Part shown: piece after piece, positions 1 through 64,000 of the stretch
Numbering within the stretch: position 1 is the stretch's first letter
Layout of the letters: the number at the start of each line of letters is the position of its first letter
Source of the DNA: Romanomermis culicivorax
Lineage: Eukaryota; Nematoda; Enoplea; Mermithida; Mermithidae
DNA length: 64,000 bases
Reading direction: 5' to 3'
Assembly: GCA_963922205.1 (NCBI GenBank)
Contig: CAWUHX010000149.1
Coordinates: 186,001 to 250,000, forward strand
Notes under the pieces: model-generated
What the model was told of the DNA's origin: nothing
The model's database searches: none
What the model saw: only the letters and a program-made list of their open reading frames with translations
Made by a program: the position numbers and the translations under genes

Positions 1-1749
1 AATGTCCAGTGGCTCCACGAAACATGCCCAGACTCCCTTATACATCAACTATTTATAAACAAGGGACACATTATTTTGCAGTAAAAAAACACATGCCAGT
101 GATTTTTTCAAAACTTGCACTGAATTTTTCAATTTTTGTAATGATTTTTTCAAAACTTGCACCATCTCATTTTTTAGCTACCCTATGGTTTTTCAAAATT
201 TCAGTCTTTTTAATGTGTATTTTAAAAAATGCATGCCTTTTAAAAAAGTCGGTCTTTTATAAAAAAAACTATTTCTTTCCAAAAAGGCATGTCTTTTTCT
301 AGGATAGTTGGAAAACACATGTCTTTTAAAAAACATATGTCTTTTTTCAAATGTAGAGGCAGGTCAAAGGTTATCATAATTTCAATTCACGTCCCGATTT
401 TTTCGAATTTCCTATACTTTAGCACATAAAAGTTGCACCAATTTTTTCAATTCTGGTTCCCATTTTTTCAAAATTTGCACAAATTTTTCAAATTTCCAAT
501 AATTTAACATATAAAAGTTGCACCAATTTTTTCAATTTTTTTGCAAGTTTCGAAAAAAATCATATAAGAAATTTGAAAAAATCATGACATGAATTGAAAC
601 AATTGGTTTAAGTTTTGAAAAAATTGGTGCAACTTTTATGTGTTAAAGTATAGGAAATTTGAAAAAATCAAGACATGAATTGAAAAAATTGCTGCAAGTG
701 TCGAAAAAATCGGTGCAAGTTCTGAAAAAATTGGCGCAAGTTCTGATAAAATTGGAACAAGAATTGAAAAAATCGGTGCAACTTTTATGTGTTAAAGTAT
801 AGGAAATTTGAAAAAATCGGGACATGAATTGAAAAAATTGGTGCAAGTTTTGAAAAAATCGGTGCAAGTTTTGAAAAAATTGGTGCAAGTTTTGACAAAA
901 TTGGAACAAGAATTGAAAAAATCGGTGCAACTTTTATGTGTTAAAGTATAGGAAATTTGAAAAAATCGGGACATGAATTGAAAAAATCGGTGCAAGTTTT
1001 GAAAAAATTGATGTAAGTTTTGAAAAAATCAGTACAAAAGTTGAAAAAACTACAACATATTTTACATGCTTGAGCATAGGCGAAATATCAAAAGTGAAAC
1101 AAAAATTGAAAAAACTGGGACAAGAATTGAAAAAATCTATACATAAATCGAAAAAATCGGTGCAACTTTTTGTGTTAAATTATAGGAAATTTGAAAAAAT
1201 CGGGACATGAATTGAAATTATGATAACCTTTGACCTGCCAGTACATTTGAAAAAAGGCATGTGTTTTTTTAAAAGATATGCGTTTTCCACCTATCCTAGA
1301 AAAAGACATGCCTTTTTGGAAAGAAATGTGTTTTTTTAAAGACAGGCATTTTTAAAAGACATGCATTTTTTCAAATATGCATAAAAAGGACTGAAATTTT
1401 GAAAAACCATAGGGTAGCCAAAAAATGAGACAGTGCAAGTTTTGAAAAAATCAGCACAAAAATTGAAGAAATCGGGACATGAGTTGAAAAAATGGGGACA
1501 AAAATTGAAAAAAATCGTCGCAACTTTCATATGTTAAAGTACAGGAAATTTGGAAAAATAGGTGCTATTTTTAAAAAAATCAGGACCAAAAATTAAAAAA
1601 GTCAGGACAAAAATTGAAAAATTCAGTGCCGGTTTTGAAAAAATCACTGGCATGTGTCTTTTTACTGCATAACAATGTTTCCCTTGTTTATAAATAGTTG
1701 ATGCATAAGGGAGTCTGGGCATGTTTGGTGGAGCCACTGGGCATTTCAA
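1..1749. mobile_element. Foldback-type element with long inverted arms (left end at or beyond window edge)
   Basis: The first ~435 bases and the stretch ~1159-1749 are inverted copies of one another. For example, CCCAGACTCCCTTATACATC near base 27 reappears on the opposite strand near base 1705 with one change. The two arms enclose a tandem array. This is the layout of a Foldback-like DNA transposon or a large palindromic satellite unit. No transposase was seen. The long ORFs in the arms are low-complexity Phe/Lys/Asn translations and are not credible genes. The outer left boundary lies outside the window, so target duplications cannot be tested. Confidence 0.7.
436..1158. repeat. Tandem repeat: ~20-bp units inside a ~150-bp higher-order unit
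   Basis: The basic unit resembles GAAAAAATCGGTGCAAGTTT and is repeated head to tail. A longer segment beginning GTGCAACTTTTATGTGTTAA recurs near 627, 776 and 926, giving a higher-order period of about 150 bp. The array fills the loop between the two inverted arms of the foldback element. Confidence 0.75.
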
Positions 1750-1878
1750 CAGTAAACGGGGTAGCCAAAGGTGGACTCCCGAGAGCTTTTGGCACCCTGC
1801 CAGGTAAAAAAAAATTTACCTTTGTCTTGTGTATGGCAGACCTCCAAGTTACAAAACACAACCCCCCTCCTTACTGCT

Positions 1879-2356
1879 TGTGGCCTATTTCAATGCTTTT
1901 TGTTCCTACATTGCTGGAGCCTGCTACTTCCATTTCCATTGTCTCCCTAATTTTTCTCGTGAAGGTGTTCTTTCATGGGCTAGCATACTGGTGTTATCAA
2001 AGCTTGGCCTACACCCACATTTCAGACAATGTTCTGCCACTCCATTTCTTTCTTCATTCAGGTTCTTTAATGCATTTCTATGTTCTGAGACTCCTGTCTT
2101 GAGTGTTCTACCTGTTTCTCCTCTGTAGATTTTTCCAAATGGTTCCATGGGAATAGAATAAATTACTCCTTGACTTTCCTGCTTGCCCTTTTTGGGGATA
2201 CTTTGCTCAGATGTTTCCTCAGGGCATCCCGAAATGTTGCCACTAGTCTGATCTTATACCACTTGCATATTCTCTTGAGTTTCTGTGTCACCTGACCACT
2301 TTATGGTGCAATAGGCTCCAGCAATGTAGGAACAAAAAGCATTGAAATAGGCCACA
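1879..2356. repeat. Perfect 44-bp inverted repeat flanking a Penelope-like fragment
   Basis: Bases 1879-1922 and 2313-2356 are exact reverse complements over 44 positions (TGTGGCCTATTTCAATGC... on the left arm). The Penelope-like coding relic lies between them. The perfect match suggests a recent event or maintained palindromic structure. Inverted terminal copies are known around Penelope-like elements, but the correspondence here is an inference. Confidence 0.75.
1924..2245 (-). pseudogene. Penelope-like element, C-terminal GIY-YIG endonuclease relic
   Basis: Read on the minus strand, the frame runs through GVIYSIP and then KIYRGETGR and LKTGVSEHR, followed by an HCLKCGC segment. This order (GVIY, then Y.GETGR.LKTR..EH) is the GIY-YIG endonuclease signature found at the C-terminus of Penelope-like retroelements. 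No reverse-transcriptase fingers or palm are visible upstream, so this is a fragment. The second motif reads YRG where YIG is usual, consistent with decay. It sits between two perfect inverted repeats and just upstream of a tRNA-like SINE head. An alternative is a stand-alone GIY-YIG domain from another mobile element. Confidence 0.6.
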
Positions 2357-2440
2357 CATGGAGTAGAACCTTCTCGAGGAAGTTCCTCAAGAAATGCAAT
2401 GGCCCACCAAGTTAAAAAGAAGATCTGACCAGACAAAGTT

Positions 2441-2505
2441 TGGCCCTGATGGCCCAATGGTTACAGCTGTCGACTCACAATCTTAAAGTTCAGAGATCAA
2501 ACCCC
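2441..2505 (+). repeat. tRNA-derived SINE head (Pol III A and B boxes)
   Basis: TGGCCCAATGG (2450-2460) fits the tRNA A-box consensus and GATCAAACC (2495-2503) fits the B-box consensus GWTCRANNC, at tRNA-like spacing. The acceptor, anticodon and T stems pair poorly, so a functional tRNA is unlikely. A tRNA-derived SINE or decayed tRNA gene fits best. The 3' tail is not delimited. Confidence 0.5.
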
Positions 2506-3890
2506 AGTGCAAGCAAGGATTTATTGAAAATAATTCTAATTATCATAGCCTAAAGAAGGTAGTAGGTACATTACCGAAATGTCACTCACCACAGTATTAT
2601 TGTGTGTTATATTGTGTTATTCTAATGAAGGTGTTTCACATTTTAGCGATTGTAAGGCCAGTAATAGCCGAAAATATTTTACACTCCTGCCTCATGACAC
2701 ATACACTGCTTTGCCATTTAAATGTGTTTTTGAATCTGGATAAATGTATAATAAATAAAGTTCTGGTAACAGAGGATGCGTCTTTACCTAATGCATATTA
2801 GAAAAAATGTGGCTCGAAGTCCTGATAAATTTTCATTGGTCTAGGTTTGATGGTTTCTAAATGAAGTGCTTCAAACGAAAAATCGAAAACTTTGAAATTT
2901 GTATTAAATTCCACAAATTGGGTGATTGTTTGAAATCCATTTACAGAATAACCCCAAGAGATATTTGCATACTCTTTGATTTATTGGAAAGGCACCGCGA
3001 TCTGTCATTTTCTTTATTTTCGTCTGGCTAACATTATGTGGTGTGGAACATGGTGTCTTCAAGGGTGGAGCACTTTCACACAGCTTATAACATAGGCCAG
3101 AGTCAGGCAGCCGACATTTATTTTGTAACATTAAACTTGCAGCTTCGATTTTTTTCGAATCAAATTATTGGGGAAAAATTTTTTTTGCATCCCGTCCCAT
3201 GTATCCTGTTGCACAACCATTGTAAATTGATAAATGAAATTTTACTGGTGATACGATTCACATCTTTTCTTTTTATTCGTCCAACCTGAATGTTTTCAAT
3301 GTTTCCTATATCCCGCGAATGGCATATTTAGTGGCATTAAACAGCATTTTTGTATCAACTTTCAGAATGTGCAGACATCTGCGGCTCTCAAAACGGTGCA
3401 TAAATTTGATTGAAATTTTAACACAATATGTCAGACATTAGTGGCTACAGAAATCAAGAATAGAGCTCTGCGGCATCTTATGGGAAGGTGTCCAAAAAAG
3501 GTCGCAAAGAGCTCTTTTGGTTTATTTTGACTTCCGCTTTGACACTTCAAAATGGAATAAAAAGTGTAAAGTAAGGGATTATAAAATGTTTTTCATACCT
3601 GCATACAGAGCATGATGTTCTACATGCAATGAACATTTGGCTTCAGAGTTGCGTCTTTTCTGAGGTGTGATATATCGATACACGTGTGCAGACCGAAAAA
3701 TTCTAAAAAACTAAAAATTTAGAAACTTTAGAGTACTGTAGCTATGCGAATTTTGATTTTTATGCGAAATGAATACTGTCACAAAACTCACAATGTAAAA
3801 CTACGCAAAATGTCTCCCTTTCTGATATTATTAATTTCAGACTTATCATATGTCAATAGAACAGAAGGCAGAATCTCTCGTGAATTGTGT
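2506..3890. repeat. Dispersed repeat, no gene seen
   Basis: Parts of this stretch (about 2800-3130 and 3820-3900) match 25640-26045 inside an ELL intron in the same order, including a shared CTGGCTAAC segment. It is therefore an interspersed repeat. No coding frame, transposase motif or terminal repeat was recognised. A motif near 3730 (GTACTGTAGCTATGCGAA) recurs in the globin intron 2 foldback near 58150. Confidence 0.5.
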
Positions 3891-3892
3891 CT

Positions 3893-5146
3893 TGAATGAG
3901 CGAATTCCCGACTGGCCGATTCTCAGATGAACAATCGAGAATGTAATCACACTTTTTCCATATTTTGCTTCTTTATCTTATATTTTTATTTGTACGTATA
4001 TGTTTTTTCTTTGGTGTTTCATGTGTGTTGCTTATGTTTTTGTTTAGGTATGTTTTTACGTTTCCATCTTTTTGGTTCTGCCTTCTTCATTTTATTTTTT
4101 CTTGCAATCTACTTTTTTCTTTTTCGCTCATAGAACAATACGTTACAAGTTGTTACTTCAAACGATTGTATCCGTATAAAGCCCTATTCAGAAGTAAAAA
4201 TCCTTGGATTTTTGTCGGCGACTCTGTGGAATGAATAGGCAATTTGCAGAAAGCCCAATTCAGAAGCGAAAAAATCCTAGGATTTTCGTCGCCGACAATC
4301 AGTGACAGTCGGCAGCGGCACTTCTGACTTGGGCTTAATTCTTACACAGCTCCGCATGCTTAAGTGTTTCATCGCTGTGGGTGTGAAAATCTTCATAAAA
4401 ACATAAACAAAACAACGCTGGAAGGAACAAAAGATCAAAAGAAAGAAATCAGACATCGAGAATAAGTGAAAGCAGGTAGAAAAACATTAGAAAAAGAAAG
4501 AAAACAGAAAGAAAAGTGACAAGAAAAAAATCAACATAGAGAAAGCAGCAAGAATGAAGAAATAATGTGAAAAAGAACGAATAAAAAAGGAGCCGAAGAA
4601 TAGAAAAGGAGATGGATAAAAAATAGAATCAAAAAACTGAAATGATTAGTAAGTAAGAATCAAGAAAAAATCACGAAGGAGAACATTATGTGAAATAGAG
4701 CATGCCAAACTGTGTAACAATTATACGGACGGCCGTGGTTACGAAAAATGTCAACTTGTAATGTATTGTTCAATGAGTAAAAAAGAAAAAGTTGATGACT
4801 AGGAAAAAAGAAAATGTAAGAAAGCGGAGACAAAATATGAAAACTTAAAAACATGCAAACACAAAAACACTAGCAATACACCCAGAAAACGAAAGGAAAA
4901 ATAGATAGATGCAAAAAATAAGATGAAGAAGCAAGATATGAAGAAAATTTTATAACATTTTCAATCGCTCATCTGAGAATCGCCCAATCAGGAATTCGTT
5001 CATTTGAGAATGTGCTCACTTCGCTCATGTGGGAATCACTTTAAGGAAAATTCGCTCACTTGGGGATTTGCTTATTCAGAAATCACTCACATGGGAATCG
5101 TTTACTTGAGAATCGCTCACTTGAGAATCACCCATATGAGAATACC
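3893..5146. mobile_element. Foldback element with minisatellite ends
   Basis: The left end (GAATGAGCGAATTCCCGA) and the right minisatellite (4964-5146, a ~15-20 bp unit like CGCTCACTTGAGAAT) are inverted relative to each other. Interior segments also pair, for example GAACAATACGTTACAAGTTG near 4135 against its inverse near 4755. It is interrupted by a small Harbinger-type MITE at 4180-4335. No coding capacity was seen; the Phe-rich ORFs near 3930-4230 are AT-rich chance frames. Confidence 0.6.
4180..4335. mobile_element. PIF/Harbinger-type MITE, 156 bp
   Basis: The ends are AGCCCTATTCAGAAG and, inverted, AGCCCAAGTCAGAAG. TAA lies directly outside both ends (4177-4179 and 4336-4338), the 3-bp target duplication typical of PIF/Harbinger. 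It is nested inside the foldback element. Confidence 0.7.
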
Positions 5147-6001
5147 CCAAAAATCATCGTTATTGCTGTATCAGGCTTGCTGCGTCGTATGAAGTGTCAC
5201 GCAACCTTATTATGAGTTGATAAGGCTTGAGGTGATTGCTGTGCAAATAAAAACACAATTGATAAGTTGTCCGACATTATATCAATCACTTCGCTCACCT
5301 TCCGATCGATCGAGGTAATCTTGATTAATATGGTTCATGAAGTTTCCATGTCACAGATGATTATATTTATATGTATGAAGAGTGCAAAAAAACAATCAAA
5401 AAATTCCGACAATTGCACGAAATTATGTAAAAAATCGCCTAAATTCAAAAATTACGACGAAAATCAGATTGTGATTTGTCCTATATAAGCTAGTACTATT
5501 TCATATCTTTCGATTTTCAGCTACACCAATAGGACTGAAACTTGTGAGCTACTCAACTGACCTTTAAACATTTTTTGATAAAAAGTCCGACAGTAAAAAC
5601 TTTGTGTAAGCGATTTTCGCAACAGTTTTGGTACTAATTCCTGAGCATGTTCCGCTTAACCAAAACGTTGAAACCGTCTTTTTTCCAAAATCGAAACCGT
5701 GAAAATGAAATTTGTAAAACCCGAGGCGAGAACTTCGGAGCGTATTTTTCGGTTTTCACGGCTGTTTTAGATATTTAATATTGTGAAAATATTCCAAAAA
5801 CTGGAATTCGTATGTCAGGCTGAAGCAGCTTTTTGCATTCTGAATTGAATTTTTCAACATTTTCTGTGTAAAATTCGATGAATTTTTATTAATTGATAAT
5901 CACTTTCATCTGCACATAAATATTTTTTGTCATGTGATAGAACTAATCTTTCCTCTTTTCAGTTATATTCAATATATCTGTATTTGAGTGAAAAAGTCCA
6001 A
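5147..6001. other. No gene or structured repeat recognised
   Basis: This is AT-rich intergenic DNA, or intron if the trehalase gene extends this far upstream. A frame at 5267-5488 has no recognisable domain and no coding-like composition. Confidence 0.4.
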
Positions 6002-6009
6002 TACATAGC

Positions 6010-7849
6010 TAGTGATGACTGATGCATCGGCCGATTGTTGCGTTTTTCTGCCATCGGCCATCGGCCGATGTTTTGCCTAATAATCGGCCGATGGCCGATT
6101 GTTTGGCAACTTTTTGTTACAATGAATGCAGGTGCATATGCTTAAAAAACAGATTGTTCACATACATATTTTACAGTTACTTTAGTAAATACATTTTTTT
6201 GTGAAAATGGTTATTTTAATGTCTGGCATATTTGCCCTGTGTTGCCATTGATGAACTAGATAACAGGAATTTGACAAGCTATGAATGGGATATTTTAGCT
6301 GCGGCGGTAAGAATATACTTTAGTACAAGTATAATGTATTCACATCTTAGATAATTATGTTTTGGCAGCTTGTCAATTTGTTAAAATCTTTTGCAGAAAC
6401 TGTAAAAATCTATGAATCTAAAAACGCCTGTATTTGGGAGGAAATAGCTGAAGAAAAGTAAGCTAGATTTTGTGCCTAAATTTTTTTGAAAAACATAAAT
6501 TAAAGAATCGTATGATTAAGAATTTTACGTTACTCAATCCACAATTTCAACTTTCCTGGATTGGGTTTATTAAAGGAGGAATTTTCGAGGAAAATGAATC
6601 AATATTTTTCTAGAAATGATAATCGAGCCCACTTTAAACCCATTGGAGACAATAGACTTCATGCTTTGGCATCTTTACTAGATCCTGGATTTAAAAAGGA
6701 TGGATTGAAATTTGAAATATAACACATATTGATCATACAAATCAAAATTAAATAATTTAGGCTTTCTGTGATCCTCAAGCAGAAGACAAAGCTGAACTTT
6801 ATCTGTTTTTTATAAAATGCTTCCGAATAGAAAAGTGACACAAATCAGTATCGTTGTCGAAATCGTTTACATAAAGCCGTTGTTGTAAATTTTTCACTCG
6901 AAAAATTGTTAAGGGTTAGGCCAGTATGCTCACCAATTTCCATTTCTATATAATATATTGTTTATCAAAAAGTGAAAATCTAAAATACTACTTACTTTTC
7001 ACCTTCATTATTTAGAGGCATTTCAAGAAAAAACGACTATAGCTTTGACTAGAATGGTTGTCGATCAAAAACAACGAAATCAACACTTCTCTGAAAATAT
7101 GGTTCAAAAATTTGAATGAATCGTCAAACTCATTCTCCAAACTTTCTCAGTAAGCCACAATTAATACTAACGTAAATAATTCAAGCATTTACACAAAACT
7201 GGCCAATTTCAGGCAGTATTTGGGCATTGCAAGTTCATCTGCAGATGAGATGTAGCCCGAAAAATATGCAATGTCAACATTTGAGCAAGCAAAAGCCATT
7301 GTTTTGGAATACATTACTAGAATAATGGAAGTAAAATGCTGCAACAAAACCAGAATTAGCTAATGTGACTCAAAATAGTGTGCAGTTGAAAATAAGTTTC
7401 ATTATGAAAAAAATTTCTTTAGCTTTCCATGAAATTTGTATCAGCTCCAATTGGGTCAGTAGCTAGTGAATCGTCATTTTAAAAAGCAAAAGATGTTAGA
7501 AGTGGAAAAAGATCCCATTTATTGCTGAGATTGGATTCAATAGTGCAAACTGGAAAAACAAGCTGAAGTTGAAGAAGCTTCTAGTGAACTCAGCAATCAA
7601 AGTGAAGGTAGTACAACAGATGCCATTGTTGATGACAAATTGGATGAATGAAATGTTGTTAATTATTGAATGTTGAAAATATCAGTAGAACTTTGTGAAT
7701 AATTCATAATAATTTTAAATTACAGTGTAGCAACTTCAGGTTGCATTTTGTACATGTGACAGCCGATGCATCGGCCGATGCCATCGGTGACCCTGGCCGA
7801 TGCATCGGCATCGGCCGATGGCAAATTTTTGGCCATCGGTCCATCACTA
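6010..7849 (+). mobile_element. hAT transposon, full-length ends, decayed transposase
   Basis: The termini are TAGTGATG at 6010 and its inverse CATCACTA ending at 7849. Identical 8-bp duplications TACATAGC lie outside at 6002-6009 and 7850-7857. Both ends carry dense subterminal CATCGGCC/GGCCGATG words, likely transposase-binding sites. The interior holds broken pieces of an hAT transposase. Length 1840 bp. Confidence 0.9.
6245..7640 (+). pseudogene. Degenerate hAT transposase
   Basis: Scattered frames match hAT transposase order. Near 6255-6300 there is a segment reading LTSYEWDILAA. Near 6640-6710 a piece reads GDNRLHALASLLDPGFKK, a typical hAT core segment. Near 7445-7560 the C-terminal dimerisation region reads PIGSVASESSF, then a stop codon, then KAKDVRSGKRSHLL. 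Frameshifts and stops separate the pieces, so no transposase can be made. Its place between intact hAT termini makes it the decayed transposase of this very copy. The conserved acidic catalytic residues could not be assigned. Confidence 0.75.
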
Positions 7850-7857
7850 TACATAGC

Positions 7858-9255
7858 TAATTTCAACATTAGATTGTCAATAGTTCCACACGAGATCAAT
7901 GTTTGACCATACATGAACAAATTTTCCAGTCAAATCTTGGACAAGTATTGATCCTCCAAGTGACATAAACTTTATATGTTTCCAAAGAATGAGAAATGTC
8001 AAGAAAACTTTTCAATGTTTGATCGAAAGGATTTGGTGACCATGAATATTGAAGGAACATATTCTCTCATTGTCATACATAGTTCAAGCATAATTTCCTT
8101 GTCCCAATTTTCGTATGAAAAATATCGAGATCAAGATTTTCTGACAAGAAGTGACATTCTCAATCTTTTACACGTAGCTGGTAAAATTCTAAAAGTTCGA
8201 GGGTATGTTCGATAGAACTGAACTGTATACAAAAAAACCGATACATAATGACTCTATGAACAAAATACTGTTGTCAGGCTAGAATAAAAAATTGACCCAG
8301 AAGACAAGCAGAAACTCAGAACAATTCGAAAAGTAAACTTTTTCAAATAAATTCGATTTGAACAAATTAAGATTCGAATTCAATAAATTCAAGAGTTCAA
8401 AAATTTAGTAAGATTCAAAAATTGAGAAGATTCAGAACAAATTACCAACGAATTTCGTTCTGATTTAATCAAAAAGTCTAACTTCATAATTCCAGCATCA
8501 AAAACTTGATCTGTTAATGTCAGACATGCACGACAAGAATTTTCCAGTGCGGAGGGTCCTCGGACTTGTCAGCGGGGGGATCTGGGGGAAAGGTGGGTGA
8601 ACAAAAAAAACTTTTTTTGGGGCCAGGAAGTGTCCATGGTCTCAGGCACGCGGGTTTTCCACGGTCTCGGGTAAGAGGGACCTATATGCATGTATGGTTA
8701 ATGTTATTTGCTATCACTTTGAGTACATATCTGATTTGTATATAAAAAATGTTCCCCAACATTTGTTTTTATATTTAGACTCCTATTTTCATTGAAGAAA
8801 TACATTGTGTGTATCTTTTGCTTAAGCTGAAACCAAAACCGCGGTTCTGAAATAAATAAAAATCACAACCGAAACCGTGGATTTGAAAATTCTAAAACCG
8901 AAACTGGAAAACACAAAAAAGCAAAACTAAACCGTATATACAAGTTTTGTCATTTTTCGATTTACAAGCTTTTTGTAGAAGATTAGTGTGACAGAAATGA
9001 TACGTTCGACAACCAATGTCGGGCGATGCTTGCCCAATAGTAAATTTTCCAAGATTTCATATAGAAAAGAAATAAATTTTTGTAAAAGGCCGTTTCTATT
9101 AGACAATGATCATTTTGATCTTATAATTTTCGAAAATGTCAATTTCTTGGTGCTGTCTCCTCCTAGGATTTTCGAGATAAGCTTTTTACACTAATCATTT
9201 TGGCGTGAACTTTTTTAATTTGTCACCAATTCCATGATTTCGTACTCTTCTCCAG
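7858..9255. other. No gene seen; probably trehalase intron
   Basis: No trehalase catalytic exon (glycine-rich GGGGEY or QWDYPNGWAP signatures) was found here or further left. Any upstream exons must therefore lie outside the window or be too short to recognise. Around 8815-8935 there are short AAACCG/CGAAACCG repeats. A GC-rich patch at 8545-8685 may be a transposon remnant. Confidence 0.35.
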
Positions 9256-9684
9256 ACTGGTTTCGGATGGACGAATGGCGTCATTTTGGATCTTTTGGCC
9301 AAATACGGTCACGTCGCATCTTACAAAGAGCCCGAATTATCCTCCCCTATCGCAAAACTCGTCGAGCCTCAGCCACTCATGCCTGCTGCACAGACTGAGG
9401 CGACTACGTCGTCGCCTACGGTTCCCCTCACCGCTGCAACTCCGTTGACCCAGGCGACTTCTGCAGGACTGACGCTGCTGTCCTCGACCGAAAGGCCGGC
9501 ACCCGAAAAAGTCGTGGAGCCGATCGACGACACTAAAACAGGGCGTACGGAATACTTGCTGCCGCCGGAAAAAGAAACGGAGCTAAAAATGGTCGATCAA
9601 GAACAGCGAGATTTCTTAGCCGAACAGCTACAACGCAAGGGCAGCGTCATGTTGTCCGAACTCTTGGACGAAGATGATTTTTAA
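9256..9684 (+). CDS. Trehalase, C-terminal coding exon
   Basis: Trehalase (GH37 family) hydrolyses alpha,alpha-trehalose to two glucoses. The exon opens right after a TTCTCCAG acceptor with TGFGWTNGVILDLLAKYG, the conserved stretch near the C-terminus of GH37 trehalases (GFGWTNGV..LDLL). The frame stays open for 142 codons to a TAA at 9682-9684. After the family motif it carries about 120 residues of low-complexity, Ala/Thr/Pro-rich sequence ending in an acidic MLSELLDEDDF tail. That is longer than the usual tail and has no membrane helix. Codons are clearly richer in G+C than the surroundings. The acceptor is phase 0. Upstream exons are missing from the window, so the full gene cannot be judged; a stray duplicated exon is a less likely alternative. 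Confidence 0.85.
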   Translation, partial: TGFGWTNGVILDLLAKYGHVASYKEPELSSPIAKLVEPQPLMPAAQTEATTSSPTVPLTAATPLTQATSAGLTLLSSTERPAPEKVVEPIDDTKTGRTEYLLPPEKETELKMVDQEQRDFLAEQLQRKGSVMLSELLDEDDF

Positions 9685-10171
9685 TGTTTTAGGTACTATA
9701 CTGTTCGAATGATTTCTTCCAAAGCAAAAATTAATGTAACTTACGTCGTGATGTGTTCCATATGCACTGCCTAACTTGAAGGCATGTTCAAACACTCTTG
9801 TTTATTCAACAAGCACATAATTACTGTAGAAAACTGCGCATCTATACATTCTTCCGACTTCTCAGCAGTGTTATTTTTTAGTGCCAAAACATGGTTTTTT
9901 TTGGCACAAAAAAATTTGGAATGGCACAAAAAATTTTGAGCGTTTGTGCCAATTGACACAAAAATTTCGGCTGGTCAAACATTAAATTTCCTTAATTTTT
10001 AGACGTTTTAGGGACTGAAAATGCAGAAAATTTTCGGCGCTTCGCGCCGCGCCGAGTCAATGGATATAATAATTTCCTATTCGTATATTTGACCCGAACG
10101 CGAATGATTTCTCTACGAGCAGTGTATTAGTATTGTTGCAGCAAACTTTATAGGCTGTCAAGACTGATGAG

Positions 10172-11184
10172 CAGGGTTGGCAAGACCTGGGTTTTTGGGT
10201 TTTTGGGTTTTTCTGGGTGCATTTTTTTGACAAAATTTGGGTTTTTGGGTTTTTCTTAATTCTTTTAAAATGAGGATTTCATCGTTAATTTGAGGATTTC
10301 ATCGTTAATTTCCCTGTGGCAAATCCAGAACGAGATTGAGGATTTCATCGTTAATTTCCCTGTGGCAAATCCAGAACTAGCTGACCAAAAAAGTGCTGTG
10401 TATCAAGAATTGACGCAATACATGATTGAGGCAAAATTACAAAAACAAAATAACTCATTTCGCTACCAGACCAGATGCTCGTCAAAAAGAAAAAGTCTGT
10501 CCTTGAGTATTGGCTCACAGGGAGCTGACTGGCCGCTGGTGCAACGAATCGCTCTGAAGGTACACATAGATAACATGTTATTTGTTTCAATGTATTACAT
10601 GTATAAAAAATTAATTGAGATTTTTTCGCTCGTTGTCTCTACCGCATCTTCGGAAAGAAACTTCTCTACCGTTGGCTTCATACATTCCAAGCTGCGAAAT
10701 CAATTGTCGACGGAAACAGTGCGCAAACTGGTATTCGTTAAGACAAACTTTGGGCTGCTAGAAAGTTCCCGTGACTGTGAATCTGATGAAGTGAGCGAAG
10801 CCGAAGCGTGAAATTTGATTTCCGTAATTTTCAATTTTTTAAAGTGACATTTCAATTTTTAGTGTTTAGATCATGCAATAAAAAATTCAATAAACAGCCA
10901 GTCGTTTTAATGAGCCAAATCGATAAAATCGTTGTGCAATGTGCAGTCGCGTGACTCGTGTAAATATGTTACAACCAAATGTATAGTCAGTCTTGAACAC
11001 TGTTCAGCAATTTAATACACTTTATACGTTAAAAATAACATTCTCATATATATTTTAAGTAAAATGATCATTCATTAGTACAAAACTGGAACAAAAACCC
11101 TAGAAAAACCCACCAAAAACCCAGAAAAACCCACCCAAAAACCCAAAAATGAAGATTTCAAAAACTGGGTTTTTGCCAACCCTG
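10172..11184 (+). mobile_element. hAT transposon, internally deleted, nested in element A
   Basis: The ends are CAGGGTTGGCAA and its inverse. CTGATGAG is duplicated exactly at 10164-10171 and 11185-11192. The ends carry GGGTTTTTGGGTTTTT runs. It retains the 3' part of a transposase ORF with AATAAA-like signals after it (about 10878-10895). A 20-bp unit GAGGATTTCATCGTTAATTT is repeated about three times just before the ORF, around the apparent deletion junction. Confidence 0.9.
10290..10811 (+). CDS. hAT transposase C-terminal part (dimerisation domain)
   Basis: This frame of about 173 codons ends at a TGA at 10809-10811. It contains SLVVSTASSERNFSTVGFI followed by HSKLRNQLSTETVRKLVFVK, the hAT family C-terminal dimerisation region (S..SERNFS, then LRN.L, then KL.F). 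The N-terminal zinc finger and most of the catalytic core are absent, and the element around it is only 1 kb, so this is the 3' end of a deleted transposase. The domain itself is uninterrupted, which points to fairly recent activity of the family. The start codon is uncertain: the first 40 codons lie in a local repeat. It is unlikely to make an active transposase. Confidence 0.7.
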   Translation: MRISSLISLWQIQNEIEDFIVNFPVANPELADQKSAVYQELTQYMIEAKLQKQNNSFRYQTRCSSKRKSLSLSIGSQGADWPLVQRIALKVHIDNMLFVSMYYMYKKLIEIFSLVVSTASSERNFSTVGFIHSKLRNQLSTETVRKLVFVKTNFGLLESSRDCESDEVSEAEA

Positions 11185-11630
11185 CTGATGAGTGAAAAGA
11201 AATTCTGAATATTCTCTGCGAATTCAGTCAGATTCGGATTTAAAACTGGAATTCTTACTTTTTGTGTTGATTGATTCAAATAGAAAAACCGATATCGTTG
11301 ACAATCGTACAATGTTTGGATCGAAAATTTACAGAATTTTCGACTTTATTTTCTCTAGTCCTTACATTGTTGTTAAATATACATACATAGATATTCGTAG
11401 TCGAAAATTGAATCAATTTAAACTTCCTGAACAATTATTGAGCTATTTAAATTTTTTCAGCATTTCATTTTTTTGGGTTTTCGTGAACAATTTTGTTGTA
11501 CAGTTTTTTCTTGTCTCACTGATATGCTTAGCTGAAAAATAAGTTGGGCACGATTTTTACAAAAATTAATGCGTTAAACGTTAAATTTTTATCAAACTTT
11601 TGGCCCAAAACTTTTCCGCACTTTTCAGTG

Positions 11631-11823
11631 AGGTAAAGTGGGGTGACTTTGATCAGAGTATGGCATTTGATAACTATTTGAGATCGGCACGCCATTTTCA
11701 CTGTGTAGGCAACCTCACAGGCAGGGGACCTACTCAGCAAAAATGACCTGCTGATCTCAAATAGTTATCAAATGTCATACTCTGATCAAAGTCGCCCCTG
11801 ATCAAAGTCACTCCACTTTACCT
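11631..11823. mobile_element. Palindromic MITE (AGGTAAAGTGG ends)
   Basis: The left end AGGTAAAGTGGGGTGACTTT and the right end are inverted copies. A second inner inverted pair (TCATACTCTGATCAAAGTC and its inverse) extends the arms to about 60 bp each. It has no coding capacity. The target duplication could not be decided. It lies inside hAT element A. Confidence 0.6.
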
Positions 11824-11933
11824 TATGTTTCTAGTAAAAAAAAATTTTTTGTGTGCCATTGGCACAAATTTTTTTGGCCTCTTGTGCCAATTGGCACAAA
11901 TGTCCGTGCACAAAAAAAAACGCTGCTTCTCAG

Positions 11934-12964
11934 CACTGTTTTTTTCCACATTTGCACTATAATGTGGGAAAAAAATCTGGAATGTGGAAAAAATTTTTGA
12001 GGTCTTTCCACAAATGTGGAAGAAAAATTTTGGGTTTTCATATTGAAAAGATGCATTTTGGTGCATTTTAGGAGGTTCAAATTTTAAAATTTGCCGGCGC
12101 TTCGCGCCGGCTATAATTTTAATAATCATCATTATTCATTAAGTAGCTCAGGCGTGGCTTTTATCATGTCTACCTTCATTTATCACTTAATCTATAATAG
12201 TTTTCATCATCTTAAACGTAGTATCTCATGTTTTAATTGGTAATCTTCAACATTTTATCATAATATTTATAATGGAGATTCGCATTGTTTCCTTTTGAGG
12301 AAGATCAATACGTCAAGTCTCTATGCTTTATGATGCGATTATTTCTTTGAAAATCAATTCAAAAGCTTCATGGAAATATCTTTCGGAAATTTATACTCTT
12401 ATTACTCATATATTTTCGATCAAGTTCATGAGAGTTTACAAATAAATTACAAATTTTAAAATTTTTCGAATAAAATTCTAGAAAATACGACTGTTGAACA
12501 CAAAATTGGAATGTAATTCTAGAAATAAATGTTCGGAAAATTGATTTTCCAGCATCCCAGAATGTCAATATACCCAAAAAAAATTTCCCGGCGCTCCGCG
12601 CCGGAAACATTACCATCTTTTTTGGGCTTTCACTTGTTATAATAGAGGACTTGACCATTGATTTCTTGTGTAATTCAGGTCAATTATGCTCTTGGATAGT
12701 TTGCTAGAAAATTTGTTCAACAATGCTTGTAGGTTAGGCTTTTAAGTCGAACATTTCAATTCTTTCTTCAATTTTAATGAATTAACTTCTCTAAAAACAC
12801 CGGAAGGCTTGAAAAAGCTCAAAAACAGTTCGATAAAGCGTCTGTGAACATTTTTAAGTCAAAAAACGAGGATTTTAAGACGAAAAAAATTTTTTCCACA
12901 TGTGGAAAAAAAATTTGACCCCTTTCCACATTTGTGGAAAAAAGTTCGTGGGATAAAAACAGTG
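11934..12964. mobile_element. hAT-type element B with two GC hairpins
   Basis: The ends are CACTGTTTTTTTCCACA and, inverted from the right, CACTGTTTTTATCCCAC. The flanking 8-mers CTTCTCAG (11926-11933) and CTTCCCAA (12965-12972) agree at 6 of 8 positions. TTTCCACA words repeat at both ends. Two strong hairpins are present, at 12093-12111 (GCCGGCGC-TTC-GCGCCGGC) and 12588-12604. No transposase was seen. It directly abuts the right target duplication of element A. Confidence 0.65.
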
Positions 12965-12974
12965 CTTCCCAAAA

Positions 12975-13492
12975 ACCAAAACATGGTTTTTGGCAAAAAA
13001 AAAATTTAGAATGGCACAAAAAATTTTGAGCGTTTGTGCTAATTGGCACAAAGTTTATGGCTGGACAAACATTAAATTTCCTTGATTTTCCCGACCAGTT
13101 GGGTGGGGGGTCGAAAAAAGTCGAAATTTTTCCCAAACAACACACATTTTTTTGCAAATTTTTAAAAATTTTTCCAAACTGGGGGGGGGGTTGAGTGATG
13201 TTGGGTACAAGATAGCATTTTTGATGATTTTTGTGCATATTTTGTATGAAAAACAAGCTTTCATAACCTTTTTTTGTTTTTTCTCGTCCACCCCCTACCT
13301 CCCCCGGACAAAAAGTCCAAGCATCTTCCCCCCCCCACCCCAAAAAAATTTTTTTGCCGTGCATATCTGCTCCCCAAACTAGAAAAAATTGGGGAAAAGT
13401 ACCTTTTTTCGGAAAATTCTCTACTTTTTTTGCGACTCTCAAAAAAATTTTGGGTTTAGTCCCGCCATCTGGTCGGACCTCTTACAGGTATG
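12975..13492. repeat. Fragment of hAT family A with a second GC-rich repeat inserted
   Basis: Bases 12975-13085 repeat the left part of element A (ACATGG..GGCAC, GCGTTTGTGC, then ACATTAAATTTCCTT). The match stops at 13086. A different, G/C-homopolymer-rich repeat follows to 13492, with ends GACCAGTTGGG and, inverted, CCATACCTGTAAGAGGTCC. The same CCATACCTGTAAGAGGTCCG end opens a repeat at 16803. Confidence 0.6.
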
Positions 13493-13803
13493 GCTAGTGG
13501 ATGGGAAAAAACTATTTTCAAAATTTTGAATTTGGGTTTCTTAGGGTTTTTTTCTGGGTTTTATCAGCCTTTTTTAAAATTTCACAACGCTTGATCTGAT
13601 CCAAGTCTAAATAAAATAAATGCAACATCTCTAAAGCTTTATTCTTCATAGAGCAAACTATTTTCAGATCATTTTACCTGGTTTTAAAACAAAAAATACA
13701 CAAATCGCTCATCGTATTAGATAAAATCATCCACCTCTACACCGTCGACAAAATTGTTGGCATTGAATTTTTATGAAGAAAAAAAGAAAAACTTTGTTGG
13801 AAA

Positions 13804-14216
13804 CAGTGTTTTTTTGTACTTTACAAACGAAACGGTCCAGAGTACAAACGAAAATTTGGGCTTCGTTTGTACTGGTACGAACATTCAGTATCAATGGACT
13901 TTGTAGGACTTGTTTGTTATGCGTCCACATCGAAAACGACAAACTAGCAGCTGTCGCATAATAATAAAAGCTTTTTGTGGAGTATTTCACTAGTGTATGT
14001 TATGTGCCTCATGATCGAGTGTTTTATATGTCTGAATTTGTAGCCTTCTTATGTGTCTCGTGGAAATAGCCAACGTATTCATATTTCACAGCATGTTTGT
14101 TGCATTTTATAACAATAAATCCTTTTTTCAGCAATTTTTCTCAAATTTTGGAGTACAAACGGTTTTTGAGAGGTCGTTTGTACCAATTCAAATGGACCGA
14201 GTACAAAAAAACACTG
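13804..14216. mobile_element. hAT-type MITE, 413 bp
   Basis: A perfect 16-bp terminal inverted repeat CAGTGTTTTTTTGTAC is flanked by GTTGGAAA (13796-13803) and GTTGGAAC (14217-14224), a 7 of 8 match. Subterminal GTACAAACGA words are repeated in both orientations. No coding frame was seen. It resembles hAT element A in its CAGTGTT start and T-run. Confidence 0.85.
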
Positions 14217-14224
14217 GTTGGAAC

Positions 14225-15397
14225 CCAAATCCCTCCTCAACAATTTTCCTCAAGTGAGAAAAATCCCTAATAAAATTTCCTCAATCCAAAAAATTTCCTT
14301 CACTAAAAATGATCCACCGAGGAAAAAGCTGTGTTAGGTTGGGCCTACTTTCTTCTCATGCGAGAGAAAGAAATTGTTGCTTGTTGAGGCTTGGACTCTT
14401 TCTCTAAATAACTCAGAATCCAAAAGGCTGAATTTATATTTTTAAGCATTAATTTCCAATAAAAATAAAAAAAGATGGAAAAAACTAAAATTAGAATAAA
14501 GATAACGGAACAGATACTGCCACTGACTGACAAAAGCTGTCAGCAACAGCAGCGCGATGATAAAAAAATGATGTGTCAGTGAATACTAATTTCACGTCGC
14601 TCACGTTCGTCCTCTACAATGCTCTAAATTTTAAAATTAATATAGTAGATTTACCAACTTAATTTGACTTACTACTTGACTCAAAAGTCAAATCCGTTAA
14701 AAATTCTTCAATTGTAGATAGATCGTGGATATTACTCAAAGAGCAAAGTTCGACCCTGAAGTTTCCCGAAATAGCAACTGATGGAAGAAAAACGGGTAGG
14801 GTAGGTTATAACTGTAATCAGCCAAAAAACATTTCAAACATAAGTTATTCATTGACTATGAATCCTTAGCTTTTAGATTAGAATAACTCAACTCAACAGA
14901 ACAGTCATACGAACCGAATCAAATAGCGCTAAAAGTTGCCTGAATTGCAAACTTACGAAGCATTTGATTTGTTTGTTGTGTTGTGTAGTAATCTCATATC
15001 AAATCTGTTGTCATGTCGTTGTCAGAAAAGACTGCATTGCAGTTACCACAGTTAACTCGACTCTCAATTTATTCTTAAATCAGGTTGAAATTTGTTTTCT
15101 CGAGAACAAAATGAAAAAAAAATACATTTTTTCTTAAAAAAACTCAAAACTCAAAAGTGCCCAATTTTTCCAGCCAAAAACACATCAACTGAAAAACTCA
15201 ATGCCCGCCAACCCTGCGTGTATGGATAGGCAACGTACGCTAGCTGGTTTTTCAACGAGTAAGGAATACACTCAAGTTTAATCGCTTCCATCCCCCCAGT
15301 CACTCACCCTTTTTTGGCAATGTTAGTATCAAAATGTAAATTTGGAGGTATAAACCGATACCAGCAGAAAAAAAGCAACCAATCTTGTACACTCCAC
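14225..15397. other. No gene recognised; possible lone hAT right end
   Basis: AT-rich DNA without a credible frame. GCCAACCCTG ending at about 15216 looks like the right end of a CAGGGTTGGC-type hAT, but no matching left end with a shared 8-mer was found. Confidence 0.3.
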
Positions 15398-15520
15398 CAA
15401 GCCTGTAGCTAGGAATTTTTTTCGGGGAGGGGCACACATTTTTTACTCAATTTACTGTAAAATTGGCACATCTGACAGACTTTTTCTTGAGGATTCCCAA
15501 CCCCCCTGCCTACAGGCCTG
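15398..15520. mobile_element. Short hAT-type MITE (CAAGCCTGTAG ends)
   Basis: CAAGCCTGTAG at the left and CTACAGGCCTG at the right are near-perfect inverted repeats. Outside are CACTCCAC (15390-15397) and CACTCCAT (15521-15528), a 7 of 8 match. Related copies lie at 33172-33262 (inverted) and 57149-57345. Confidence 0.7.
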
Positions 15521-15528
15521 CACTCCAT

Positions 15529-16285
15529 GCACAGCTTTCAGAATGGCCTTAATTTTGAAGACGTCTAACGGGACGAGAGTTACACGCCCGCCTACGTGGC
15601 TCCGCTCCGCTATAAGCCTAATCCCAAGAATTAAGTATGTAAATGACAGTCAATTCACAATACTATAGTTTCAGTCTTTATACTAACATCAGTTTACACT
15701 ATCTTAAATTTCGCGTATACATGTACGTTATATATACCTTACACGTTTAAAAAATAGCTAGCCAATGTTGCCTATGCGTATATGCTGTATATACCTTACA
15801 CGTTAAAAAACAAAAATTCAGGGGTCGCTAACTCGCATAAATGCCCTTTTTTCGGTCTCTCTAAAACTCTGAAAATGAATCTCCACAACAATCAGAAATT
15901 AATTAAAATCAAACTCATAGATTTTTTTTATTTCGGCGCGCAGAGCAGGGAAAATTTTCGGATTTTTATGTTCTATAAAATGCTAGAAAACGGATCTTCG
16001 CACGATTATTCCTTAATAAAAGCTCTAAATTTACAGTTCAGAACGATGTTTTCGTCGTTTTTGAATGCAAAAATCCATTCAAAACATCTTGGCGTACATA
16101 TACCTGCAGGACCTTCAGTCGGTTGGGGGAGGGTAAAGTCCTAATTGGTGGGATGGGATACCCATTTTCACCAAAATCTTGGGGTTCCCAAAATAGTCGA
16201 AGGATGGCCAAAAATTTTGGAAAATTCCGAAAATTTTTCCAAGAAAGGTAAAAAAACGCAATTTTTTGTTCAATTTTTACGAGTT
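15529..16285. other. No gene recognised
   Basis: Frames at 15782-16144 are AT-rich and match nothing known. The tail near 16100-16285 begins a G-rich repeat related to neighbouring elements. Confidence 0.3.
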
Positions 16286-16293
16286 GTGTGGAG

Positions 16294-16735
16294 CATACAT
16301 GTAATTGGGGGGGAAGTGCTATTGGAACCCCCCCCCCCCCAGAAATCGTCGACCATGTGGCTAGCCATTGGGCGACCCCCCCAGGATTTTCTAATCCTAT
16401 GGCTAGCCATATGGTAGCCCTAGGGACCCCCATAGTTTTAGTCGGAAAAATACTGAAAAAATGTCATTTTTTCCATGAAAAATGTCAATTTTTGAACAAA
16501 AAATGGTCAAAAACGTCAATTTTCTCAGCGCTTCGCGCCATAAGTACATATTTTATAATTTTTTAGACAAAAATTACTACTTTTTAAACCGTTTTTTGGA
16601 CATTTTTCATGGAAAAAATCTAATTTTTTTTCCTTCAGGGACCCCTCCCCCCAAAATTTTGGGAATTACTGACCCCCGGCCCCAAAAAGTGCTCCAACCC
16701 CCCCCCCCAGACCTCGGAGCTCCGTTACATGTATG
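16294..16735. mobile_element. CATACATGTAA MITE family, copy 1 (hAT-like, 442 bp)
   Basis: It is bounded by the perfect inverted repeat CATACATGTAA, with GTGTGGAG duplicated exactly at 16286-16293 and 16736-16743. Inside, in order, are C/G homopolymer runs, the palindromic words GGCTAGCCAT and CATATGG, the GC hairpin at 16527-16539, and a mirrored A/T-rich half. Non-coding. Three further copies lie at 24421, 32265 and 32741. Confidence 0.92.
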
Positions 16736-16802
16736 GTGTGGAGGGTACCAACATTTAAGCACTAGGTTCGACCGACTTAGGGGGAATCCGCCCAGCCTTC
16801 CC

Positions 16803-17100
16803 CCATACCTGTAAGAGGTCCGACCAGTTGGGGGGAAGGTAAACCCAAAATTTTGCGGTGGGGTCCCAACATTTCCAAAATTTTGGGGAGGAGGGTCGAA
16901 TAACCCCAAAAAAGTCGAAAAAATTTCGAAAATTTTCCCAAAAAAGACAAAAAAAACAATTTTTTTCTTATTTCTCCCTATTTTTTCGAGTTTGGGGGGT
17001 TGGGTATAGGGTTGACCAAGTTGGGGGTGTAGGTTCCGGCGTTTGGGTATAGGGTTCGACCAAGTTGGAGATGGGGGTCCCCCTTAACGAACCATGCCGA
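16803..17100. repeat. G-rich interspersed repeat (CCATACCTGTAAG end)
   Basis: It opens with CCATACCTGTAAGAGGTCCG, shared (inverted) with the repeat ending at 13492. Short G-rich units (GGGTATAGGGTT, GACCAAGTTGG) are repeated near 17000-17070. The right boundary was not found. Confidence 0.5.
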
Positions 17101-17429
17101 AATTTTTTTCCGCATTTCCAAATTTTCTTCCTTAAAAAATCTGATTTGAGGAAAAAATGTCTCGGCTTTTTTTCCGCTGAAAAAACTGTAATACTCAACT
17201 TAGCCCTCGCTGAATAGTCGTGTCAATTCTCTGTTCGTCGTCCATTTTCGTAATGATGAACTTAGGCTGGGCAACGCTGAAATACCGGGTATCTAGTAGC
17301 CACTTTGGTTGCTATCGATAGCTCGGAAAAAATTTCCAATAATAAAATTTAAAAGATTACCCAACCAATTAGTTTCTCATTGAGAAAAAATTCCATTATT
17401 GCAGTATTGACCATACCTGCACATGCGGG

Positions 17430-18810
17430 GCGTATGCTGGTGGTCTAGACCTCCAGCAATTCATCATTTACCCCCAGCAGATTTGGCCTGACCCCTAGGA
17501 AAAACCATTTTTTTTATGTAAAGTTCAGAATTTCTTCTATTCTTTTCCCAAAATTGTGTTCTCTGATCCCCGGCAGATTTTTCCTTTTGTGTATGTATGG
17601 TATTGACCACAGGTCCCCAAGGACACATTTTCAGGTAGGAGTAAAGTTGAAAATTTCTGGCGGTAGTGTAACTAATGTTCATTAAACAAATCATTTTTAC
17701 CAAAATTAGGTACCCAGTGATCAATTTTTAGGACTTCAGGTAGGGGTAATACCATACATGCAGTGGCAGGTTGGGGGTATTGATCCTCAGCAGATTTTGA
17801 TTGACCCCCAGCAATGATTGAGAAGATGATGAAGGAAAATGAGCAAGTGAGAAGAGAAAATCGTTATAAAAATGAAAATGATGCTGTAGTTTAACAGTTT
17901 TTCTGAACAGAGGAGACTTGATTCCAAATAAGTAACATTAAAACTTTGAAAAGTGCTGTCCAAGCAAACAATTTCACATATTTGACTAATATACGTTGAA
18001 GATAGGGTTGTCCCGGGGCAGACATTTTAGCCGGGGCCGGGCCAGATATATAACGTACTAGCACTGGTGGCATCATTACTTCATGTATCATTCATGGAAA
18101 AATTTTTAAGGCTATTCTTTTTCTTTTCATTTCATGTCAGCTATGATAATGCATTGATTCATAGGTTAGATAAAGTTTGAGTATTTCAGGCAAAAAAAAA
18201 TTAATTTTCAAGACAACTGTCATTACTAAGTATGAGAAAGCTCATTCTTTTCCCAAAGAAACTGCATTGCGCACATAGATGGACACTTCTGTCGATTCAT
18301 CTATAGGGTTTTTTAGCACGATTCTAATGAAACCAGAGCCGTGTTAATGGAAACTTTTGGACGTTAGCACGCATGCTAACGACATGAAAAAAGTTCGAGA
18401 AGAAAGTAAAAAATATCACGAAAATTGAACAATTATACGTTTTCTGAAAAAATCAATCAAGAACCTGTATTGAAGTTGAGGCGCAGTTCAGATACAATGA
18501 AAACTTGTAAACTTTTATCCAAACAGAATGTGAATTTCGCGATTCCTAAAAGTATTACTGTCAAACTATCTACTGCATATTTACTTGTCATATTCTAAAC
18601 TTCAATTCTATTATAAATCGAGCTTGTTTTCCTATCAAAACTACTAATTTCATGTAGTTTTGCCCCGGCTCGGGGCCTGGGACAACCCTAGTTGAAGAAT
18701 ATGCTGCTTGGATGTTAGAATACCTTTTTTTCGTTATCAAAAACGGAAAAAATTGTCTATCCCACACCTCGTCCTGGCTGACTCCCAGCAGAATTTCCAT
18801 ACCCTCCCTA
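17430..18810. repeat. Interspersed repeat interrupted by an hAT insertion
   Basis: Bases 17740-18002 and 18699-18810 match 45650-46260 in the POLR3D intron in the same order (for example TTTCACATATTTGACTAATA and ATGCTGCTTGGATGTTAGAA). The window therefore holds two copies of one family, each interrupted by a different transposon. Non-coding. Confidence 0.75.
18003..18690. mobile_element. hAT-type element, 688 bp
   Basis: The ends are TAGGGTTGTCCCGGG and, inverted, TAGGGTTGTCCCAGG. GTTGAAGA is duplicated exactly at 17995-18002 and 18691-18698. The insertion point is confirmed by the uninterrupted relative at 46160. Non-coding. A segment around 18320-18360 (AATGAAACCAGAGCCGTG) recurs at 32073. 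Confidence 0.9.
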
Positions 18811-21800
18811 TGATGCAGTTTTGTATTGACTGTACGTTTTCCAAGCATCTGGAAAACGGCTCGTGTGACACTTGTTCTCGATAAAGGCATCACGAGTGGG
18901 TGTTCTAACTATCGGTCCCTATCTTCAACTTGCATTAGTTATAGGATTCTTGACAAGAATCATTAACCCTCCAGGTATAATAACTTTCTTACCGTCAATA
19001 AATATTTCTGATCGTCAGTTCAATTTGTCGAGAAAAAATCCTGTGAAACCCAATTACTGTGTTCTAGGTATTTATTTGATAACGTTGACAAAAAAGTGGC
19101 AGTTGATAAAATATATCTGAATTTTTCTGAAACCTTTGATATAGTGTCCTATTAGAAACTCAGAGCGAAAGTGAATAAACTTGGTCTAAACGAAATTTTT
19201 TGTCCTGGATTTTGATTTTCTTTATAATAGTCAGCAAAAAGTACAACTGAAGAATATCCTGTCTATAGTTCTAAAAATGTAACTAGCGGGATTTCACAGT
19301 GTAGCCTTTTAGACGGGGTTTTTTATTTTTGTACATAGCAACCGAATTTCGGGTTGTGCAGCCAAATTTTTGCCGCCAAGTTGCACAGTGCAACCTGAAG
19401 CCTGACGGCCCTTATGATTACGTTATAGGTATTACGCTATATATTAATTTTTATGCATTTTAAAATTGAAAATACTGAAAATTTTCCGGTGCTTATCGCC
19501 AGATTTCAATTTTATCATTCCTCATGCGCGGTTAGAAACTGTCCTAGTTTATGCTCATAGAATTTAAACATCCACATATTCCGGGTAAAAGTTTGATTCT
19601 GTGTTGTTTCTTGACCGCAAGTGCTCAAAAAATGCGTTTTTTGACCAAAAAATGGACAAAACACGCCCTGATCAGTGAATTTTTTTAAAAAGTTATCCTG
19701 GGCATTATTTCGGCGGGGAAAAATTTTCGCTTCTTGACCGATTTTATTCGAAAAAGCCGTTTTAAACCAAAAAATAAGTATTTTTTCTCGATTTCTGGCC
19801 GGTAGTGGGGGTAGATGTCATCAAATGAGAGTTGGGGAAGCTAGTCGTCAATAACTGTCTATACAATTTGAAATTTTTGAGGAACCCTCCCCAATTCTCC
19901 TATTTACCGACAGGTATGTTTTTTACGTATTCGATGAAAAAAGTCAATATTTTTTTCCACTATTTTCACAAAATCTTTTTGCGATCCTTAACAAGTTTGA
20001 CCTTCGTAGACATAAACTTTTTGCATTTGGAAAATGATTAAAACATCATCAGCTCAGCAGGTGACAATGTCCGCAGCTCTGGCTGGTTGAAGAATGAAGA
20101 GTCTAAATTCTTGGTTGCTTTCATAATTTTTAAGTTTCAGTTTGCCGCTAGGGATCGGCCGAGGGAAGAAATTTTACTCCGGCCGAGGCCGGGGCCGAGG
20201 TAAAGAGACATCACCTAATATAAATTTTGTCATCACCTTGAGGTATAAATAAATTGAATCGATTTTTATATCAGTCAAGACCACAATTGGCAAGGCCTTG
20301 GTTTTTGTTTTTTTTTAAACAAAAAAAACGCAATATCCTTGGTATTTTATTTTTTTCCAAAATCACTCGGAAACTTTTTTTTCGAATTAGCCGATCTTCT
20401 AGACACGTATTGGTGTCTATCTAAGTCTAAAAGCTGACTTCACTACAAAGTAGGAAAAAATCGTATTTCTATGATACATTTTGTACACGAAAGATATAAA
20501 TCAATCGATATTTCATGTATCCATCATGCAAGCACACGTTTAGTACATGAGTCGAATTTGCTGTAGGCTTACAAACAAAAAAGTTAAACACCAAATCTTT
20601 TGTAGTGTGTATTCCGACGTCCAAATTATCAACGAAATTTTATAAAATATGATTGAGTTTAATATTCTGAATTTGTTGTCACAGTAAGGTTTTTAGTTTC
20701 CTTAGCTCTAAATTTCAAAATGTAAATGAGACAAACGATAAGAAAGTTTTATCCAGATCAGTTGAGCTTAATTGAACCTCATATGTTCAATATGTTCAAT
20801 GAATGCATACTGAAGGTTAATAGAGAAAACAGCTTTTGAGTGGCTCGTTTTTATGTGGATTGACTTCGCTATAAAGTAGAAAAGAATCCTACACAAAAAA
20901 ATGTGTGAACCAATTGATAGTCTATACATTATGTATCCATCTTCCCCATCGGGGCATTTTCTAGTAAACTTGTAGATAGTCTGCCCCAGTCGCCTGAAAT
21001 AAACATGATTTTGTTCGCTGATGGTATAAACATTTACAGCTGTTCCGAAAACAGGGATCTGCAAAAGTTTATGGAATCCGTTGTCTGATGGTCTGAAAGA
21101 TGTCGACTAGCTCTCCATTTTTAAGAGTGAGAAATTGCATTTTGTATCTAACAACCAAATGCATAAGTACTGAATGAATGGTAATATACTTAAGGATACT
21201 GATGATTATTGCAAAGATCTCGATATCTTTATAAACGTGTGGTAGACCTATTTCAGAATAGGCAATTACTGTCTGGTCGCTCCACTCACCTGTTTCTTGA
21301 ACTTTTTATATTTTTTATACTGATCGTTTGATTATATTGAAGTTAGAGACACTTGAGAATAGAAAACGTTTAAATAATTTGGTTATGTTGTACAGGGTAT
21401 GAAGTAGACGTAAAATGCGCCATTCTCATACTCGTTCCAATCATAATTAAAAATTTAAAAATGATATTCCGATGACTGATATTAAAATATATTTCTTTGC
21501 TAACATGGTTACTCCTATCTGGAACAAAGAAGCAATCTTTCGTTCTTTGCTCTACTGTAAAAGCTGTACATGCTTTTTTAACCATGCACGTCATTTTCTT
21601 TATCGCGCGTGTTTACTTCTGAATTATTTAACATAGTGCGTTTTTGTTGTATTCCTTTTCAACATTTTTCGTAAATATTGTTGTCGCGAATAAATCATCA
21701 TCATTATAAACACTTCTATGAGAGGGAGAGAGAAAATAAAGATGAAAAGAAAGAAAAGAAGAGGAAGCGATAGTCAATCAAAAAACAAACCATCTGACCT

Positions 21801-22629
21801 GGGAGACAACCAACCAACTAACTGATCTAAGAAGCACCGAACAATTATGGAAAAGATCAACCAACCAATTTGAGTCAACCAAACAGCCAACCGCTCAACG
21901 AACCAACTAACCAAATGATCTGGGACCAGCCAATCTGGAAGTCAACTAACTAAGTCATCTTGGAGGCAGCCAACCAATACGGAAGTCAATCAACAAACCA
22001 GTCAACCTACTTATCAACCAAACAACTGATCAAAGTGCGAGGATATTTCCCCTGAAGGAAGTTTCGTGCAGAAATAAACGCAAAATTTGTGATCTTTCAA
22101 GTGTAAAGGAAAATTCGTTCACAGATTTGTCGGTCGATCTTTCTTCACGTACGAAAAAACTGGCCCTTGTTTGCTCTAATCCAGCTCAGGCAGGAACTTT
22201 AGCATGCCTACCTTTATTTTTTGTCAACCTTTGATTGTGTCCGTTATGTTAAATGCTTTATCTGACTTCGTTAAATCTTCGATATTTTGTTTGAATATTT
22301 AATGAAAATAGAGGCATTTTCTGTAAATTTTAACCAGTGTTTTTGCTTCCACTTGAATTTTTCAAATTCATGCAAGCCTGGGGCTGATATAAATTATTAT
22401 GAGCGTAGAAAGGTTCATTTTTCATCGTTTCAAAATATCAATGCTGCGCGCCAGCTTGGGTAATTATCCTGCCATTGCTAATTTGTCTGTTTCCCAGCCT
22501 GGCGTTTGACGAAGACAAGAGTAGACACACAGAGTTCATTTTTAAGATATATCAACATAGATTTTTCAATCTATTGCGATCCACAGAAACTTTAAATTTC
22601 AAGGAAATGCCATTTTTAGGTCCTGGGTT
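18811..22629. other. Gene-poor region upstream of ELL
   Basis: No credible coding frame. It contains a decayed relative of the 44846-45640 hAT from about 19313 (with a degenerate hairpin at 19488-19500), a possible decayed hAT end at 20287, and a duplicated segment (about 20425 and 20857, period about 430 bp). A minisatellite lies at 21780-22030. The ELL promoter and any 5' noncoding exon should lie at the right end but cannot be located. Confidence 0.4.
21780..22030. repeat. Degenerate CAACCAAC minisatellite
   Basis: Irregular units of about 20-25 bp based on CAACCAACCAAT are preceded by a purine-rich GAGAGAGAAAA tract. The same two-part arrangement (purine tract, then CAACCAACCAATTTGGGAA units) occurs at 36480-37230. 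Confidence 0.65.
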
Positions 22630-25600
22630 ATGCCGAACGAAAACATTTGCCAGGTTTTGCCTCTGTTACCTTTATCGCCTACTGAGAATAAACTTCGGCG
22701 GACGATTTTTCACGTGAAATTAACCGATGCCAGTCGTTCGGCGTTAGAAAACTTACTCAAATCTAAAAATGCCAATCAATCGCCGATCGCAAATGTAGAG
22801 ATCAAAGATAATGAGGGTCGCCTTACTTTTAACGCAGGTAATAATTTTCTTAACATTATTTCAAGTTCTGTGAACAAAATGTCGAAAGCTTAAGTTAATT
22901 CTGTTAGAGGTTTTAAAAATCTCAGTCTTTTTTATGTTAACAGGTAGATTTTTTTCTGCGCGCGTCTTTCTGCTCAAGGTATCTCTGCACCGGATAAATT
23001 TTTCTTTTTAAAATAAAAATAATTTTAAAAACAGTAATTGCAGTAGTTTATTCAAAGTCTTTTTCATGTGCTGAGAAGGAATTTTTCTCTGCTTGGTTAC
23101 CGTTAAATTAATTAACCATAAATGTAATTAAAATTTCACGTCTTTCAAGTATTCTGAGTAATTTTAAAAACGTAAAAATTATCAAGATTTAAAACCAAGA
23201 AGTATGTAAAGCATGACAAATTCAACAATGCCACAATTGAACAGGTGAACTTAACGAGCAAGACTGTGGCGCAAAAGACGTTGGGCATAGCGCTGGTAAA
23301 TTTTGACATTTCAGCTTGTTAGATGATCAGAAAATGCACCTTTTATCGATTCCCTCGATAGAAGCACCCAAAATTTCGATTAATTCTCGATCAAAAATTT
23401 CTGTCATTCAAAAAATACCCAAAAAAACTTTCTGCACGGCCGAGAAAACAGTGCGCTGTGCATAAAAAAGCCTGTTAATAGGTGGTCGAGGAAATGGGTC
23501 GAACAGTAGCGGAACTAGCTTCCGTTTCGCCGTCAGTGATATCAACTCCGAGTTGGCAAAGGGTCAAATGCAAACGTTGCGACAAAAGAACAGAACCTCC
23601 GATTCATTTATTTTAAATTCAATGGGAGAAATAACGCAGAGAGTCAAGATCTTAACCACAGACAAAGAATCATTTGAATCAACAAAGTTGAAGGTACATA
23701 ATCTTACCGCAAAATTGTTCCACTCAACTTTAACGTTTTTCTAGGCCAAAAATGAAGCGGATAAAGTCAAAAAACACGCCGAAAAAATATCAGTCAAAGT
23801 TGATGGAAGTCACTCGGTGAAAAAACAGTTAGGATCGAAATCGAAATTGTTACAGAAGTTAGTCTCAGCCGAACGCCATTCTACAGGCGGAGGCGCTCAC
23901 GCAGATCGACCTTCTACGCCATCGTCGTTCGGTACATTAACGAACGCCATTTCCGGTAGCGGTGCTTCAAAATTCGGCGATGTGGCACGAAAGCCTCTTC
24001 GGCAGAGAATAATACAACATTTAGCGGCCAGGTAAAGGACTGAGCATACAATAAAAGTTGATGAAAGATGTCAATTGTTTTGTTAAAAACGATCGAAAGT
24101 CGAGTAATATCAAGTTGTGGACAGATTTCAGGTTGAAGAAGTTATTTTGTTTAGTCTAATCATTTTTCATAATCTTCGTGCTCATTAGTTGAATTAGCTC
24201 TGAACCGAATAAAAATCAAGAGGCTCCATCATACATTTAACAGAGAACCGAGGTCTGGGGGGCATCCACTGGCTAAAATTTCAGAGGTATTCATTGGAAA
24301 AAAATTCTATTTTTTCGCTTAAAGCCTGAAAAACGATTCAAAAAATAGGAATTTTTATCTAAAAATGCATTAAAACATGTATTTATAACGCGGTGCACCG
24401 AAAAAATGCACATTTATGACCATACATGTAACGGAGCTCCGAGGTCTGGGGGGGGGGGGTTGGAGCACTTTTTTGGGGCCGGAGGTCAGTAATTCCCAAA
24501 ATTTTGGGGGGAGGGGTCCCTGAAGGAAAAAAAATCGATTTTTTCCATGAAAAATGTTTGAAAAACGGTTTAAAAAGTAGTAATTTTTGGCTAAAACATG
24601 ATAAAATATGTACTTATGGTGCGAAGCGCCGAGAAAATTGACGTTTTTGACCATTTTTTGTTCAAAAATTGACATTTTTCATGGAAAAAATGACATTTTC
24701 CAGTATTTTTCCGACTAAAACTATGGGGGTCCCTAGGGCTACCATATGGCTAGCCATAGGATTGGAAAATCCTGGGGAGGGTCGCCCAATGGCTAGCCAT
24801 ATGGTCGACGATTTCTGGGAGGGGAGTTCCCATAGCACTTCCCCCCCCCCCAATTACATGTATGTTTATGACCGTTTCTGTTCAACATTCTACAGTTTTT
24901 TTCGACCAAGAGGATGGGATGGGATTACCATGTTTCAGCCGTAGTATGATTGGCGAATCTTGGGAGTCACCATATTGCCAGCCATTTGTCCGAACATTTT
25001 TATGGACAGCTTCTTATGGTACGTACACCACTTGTATATGGGCTGTGTAGAGATGTATCGGGGACCCCGACACGAAATGAGACCCGAAATTACTCGATCA
25101 TTTTGCCGGACCTAGACCCTATATTCTTAAAATTTTAGACTTAGAACCGATATTCTTAAAATTTTGGAACCTGACCCCAAAAAATTGTTACACTTCTGAT
25201 TCGGGTCTGATGTAGGACTTAGTCATTCGGCTGAAAACAAGTACCCATGTTGAAGAATGTGATGACAGACACAGCAATTAACTATTGAAATATGAAAAGT
25301 AACAGATCAACACTTTATTTCTTAGATAATTGTAAGACTGACTTAGAAATGCTGGACTTTTCATGTTTTACACCTCTTGAAGTGTCCAGAAGGAAGCGGA
25401 AAAAGCCGGAAAAAACCATTTAAATCACTTTTCCCTAGGATTCCCCAGTATTTTTTCATCATTTTTGTAGGCATTAATGTCCAACATATTGTGCTAATTT
25501 TGATCCAATTTTTGTACCATTTTGAGGGAATTATAGCGATTGGGGCGCATTGCACTGTCCTTCAAATATCTTTTCGAATCTGAGTAAATCCCCAACCAAT

Positions 25601-28600
25601 AAAGTTCAGCGAAATTAGGATTAGTCATTACCTATATAGTGAATTAGAAGAAAAAATGTATCTTGAAGTCTTGGTAAATTTTCATTTATTTAGCTTTAGT
25701 AAATTGCTGCATGCATGCAATGACATGCCACAAATGAAAGGCCAAAAATTTTTTAAATTTTAATTAAATTTCAGAAACTTAGTCATTTCTTGACATTTAT
25801 TTACAGAAAAAAGCAAATTATTGCAGTGCACTTTGTTGCAGCTAAAAGGCACTACAATCGACTATCATTTCATTTATCTTCATCTGGCTAACCTCAAGTG
25901 TTGTGAAACGGGGTGCTTTCAATTTGCACAATACTCAGCATATAAAACCACTCAGAATATCTCATTTTCAGATATTATTTATTTCCAACTTATCTTAGGT
26001 CAATGGAGCAGTAGGCCAAATATCTCAGAAATCTTGTCTGAATGATGTCACACAGAATAGGATGTGGAAAAATATCACGGATTCGGACCCAAAATGAGAT
26101 ACGAAATTACCCGATTATTTTCCTGTACCCGGACCCAATATTCCCAAAATTTTGGACTCGGACCCGATATTCTTAAAATTTTGGACCCGATACATCTCTA
26201 GGGCTCTGATATTTTACTTTGAAATGACTTTCATATTGGGAGAATTATGTAAATTTTTAGATTTTTCTGTTCCTGCACGGGACATAGCTTTCTCTTATGC
26301 CTAATTTTTCTCCTTGCTTGCTACCCGACAACTAGTACCATTTTTCAGATCTTACAAAGCAAACGATTTATTAGCTAGACTTACTAAGGAATCCATCACG
26401 GACGAAGATCGTTCTCTTTTCGATGCCACATTCCAAGAAGTGACGCAACCGAAACAAAGTAATAATTCGTCGCCGCCCGACAGCGCTCTAAATGGTGATT
26501 TCGAGCTAAAATCGTCCTGTTGGGCTGAGGTACGTACCGATTGGTCCTATTACGACAAATGGGACTCTGAATTGGTGAAAAAGAATATTGCGGCGAAATT
26601 GCTCAAGAATTCAGTCAACAGTGGTTCGTCCTGTCACGCTAAATCCGGTCTTTCGTCCGATATTGGTCGAAAAATGGATACGGGTAGTTCTTTTAGAAAG
26701 TCTGTGTACCATTTTTTGTTTTCGAGTTGGGCAAATTTATGCACATCATATGATTATAATCAGAGGTCCCAAGGTCGAAAATTTAGGTAGGGGTAAAATC
26801 GTAAATTTTAAGGGTAGTACTTGAAATATGCCCTGACCTTTTTTTTGCTCCCAACTTTTGCGAAGGAGGAGGGAGTTTAAGCACTCTAACCACATAATGT
26901 GGCTTTAGTATTATTAATCCCAGTAGACTATGAACTACGAGTTTGAAACCAAGTACCACTTCTGATCCACGTCAACAGACCTCACATGTCTCAACTCATA
27001 GCATGAAAGTATGCCACAGCTTGGGTAACCATATGCGCACAGAAGACCCGACGCAGAAGCGGGGAAAAGGAAAGGAGAGTATGAAGAGGCAGAATTTTAA
27101 GAACATAATGTTTTTCTTCACAAGGGGCGATTTTTTGATTAATCACATGTACATAAGTCATTATTTCATCTCCCAATTATATTTCTAATGATTTCCTACA
27201 AGTAGTATATATTAATGTGCTGATATCCTTTCCTAAAAATCGCTATATGGCACAGAAGTTGCATACTTTTCCATTATCATTTGCTCAGTAAATGTGTCAA
27301 AAAGAGCAGTGAGTAATTCCTCAGAATCACACATTCTGCAATTTTTCTCGAATTAGTATAACCTACTCTGAAGAGGATGAAGTCTACCAAAATTTTTTGC
27401 TATAGTGAGCTGTTTTTATGGGGGTAGTAAATGAATTTCCAAATCTAAGACGGGGGTAATACCCCCCCCCCCCATGGGGTGCTCTGATTATAATTTTTCA
27501 GAGCTTTTACCCAGTTTTACTGGAAATAATAATTAGGGATGTCCCGATACCGACCTTTTTGCCAGTACCGTAGTCTTATATGTAGTATGGAGGGAGCTAG
27601 AAAAAAATTTCGAAGACAGACAAAAGAAACAGACGGAAGCAGACTTTCTCAGACATCACATCCTGGAATGCAGAGTCAAGCAAAATCTTCGTTGTTGAAT
27701 TTAATGAAATTTTTAGTCAGGTGCATTGCATTCAATTGATTATAGCTGGAGATTTGGCCGGAATGCCTAAGTCATCCAAGGGACCACTAGATAACTCTGC
27801 TTCAAAGTGATGTTTTTGAAAAATATGTTAGTGGAAGATTGAATTCTTATTACATTGAAAATATATCTATTAGGTTAGAAGTTCTGATAAGCTAGCCAGG
27901 GAGCTTCCATGACCCCAATCAATTTATTTGTAGTCGGTAATAAAACATGTACTTATTTGTTCTGATGTCGAGTTCAGCTTGATCGATGCTTCAAAATGTT
28001 CATGCATAAGATAGGAAATTTGAAGCTGATCGTCAAACCTTTACTCTGAACGTTGATTTTGTTTTTACTTGCATTGTTGTTCGCATGCAAGGCATGTGTT
28101 AGAATTGCGGTTTTCCATTAAAAATTCACTTTTACAGTGCACAGAGCGTACTTTACGCTGTTTGTAGGGTGGTAGCAAAATCACCAGTACCAATATGGCT
28201 GGCACTGAGCGGTGCCAGACACCATGGCAGCGGTGCTTTTTCCTGGAACATCCCAAATGATAATCATTAAAATAAAAAAAGACTAATTTCATTCTCTACT
28301 CGTTAATTATCAATAACTTTTGCTAGATATCGGTTTTTGGAATTTGAGAAAAAGTATCATCTGGAAACCTTTGATATTCTGTGGCTTCAGCTGTCTTGTT
28401 TGTTCCTTCTACTATTTTCTAGGTAAAACACGTGTCGTTCCGCCCAGTCGTAAAGAAACCACTGCTCAAAATACAACCAATGATATGACGATGTCTCAGT
28501 CTTCTAACGTTATCGCTTCTTTTACGGATAATCACACCGGTGCAACTCCTAATGGCAATTTTTCCAACCCGCTCGATTCCATTTTACCAGAAATTTCAGC

Positions 28601-31600
28601 CGTCGAACCGACCACGAAAAAACGTATCGCTCAAAAGCGGCGCACCCCAACGGAAACCACTGATCCTAACGCCAATAAAAGATCTAGCAACGTATCGAAT
28701 ATGTCCAAAAAGTCTTCGTCAGATGTGAGTATAGTTTTTTGATGATATTTTTTCACTTTCTATTTTATCGCTTTTCTTTCTAATTTGTAATTTGTCTAAC
28801 CTCTAATATTAGATTAGAAGGTTTTCAAAGCCACCAATACTTTTATTTTTAGCGCATCTGCGTAAATATAGAGTTAATTAATTGCAAGGTTTCCAAATTT
28901 CATTGTGCAAAGCCAATAGAATATAAGATAAATATGCCTACTACTGTGAAGAATAATAGTTTTCTCGTAGAAATGCATGTTTGTTTATACAGGAACATCT
29001 TTTTCCATGCATCAATGTCCAAAAAATTCAAGCTTGGAATTTTGTATCCTTCTTCGTTAACCTATTTTCTGATCAGAAGTCAGTGACGAAAAAAATATCA
29101 TACAATTTCTTAGGTTTCAAATTTTCTTTTTATTCCATAGTAAGAATAATCCAAGTAATTCTATAAATAGGAAGTTTTTCTTGACTTACTGTTACAGATA
29201 AATTAGGTAATTAAAAGAATTTAGAATCTAACCTGTTCTTGCGTACAGCGCCTGACAATGTCTTTGAATTATATACTAATGGAATCGGTTAACCTATTAT
29301 TAATAACGTGAGTTGAGTGTGTATATCTCTCCTATTGAAAGTTATACAACTATTTCCAGGTAAAACATTTTGCAGTATGCATTGCAGAACGTATAGATTA
29401 ACACGTTTTAGTACGTAATGCCATTCCCGGGAAAGGAAACGGGCTTGTTGATTTATTACCAAAACGTTAAAAACAGCACAAAAAAGTTTAGAGGTGTTTA
29501 GTTTAAAAGCGATGAAGCTTTTTGAGAACCATTTTGCTTCGAACCTTTCTTTTGTTTTTCCTTACAGTATTAGCCCTCTTGATCGTTTTCTTGACGCGAT
29601 TGGATCCATCTACCACCAACGCTTACTAAAATTATTTGTTTAGAAATCGCTACTGTCCAAACCACAGTCCTCACCCAAAAATGCAACTTCTACCGTTTAC
29701 ACTAATCTCCTTAAATCTTCCAATAACGACGACTCTAATCGTAGTAGTCGACAAAATTCTCACCAAATTTTATCACTGAATAACGAACAACGCGCAAAAT
29801 CCAGCACGCCGTCGAACGCTGAAAACGCGACATTGTCTGCAATCAATTATCGTACACAATTTCCACCGATTGTCGACGAAGAACAGCGCAAAAAGTAAGA
29901 ATTTTAGTCTTGACAGTCAACATTTTTGTGGTTTTGATCGGCTCTAGCAGCACTTGTAAAATATTCGAGTATGTGATGAGAAATTTATGCAAATTTTTTT
30001 TGATGGAAAGTGTCTAAATTCTGGGCAACCTATGACATAATAAATCTTTCTGAATCACATAATTCGCGGATACTTTACATGTTTGATTAAGACCGCCCAA
30101 ATTTCAATGAAAAATTGAAAAATTGTCAAGCATACTACTACTATTCTTTTTTATTCACTAAGAATTCCAACTACTCCTATTTGTACACCTAGATTAGCTC
30201 GACAGAACTTACACATTCTTTGGTTGCCAATGTTCGTCTCCAGTATTAGAGTATCAGATATTAGGGTATCTCAGCGCGAATTATTGCATGATTAACCAAA
30301 TTTGAGTTTCAGAAGTTCAAAACCTGAAAATGTTTTGAGCATTAGGATCATTATTTATCTGCGTTTGGCTAAAGTGCGGTTTTTAGTAAGTCTAGTACCG
30401 CTATCCGGAGAGAGTTCCAGCAAGTTTCTCCGGATAACAATAATTCGGGAAGTTTATGACACGCTTTGAAAAATATTTTTGTAGTATTAGTTAGTGAAGG
30501 GATGATCATACAGTTGTAGCGTATACCTATTAATTTAGATGTCTCACATAAATTTTGCGTGCTTAGTAGCAAAACATTGTTGCTAACAAACCTTCTGCAA
30601 ATATGATAAGTGTAGAACAAACATGTTTTACTATTCTACTGACATTTCACTAAGTTTCCGATAGTTGTAGACTTGGTTGAAATTCTGATGACCATTTTGC
30701 CACCAGGTATAGATTAAATTATGTTTTAGGTACGTTAAATTTACGTATTCTATCGTGGTGTTTCAGCACGGTGCTAATGACAGGGTGGACAGCAATCAGG
30801 AAAATCGGGAACTAAACTTCGGAAAAATAGTGAAGTCTTTGTCATTGTCAGCAGACCTTATTGACAAGATTTTTTTAGAACGAGTCCCATCAACACTCGT
30901 GCTAATGAAAAAATATTTCATTAGCACAGTTAGCACGGTTGGCAATTGATACTCTGTCGATCTGAAACTGAGTTTCTCAATTCTAATAACCTGCTTTCAT
31001 TGTATTATCGACTCATGAAATCATGCTTAATGTTGATACTCTCAAAAACAGCTTGGCCCTCATCTGATTCAAATTAAATTAGCTCATTCCCACATTATGC
31101 ACTTGCTTAGTTGACCGACAAGTAAATATTTCATGGTTAGTTTGAAAGTAAAACTTTTATTAATCGCTTAAGTCACATTCTGTTTAGATAAAGGTTAACA
31201 CGTTTTCATTGTATCTGGAACTGCGCTACAACTTCAATAAACGTTCTCAATTGATTTCTCAGCACAATCAAAACAGCTGCTGTCAAACTACTTAACAAGT
31301 GTCCAAGATTTTAGAGTCGAAGCTGATTCAGATTCGAGCCACAAAACATGTTTTGTTTTTTCTTTCATACCGCTGTTGCAATTAATATTATTATTCTTAT
31401 TCATAAACACATTTTTGCAATGCACTGTTACTCACATCATGTAACAAGAAATTAATGTTACACAAAGCACCTTTCATCAGTTTTATGGTTTAGCCCTTCA
31501 TTGATCAATGCGACAAATCTTACTACATTACCATCTCTCAGTACCTGAAAATCGTAATTAAAAGTAAACTTTTAAAATGTTTTCTTGATCTCCATCAATG

Positions 31601-34600
31601 ATAAGGTTGTAACTATCATCGAGTTGGCAACAAAATCGTAATTACTCTCCAAAAACCGTTAAATATTAATAGTTAGAGAGAAAGAGACGAAATATAACTG
31701 CAGATACCCTAAAAAAATGGAATGTTAATTGAGTAATGGTACTACTAGGCATTCCAAGAACCGCTCATCAGCGAAATCCAGATTTTAAGTCGGCACAAAG
31801 CGCCGGAGAATTCTGATTTTCTCAACTTCAAAGTTTGTCTTATCATTCAACAATTCGGCTAGTTTTTAAATAAAAAACTACAGCATAACAATCGTAGTAG
31901 AAATTCTCTGCATTTTCCAGGATTTCAACGTTTTCCGAGTGAATAAAAAAATATCTATAAAATTTTTTCTGAAAAGTTTTCATTTTCAAAAACCAGGTAA
32001 AAAAGCATGATGTAGCATGAAAAACCTGGAAAAAACGGGAATCTCATTTCGGAAATTTGCTGGCCACCCTGTAATGAAACCAGAGCCGTGCAAATAGAAA
32101 TTTCAGACTTTACCACGCGTCTTATGACTGAAAGTGATAAATTTTCAAGGAAAGTTTGTGAAAAATAAGATAAAAGATATCAACGAATTGTGGTAGGAAA
32201 TCAAAAATCACCATTTTCTTACATTTATTCTATAATTTCCACAAAATAAAAAATCCATTCTGAACATACGTGTAATTGGGGGGAAGTGCTATGGGAACCC
32301 CCCCCCCCTCAGAAATCGTCGACCACATGGCTAGCCATTGGGCGACCGTCCCCCCCCCCCAGGATTTTCCAATCCCATGGCTAGCCATATGGTAGCTGCA
32401 GGAACCCCCATACTTTTTGTCGGAAAAATACTGAAAAATGTTAATTTTTTGATGAAAATGTCAATTTTTGAACAAAAAATGGTCAAAAATGTGGATTCTC
32501 TGGGCGCTTCGCGCCACGAATACATTTTTTCGGTCTTTTTTTGAGAAAATTACTATTTTTTGAACTATTTTTCGTAAAAAAAATCGATTTTTTTGCTTGA
32601 GAGACCCCTCCCCCCAAAATGTTGGGAATTACTGACCCCCGGCCCAAAAAAAGTCGTCCAACCCCCCCCCCCCCAGACCTCAGGGCTCCGTTACATGTAT
32701 GATTCTGAATGCTTTCTTATTCGTTCAAATTACTTTGAAGCATACATGTAACGGAGCTCCGAGGTCTGGAGGGGGGGTTGGAGCACTTTTTTGGGGCCGG
32801 GGGTCAGTAATTCCCAAAATTTTGGGGGAGGGGTCCCTGAAGGGAAAAAAATTCGATTTTTTCCATGAAAAATGTCCGAAAAACGGTTTGAAAAGTAGTA
32901 ATTTTTTCTAAAAAATGATAAAATATGTACTTATGGCGCGAAGCGCCGAGAAAATTGACGTTTTTGACCATTTTTTGTTCAAAAATTGACATTTTTCATG
33001 GAAAAAATGACATTTTTCAGTATTTTTCCGATTAAAACTATGGAGGTCCCTTGGGCTACCATATGGCTAGCCATAGGATTGGAAAATCCTGGGGGGGGGT
33101 CGCCCAATGGCTAACCATATGGTCGACGATTTCTGGGGGGGGGGGGGGGTTCAATCGACAAACTCAGACATGGTTTTTTCTTCAAGAAAAAGTCAAGTCA
33201 CAAATGCTAATTTTACAGTAAACTGAGTGAAAAGAATGTGTGCCCTCAAAACAATGTCTGGCTACAGGGTTGGTAATACTAAAGAAAATTTATTTGCAGG
33301 AAGAAAGTAGGCTTTCAAATCGCAGAATCTAAAAAATGTCGTGAAAACATTTCAAAATCAATTTAATAGAATTGTTTGTTTTAAAATGTATGCTTTGTAA
33401 TATTATACATGTTTATAGCCGCCTCTGGTCAGTGCTGAGCAATGATTGAAGTTCTTGCCGGTCGAAAAATCTATATTTTTAAGTGGTAGACTGATTTCTG
33501 AATTTTGCTTACCTTTCTTGTCTAAGGCCCAAATTACAGAACGCGGGTAAAATAAAAGTAAGGTAAAAGTAAAATCTCGGGTAATGTAACCCGTGTTTAA
33601 CCCGCCATTTTACCCGCCCTTTACCTACTATTTTACCTGTGATTCTATTCATCTTTAACCCGAAGTTTTACTTGCGATTTTACCCGTCTTTTACCAACGA
33701 TTTTACCCATGTTTAACTTGGAAATTTACCCGACTTTTTTAGTTTTCGTATTACAGATCGTAGGTAAGTGGCGGGTTACCCAACCCATCATTTTTATATA
33801 TGTTATTCATGGTGAGCTTGTTTTTAGTCATATGAACAGAGTATCCCAAAACTAAAATGCCGATATCTCACAACGAAACATTTCTTTCGGTTCAAAGCAA
33901 TAGCTCTCATGACTATGCGCTACTTCCCCGATTATGTGAGCCATCCGCTCATGCTCCTGTAACTGCAGCTATCCTGAAATAATTATTATGCTTTACTGTA
34001 TTGTGTGCAGGATAATTTAAATTTAATTAAAATAAATTAAATAAATTAATTAAAATTACGATAATTTAAATTTCGACGTGTATAAATAGACTGATTTTAT
34101 TACGAAAAAGAAAAGAATCCGGAAGTCGTTATCTTGTTGGATTGAAATACAATTCAAATTTTAGTAGCATCGTTTTATTTCAAGCATGGATTAGTCTTAT
34201 GTATTTTTGATCGGAATAGATGAAAACCGCTTCGCCATGGGTCTATTTTGTTCTACCTCTAGTTAGATTAACCTCATTTGTTCAATCCAGTCCAATTTGG
34301 TGCTTTAATTCTGAGATCGATATTATTCTGCAAAAATAGATCTTGAAATTTTTTCATTTGACCCAATTAACTGAGATTCTTATATGATTCATGAAACAAA
34401 TTTTTGAAGACATTCTGAAACGATTTCCAATCATTTTTTGCTTGAAAATTATTTGGCCCAGAGCATATTATACTTCGAAAAATCAGTATAACGAATATTT
34501 ATCGTTTCCCTCAATGTCCTTAGTAAGTAACTCAAAATTTTATGTTGATTGGCAGGGCAAGTTGAGACGAGATTAAGGTAATGCAGCGAAGTTGACATAT

Positions 34601-35170
34601 TTGACATTTAAAAAGCGATTTTGTCAGTTTTTTAAGGTACGGTAAGTTGAAGGTCGATGGCAACGAATTTTAAAAAAGTTAATCTTGAAAAATCTCTCAT
34701 TGCTCATGAACGAGGAATCAAATCTCTGTAGTAATTAATTACACTATCGGAAGCCCCATCATAAATAAAATCATTTGAGGTCAAATTCTACACAAAAAAT
34801 AAAACTGCAGGAGCAACTAGATTATGATTTTTTCCGCATGTCCGTATCCCCGTTTGACAGTATGCAGTCGAAAATTTACGTTTCCAGGTACAAAGCTATT
34901 TTCGACGCCGAATATCCGTCCTATATCAATATTTACGATCAACTAAGTCGGGCCTTGATGGATATCGAAAAATTGGGCGAACAATTGGAAAATTTGGCTC
35001 AAAACGAAAAATCGACCGACGAACACAAAGTCTTAGAAGCCGAAATTTATAAAAAATTCCGGAAATTCGAACAGGATCCAATTATGCAAAGGTATAAAGC
35101 CGACCACGATCGCTTACGTTCTAAATTGGCTGTTCTCAAAGAAAGAGTCAAAGAATACGATCAAAGATGA
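22630..35170 (+). CDS. ELL: ELL, RNA polymerase II elongation factor (complete, 7 coding exons)
   Basis: ELL raises the elongation rate of RNA polymerase II by suppressing pausing and is a subunit of the super elongation complex in the nucleus. Coding exons: 22630-22837, 23482-23693, 23745-24031, 26349-26683, 28423-28724, 29644-29894, 34888-35170. All junctions are GT..AG and in phase, totalling 1878 nt (625 residues). FHVKLTD at about residue 27 starts the N-terminal ELL domain, which continues through the winged-helix-like RQRIIQHLAAR and DLLARLTK segment (about 225-260). After a Ser/Asn-rich linker, the occludin/ELL domain fills about residues 518-625 (EEQRKKYKAIFDAEY to RVKEYDQR). The ATG leaves a short N-terminus like that of animal ELL; a noncoding 5' exon could precede it, since TTTTTAG lies just upstream. 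Length matches human ELL (621). Confidence 0.93.
24421..24864. mobile_element. CATACATGTAA MITE, copy 2 (ELL intron 3)
   Basis: Terminal CATACATGTAA inverted repeats with TTTATGAC duplicated exactly at 24413-24420 and 24865-24872. Inverted relative to copy 1. The GC hairpin is at 24618-24630. Confidence 0.92.
25048..26200. mobile_element. hAT-type element in ELL intron 3, 1153 bp
   Basis: Terminal repeats are TAGAGATGTATCGGG and its inverse. The flanking 8-mers GGGCTGTG (25040-25047) and GGGCTCTG (26201-26208) match at 7 of 8 positions. Subterminal words such as ATTCTTAAAATTTTGG with GACCCGATA are repeated at both ends. The middle (25600-26045) matches the dispersed repeat at 2800-3900. No transposase was seen. 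Confidence 0.82.
26761..27486. mobile_element. hAT-type element in ELL intron 4, 726 bp
   Basis: Ends are CAGAGGTCCC and, inverted, CAGAGCACCCC. ATTATAAT is duplicated exactly at 26753-26760 and 27487-27494. Non-coding. Together with the next element it makes up most of this intron. Confidence 0.82.
27534..28256. mobile_element. hAT-type element in ELL intron 4, 723 bp
   Basis: The left end is TAGGGATGTCCCGATACC and the right end is CATCCCAA. Flanking 8-mers ATAATAAT (27526-27533) and ATGATAAT (28257-28264) match at 7 of 8 positions. The inner ends share GGTACTGG/CCAGTACC-like words. No coding frame. Confidence 0.65.
30781..32071. mobile_element. hAT-like element in ELL intron 6, 1291 bp
   Basis: The ends are CAGGGTGGACAGCAA and, inverted, CAGGGTGGCCAGCAA. 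TAATGA lies on both outer sides, so the duplication is only partly preserved. A hairpin (GGCACAAAGCGCC) sits at 31792-31804 next to AGAATTCT. The flanking DNA (AATGAAACCAGAGCCGTG at 32073) is shared with the interior of the 18003-18690 element, implying insertion into an older repeat. Confidence 0.65.
32265..32701. mobile_element. CATACATGTAA MITE, copy 3 (ELL intron 6)
   Basis: Ends are CATACGTGTAA and, inverted, CATACATGTAA. ATTCTGAA is duplicated exactly at 32257-32264 and 32702-32709. The hairpin is at 32503-32515. Same orientation as copy 1. Confidence 0.92.
32741..33152. mobile_element. CATACATGTAA MITE, copy 4, right end lost
   Basis: Begins with CATACATGTAACGGAGCTCC, inverted relative to copy 3 and only 39 bp from it. 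It stops abruptly after the G-run near 33150, before the expected right terminus. The hairpin is at 32935-32947. With copy 3 it forms an almost 900-bp inverted repeat in the intron. Confidence 0.85.
33172..33262 (-). repeat. Fragment of CAAGCCTGTAG MITE family
   Basis: Read on the minus strand it matches the MITE at 15398 (CTGTAGCCAG, then GGGCACACATT, then TTTACTGTAAAATT). It abuts the broken end of MITE copy 4. Confidence 0.6.
33528..33785. repeat. Cluster of TTTTACCCG words, possible Harbinger end
   Basis: TAA followed by GGCCCAAATTACAG starts a stretch with many copies of TTTTACCCGC or its inverse. The start resembles the Harbinger-type ends elsewhere in the window, but no inverted partner was found. 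Confidence 0.4.
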
Positions 35171-36480
35171 CGATAGTAAACAGGGCAATGGATCCGCCAT
35201 ATAGGGACATTTATGCTAATCGATGGACCATCATCAATCGAGAAATAGTAGCTTTCAACGGCAAAGGGTGATATTATATTAAAAAAGAATTTTAAAGACA
35301 ATCGCTTAATAATAGAGTATTGGTATTCGTTTTCGCGGTTTTTACTTTGCTAGAAAGTTTTGCGAATGAGCGATCGAATTTTCTGCTTTTAATTCCAAGA
35401 TTCAAAATCAATTACATGTCATATTGGTTAAAAAATTGATCCAGAATCACCGTTTGGATAATCAATGCGGAGCTTAAAAATCACAGCTCCCTGGCGCGAG
35501 GAGATAACTTTTTTGGAGGAAAGACGCCATTCAAAATCGAATTCAAAAACTGCCAAAAATGCCTTGAAAGTATATGTTTGCGTCGCAAAAAGTCTATAAA
35601 AATTATTTTTATGATTGGCTTAGCTTGGTTAAATTTGGAAAAAATTGGTAGCTTTCAGCCTAAAAATTGATATTTTTTCTAGATTTTCTGATAATTGGTT
35701 GGAGGGTTCGGACACCTGTCATGATTTTTCTGAGTTCAGGTATCCTGTCGACGTCGGCCCATGCTAAAGGGTCGCGGATATCATGTCAGGTGATGACGCT
35801 TCGGCAGGGAGAGTTCTCACAGCACTTACATGTGATGTGGAACCTTTGAGGCCTTGAATTGCTAATTTTATTTTGGGCTTGGTCCAGTCAAAAATTTAAT
35901 CTAAAATTTATTGAAATTTCTATACAGACCTGCACTGTTTTCTTAGAAATACAGTCGTTTAGTGTTTGAAATTTTACCAAAATTTTGAATTTTTATCTAC
36001 TCAAAATGCGAAAATTTTACTTATTCGAATGCGCAAATCGGTCGGTTGAGCGCGGGACGTTCGCTATCCTAGTTAGAAAGAGTGCTTTTTGGATGTTAAT
36101 CAATTGAAAGATATTGACAAATGTACTATGCTACAAACGGTGAATAAAAGCTTTCGCATCCCATTTCTATTAAGTTCTTGTAACCTTGTGTCGAGACAAG
36201 TATTATTTAGACAAAATATTATTTCTGTGTCTCATGATAGATTTCGTTTTTAGGTTTGCCTGTGATGCTGTGATTTTTCGGATCTACATTATATGATTAA
36301 AATCCAACTATGTCAAAAAACGATCAAAAGCCGAGTTTGGCAGCTTTAAAGAGGTGAGAAAATTTTTAAAACCAGAAAACTTTCGCTCATCCGTGAGCAA
36401 TACCGGACCTCCCGAGACAATGGGTAGCTACGTTTTTTGGTCCAGTAGCTACGTTGGCGATTGTTGGTGACTCCACAAAA
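35171..36480. other. ELL 3' flank, no gene recognised
   Basis: Contains the ELL 3' untranslated region, with no canonical AATAAA obvious close to the stop. A minus-strand frame near 35700-35830 looks somewhat protein-like but has an internal stop and no recognised domain. Confidence 0.3.
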
Positions 36481-37230
36481 ATAACACTTAATGGAAGGGA
36501 GAGAGAAAGGAGGAAAAGAAGGACAGAGAGGAAGAAAGACAAATGGAAGAGAAAAGGAGGGACTGAAATAAGGTCAGCCAACAAATCAATAAAGCAACCG
36601 ACTTGAGAAACAATCAACCAACCAACTGATCGGGGAAGTAACCAACCAATTTGGAAAACAACCAACCAACTGACATGAAAGACAACTAATCAACAAATCC
36701 TGGAATCAACCAACTGATTTGGAAATCAACCAACCAAGCAATCTGGGAGTCAATCAACCAACTAATTTGGGAAGCTATCAACCAATTTGGGAAACAACCA
36801 ACTATTTCACCTAACCAATTTGACAGCAGATCAACAGATTTGGGGAACAATCAACCAACCAATTTGAGAAGAGCTAGTCAATATGGGACTCAATCAACCA
36901 ACCAACCAATGGGAGACATTTAACGGACCATCAAGGAAAATAGTCAACCAACCAATCGGAGAGCCAGTAATCGCCTACTAAAGAACTGAAGAAACAACCG
37001 ATCACTTAGGGAGTCAGTCAACTGATTTCGGATTAAACAAAACACAGTTGGGGGTCAAACTTAAAACAGCCAACTAATTGACCAATCGATTTGGTGAACA
37101 ATTTACCAATCTGGGAGTACACCAAGCAACTATCCAAACCTGGAAACTAATCTGGGGGCGGTACACGATCCTTGGAAACTAAAAAATTCACCCAATCTTG
37201 GAGTGGACTAATCTTGAAATCACTCAACCA
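36480..37230. repeat. Purine tract plus CAACCAACCAATTTGG minisatellite
   Basis: A GA-rich tract (36490-36560) is followed by about 650 bp of irregular units of about 20-25 bp (CAACCAACCAATTTGGGAA). Same architecture as 21720-22030, so both belong to one dispersed family. Confidence 0.7.
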
Positions 37231-37745
37231 ACAAATGTGATGTGGTGAGCCTCGATAAATCAGTGATCAATGCGGTATTCTTGTTCTGGAGAATTGAAGT
37301 ATAAGGAGCGCAGTAAGAATGGGGAAAAGATGAATGCCATCCGAATGAGAAAACATTGAAATTGGATCAGCAATCTGGATGTACTGCTTTTCCGTCAAAA
37401 CGATGTTTTTGATGGCGAAAAGAAATTTTGAACGTTCAGAATTCCAGAGGCGCATTTCTACAAAATTTTCTGACGCTTTGCGACAATTCTGATCCAAAAG
37501 GATATTTAGTGTTTTTTATGGGACGAACATTTTTGGCTCTGTGCAATAATTTTTTGGGGATTTTTGAACAAAGTACAAAGATTTCCGGCATATCCTGCTC
37601 TGAGAACGCTCTTCCGGGCTATAGAACCAGTAAAAGAATAGAATAGTTTTCAAATTGGTTCATTCAAGCGTGCTTTGAAAATACGTCTGCAGAGTGCAGA
37701 CGATGATTTTTTGTCTTATAACGTAACAGTATCGGTGTTAGCTAA

Positions 37746-39635
37746 AGCCCGGTTCATACTTCTGCTCGGCGAGCATGCTCGGAGATGTTCGGCGAGCACA
37801 GCGTCGAGCAAGCTGCTCGCCAAACATGCTCGGCACGAATATTTGCTCGGCGAGCAGAACCCCGAGCTCAAAAAATTTGCTCGCCGAGCATGCTCGGGGT
37901 AGTAGAAAATTTTTCTACTCCTCCGAGCATGCTCGGCGAGCAGCACATGTTATAAGTATAGACGCGTCTCAGACTGCGATAATTTATCAAAAATTAAACA
38001 ATGCGCGCACGATCAATGCCAAATTGTGGGCGCTCTGATCGGTCGGTAGTAGGCATGTATCGGGCCAGAGAATATCGGGTTGGGTCAGGCAGTAAAAATA
38101 CCAAATCGGGTCACGGGTCGAGTCAGAGAAATCTAGCAAACCAGGTCAAGGGTCAAAAAAATATGTGCGGTTCATAAAGTGTAACAAAAGCACATACTCG
38201 CTATGTTACATATTTGTTTATTATTTAGTGTAAATAAACATTGAAAATGAGAAATGACTATTGCTTTAAATAGTAATTGCTGCTTTGAGAAACGAGAAAT
38301 GAAACGAGACCAGGGAAATAAGAAATAAATAAAATCTTTCTCTTATTCAAGGCAAAAAACGAAAATCAATCCGATCTACGATTATTGGGAGCAGATAAAA
38401 AAATCTGAAATGATAGCCAAAGATGGCATGCCCTTCTTGTCTGCCCAAATTGTGTTTGTTAAGAATTTCATTTTTTGCTTAATCTCAAAAACTGCTTCTT
38501 GAAAACTTTCTCTCAGGTACAAGACTTATTTTTGTCTCTTTTTTATTAAGAGCTTGTAAATTAAAGAATCAACATCGGTGTTCACACAAAAGTTTCACTA
38601 CAGAACTTTTTGAATACAAGAAATTAAAGAACACTCAATTTGAAACAGTATTTCACCTCGATAAGTTTTGCTTTCAACATGATATTGTTGAATAATTCTT
38701 CGTGAATTTCGGAAATTGAATGATTTTTAAGCACACTTTTTCAGAAGATGAAGGCTGAAAATTATTCATCAATCATTGTGTCATAATGCATTGAAGGGAA
38801 AAAGCACATTGTCGTTTCATTAAACGTTTTTCTTATCACAATTGACCAAAAGTGGCTCAAGATTTACACCTGCCCAGTAAGTAATCACATGCACGGCTGA
38901 TTAATGCAAGAATTGCCGTAGGAAACAGGATATTATCGATCATAGCTCGCTCAAAAAACCATCGGCCGACATTTAAAAAAAGTCAATTATCAGCCGATGC
39001 CAATACATCGATCATTCCCTACCTTCATTGGAAAACTACCGAGAAAATTTTATTTTTGAAATATATGTAATAATGACTAAATTAATCTCATTTAGAACAA
39101 AATTTTATCTGTTTTTCTTCTAACAGTGAAAATGATCAACTTCATTTTTTTGACCCGTGACCTTCAAGGCACAGAGGTATCCTGGATAATGGCTAAGTTC
39201 AAGTCTTTTTTCATCCTTCGGGTCAGAAAACATTGTACAGGATCGGGTAGCATAGCATATGGTCAAAAGGTCCGATAAATCTTTAATCGCTAGGTTTATT
39301 TGTAGGATTTCATTTTTTTGTTGTAAAGTTTTTGCAATGTCTATTCGAAAAAATTGATAAAAAATTTGAACATATAGAGCTTGTTCGTGAAAAAGAATTC
39401 CTGTTTAACGTTTGATCCCCTGATTACAAGGACGTTAGGAAAAAACGCCATGTTTTCAAGATACTGATTTTATGGTTCGTATGTACATAGAAAGAAATAA
39501 TTATGCATCTTGAGAGAAAAATTTGCTCGCGCAGTATGAACCAATTCCGAGCATCCCCGGGCATGCTTGGCCAGCATGCTCGGAGATGCTTGCTCGGGGT
39601 AAATTTGTTCGCCGAGCAGAAGTATGAACCGGGCT
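37746..39635. mobile_element. PIF/Harbinger-type element with palindromic subterminal arrays
   Basis: The ends AGCCCGGTTCATACTTCTGC and its inverse are flanked by TAA at 37743-37745 and 39636-39638. Both ends are packed with GCTCGGCGAGC and GAGCATGCTC palindromes (37765-37945 and 39525-39620), standing out as G+C-rich in AT-rich DNA. The interior holds other dispersed repeats (GGGTCGGGTC-like words and, near 38960-39015, CATCGGCC words as in the hAT at 6010). No transposase frame was recognised. Confidence 0.75.
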
Positions 39636-40078
39636 TAAAGCTTTTGTTTTACCAATATCTATGAACAAGTAGTATATCATCTTGATTTTTAAAGAAGAAT
39701 TCGTGTTCAACCGTACAAACAACGTGAATTTGAAAAGAACATGAAACAGACCCTATGTAGAGGTCTGCATGAAGAGCTTATAACGAAAGAAACCTGCATT
39801 TTTCAGTATCGTAATCGTATACTTGTCTGTTATATAAAGGATAAATTTTAGTGTGAGAACGTCTCCTCTAATGGAACATTAGAACATTAGAATACTAAAA
39901 CAAGTTCGAAAGCGCGCACATAAAAGATCATCGGGCATTTTGGAGTGAAAAAGCTTTTATTGAAAAGATTGAGGCAACCTTTTTTTACAAACGACTACCA
40001 ACCTAAAAAAATTTGGCTCGTATAGCTATCTACAAAATGAGCTATGCCAGGTATACTTTCGCTCTAGTGGTGTTATTA

Positions 40079-40484
40079 CACTACCAGGCGAAACTAACCG
40101 TCCATGCCGGTCGCGTCCAGGACGCGTCCGGGACGCACCCAGGACGCGAAAAGCACCCTATACCGACAATAAAATTGACAGGCCATGTGCTTGTGTCACA
40201 CAAAGCCAAAGAATTTTGCTGCGGCTTCCTTCTTACCTCCCTATAGAAAGCAGACATTATTTACCAGATATAAACGAAAGGTCAAGTGTTGTCATACTGT
40301 AGGTCAAAACAAAGTGCATATCCACTACACATTATGAAAGAACTATGATTGGCAGATATTGCATGAATGTCAATTACTAAGAAAGATGAAAGTTCTCTTT
40401 GTGCTGCCGAAAAAGACGCGTTCCGAACGCGACCTGGACGCGTCCCAGACGCGAATTATTGAGGGTTAGTTTCGCCTGGTAGTG
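40079..40484. mobile_element. Tc1/mariner-type MITE, 406 bp
   Basis: A perfect 21-bp inverted repeat begins CACTACCAGGCGAAACTAAC at both ends, with TA immediately outside (40077-40078 and 40485-40486). Inside each end are several GGACGCG/CGCGTCC words. A TA target and CACT start fit Tc1/mariner. Non-coding. Confidence 0.82.
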
Positions 40485-40657
40485 TACATTACATACATAT
40501 ATTACACAAATTAAAATTTGTCGAATCATAGGTGGCGCGATAGCTTTAAGATTGTTTTTTCTTGTTGAAGATGACCAAATTTAAAACTTGAGTTAAACTT
40601 GGAAAAAGTTCACTTTCGTTATATTGGATTTTCATTCTTTCTCAAAAAAAATTTTCC

Positions 40658-40671
40658 ATGTCTGTGAAAAG
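40658..40671 (+). CDS. Candidate first coding exon of POLR3D (14 nt)
   Basis: ATGTCTGTGAAAAG followed by GTATAT would encode MSVK plus two bases of a codon. Joined to the exon at 43029 this gives an Arg before LPSLKPP in the right phase, and animal RPC4 proteins also have Arg-Leu-Pro-Ser there. With it the protein would be 406 residues. A 14-nt match can occur by chance, so this is only a candidate. Confidence 0.3.
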
Positions 40672-41925
40672 GTATATTCTGCTGCTGAGTTCATCAACAC
40701 ACTGCATCTCCGAAATTATGAAGGGGGAACAGGAGCGGGCCTTGTGTCTTTGGCGGTTTTTGAGACAAGAAATTAAGAAAAAGTTGACCAAAAAAATTTT
40801 TTTTCAAATCAACTTTTCCAGTTTCAAAACCCTTGGGGTAGTTTGTACTCCCCATGTCCTCCCTCACACATGTGTGCTATTAACTGCGTTGAACTTTTTT
40901 GCTATTTTTAGTGTCAATAAAATAGAAATCAACTCTGGGAAAGTGACACATGAAATCCCACTCAGTTTTTTTAGAAAAGGCTACAGCACAAAGTCTTCCT
41001 AAAACTATATTGATTGTGCAAGATATGTTCAATTCACTCATTTTATATAACATATCGTATAGAATTCACTCCGCGAGTTCTACTGATTACAAGCTATAAA
41101 CAAATTTATTCTTTCCTATTCAACTATTCAGCAAAATAGCATCATTCACAGTTTTTGAATTTAAACAGAAATTTGCAGAACGAGCGTAAGCTTTTTTTCG
41201 GGATGGCAGACGGGAAGTAATTTTACCCATCCCTGTCGCTTCCGTCCTGCTTTCAAAAAAGTCTTACTGTTGCTGTGGGAGTGCGAGTATAGTGGAGAGA
41301 ACCGGGTACGGGATTTGGCGCACACCCCTAATGCATGGCTAACCAGGAGCGTTTTTGTATGCTTTAGCCTGTTCTCCCATTTGCAAAGCAGTGTCCAATG
41401 ACTGTAACCAAGGCCCACTTGCACTAAAGGGGTCTGAGATCGAGCTCAAGATTATCTCGAACAAAAAGGCGACTCGGTTTGATCTCAAGTTCGGTATAAT
41501 TAGAATGTCATCAGGACTATAACGAGCTCGATGTCGAGATTATTCCCAGCTCGAGCTATCGGGCTGCACTAACATTTTCGCAGTTCGCAAAAATCTAGTC
41601 CACTTCTTTTTCTGGCTTGGCAACTATCCAAGCAAGTATGTTCTTTTTTCTGCCCCATCGGGGCATTTTCTATTAAACTAGTTTTATTCTGTTTTGATTT
41701 TACTGATTGCATTAATTCCAGTTCAGTTTAGTTACTTAGATTTTAGTTTGAGGATGGGTATAACAAGCCTGAACAATAGTTAAAGGGCTGGTAGATGAAA
41801 CTCACCTATTCTTTATACCACAAGAATCAGTGATTTTCGCTCAATATCATTTTTGGCTGGAATATAATTTTTTGTTTCTTCATCAAAGTCATTCGTAATG
41901 AAAATTAGCGGGTGATATTACTGCA

Positions 41926-42838
41926 GAGGCCATATTCACCAACAGGTTGGCTCATTTCTTTTAGGTGAGAAAAATTCTATCTATGATTCTACCACTACCT
42001 GCAGGTAAGAAAAAATCCTTATTCATAAAGCGTTGTAGGAATGAACTTGAAACCTACCTGTTGATAGGACAAGTAAACATGAAATAGAAGACGATTATCG
42101 ATTTTCTTTGAATGCGACAGAGCAACATACCCAGGAAAATAGTCCAAAAAGTGTTTTTCGAGTCGTCTGCGGTGCCGCAAATATTGCCAAGAAATTAGCT
42201 CATGTGAATGTCGCAGAGAATCAGAGTGATCCAAAAACTGATTAGTTCGAAAGCCTTGTACACAGGAAGTCTCCGGAATTTGTTTCTCGTCGGATAGCCC
42301 TCATACTGTCGTTTTCTGTATCAAAAGTTCATATGTATATCTACAGTAGATATGACCTGTACATACTTGTGGTGAACCACAGTGCAACAGAACAACAGTA
42401 AACATTCTTTTTTCATTGGACACAGTTGTTCATTCACTTGCCGTTTGTGAAATTTCCTCATCATCATAAGAAAGCTACTTATAATTCCCAAACAAGACTA
42501 TAGCAGCAATAAATAAATGTTAAATTGCTGATGATACTGCAAATACGTTGTTTCTGAGGTCAAGTGTAAGTGTCTAATCTTCAACCACTCCGTTTTTATT
42601 AAAACACTGTATAAACACTTGCATGATTTCGGTGAAATATTCACCAACATTTTCATGCAAAGATTTACCGCCTACCAAGCTATTTCCCAAGGTAGATTTT
42701 TCCTACTTGCAGATACAAAATCCTACCTGAGAGTTGTTTTTACCCGATTTTATTAATACGATTCCTACCTGCAGGTATATTTTTCCTACTTACAATTGAG
42801 AAAACTACCCACTGGTCCGTTTTTATGAATACGACCTC
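41926..42838. mobile_element. Possible MITE-like element (GAGGYCRTATTCA ends)
   Basis: GAGGCCATATTCACC at the left and, inverted, GAGGTCGTATTCATA at the right are imperfect inverted repeats. Words like TACCTGCAGGTA recur near both ends (about 41993 and 42770). No clean target duplication was found. It lies in the presumed first intron of POLR3D. Confidence 0.45.
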
Positions 42839-43028
42839 AGTTTACCTTTATTTGTTTACTTATTATTCCGGTAAGTCAAGAAGCTTTTAATATATCACGT
42901 TACTGTGTTTCAAAAATAATATGACTGCTTACCCCTGAGATGTCTTAATTCACTTAAACGTTTTGCCCAAATATCCGGATCTTCCAAACAGTTATAATAT
43001 ATTTGTACATCGAATGCATATCCTTTAG

Positions 43029-46000
43029 GCTCCCTTCCTTGAAGCCTCCGCGCGACATCAACCTCGGCCAATCACCCGCGATCCCTAATTTACCTGGCTT
43101 GACGAGTTCCGCGTCTAGCCTTTTCGCGAAACCGAAATTCGCTCCAAATTTGGCGTTAGCCGGTAAACGAGTATCGCCCGCTGTTAAAAATGATTCGATG
43201 TCTGATCCGAAGAAAAATGGGCAGAAAATAGAACGAAATAGACAAATGAGCAAGCGATCGAAAAAGGAGCCAGAAATCATACAAGTTGGTTGGTTGGCAT
43301 ACATTTTTCAGCATAATTGTATCTTGACTTGATTCCCGGCGCTCCGACTTTTTCGTCAGAAAGTAAAGTCGTCGACTCCACAGATACACATATTATGGAT
43401 AGAGAGGGTCTCATATTTCGGACCCCGGTTATCCCCCGATGTTTAAAAAAGACAACTCTGAATTTTTTCATTTTTTCTGCCTAAAAAATGCATTTTTTAT
43501 CAAAAAGCGGTTATTTTTCTTCATTTTTTTGTCTTTTTGGTCAATTTTCAGTCTCTTACACCAACCTAGAAAATTTCTCAAGTTGACTCATTTGATTTTT
43601 TTAACGCGAAATTTCGAAATTTCTCTCAAGATCTGCAGAAAATTATCCTCCCAAAAATCGAGGGTAAATTTTGATGGTTCGTATAAAGAGTTCTAAAGGA
43701 GAGCTGAATTCTTCATAAAATTATCTTGCAAACCAAAACTTTGTCTAAACTTTTTCGAAAACGCAAAATTTGTAAAATTAAGCTCTATGTTTTGAAATTT
43801 CATTTAAAGATCTATCGAAAAGCCAACATTCCTTTTCAACATTAGGATATGAAAGCTTGTTATGAAAATATAATTTGTAAAATATGTGATGCAAAGTTTT
43901 TAAATTTTGTCGGAACATAAACGTACACTCGCCGTAAAACAATGGCGCAGCCAGTGAGGCTTCGGGAGACGTGTTCTTCCGAAATGAAATGAAAATAGTT
44001 TTTTATAGATTTAGATACTGGGGAATTAAGGTATTGAACATGAAGAAGTATAAAAATTCTTCAGCGCTCTATTCCACTGCTCTGTATTCTTAAATTATTT
44101 TACTTTATAGTATTTTGCTAATCAGTATCAGATGGTTGGTTTTTCTCCTGCGTAGTTTGGATAGTGCAGTTATTCAGCTAATGAAGGGGCAAATTTCAAA
44201 CGTTTTGATTCCAACGATTTTCGATTAAAGTATTCTTGAACATGTGTAAATTGCAAGAACCCCTTTATTCTAATGAGAGAACATAACGTTGCATATTTTC
44301 CATACTTAATTGTTGTCATATGCGCGCCGAACCAAAATCCTGGCCACATCACCCTGAAGTAACAGCAGACATTCGCTGAGACGCAAAACTTCTTCAAAAA
44401 TCTCGATAAATTTTGGAGTTCTACCCACCTGCAATTATTTTTACAAAATCACTTTTGCACGGTTTTTTTTGCAGTCCAAAGGAACTTTTTCCGAAGGTTT
44501 TGCCGAAGGCGCCGGCTCTTCGAGGTCGGTTGCGCGTGATCGCGCTGAATGCTCGATGAGCTCGCAATTTTCCAGTTCCTCGAATTTATTGTCAAATGGT
44601 GGCGGCGGCGGAAAAAAATCCAAAGGTGAAAGCGGCGGGAAATTATCCAATCGAGGATTGCATGGTCTCGGACCAAGCGATGACTTGGAAACCGACGAGG
44701 ATTTTTTGGGCTGCTTGATGAAAGACGATGTAAACATAATTTTTTTTCACTCGCAGTAATGATTATAATGACGTTCTCCATCTGTTTCGACAACTGAAAT
44801 GCAAATCCGAATATCTTCTTGCTAGAAAATTTATTCACTACCAATCAGGGGTTTTTTTGCACATACCAGGTTGCAATGTGCAACTTGGGGAAAAATGTTG
44901 GTTGCACAGATAAATTTTTGATTGCTCACTCTAAAATCGATAAATTTGCTTAAATTTATCGGAAAAACTATCGTAAACCAGTTTCCTAGTAGTTCATTCG
45001 ATCCGCGTCAGTGTTAGACATTTAAAACATAATTTTCTGAGTTTTGGAGAGAAAACAAAAAGGTTAATATGACTAGACTAAAGTAATAGGTTCGGCGCGG
45101 AGCGCCGAAAAATTTTCAGTATTTCAATATTCTATAATGCTGTAAAATTAGTCTTTTCACTTTATTTCCCACACAGACAGTTTGCTTTCTCAATGAATTA
45201 GATGAACTTTCAGTCGGACAAACTAAAATTCAAAAACTAGGAAAGCGACTAAGAATTTGGATCAGAAATTTCTAGCATTGTCCTACAATCAAAATGTTTT
45301 AATCACATGAAAGTCAAAGTTTTCATGAAGATCGCAAAAAAATTTCGAGAAAATTACCGAGAAAAATGTTAGTTGTCATCAAATTCGTCAAAAACAATAC
45401 AGGATCAAACATTTATCCATAATATGTTGATAACTAGAAGCTAAAAGCACTAACTTGAATGACCTTTTCTAACTGCGCACTAGAATAATGTAAATAGAAC
45501 GCATAAAAATGCATCTCCGGACCGAAAACCCTATAACCTAATCAAAAGAGCAGTCAGGCCTCAAGTTGCACTGTGCAACTTGGCCGAAAAAATTTGGTTG
45601 CACAGCCCGAAATTTGGTTGCTGTGTGCAAAAAAACCCTGCTACCAATACCATACATGCACGTGGGGGATTTGAGGGGTATTGACCTGCAACACATTCTG
45701 ATTGACCCTCAGCTGATTCTTGCTGAGCCCCAGCAGATTTGACCGACTCCCTCCAGTAATCGTTGAAAAGATGACGAATGAAATTGAGCAAGAAAGAAAA
45801 GGAAGTCGTCATAAAAATGAAAATGACGCTGTAGTTTAATTTTTCTAAACAAAAGATACTTGATTCCAAAGAAGTAAGGGTTCATTTATACTTGCCTTTT
45901 CCAACGGAACGGAACGGATCGTCAAGAGCTTCGAACGTTCGGCCTGAAAATCCATTTTCGATAGGAAAGGATGACTGCAATTTTGCGGGACATAACCGAC

Positions 46001-47994
46001 GGTAACCTCCAACTGAACGGAACGAAAATTTATCTTTCATTCGGTTATGTTCCACCGATTGCATTCCGTTCCGTCGGGAAAGACAAGTATAAATGAGTCA
46101 TAACATTTATACTTTAAAAAGTGCTGTGAAAATAAATAATTTCACATATTTGACTAATATAGGTTGGAGAACATGCTGCTTGGATGTTAGAAAACATTTC
46201 TTTTCGTTATCGAAAACGAAAAAAATTGCTATCTCAACCCCCGTCCTGGTTGACCCCCCCCCCAGTAGAGTTTCTATGCTGTACATGTATATATGTTCGC
46301 TACTCGAAGAATTTCGCAATTTTGAACAGTCGGGTTTGCCACTCATCGCAAAACCCTGGAAAACGAAGATTATTAAGGAAGTTTTATCTTACAATCGAAG
46401 TCCGTATAATATTTTTTTCGAAAAACTTTTTTTTGTTCTTTCAGTTCATCAGCGATTTATACAGCGGAGACAAAACACCGATTTCCGTATTAGTCAAGAA
46501 AGACGAGAAAAAATTATTAGGACCTGATAAATGCGATGACAATAAAATGGAAGTAGACATTGTGCCTGAATCTCGAGTCAAACATCAAGATTTGAATATA
46601 TTCGAGAATTTAGATTCTGATACTTCGAGTTCAGGTATGATTGATTATTAAGAGACGGCTATTATACGCTCACATATACAGAACAAATTTATGGCTCTGC
46701 TGATCTCTACTATTTTTCCTTACTACATGCATATTATTGCCTTATAATTGTAGTGGAACTGATCTGGGCAACGTGATGATGTCAGTTTTCATGCGCGTCC
46801 TTGAAATTGTCCTAATTTTTGATAGGATAGGACGGGTTCACTTTTTTGACTGAATCGAATCCGAATCTTTAAAAACTCGCTCCACCGGATCCAGATCCTG
46901 AACAGCAGATTCGACTTGATCCGGTACATACCGTACATAATTTTTCAAAATCAAGTTGCGTGAATTCATATTTCTGAACAGTTTAATATTTATTATGATA
47001 CCCATTGAATTGAGAAGCAAATTGAAACAAGTGCTAAAAATCGTTAGACTAGACTTATTAGTTGAAAATTGAAAATTTATATAAGAATAAAAAAACGGAA
47101 ATGAGGACGATGAGTAACTTTTGTTTAAAAAAACTCAAAAATGTACTAGGAATAGAATCTGCTCGTGATCAGCTTGAATTCTGCGTGTGATCAACAGCGA
47201 ATCTGCGTGATCTCAATATCCCTTGAACTTCCAAGGACACGTATAAAGATCGCGTTTCGTCCTTAAAGGCAATTTTCGCTGAAAGTTTCATTCCAGAAAG
47301 CTTTCAATGCATTGATTACTTTAGAACTTTCATCGGGAAAATTTTTTCTCGTTCAATTACCGTCCGTTCTTTCAAATATGTTACTTGAAAAAGATTTTAT
47401 GTCGACGAAAAATATTAAGAAAGAAATTAAAACGGAAACAACGAATGATAACGAAACTACGGTTAGATATTTGTCTTTATTGTTCCTTTTGCTAGTAAGT
47501 TTATATTTCTTCTCAATTTAGCCGCAAATTATCGATAATATAAATCAAAATGAAGAAAATTCGAATAAAAAATGCCACGTTTTAGACTATTTCCCCGGCG
47601 GTTCCATCGCTAAGTTGCAGATTTTAAAATCTGGTCGCATGAGACTTAAAATGGAAACTGAGACTGAGCCAATTTATATGAATGCTGATATGTCGACAAA
47701 TACATTTGCTCAAGTAAGCGCCATCATGAGTAGAAGAGTACATTACGTTAACTGAGAGATTTAAATTCAATTGATTCTATATGGAATTAGTCGGAAAGAA
47801 ACATTCACGAGTAACGTATATATCTGAGTATGAATTTTGTCACTATCATGTTTTAGGAACTAGTTCAACTGAAAGTCGACGAAAATAACGCCGATAAACA
47901 GTCGTCCCAAATGAACGTGATAGACGATAATATAAGGCGACGGATACTAATTAAGCCGGATATTGAAAAATTTTCCAAAAGCTTGTTTAGATAG
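43029..47994 (+). CDS. POLR3D: RNA polymerase III subunit RPC4 (POLR3D)
   Basis: RPC4 works with RPC5 as a TFIIF-like module of RNA polymerase III, in initiation, termination and reinitiation on tRNA and 5S genes. Exons: 43029-43284, 44475-44729, 46445-46634, ~47286-47461, 47522-47713, 47857-47994. Exon 1 carries LPSLKPPRDINL (compare LPSIRSRDLTL in human) and ends EPEIIQ. Exon 2 ends in an acidic DEDFLGCLMKDD. Later come KMEVD and the C-terminal Rpc4 domain: FFLVQLP, AKLQILKSGRMRL, then FAQELV and a final ILIKPDIEKF. The junction before exon 4 is the weak point: phase demands the acceptor at 47285 (GCTGAAAG) rather than the better-looking TTCCAG at 47296, or a missed exon. A short N-terminus is not certain. 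Total about 402 codons, close to human (398). Confidence 0.88.
44846..45640. mobile_element. hAT-type element in POLR3D intron, 795 bp
   Basis: The ends are CAGGGGTTTTTTTGCAC and, inverted, CAGGGTTTTTTTGCAC. CTACCAAT is duplicated exactly at 44838-44845 and 45641-45648. Subterminal GTTGCAC..GTGCAAC palindromes occur at both ends. The GC hairpin is at 45094-45106. A decayed relative lies at about 19313-19900. Non-coding. Confidence 0.92.
45649..46260. repeat. Interspersed repeat, second copy, interrupted by a Harbinger MITE
   Basis: Matches 17740-18810 outside the insertion at 45878-46100. Comparing the two copies gives the pre-insertion sequence AAGTAACATT-like target around 45874. Confidence 0.7.
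45878..46100. mobile_element. PIF/Harbinger-type MITE, 223 bp
   Basis: The left end is GGGTTCATTTATACTTGCC; the inverted right end is TGACTCATTTATACTTGTC. TAA is duplicated at 45875-45877 and 46101-46103. ACGGAACGGAACGG-like words repeat at both ends. The empty site is visible in the relative at 17910. Confidence 0.82.
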
Positions 47995-48230
47995 CGCTTT
48001 TAATTTGAAGTTACATTGTCAGTTGATTTGGAAATTCATATTTACTTGTCGATTTTTATCTCCTGCACAATATGCCTGGTTCTTTCATGTAAGAAACAGG
48101 GTGCCAAGCCATGATCACCAAACTGGTAGATTTAGTTACATTCTCAACAAAAATTCATCAATTTTCGACCATTAGCAATTCTTGGTGGTGCTTGAATTTT
48201 TAGTGGCAATTCTAATTTGTGGTCCGCGTG
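47995..48230. other. POLR3D 3' flank
   Basis: Short spacer between the POLR3D stop codon and the gypsy relic. No clear AATAAA was seen. Confidence 0.3.
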
Positions 48231-50660
48231 GATTTGCCGCTTGCACTCGCTTATTCAGAAAAATCGATATGTGTAATTTTAGTCACATGATTGAAATGCG
48301 TTTATAGCAAGTGGCTGAGGAACCACCTTATCTCTGTTATTGTACTAATAAGATGTGACTTAGTTGTCACGTCAGGTGGGAAATGCCATTTCCCAGTCAC
48401 ATTGATGGTAAACCATATCAGTCTGATCCTATCACAGTGAGTGATAGGCTGTGGCTCCTGACAGGATGGGCCCTTTTTTATCATCAATACTGTGACTGGT
48501 GAGAGAAGTAGGATCCAGCAGGCGTGATAATGCCTCAGCATTACCATTAGACCGACCTTTTCGCAGCCGAATTGTCAGTTTGAATTCGACGAGCGTGAGT
48601 CCCCATCAAGCAATCCGAGTAGAGGGTTTAGGCTTCTCCAACATTGCTTTGATGGCTGTATAGTCAGCCTGAACAACCACCTCGTATTGGAAGAGGTATG
48701 GCCGAAAGTACTTAACAAAATAGACAACAGCGAGAGTTTCCAACTCCATGATGGAGTAGTTTTTCTCGGCTGCTGTTAACCCTCCAGTGGCGTACATTAC
48801 AGGATCATCCTGTCTGGATTCATCTAACTGGCTTAAAACTGCTCTTATCTCTGAAATGCTTGCATCCCTCTGGAGAATGAAGGATTTCAAAAAAGTCTGG
48901 ATAGTGCTGGATCGGAGGGTTGGTCAGCAATTGTCGGAGTTCATCGAATGCCTCCTCCTGAGGTTTTGACCACTGGAAAGTGATTTCCTTCCATAAGAGC
49001 TTGGTTAGCAGCTCGCTGAGCCAGACACTACCAGGGATGAAGCGCCTATAGTAAGAAACAAGGCCAAAAAAGGACTCAATGTCTTTGGCATTCTGTGGAA
49101 TGGGTAGATTTTGGACGGCAGCCAGCTTGACTTTGTCCAGTTCCAGGCTGCTCTGTGAGATGCAGTAGCCTAGGTATTCTACCTCAGATTGCAAGAATTT
49201 GCACTTGCTCAGTCTCAGCTTCATTCCACTCCGGTGAAGATGAGAGAACAGGTCTGCCAGGCGCTCAAGCATTTGGGTGTCGGAGTGCCTGAACACCAAA
49301 ATGTCATCAAGATAGGTCAGAACTGTTCACCATTGGATTCCTGTAAGGAGTAGGTCCATGAGGCGTTGGAATATCCCAGGTGCATTGCACAGACCAAAAG
49401 GCAGGTAATTGAACTCATAAAGTCCAATGGGCATGTTGAATGCCATCTTTTCCTTGTCTGCCTCAGCAATTGGGATTGACCAGTAGGCATTAGCCTGATC
49501 AAGGGTAATGAAGTACTTCATACCCTTGAGTGTGTCGAGGATGTCATCTATCCATGGGAGAGGATGGACATCTTTTTTTGTGACCTCGTTGAGACCACAA
49601 AAATTGACACACATACGGTGAGAACCGTTTTCTTTTGCACTAGGACAGTATTAGTCGCCCTTGGTGACATGCTCGGCCGAATAATACCTTTCCCCTGGAG
49701 TGCTTTGACCTCCTGGATGATGAGATTCTTTTTCTTAGGTGAGGACCAATAAGGAAAACAGTGGACTGGGCGGGCATCACCCGTGCTGATCTCATGCTGA
49801 ACCAGATCAGTGGAACCTGTGTCCTTTTCATCAAGAGCATAAAGGTCAGTGTATGCAACCAGTAGGTCGAGTAATGCTGCCTGGTCCCGAGGGGAGACAT
49901 CTGGTGAAATTACAGCATTGGCATCGACCCATTGACGATTGAGGATGGTGTCCAGCCCGACTGGTGATCCCTGTGGGGCTTGGGGCTCACTATCCATCTG
50001 CACATTACTGATGGTCATGTGCAGGTAGAGAACCACAGACTGAGTGTTCGGGTTGACTACCTGAAGTGGTATGTTACCATTGGTCATGGTACTCATGCTC
50101 CCAGAAAAGTATACATTTCCATGAGATCTCATGAGGTGCTTTGGGAAGAAGGCCATCTTAGGTTCTTTCGTATAGATTGGCGGTACAGGTACAGTAAATG
50201 GTGTCAGTGAGCAAGGCTCATGAACCACAAAATCCTCCAGGGGCAAGGAGCTGTGAGCAGAAGGGGGGCTGTGGATGAGGCCATCACAGGGGATTTTACT
50301 CTCCTTGAACTGGAGAAAGGATTTCTCCCAGTTCAAGCTGACACAATTGAATGGTCTGAGGAAGTTCATTCCAAGGACCAACTCAGCTGAACAGTTCTCC
50401 TGTATTTGGACCTGAATCAGTTCAGAGACATCAGCTACTGTGACAGTGATGTAGGTTGCTCCTAACAGTTGGATCAGGGACCTGTTGGCTGCTATGGGGC
50501 GAGCCCTAGTCTGTGTCGGCAGCTTGGCCGCTAAATTGTGGTCCAGGAGTGAGAAAACAGCTCCTGTGTCGACCAGTGCCTTGGCTCCTACCCAGTTGTT
50601 GAGGAGAACTTTGATATGGGGTGTCCAGATATCATTTGGGTAGAAGGCAGATGCCACATG
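48230..50660 (-). pseudogene. Ty3/gypsy retrotransposon pol relic (protease, RT, RNase H)
   Basis: Read on the minus strand from 50657: an aspartic protease with the LVDTGA motif (residues 30-35 of the first frame), then reverse transcriptase. The RT shows a VLVQKK fingers segment, LPFGLCNAPGIFQRLMD and, near 49300, the catalytic YLDD. A thumb region (FFGLVSYYRRFIPG) and RNase H (FILQRDAS at about 48885, GNAEALSR near 48540) follow. The frame is broken by a shift near 49640, an in-frame stop just before YLDD, and a shift near 48890. No integrase, gag or LTRs were found, so it is a truncated dead copy. Domain order protease-RT-RNase H and motif wording fit Ty3/gypsy. It lies immediately 3' of POLR3D in opposite orientation. 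Confidence 0.88.
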
Positions 50661-50663
50661 ACC

Positions 50664-51880
50664 TGTATCAGATCAAGTGTCAGTTCGTATGCTCTGAAAA
50701 TTTTCGACTGGGTTCCAAGACTTGGAAAATATTGAAATTTTTTCCAGTCAAATTTCAGTTGGAAATCTGTTTCCAAGTGTGCCAGTTGCATCTTTGACAG
50801 TTCATGTCTTTGTTTTATTATCATGGATTACATGTTTGATGAAGTGCTTCAGCAACAAACAAGGCAATATTCATCTCGAATTAATTTTTACTTGACCCCC
50901 CAATCATCAAAGGAATAGTATTGATTAAGTCCAGTTCACACTCATTTACTGGTTGATAGGATTTCACCTTATTTCGACCTATGTGGTAAATAAAATGTTG
51001 ATTTGTCTATTGATCAAAAAATCTTGATTGGACTGAAATGTTTGATGTTGAGTTCGTTTTATTATGTCATTAGTCATGCTCATGGTAAACATTTAACATT
51101 GCTCGGAATTTCTTTACAAAATAGTTGCTCAGAAAACTCTCCAAACATGATGTCTCTTCGTTCCTCTATCGCATTCAAAAACACAATTTTTTTGCGAATT
51201 TTGTCATTTGCTTTGGCAAATTTTTGACAAGACATTTCGCCAAAAAACAAGGTCAATTGATTTTGATACAATTAATAGCAACAACTCATTCTAAGACCGA
51301 ATAAACAGGAAATGAAATAACCTGTTACCTACACATTTTATAAATTTCAATATTTGGTGCACTAAAAATAGCCTCATGCAAAAATTGGACTTGGAAATTC
51401 CAAATCCTAAAGAGCATATGAACTAATACTTGGAAACTTGGAAAAAAGACTTGGAGACTTAATAAATTTTTAGTCATTTTCCAAGTCAGAAAAAGAAAAT
51501 GACTGGGAATTTTCAATCGAGCATACGAACTGAAACTTGAAGACTTGGAATTCCAAGTCCTTGGGAACTTGGAATTTGGAACTTGAAATTCCAAGTACAT
51601 ATGAATCGGCCCTTGACCGGAAGAAAATTTCAATATTTTCCATGTCTTGGAATCCCAATCGGAAATTTTCAGAACATACGAACCGACAATTGGAAATATG
51701 CAGTTTTACTGGGTAGAATCACTTGGAAATTCCAAGTCTTGAAACTTGGGAATTTTTTGAGCATACAAACTGAAACCTGGAAAATTCCCGATTTTCCAAT
51801 ACTTGGGACTTGGAAAATGGAAATTGGAAGACTTACTTGGAAGTTGGAATTCCAAGTACATACGAATCGGCCCCAGACCG
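50664..51880. repeat. Inverted and direct CTTGG/CCAAG repeats
   Basis: The stretch 50680-50750 is an imperfect inverse of 51612-51690 (AAATTTCAATATTTTCC, then GAAAATTTTC and CATACGAAC). Palindromic units such as ACTTGGAATTCCAAGT recur through 51390-51870, and AAGTACATAYGAATCGGCCC occurs twice (ending near 51612 and 51876). GGGCCGATTCATA ends read inward resemble Harbinger-type termini, but no target duplication was resolved. Confidence 0.55.
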
Positions 51881-53270
51881 GTGCTGTAGCCAACAAAGTC
51901 CTTAGAAGGACATGTTTCTTGAGTTTTTTGCTCATTTTTGGGTTTACCCACTTTCGACCGTTTTTCTTTAGCCTTCGCATCTGCTGCCCTTATTTACATA
52001 TTTTAATATAAATACATGGCATCCGCCGCCCCTAATTTACATATGTTTTATCGGTCCTTTTGTGCCAGGTCACCACCTGTACATCTTATTCAAATAAAAG
52101 AGTCGCCCCGGCCTCCATCATTGTCTTCAGTTGAGAAACCGAGTCGGTACATCCCCCACCCATTCATCACCCAAATCGCAATCCAGGGACCCTGTCGCCC
52201 TTTGTCAAAGCATTTGAGAAGCAGGACTAGGTGAGTCTTCTCATGGGGTATTATTGTTGTGGGATATATTTTGGGGAACCCTTTCTTAGTCCGTTTTGCC
52301 CTGAGTTTTCTCGCAATTAAAAAGTGCTGTTTGGGCTAAAAAGGGACTTTCTGGTTCACCATCCAGTCCCAGAGTTTGGGTCATTTCACGGATGACCTCG
52401 TCCACATTCACACTGAGCAGGACCCCAAGATTGTCACCCCTAACCTGGCAGCGTTGTCCATTATTCTACAGCAGTACCCTCAGAGCAACACCAGAGTACC
52501 TATTAGAATCTCCTATAGCCAGTACTAGCCGGGTTAAGTTCCCAACTAGCAGGAAAAGTCTCCTAAAGGGGTCACAGCCTATCATTTACTGTAGCAAGAT
52601 CATATTATCTAACAATATGATATGATCTTCCATCAATGTGACGTAAATTCCACTCAACAAGTCACCACTTTTCCACTTGACATGACATCATCTAGGCCTC
52701 AGATATAGTGCAACACTTCTCGCCAGACCTGGCAACAACAAGACTGATCAAGAATTGGGCCCTTTGTCCACTGACAGGAATGGAGTCGAAGAGACTCTCA
52801 ATGGTATGTCTCCTGACTGACGTCTGCAATCAAGTGAAGCCTGGGCCTATAGCAGATTAATGTCACCAAAATCGATGGTTTCTAACACTGATCAGTCGAA
52901 AATCAACAGAAGAGCCGACTTTTTGAACCTGCAGTTGCTTTGTTGAAGTTCTTATCTGTACTTTTTGTTTTTATTTTTAACATGAAAAGTCGAGACTTGA
53001 TTTGCCTATTATACATCTTTTCTCACAGGAAGTTTTAGTCAGGTCACGTGATAGAGTAGGAAATAGCATTTTCGTGCTTTTGATGATGTGAAAAAATCCT
53101 AGGATGTTTGTCGCCGATTTTAATCTCAGGAATAGGGGATAAAATTCCCAAAATAGAACACGTTTTCTATTTTTCTGAACTGTGGGCCATTTTTTACGTG
53201 ATAAGCATAGGAAGCCAAGATTGTTCAAAGGCATCACAACGTTAGTTTCAGCTTGCCTAGACAATATAAA
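51881..53270. other. No intact gene recognised
   Basis: The stretch 52020-52870 has higher G+C than its surroundings and may be an old retroelement fragment on the minus strand, but no domain could be read in one frame. The remainder is AT-rich without structure. Confidence 0.3.
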
Positions 53271-53276
53271 ACCCTA

Positions 53277-54241
53277 AGGGCGGTAAGTTTGTTGGCTGAT
53301 TAAAAGCCGATTATAGTAATCGACGATTAAACGTCGCTTATAATCCAGGATTAAATTTTTTTCGTAAGTTTGTCGGCTAATTAAACGTCGATTAATTTAA
53401 TCCGAGATTGAAGCAATCCGTAAGCTCGTCGGCCGATTAAAGCTCGATTATCATAATCGGTGATTATCCTGCCCCACCAGAAGTTTAAAAGGCCGATTAT
53501 ATCTATTTTTTGCGATTGCATAGTCAGTTTACTAGCTGAAAAATTAATGTTGTCGATTTTTTAGACGATCTAAAAGAGGAAGAAGCAGAAGATCAAGTTC
53601 AAACGAGGATGAAGCAGAAAATCAAGTACAAATTCGTCATTCTCTGTATAGATCGAATCCGATGGAAGCATATTCGGATGAGAAGTTCTGGTCACGATTT
53701 AAACTAAGGAAGGACAATGCAAGAAAGCTAATTGGATAAAAAATCAATAAAATTATAAAAACAAAAAAAATTATTCTAAAACGAAATTTTTTTAATAAAA
53801 ATTCTATAAAAATTACTAATAAAAAAATTTGAAAACCTATAATAAATAATTTTTTTTTAATTTTTTTCAAAATAATTCAATTTCTCCTGAACCAAAGTTG
53901 GTGGTTTTCTACAGACACATGGACTTTCAAGCGGATATCACGAAAAAAATGATAACGATAAATTGATGACAAAAGGCGATAACTGAAGGAAAAGCTGTAC
54001 ACCTGCACTATAGACAGTATACGTTGCACAGTTTTCAATCAACAACTATACTCTTAATCCCGGATTATATGTTTTTAATTCTCGATTATATTTTTAATCG
54101 GCGATTACGTAATCGTCCTTTAATCGCCCGACGAGCTTAACGATTATTTTAATCGCCGATTAAATTTTAATCCACGATTACATAATCGGGGATTAAACGT
54201 AATCCTGGATTATTTTAATCGGCCAACAAACTTACCACCCT
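53277..54241. mobile_element. PIF/Harbinger element with GATTA/TAATC subterminal arrays
   Basis: The ends AGGGCGGTAAGTTTGTTGGC and, inverted, AGGGTGGTAAGTTTGTTGGC sit directly inside TA on both sides (53275-53276 and 54242-54243). A TWA trimer cannot be settled. Both ends carry many TAATC/GATTA words, often as TAATCGGCGATTA-like palindromes. The interior contains a small transposase remnant, which supports Harbinger over Tc1/mariner. Confidence 0.8.
53566..53739 (+). pseudogene. Harbinger transposase N-terminal fragment
   Basis: An open stretch beginning after a TTTTTTAG acceptor-like site encodes a basic, Ser-rich start. It continues with SNPMEAYSDEKFWSRFKLRK, like the NP.E.YSD..F..RFRL.K motif at the start of HARBI1-type transposases. 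It ends at a TAA after 57 codons, and no catalytic DDE segment follows. It lies within the Harbinger element at 53277-54241. Confidence 0.6.
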
Positions 54242-54369
54242 TAGTCTGTTTTTTATGGAATGCATGTAAATCGAAAAAATGATGAAAACAAGTACCGTGC
54301 TCAAAGTTGTTTATATACGGCTTTCCTGTAAGATTCAATACAAGAAAATGGATAGGGATTAGTTTAAAT

Positions 54370-54490
54370 GGGTGTATCCCCTTTCCCCGTATGTCTTTTT
54401 TCCCCGAAAGTCAAGTTTCCCTGAAGAATGCTTTATATCGAACATTGATTTTCACTTTTCCCTGAAAGTCCCTATTCCCCGAAATTTTCT
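54370..54490. repeat. Short TTTCCCCGAAAGTCC-type repeats
   Basis: Several imperfect copies of TTTCCCCGAAAGTC lie here. A second cluster of the same words in the same orientation lies at 56210-56300, on the other side of the last globin exon. Confidence 0.55.
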
Positions 54491-54713
54491 CATCGCATCA
54501 GTCATATGAGACCCAGTTTTAAAGACATTAGTCCGGGATGCTGATATTCAGATGTTCGACTTTCTCTGTACGACGATTGTGCGATCATCATTCAAAGGAG
54601 AAATCACTCAAGCGTGATTGTGAAAAATGGCCATGTTGTATCAGAATTTTTTCTGAATATACGAACAGAAAACAATATTTCCAGCTAGAAATTTTGGCCA
54701 GATCTTCTTTGAT

Positions 54714-57700
54714 TCACTTCGAATCAACCGGATCCGTGACGAAAAGCACTTCCAAAAGTTTGCTCTCCAAATTGGTTTTCTTGCGCCATCTCACTTCCTC
54801 CCACCATCGACGACTGCCGGGCGCTAAAGCTTTATTGGCCACGCCTATTTGGTAGCCGGCTTTCATGGAAGCCAGAATGAAAAATATTGTTTTTATCCAC
54901 ACTTGTTTAGCCCGCCGTTTCCGGAACTGAGAGGCAGGCAAATCTTCGAACAAATCGGTGAAGCTCTCGCCGAAAACTTGCCAATAGGACGGATCGAATT
55001 TTCTCCTAAAATATATTCAAATATTTGAGGAACTCTGATTTTCAGGTAAGATACATGGAAATAACAAACACCATCCACTGAGATTAACTACTAAACATAA
55101 TTTTCCTAAATATACCTAATTTCAATCACTTGTCTTGCACTAAAATTTATTCCTCATGATTCAAAATCACAAGAACTTTCAAATCTAGACTGTACAGTTG
55201 TATTAACTATCTTGGATGCACCGGCGGCCCGGCCAGGCCCGTGTACGGGACGGAAAAAAATCCTAACGGGCCGCATCGGGCCCGTAAAAGCTCGTAGCGA
55301 TTCCATCATAAATTACTCCCTGATAAATCAAGTTGTTACCCATATAAGTGACGTCCTTTCCGGTAGAGTACCATGGGATTTGGATTTTCCGGAAAAATAT
55401 GAAAATTTCTATGCAAAAATTTAATTTCTATGCCAATAATGGTATTTTAAACTAGTCTTTTTATACGTGAAATCGAAAAAAGTGGAGATCTCAAGATTCT
55501 ATAAGATTTTTATTTCTAAAGTTTAAAACTGCCATCAAGCTAACAAGTACTTTATACTGCTGCTTCGCTAGTTTTCTTATCCAGAAACCTTTCACTATAG
55601 AAAGCCCAAAATGAGCCGTGAGTGAGCTTTTCTGGTGAAGCTGGGCAAGGAACAGAGTCCTGTCGATTTCGATTTTGACCAAGAATAAAAAGGCAGTGAG
55701 AAAGTTTTGCCTTAAATTTAGATAACAACTGGCTGTATTCAATCTAAGGGTCCAACCATTAGTCAAAAGATCTTTAGTAGTTTTTCATTTTTTTCTCGAT
55801 TATACAAAAAATCTAAATGCTTCTTTGAAATTCATAACAGAACTTTCTGATAATAGCGAGCTCCATTGTGGAAAAATCACGGCTTGAAAATTTTCAAAAA
55901 TAAGAAAATGGGACGAGTTTCGTATGCTGAATATCAAGGTTATTCTCAAATTGCATAAAAACAAAAATCGCAAAGCTACAATATCCCAAAATTTAGAATT
56001 TTTGCATTCTTTAACATTTTCCTGTCTATTTTCGAGATTTTAGATGTATTGGCTTAGACATGAAGTAACTTTATTAATGACAATTCATTAAATGCGGAAT
56101 ACGATGCTCTATAATGTGGTACAAAAATGTTTTTCGGATTTAGCATTTTACACTTTTTAGAAAGTTTTAAAATGACAAAAATGAGACGGTAAAAAAATGT
56201 TTTTTTTCGATTGTGTCCATATTTCCCGAACGTCCCTTTTCCCCGAATGTCCCGATTCTCCGAAAGTCCTTATTCACCGAAAATCACTTTCTATCTGAAA
56301 ATTCAGGTCATATAATGCCAGGTCATTCATAGAATCTGCTTCATCGTCCTTGTATATATCGTCGGATTTAGCGGGATAGTAGTTAAGTTTCTTGGTCTTC
56401 ATGAAAGCGACTTGTATCATGTAACCAGAAACATGCAACTTGTTGCAGTGTTAGAAATTAATCTTTGGAAAACTGTTCATTTTTGCACATCAGTCTGGAT
56501 ATCATTTCAACATCAAAATTTTATTTTAGACGAATTGCGTCATCAAAAAATTTCCCATTATATGTATTTATGGCAGTGTCTCTCAAGCTGACTCTGTGTG
56601 GTATCAGATGGTGATTACCGTTAAGTAGATATCGAAGTGAATTACTGTCTTTCAGGAAAAATTTGACACATCCTTCTTCTGGATAATCAAAGGGATTATT
56701 CGTGCTTTGCTTGCTGCAATTTGATCATTATTTTCTGCTGATGCAGTACTGAATTGCTATATCACTCAATGATTTCTACATGCTTGAATCACTAGATGAG
56801 TGTTGGCTATTCTATCCACGGCAATTTCTAAAAACTCAGGAATAAACTTTTCAAGTGAAAATGAGACGTCAGGACCGACTTGGTAAGCACGCCATGCACG
56901 GATGTGGTTAATATCACAATGAAAGTTAAAGTAGAAGCAGATAAGTACTCAATGGAAATAGGCCGTCTCACTCACTTTTGAAATAGCGAATTTCTTGTGA
57001 CCCGATAATAAAAAAATCTAATTTACTGTTATATTGCACATTCTAAGAAGATGGGTTCTTTTAAATGATGTCACAAGAGTCCAGAAAATGTTTTTCAGTT
57101 AACTTAATACCTACACATCGATATAAGGCTCAAGTTTGTATATACCCAAGCCTGTAGCCAGGAATTTTTTTCGGGGGCACACATTTTTTCCACTGAATTT
57201 ACTGTAAAATTGGCATTTCTGACTTGAATTTTTCATGAAGGAGAAAAACCAAAGGTCCCTCCCTACCTTTGCCCTTCTTTAACACTTGAAACATTTCCGG
57301 GAGAGCCATGGCCCCCAACCCCCCTGCCTCCATATGCCAGTCTACCTACGGAAGAAAAAGAAGGTCGTGAAAGTTCATCGATGTGATTTTTCACATGCAT
57401 GAGCTATTTCCTTATCCTCGAAGGAAAGCCAACCAACATTTTCGAGGAAAGCCAACTTTTGTAGATCAAGAATTGAAAATTAGAATTTATCAATCAAATC
57501 AGTTAGCATTTGTTTAGATTTAACACCTTAGCAGCACATGAACTTTGGTTATTTTTTATAGGCAACTAGGAGACATCGTGACCCATCCACTGCTAGGGGA
57601 ACTTTTCGGGAATTTTTCAGCTTCAACAGCAGTATAGCCATTGTCGTGGAAAAAACAGGCTTCACGCCATTTTTCACGTCTCATTTTTGACATTTTAAAA

Positions 57701-60700
57701 CATCCTAAAAAGTGTAAAATGCAAAATCCGGAAAACATTTTTATACCACATTTTTAACCACATTATATATTTCGCATCTAATGAGTGTCAATGATGAAGT
57801 TTTTTGATACCTACAGTCAATTTTTTATAAATATTCTTCTGTTTTTTCCCCTTCTTTTTTCATTTTTCTCCTTTTTCTCTTTTTTTCTTTTCCTCGGCGC
57901 GCGGAAATATGTTCATGCAAATAGTAAACAACCTGTGTATATGGAAACCATTTTTCTGGAGTTGACTGCAGCGGTTAGGCGAAAAAATTGAGATAAACAT
58001 ATTTCGGCCTACGATGCAGTTTTATTGTTTGCTCAACGATTTCTAAGGATTATTTTGCTTTCCGGTGCTCATTTAAAAATAGATAGACTATAGGTCAATG
58101 CATCTCAAGTCTCGTACACAAAAAAATGCTATGCGAAAATTCCAAACTTTGGCGTACTGTAGCTTTGCGAACTTTATATTTTATGCAATTTGAGAATTAT
58201 CTATTCAGTATACGAAACTTGTCCTAACGTCTTTATCATTGTTTCACAATGGAGGTCGCAATGATCAGAAAATGCAATTACAAGATGGTGTTCAACTTCC
58301 AAGCCATGGGACCCCCTAGCAGTGCATGAATTTCGGTAATTTTTGTCAGCAAGTTGAAGTGTATTGAAAATTTTTTGGTGCTTTCGAGCTTTTGCAGTGG
58401 ATATAGTGATTTTTGTGTAAAAAGTAGCAATTTTTATTCTCAAAATTTGATGTTTCCGGCAACGATGCATTCTTAATACACACTTAACACTTGAAATCCT
58501 ACAGTAAATTGCAGCCCATATATTTACCCAACATTGGGTAAATTTAAAGAACACGATGTTTGACGTACATAAACATACAGAATTTAAAAAGAGTGAATAC
58601 AAAAAATCAAAATGATCGAAAATTTTCAACTTTTGTCTTTCTGTAGCTGTGCGAGTTTTGGTTTCCAAATAAAATGAATATATTTTCTTTCCTAACGCAT
58701 CAAGTTACATCAAATATGTGATTTTCAGGTGGGGGTTTAATTTTTTACATGTCTAAAATAGGTTGAATCTTTTAAATTTTAGAATTTTTACGGTAAAAGC
58801 TTTTTTGCCAGGCCTATGTAGGGCTCAGGCCAAAAGGATGACCTTACTCGGTCGAACTATACTTTTCCGGCCCGCGCAGAACAGTCCATCAAAACAAAGC
58901 GTACTGCGAATTGTTGTATGACTTTTTTCAACGCCAGTCATTCAAATAATGACGAGTCATGAGAATGATGCCGCTGCCTCGAAAATAGGTTTTCAAGAGG
59001 TCGATATATTAAACATATAGGAGGTGATGCAAAGCTTTTGATTGGTTTGTTCCAAAAATTCTTAATTCGGTTGACTGGTCACCTGTCTTGATTTCCTTTT
59101 TTGGAATCAAGAATGTATTTGGCATATTGGAATTGAGTTATGAGTTGATTTCTTCCGTCCGTGTGAAATCATAAAATCGCGCGTGATGGGATTTTAACTT
59201 GATTTTTTCCTGGATATGTTAAATATTTTTCATTTACAGAGCGTGATTTTTGAAAAGACTTTTTTTACGTTTGTTTTCGACATTTCACACAAATTTTTCA
59301 CAAATCAAGTGGCGCTGCTCGAATTTTGTATTTACACGTCTAATAAAAAAACTACTGTAACTCTAAACACTTTATGGTCAAAATTTTCAACTCTCAATAG
59401 TCAAAAATATCTCTAACCTCGTATAGTAAGAATGTTGCGAACCAAAGGCGATAAGTAGTGAATTCATGTGGTCATTTTCTGGTCCCAAACCAGTCAGTAT
59501 CATTTCAAATGTATCTTGAAATATCAACGTGTGGTGGCTCATTCGACTATCTTTGATCGCTTCTTCATTGCTCAGGTGAGACAAGTTGAATGCGCGCTGA
59601 AAAAGCGTTAAAAATGTGAAAAAAACTGGTTGGATAAATTACTAGAGAATAATTAAGTAAGTCTAACGTCAGCAAGAGAGGAAAAAGTTGAACACAATTG
59701 GAAGCTTTCACGTCCATGATTTATTGTTCATTATCTTAAGTACACTACTATAGGTTGAAAAACGTAATCCGAGCTTTACTTTATGTCTCATTTACTAAAA
59801 GAGATACACTAGAACAAGGCAAGATGCCTGCCTACAGGTAGGTAAAGCCCTGAAAGAAGAAAGGCTGGAGAAAAACCCGAGAGTTTGGAAATATGAATTT
59901 TGCTGATTGTCCGTAAAGATGTGATCTTTTCATCCATGAGACAACTCCGAGCCTATCTTTCCCCAAAACAGTGCTGGAATAGGAAAGATGTCCAACATAG
60001 AATTGATGATTTAGTATCATTTATGCCCAAGGTGAAAAAGTCACAAACGTGTTTAAAAATTCATTAAACAGTTATAGACCGTGTTAAATTTATTTTACGT
60101 TGGGCTTGATCTATAGTCCATGTACTTTGAAATGACAGATGTAGTGACATGGAAGGAGTAAGTTCAATTTGGCACAAATTTTTTACGGTTGAACAACTAT
60201 ATAGTATTGTCAAAGAATTAAAGAAACGGCATTTTGCTTATCAATTTCTGATAGTACTAATATTTAAATGCATTTAGCCAGGTTATTGGAAAAAATTGTC
60301 AGTCGTTTTTTTGTTGCTGATAGCCGAGAAAGATTTTCCTATTGATTAGATTAAAGAGTTCGATATTTTTCCAAATCGAACCTACTTTTCACGCTTCACT
60401 GCATTTCCCAATAAATGGGCTATGGCTGGAGTACCGAAATCCAAGATAGCTTGACACTATGTCAAGTTTCTTCAATAATTGCAAAAATTCTACTGAAACG
60501 TATGCATTTTGAAACAATAACAATGAACGAAAATACTATAGTCTGTTTTTCTTGAAACGCTTGTAAATAAAACAATTGGAAAGCAAGTGCCATTTCATAT
60601 TTTTACCATTTTCTGTCAAATAGTCAAGTTGCAACTTGATTACAGAAAATAAATCAAGATGGACGACCAATTAAATCGATTAGAAATTTTTGGTCAAATC

Positions 60701-61622
60701 AATCAGGAGCTTTGCTTCGCATCTCACATGTTATACATGTCGACCCTTTCAAAAACGATTATCGAAGCAGGTTCACGTCGGAGAGGGCCGCCACTTGATT
60801 CCCCGGCGAACCTTACAGGGAATTTTGATAACTGAGAGTTTTATTCATTTTACTCAAAAGGATAGTCACTTCACACGGGGAATCCAATCGGTAAACTAAT
60901 AATTATATTTTCTGAGACTGTCCGGAAAAACATCAAAATGCGCGTTTTTCAAGTAAAATGCAGTATTTTTTAAAATAATCTGAGTTTTTGATTTTGTCGC
61001 TTAGTCTCTTGTCTTTCTCCACCGGCTCGACTCAGATCTGTGGGACGAAGGAAATGTGGTTTCTTTCGCAATTACTACATTTTAGGGTGAAAAACAGGGA
61101 CTTCTGACACGTTTCTGGAAAATGTAAAAAAAATCAATTTGCAAATTTCCGGTGCGAAATATTGCTTACAAAAACATAGCATACTGTGATAACCATTTTT
61201 TGTCTTACCTTCATTTCAGGGCACTTTGAAAAAACCAATGCAAAAAGCTTCTGGGCCACCCTTCCGTTGTTTATCATTTTCAATTCGTCCCAAATTTCGC
61301 GCAATATTTTCATCTCTCTGGCCGACAAAGTTAACCGAACCGATTCTAAACTGTAAGGGCGACCGCCGGCGTTGACGCCCAATCTGCTCCTCATCCGGCG
61401 ACAGAATGTTCCAGAGCAGCAGCAACAACAAAGAACGTACTTCATACAAGGATGAAAGCAACAGCAATACTCATTCTTCGAGGGCGGGAGTTCGGCGTCG
61501 GCGCCGTCGAGATTGTCGGCCGTCGAAGTCGCTGTGGCGACCACTGCCGCTTCATTCGACTTGAGCATCATTTCCCAATCGTATTCGTATTTTGACCAGC
61601 AGAACCCAACGATATTGCCCAT
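54714..61622 (-). CDS. Globin with N-terminal extension and cysteine-rich stretch (3 exons)
   Basis: A heme-binding globin of 294 residues. Exons on the minus strand are 61622-61209, 59596-59418 and 55005-54714, joining in phase (414+179+292 nt). The start context AACATGG is good. Residues 1-9 (MGNIVGFCW) offer Gly2 for possible myristoylation and Cys8 for palmitoylation. Residues 53-74 hold ten cysteines, including CCC and CCCCC. The globin fold starts near residue 98 with LSAREMKILREIWDEL. SHHTLIF places a distal His at about residue 160, and FGSQH the proximal His at about 193. FDPSYWQVFGESF and VWIKTIFFILASMKAGY are helices G and H. Acylated globin X-type proteins are the nearest concept; the subfamily is inferred. 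Both introns are off the classical B12.2 and G7.0 sites. Confidence 0.87.
55215..55290. other. GC-rich patch in globin intron 2
   Basis: An isolated G+C-rich stretch (GGCGGCCCGG, GGGCCCGT words) in AT-rich intron DNA close to exon 3. It may be a transposon end, but no partner was found. Confidence 0.3.
55911..58226. mobile_element. Foldback-like inverted repeat in globin intron 2
   Basis: The arm 55911-56203 is closely matched by the inverse of 57650-58226 (for example AAAAAGTGTAAAATG and TTCTCAAATTGCATAAAA), with small indels. The arms are about 1.4 kb apart. The loop contains a copy of the CAAGCCTGTAG MITE family. No coding frame; the outer target duplication was not resolved. Confidence 0.65.
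57149..57345. repeat. CAAGCCTGTAG MITE family, divergent copy
   Basis: Starts CAAGCCTGTAGCCAGGAATT and continues with GGGGGCACACATTTTT and TTTACTGTAAAATTGGCA as at 15398. The right end is degraded (CCCCCTGCCTCC). Confidence 0.6.
60112..60423. mobile_element. MITE in globin intron 1 (TATAGTCCA.. ends)
   Basis: The left end TATAGTCCATGTACTTTGAA and the inverse of the right end (ATAGCCCATTTATTGGGAA) are imperfect inverted repeats. The whole segment matches 62268-62619. A third, partial copy starts near 60535. TA-rich flanks fit a Tc1/mariner-like target, unproven. Confidence 0.5.
60659..60835 (+). CDS. Small ORF of unknown function, antisense in globin intron 1
   Basis: An ATG in a strong context (AATCAAGATGG) opens 58 codons to a TGA. 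The translation starts MDDQLNRLEIFGQINQEL and contains a hydrophobic HMLYMSTL segment and a basic SRRRGPP stretch. The codons from 60750 on are noticeably richer in G+C than the flanks, as in the real exons of this window. A GATTACAG acceptor-like site lies 14 bp upstream, so it could be one exon of a larger gene. No family was recognised. It may equally be a chance frame or a repeat fragment. Confidence 0.3.
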   Translation: MDDQLNRLEIFGQINQELCFASHMLYMSTLSKTIIEAGSRRRGPPLDSPANLTGNFDN

Positions 61623-61629
61623 GTTAAAT

Positions 61630-63330
61630 AAATGATTGATAGAAGAAGAAAAGTCTGTTAAGCGGTCTAGTAAATGCTAAAGATGGACGAAATACTGTGA
61701 CAGCCGGTAAAGTATGAAAATAGCCATACGTCGCAGAACCGACGATTTCGTTGTATCGCAGGTCAAGCGATATCTGTTGGATATAAAAAGCGAAACTTTT
61801 GGGCTGTGAAATTGTTGCAGGCAAAATTCTTGTGGTATTTTTGGACTCTACCCACTGCAAAGCTTTGTGCAGCAGTCACTGCAAAAAGTAATTGATTCAT
61901 TCAAACTTTCGTTCCCAAATATAAACAAGCATACATATGTCCACAAGTTTTCAATTATATGTATTTACGGAAAGTGCTTGTTTTGAAATGTTTTCCAACT
62001 AATTCAATGTTTCAGCTTCCAGACGGTCGAGCATGATTGGGATATGGTAAATACTGATTGGTAACGTTCAAACATACTATTTCCCACTTCGAAGATTGCT
62101 GTAACATTTCTGACACTGTACATAAGACGACGCGTTGGAGGTAATTCTGAATTTTTTCAGACAATTACGGTGAAGTATCTGTTTGTAAAAAAAGCTTTTC
62201 TGATATTGACAAGTCTTTTCGAATGAAACTTTTGCATACATAGTTTTTGTTTCAGGGATAAGGATACTATAGCCTATTTATTTTGAAACGGCAAATGCAA
62301 CGACAAAAAAGTGGTATTTTCAATTTGGCACGCAACTTTCTTGGAACGAAAAACTTTGTACAATAGAAGAAATATGAACTCCGTCATTATAAGGAAGCCA
62401 GAGTCAAGCCAAATCTCCATGATTATCTATTTTTGATTTTAATAGAACTTTACGGTCAGGTAGGGCATTCGGCCAGATTATTGACGAAAATTTTCAGTCG
62501 GTGTCTTTGTCACTGATGAACGAGAAAGTTTTCTCATTCATTACAGTAATGCTTATTTTCGAATTGAACTTACTTCCATCGGTTCGGTGCATCTGCCATT
62601 CCAAAATAAATGTACTATAATGATAGGATATGCAAAATACATTTTCAGGTAGAAATTCCAAAATGAGTTATGTTATAGTCCATTCGGTAGCCTAAATTGA
62701 GTTTAGTAATGTAACACTTATCGTTCTTCACAATAGAATTTGTTTACACTAAAGCTTGCGTAAATGTACACAATTATTGTAAGTCTGCCTACATCTGACT
62801 TCATCACCCTAAGAAGCACAAGACATGCAAATGCATCGAATCGAGAGGCCTCTCTGAGGATCATAAGTCGCGCGATAGCGTCAACCTACAATAAACCTGG
62901 CCCCCAAATTTCATGTCCCCCCACCCTAGAGCCAAAACGTAAGAGCTAGAACCTTTAGGTTTTTCGCATAATTTCGGGCATAGGGACAAAATATGGGGTG
63001 CCTGTCATTTCGCCTCTATCTGCAAGTGGTGCTCGGCGGGGCCCCAAAAACATGCAAAAAACGCACTTGTTAAGAGTCCCCAGTCCCACCATGCCCCACA
63101 ATGGGTGTGGCATTTCCAAGCTCCATACTTCGGCCTAAGCATCTTGGGGTGCAATCTCAAACGAGATTTTTCATTTTTTTAAATATGGCCTCAATTCAAT
63201 TATATGGTGGTTCAAAGCGCCGGGAACCGCGAAATTCGACAATTTTGTTGTATAATACAAAAAAATAATTTTTTGCAGCATGCACTACTATTTTTTTGTA
63301 GTTTCAATTGAACCGGTAGCCTTATTGGAA
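61630..63330. other. Globin upstream region, no second gene seen
   Basis: Should contain the globin promoter, which could not be identified. It includes a MITE at 62268-62619. A GC-rich stretch at 62880-63140 has no open frame with a recognisable domain. Confidence 0.35.
62268..62619. mobile_element. MITE, second copy of the 60112 family
   Basis: Left end TATAGCCTATTTATTTTGAA; the inverse of the right end is TATAGTACATTTATTTTGGA. Interior segments (TTTCAGTCGGTGTCTTTG and others) follow the order of the copy at 60112. Confidence 0.55.
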
Positions 63331-63339
63331 TTATTGGGC

Positions 63340-64000
63340 TGTAAGGGTTTTCGACCATTGAGAATTCGATGGACGCGGTCACTTTACACAAAAAATTATC
63401 CCAGGTGTGAACAAGCATATTTTACTGATTTTTTTGTGGAAGGGGTTTCCGATCACAGGGAATTAGATTGATGCGATCACTTTCCACAAAAAAATATCCC
63501 CGATGTAAACAAACGTATTTTCATAATTTTTCTTTGGAAGGATTTTAGACCACGGGGAATTTGATGAAAGCAATCACTTTATACACAAAATTATATTTGG
63601 TGTGAACAAATGTATTTTTACGTTTTTTGAGGGAAAAGGTTTCTAACCATGGGGAATTAAATAAATGCGTCATTCTACACAAAAAAATTATTTCGGGTGT
63701 AACCAAGCCTATTTTCGTAATTTTTTTGTGGAAGCGGTTTTCGACGACGGGGAATTTAATGAATGCGATAACTTTACATTCAAAATTATACTGAGTGTAA
63801 AAAAATGTATTTCTGCGATTTTTGAGGCAAAAGATTTCTGATCATGAGGAATTCAATGGACGCAGTTACTTAAAACAAAAAAATGGTCATATGTGTAAAC
63901 AACTGTCTTTCAGCGATTTTTTGGGTTAAGGGATTCTTGACCATGGCGAATTCAATAGATATGGTCACTTTACACTCTGTTTACAACGTTTATTAAGTAC
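63340..64000. repeat. Tandem satellite, ~97-bp unit, at least seven units, continues past window
   Basis: A diagnostic segment (TTTCCGATCACGGGGAATTT-like, then AATGAATGCGATCACTTTACAC) recurs near 63350, 63446, 63543, 63638, 63737, 63832 and 63931. Units differ by scattered substitutions and short indels. No coding frame is conserved between units. Confidence 0.85.

Follow-up and report, generated by a model that had tools for sequence, protein, structure and literature searches.

Non-autonomous hAT elements, including hAT MITEs, are the closest described systems to the elements reported here, which share with them 8-bp duplications, short CA..TG ends, high copy number and subterminal repeats. 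The BED domain of Hermes binds subterminal repeats, which most hAT elements possess, and some hAT elements, such as Tol2, require DNA far past the terminal repeats (PMC10368747, in excerpt). Short, partly palindromic words repeated near both ends are common to Hermes, Ac, Tol2 and our elements. GNA-loop mini-hairpins such as d(GCGAAGC) have been reported to be extraordinarily stable, and the bottom strand of the palindrome described below has the loop and closing GC pairs of that molecule (PMC4686876, in excerpt). An internal conserved domain spread inside a DNA transposon also has a parallel in MER6, a MITE that captured the V domain of SINEs (PMC6887750, in excerpt).

A GC-rich hairpin with the core GGCGCTTCGCGCC recurs throughout the window, i.e., the whole 64-kb stretch of DNA analysed, as the first-pass annotation had claimed. 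Nine matches with at most two mismatches were found (10036, 12096, 12590, 16527, 24618, 31792, 32503, 32935 and 45094) against 0.15 expected, none of 100 shuffles reached nine, and the 359-Mb genome holds 10,896 exact copies compared with 2 of the reversed control. Nine of the ten positions originally listed stand at this threshold, with 12588 corresponding to our 12590, and the tenth, 19488, departs from the core by three changes (GGTGCTTATCGCC). Most of the ten positions do have an A/T tract of the sort said to precede most copies. The Rfam scan of the window gave nothing above gathering scores, exact AAATTTTCCGGCGCTTCGCGCC was absent from the viral contigs searched, where records close to this genome are possibly missing, and a limited search of the published literature returned no description of this module. 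We consider the palindrome to be, with a probability of about 0.55, an old cis-acting part of one non-autonomous hAT lineage that would have reached different ends by two routes, word replacement and nesting or capture. Both patterns are visible in the sequence, and from them we infer the order of events. The elements and cores of the window are as follows.

9866..11925, plus strand: element A, ends CAGTGTTATTTTTTAGTGCC.. and CAGCGTTTTTTTTTGTGC.., 8-bp duplication CTTCTCAG at both sides, subterminal word GGCACAA three times on the left and three on the right
10036..10048, plus strand: core GGCGCTTCGCGCC in element A, 170 bp from its left end
10172..11184, plus strand: hAT element nested inside A, ends CAGGGTTGGCAAG, duplication CTGATGAG
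11934..12964, plus strand: element B (F2 type), ends CACTGTTTTTTTCCAC, word GTGGAAA, two modules and hairpins, duplication CTTCTCAG / CTTCCCAA matching at 6 of 8 positions
12096..12108, plus strand: core in slot m1 of element B
12590..12602, plus strand: core GGCGCTCCGCGCC in slot m2 of element B
16294..16735, plus strand: element C (F7), ends CATACATGTAA, duplication GTGTGGAG, core at 16527-16539
19476..19500, plus strand: decayed F3-type module, core GGTGCTTATCGCC, same kind as element D
24421..24864, minus strand: copy of element C, duplication TTTATGAC, core at 24618-24630
31731..31927, minus strand: diverged module-bearing repeat, core at 31792-31804
32265..32701, plus strand: copy of element C, duplication ATTCTGAA, core at 32503-32515
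32741..33147, minus strand: copy of element C with one end lost, core at 32935-32947
44846..45640, minus strand: element D (F3), ends CAGGGTTTTTTTGCAC, duplication CTACCAAT, core at 45094-45106

Element D has a second module, near 45498, whose hairpin is lost. The diverged repeat at 31731..31927, for which ends were sought and none found, has its only match within the 264 kb compared at L017 1320-1537. The nested CAGGGTTGG element at 10172-11184 lacks a core match in the window search (at most two mismatches). The element at 13804-14216 also lacks the core, and the CAGGGTGG end named in the first-pass annotation was not located. An ORF with a Dimer_Tnp_hAT match (10269-10811) was considered as the transposase of the hairpin elements and rejected because it belongs to the nested element. 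Three further spans, F11 (L026 3121-4385), F8 (L025 4209-7225) and F12 of L026, were not counted as separate hairpin families because other elements sit inside or beside them.

The palindrome forms the right edge of a common module: a left flank of about 45 bp, shared between modules and ending in AAAATTTTCC, precedes it, and the right flanks vary by slot. Within the comparison sample of 264 kb, 83 of 101 cores belong to modules recognised by the similarity of their flanks; the other 18, judged by eye, comprise about 13 with the same kind of A/T tract and about 5 that resemble background. The core is almost wholly confined to transposon modules in this sample, which supports the earlier reading on that point. 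Elements carry one to four modules, in a single orientation within each element compared, and the first module is found 157-177 bp in from the left end of F1, F2, F3, F4, F6, F9 and A/F10; the module is also present in the otherwise unrelated F7 elements. The hosts are non-autonomous, have hAT-like ends and are flanked by 8-bp duplications, although ends can be assigned to some, not all, module matches. The duplications are perfect in A, three copies of C, D, and copies of F1, F2, F4, F5 and F6, have one mismatch in copies of F9 and F10, and match at the 6 of 8 positions given above in B. The short terminal inverted repeats begin with CA, and CA..TG ends were required in the search.

Several of the apparent families are, on the evidence of their alignments, one lineage whose ends share a scaffold, with a short subterminal word replaced at many sites. 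Along this first route, subterminal words would have been swapped while scaffold and hairpin were retained; by analogy with Hermes and Ac, the words are putative sites for the BED domain of a transposase. The conserved subterminal scaffold precedes the first module in F1, F2 and A. F2_L014 and F2_L027 are identical at 846 of 1001 positions, yet none of the eight GTGGAA sites of the former is kept in the latter, and five of them align with GGGGAA. In F10 of L025 the word occurs on the left side only. Scaffold and core occur together within the searched spacing in 2,001 genome copies compared with 0 in the control, and the 100 listed of these include three classes, with modal stretches of 127, 128 and 129 bp. 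On contig C1, where scaffold places were located without regard to the hairpin, 20 of the 39 listed are followed at 106-124 bp by an exact TTC or TVC core, compared with a mean of 0.17 for the shifted control. In 291 kb, most of which was sequence chosen for having a hairpin, there are 23 scaffold ends with no more than two mismatches, and 20 of them carry the core; of the other three, two are without it and one is cut short. The fixed spacing is explicable by shared descent alone.

Captured hairpin pieces also occur in other hAT families, beneath ends that are unrelated (F5; L012 and L025). Copies nested in other hAT elements would have lost their own ends and would ride under those of the host family. 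Interiors are similar over about 300-800 bp beneath different ends: the F5 interior matches F1 at 69% over 618 aligned bases, and the F5 end resembles that of the transposase-bearing hAT at L034 612-3862 (33 bp at 94%). In L012 and L025, the hairpin piece lies within copies of the GGATCC-rich hAT of L031, the L012 copy having the CAGTGTTTTTTTGTAC end. These pieces bear out in part the suggestion of a mobile cassette captured by several families, and both observed transfers span far more than the module. The first-pass description of the ends as clearly different is not supported in that form: several of them share one scaffold in which a word has been replaced. The rival possibility then raised, that all hosts are one family with diverged ends, is therefore partly true.

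Transposase-bearing partners were sought in six of 150 hAT transposase matches (L029-L034). The core, allowing one stem change, is absent from five of these six loci, and the single core of L034 is situated outside the delimited hAT. The PF05699-bearing element with F5-like ends is L034 612-3862, and that of the GGATCC family is L031. Among the six matches, no autonomous member of the hairpin lineage or scaffold families was found.

The near-identity of the core across diverged modules suggests a functional part, as the first-pass annotation had proposed, in modules that were themselves found through the core; the function itself is a matter of interpretation. When 14 slot consensi are compared, their cores agree at 95% (shuffled 57%), a value partly produced by locating slots through a core with at most one stem change, compared with 82% for the left 12 bp (shuffled 45%), 64% for left positions 50-13 (shuffled 37%) and 49 and 48% for the right flanks (shuffled 37 and 36%). 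Two of 16 slots (F5m1 and F5m4) stand outside this count, the F5m4 core being poor, and slots of related families (F2, F6) are non-independent. The palindrome could instead be a neutral passenger of a successful lineage, with young copies and a core-based search mimicking conservation, which we regard as rather unlikely. Spacing can be inherited, slots were defined through the core, and within slots the core (0.845, raised by the selection of 20 C1 loci for an exact hairpin) and flanks (0.75-0.82) decay nearly equally in inserted copies. A passenger would not readily explain, however, why slots diverged to about 64% in the left flank and barely above shuffled in the right keep a CpG-rich core almost unchanged, or why the scaffold classes A, F1 and F2, listed blind to the hairpin, all have the core at nearly the same distance. 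Since the core is hardly better kept in inserted copies and nearly the same across slots and families, the palindrome is probably under selection in the copies that move. A reading of the module as a small mobile element in its own right, whether foldback, SINE-like tail or Helitron end, that inserts into hAT elements is very improbable. The palindrome does lie at the right edge of the module, with slot-specific right flanks, and the module occurs in the otherwise unrelated F7 elements; against this, nothing past GG is constant at the right edge in 14 slot consensi (by eye), modules keep one orientation per element in the elements compared, and the two observed transfers carry much beyond the module. 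A Helitron 3' end has a hairpin followed by CTRR and makes no target duplication. The Helitron reading is disfavoured by the 8-bp duplications and by the lack of a conserved CTRR after the hairpin (14 slot consensi, by eye), and the SINE-tail reading by flanks and duplications.

Action of the palindrome as a folded single-strand or cruciform GNA-triloop hairpin (bottom strand GGC-GC-GAA-GC-GCC), for example in replication or repair, is possible, if somewhat doubtful, and is compatible with the cis-acting part preferred above. The bottom strand includes GC-GAA-GC, the motif of the very stable mini-hairpins (PMC4686876, in excerpt). Genome loop counts are 10,896 for TTC, 4,602 with the middle base changed, 668 with the first and 2,643 with the third, i.e., changes are about 7 times as common at the middle base as at the first. 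By hand count of 100 listed of the 4,602, middle-base variants are 60 C, 23 A and 17 G, all three found in several slots. Two steps outside the core, 11 of 15 slot consensi have C-G, 3 have T-A and 1 has T-T. A TNC loop (GNA on the other strand) occurs in 54 of 68 modules, with 25 of 93 pattern matches left out. In contrast, the third-base changes are non-GNA (46 T, 42 G and 12 A by hand count of 100 listed of the 2,643), the T class lying in a CpG and the G class being subfamily-like; they weakened the strict GNA rule once proposed, and the loop obeys it only loosely. Compensatory changes that keep the stem, suggested earlier as a check, show no excess. In the 93 of 105 module places with a core within three changes (12 dropped), stem doubles were 0 compensatory and 2 uncompensated, with 42 singles (11 G-T). 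Genome-wide, the compensated double GGTGCTTCGCACC occurs 79 times and the uncompensated control GGCACTTCGCACC 67 times, an enrichment at most 0.99 times that of the control whatever the split of singles (totals 12,197 and 11,992), in a test covering decayed copies of an invariant source stem. As the stem hardly varies between slots, comparison between them gives pairing no support, and DNA folding energies did not distinguish the loops.

If the palindrome is a cis-acting part, its most likely role would be that of a recognition site, as duplex or extruded hairpin, for an accessory or host protein, and the bound palindrome would aid synapsis or excision of the element. A bolder version, which we think improbable, makes it a transferable cis-acting amplification module: a non-autonomous hAT element acquiring it, whether through descent accompanied by word replacement or through capture, would become more mobile or more numerous. 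A host factor would bring this about by recognising the palindrome, perhaps in the form of a GNA DNA hairpin, where it stands at a fixed spacing from the words that bind transposase.

The elements differ from described hAT MITEs in having an internal palindrome common to several end types at near-fixed spacing, and in word replacement on a retained scaffold. In contrast to Hermes, Ac and Tol2, the putative binding word differs among close relatives on a constant scaffold, and the GC-rich palindrome lies deeper, as a distinct site with another sequence. The elements provide a natural series: one transposon scaffold persists, the presumed transposase-binding word changes at many sites, and half-switched subfamilies can still be seen, so that how non-autonomous elements change transposase becomes testable. 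Compared with d(GCGAAGC), the loop rule is loose and any folding in the cell is putative; the palindrome, still unexplained, has about 10,900 exact genome copies. Internal sequence also appears to move between hAT families through nesting and end loss, and, unlike in the case of the V domain in MER6, where sequence and superfamily differ from ours, the donor is a hAT-type element too.

With up to two mismatches, the core GGCGC-TTC-GCGCC occurs 9 times in the window versus 0.15 expected from shuffles, and the exact core occurs 10,896 times, both strands summed, in the genome of 359,112,060 bases (595 contigs) versus 2 for the reversed control, bearing out the recurring GC-rich hairpin seen in the first-pass annotation. 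The tract AAATTTTC followed by one free base and the core has 4,000 genomic matches (control, 0). Flank similarity with the core masked identified 105 places of the module (~45 bp of common left flank plus the palindrome), a few without core, across 264 kb comprising the window and L009-L028, loci selected for holding the exact tract-plus-core. Of the 101 core matches with at most one stem change in this sample, 83 fall inside these places; thus, the hairpin is not as frequent outside transposons here as within them, contrary to the possibility raised in the annotation. By eye, ~13 of the remaining 18 have a similar A/T tract and ~5 are background-like.

Carrier limits were set by 8-bp duplications together with inverted CA..TG ends, leaving many module matches without ends. 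A, B, C and D denote non-autonomous hAT-type elements of the window.

End types of the carriers
F1: ends CACCGTTTTTTTTTCC, three hairpins
F2: ends CACTGTTTTTTTTCCAC, two hairpins; window element B
F3: ends CAGGGTTTTTTTGCAC, two hairpins; window element D, one lost there
F4: ends CAGGGCTTTTTTTGCC / CAGGGTTTTTTTTGTAC, two hairpins
F5: ends CAAGGCCGTATTTAGG / CAGGGCCGTAGCCAGG, four hairpins in locus L017
F6: ends CAGTGTTTTTTTTGCA, two hairpins
F7: ends CATACATGTAA, one hairpin; window element C
F9: ends CAGGGTTTTTTCCGCA
F10: ends CAGTGTTTTTTTGTGC; window element A
L012 4762-6283 and L025 8031-9634: hAT family with GGATCCGGATCC-rich ends and terminus TAGGGATGGGCC

Other features of the window
531-1622: array of 21-bp units (GGTGCAAGTTTTGAAAAAATT-like) inside a large inverted repeat, with inverted copies over 1-1745
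13804-14216: short element CAGTGTTTTTTTGTAC..GTACAAAAAAACACTG that carries GTAC words but has no core match; flanks near-duplicate by eye (GTTGGAAA / GTTGGAAC); its end type is that on the captured piece in L012
22561-35170 (+): frames matching ELL elongation factor across ~12.6 kb
24421-24864 and 32265-33147: C-type elements between the ELL-matching frames
48820-50672 (-): retroelement frames, with matches to aspartyl protease and reverse transcriptase

The left ends of F1, F2, F2_L027 (the F2 copy of L027) and A align on one conserved subterminal scaffold, CA(G/C)YG-T8-word..word-AAAAAAATTTGGAATG-word-AAAAAATTTTTGAG..word-word, which F6, F9, F3 and F4 fit more loosely. The word is GAGGAAA in F1, GTGGAAA in F2, GGGGAAA in F2_L027, GGCACAA in A, GTGCAAA in F6, GTGCAAC in F3 and TGTACAA in F4, and in these families it clusters in both end regions with 0 or 1 mid-element; the exceptions are F10 of L025, with its word on the left only, and F9, with its word spread. 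Two of three F1 copies also carry one to three GTGGAAA, at the ends or in the middle. F2_L014 and F2_L027 are identical at 846/1001 positions, yet the latter keeps none of the 8 GTGGAA sites found in the former: 5 align there with GGGGAA, the remaining 3 with some other form. The annotation had called the ends clearly different; several words do differ, but the F1, F2 and A ends are one scaffold with the word replaced, and its refuting case, a single lineage whose ends changed, holds in part.

Across the genome, 3,818 matches to the scaffold pattern stand against 3 for its control; requiring a core inside the searched spacing as well gives 2,001 (control, 0). Among 100 listed matches of the latter, 39 have GCAC as their first word, 32 AGG, 23 TGG and 6 another. 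The inner site of the 32 AGG copies is CTC+GTGG in 19, CTC+GAGG in 10 and neither in 3, so half-switched subfamilies exist; a further 2 of the 100 pair an outer TGG with an inner site resembling that of F1, and together these patterns suggest stepwise word change. Matched stretches measure 127 bp in 25/32 F1-type, 128 in 18/19 F2-type and 129 in 30/42 A-type copies of these 100 (7 unclassed). A hairpin-blind scaffold search of contig C1 found the exact core 106-124 bp onward in 20/39 listed places, and 20 of 23 scaffold ends (at most two mismatches, 291 kb) have a core, 19 of them 123-124 bp from the scaffold start.

A mobile cassette captured by several families, as the annotation proposed, accounts for part of the distribution. 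F5 shares 618 aligned bases with F1 at 69%, inside ends of another kind; ends of that kind also occur on a PF05699-matching hAT (L034 612-3862). In L012 and L025, both deleted copies of the GGATCC-rich hAT from L031, a piece (~430 and ~500 bp, boundaries by eye) lies at the same place, starting with CAGTGTTTTTTTGTACAAGCC in L012, stopping just past the hairpin in both and having lost its other end; two deleted copies with one captured piece mean that the composite itself multiplied. F5 on one side and L012/L025 on the other count as two distinct instances of the hairpin beneath foreign ends. One lineage with changed ends explains another part of the distribution. F7 has the module alone in common with other families.

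The hAT ORF at 10269-10811 (PF05699, 4.4e-08) sits in a nested element, 10172-11184, itself without a core match. A PF05699 search of the genome scored 150 matches among 1,837 candidates; of the six 4.5-kb loci examined from these 150, the core (at most one stem change) is absent from five, the sole core of L034 lies outside the hAT, and no autonomous member of the scaffold lineage was found.

Slot consensi (a slot being one module position in one family) share the ~45-bp left part (GAAAAGATNNATTTT..GCRTTTTAG..AAAATTTTCC) and then the palindrome, with dissimilar right flanks. Mean identity between 14 of 16 slots (F5m1 and F5m4 omitted) is 0.95 in the core, partly by construction since slots were found through it, 0.82 in the preceding 12 bases, 0.64 in the 38 before those and 0.49/0.48 to the right (shuffled: 0.57, 0.45, 0.37, 0.37, 0.36). 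Within slots, at loci chosen for an exact hairpin, the core is hardly better kept (0.845) than the flanks (0.75-0.82). From these two patterns, inserted copies seem to decay nearly freely while family-founding lineages keep the core.

Whether the palindrome acts as a fold or a duplex site was weighed on stem and loop. The proposed test for compensatory maintenance of the stem found no excess: 42 singles, 2 uncompensated doubles and 0 compensatory doubles occur in 93 module places, those of the 105 that have a core with at most three changes (12 dropped). At pair 3-11, the genome holds 79 compensated doubles, compared with 67 for an uncompensated control built on similar CpG transitions, with totals of 12,197 and 11,992 leaving 1,222 and 1,029 singles, an enrichment at most 0.99x that of the control. 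The outcome is thus negative as far as decayed copies go; on source copies, with their almost invariant stem, the test says nothing. Across 15 slot consensi, one outer pair reads C-G 11 times, T-A 3 times and T-T once, which hints weakly at pairing. Loop counts are 10,896 for TTC, 4,602 with the middle base changed, 668 with the first and 2,643 with the third (controls 2, 1, 5 and 10); the middle base varies most and the first least, as in a GNA loop on the other strand, a mini-hairpin type reported as unusually stable (PMC4686876). TNC loops occupy 54 of 68 modules left after removing 25 of 93 that match the chosen pattern, with 7, 3, 1, 4, 1, 3, 24, 12, 6, 4, 6, 5 and 9 changes per core position. 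Third-base changes are nevertheless too frequent to support a strict GNA claim. By hand count, the third base is T in 46, G in 42 and A in 12 of 100 listed matches (of 2,643); the change to T falls in a CpG, and the TTG class, seemingly too frequent for neutral TTC decay, is probably its own subfamily.

We place high confidence in the element anatomy and history as reconstructed, and modest confidence in the palindrome's role as a cis-acting recognition site, which would serve moving elements from behind putative transposase-binding words. Worth pursuing are the replacement of words at many sites and the retention of the core at near-fixed spacing. Subterminal words of hAT elements are reported to be bound by the BED domain in Hermes (PMC10368747), and by analogy the family words here may be bound likewise.
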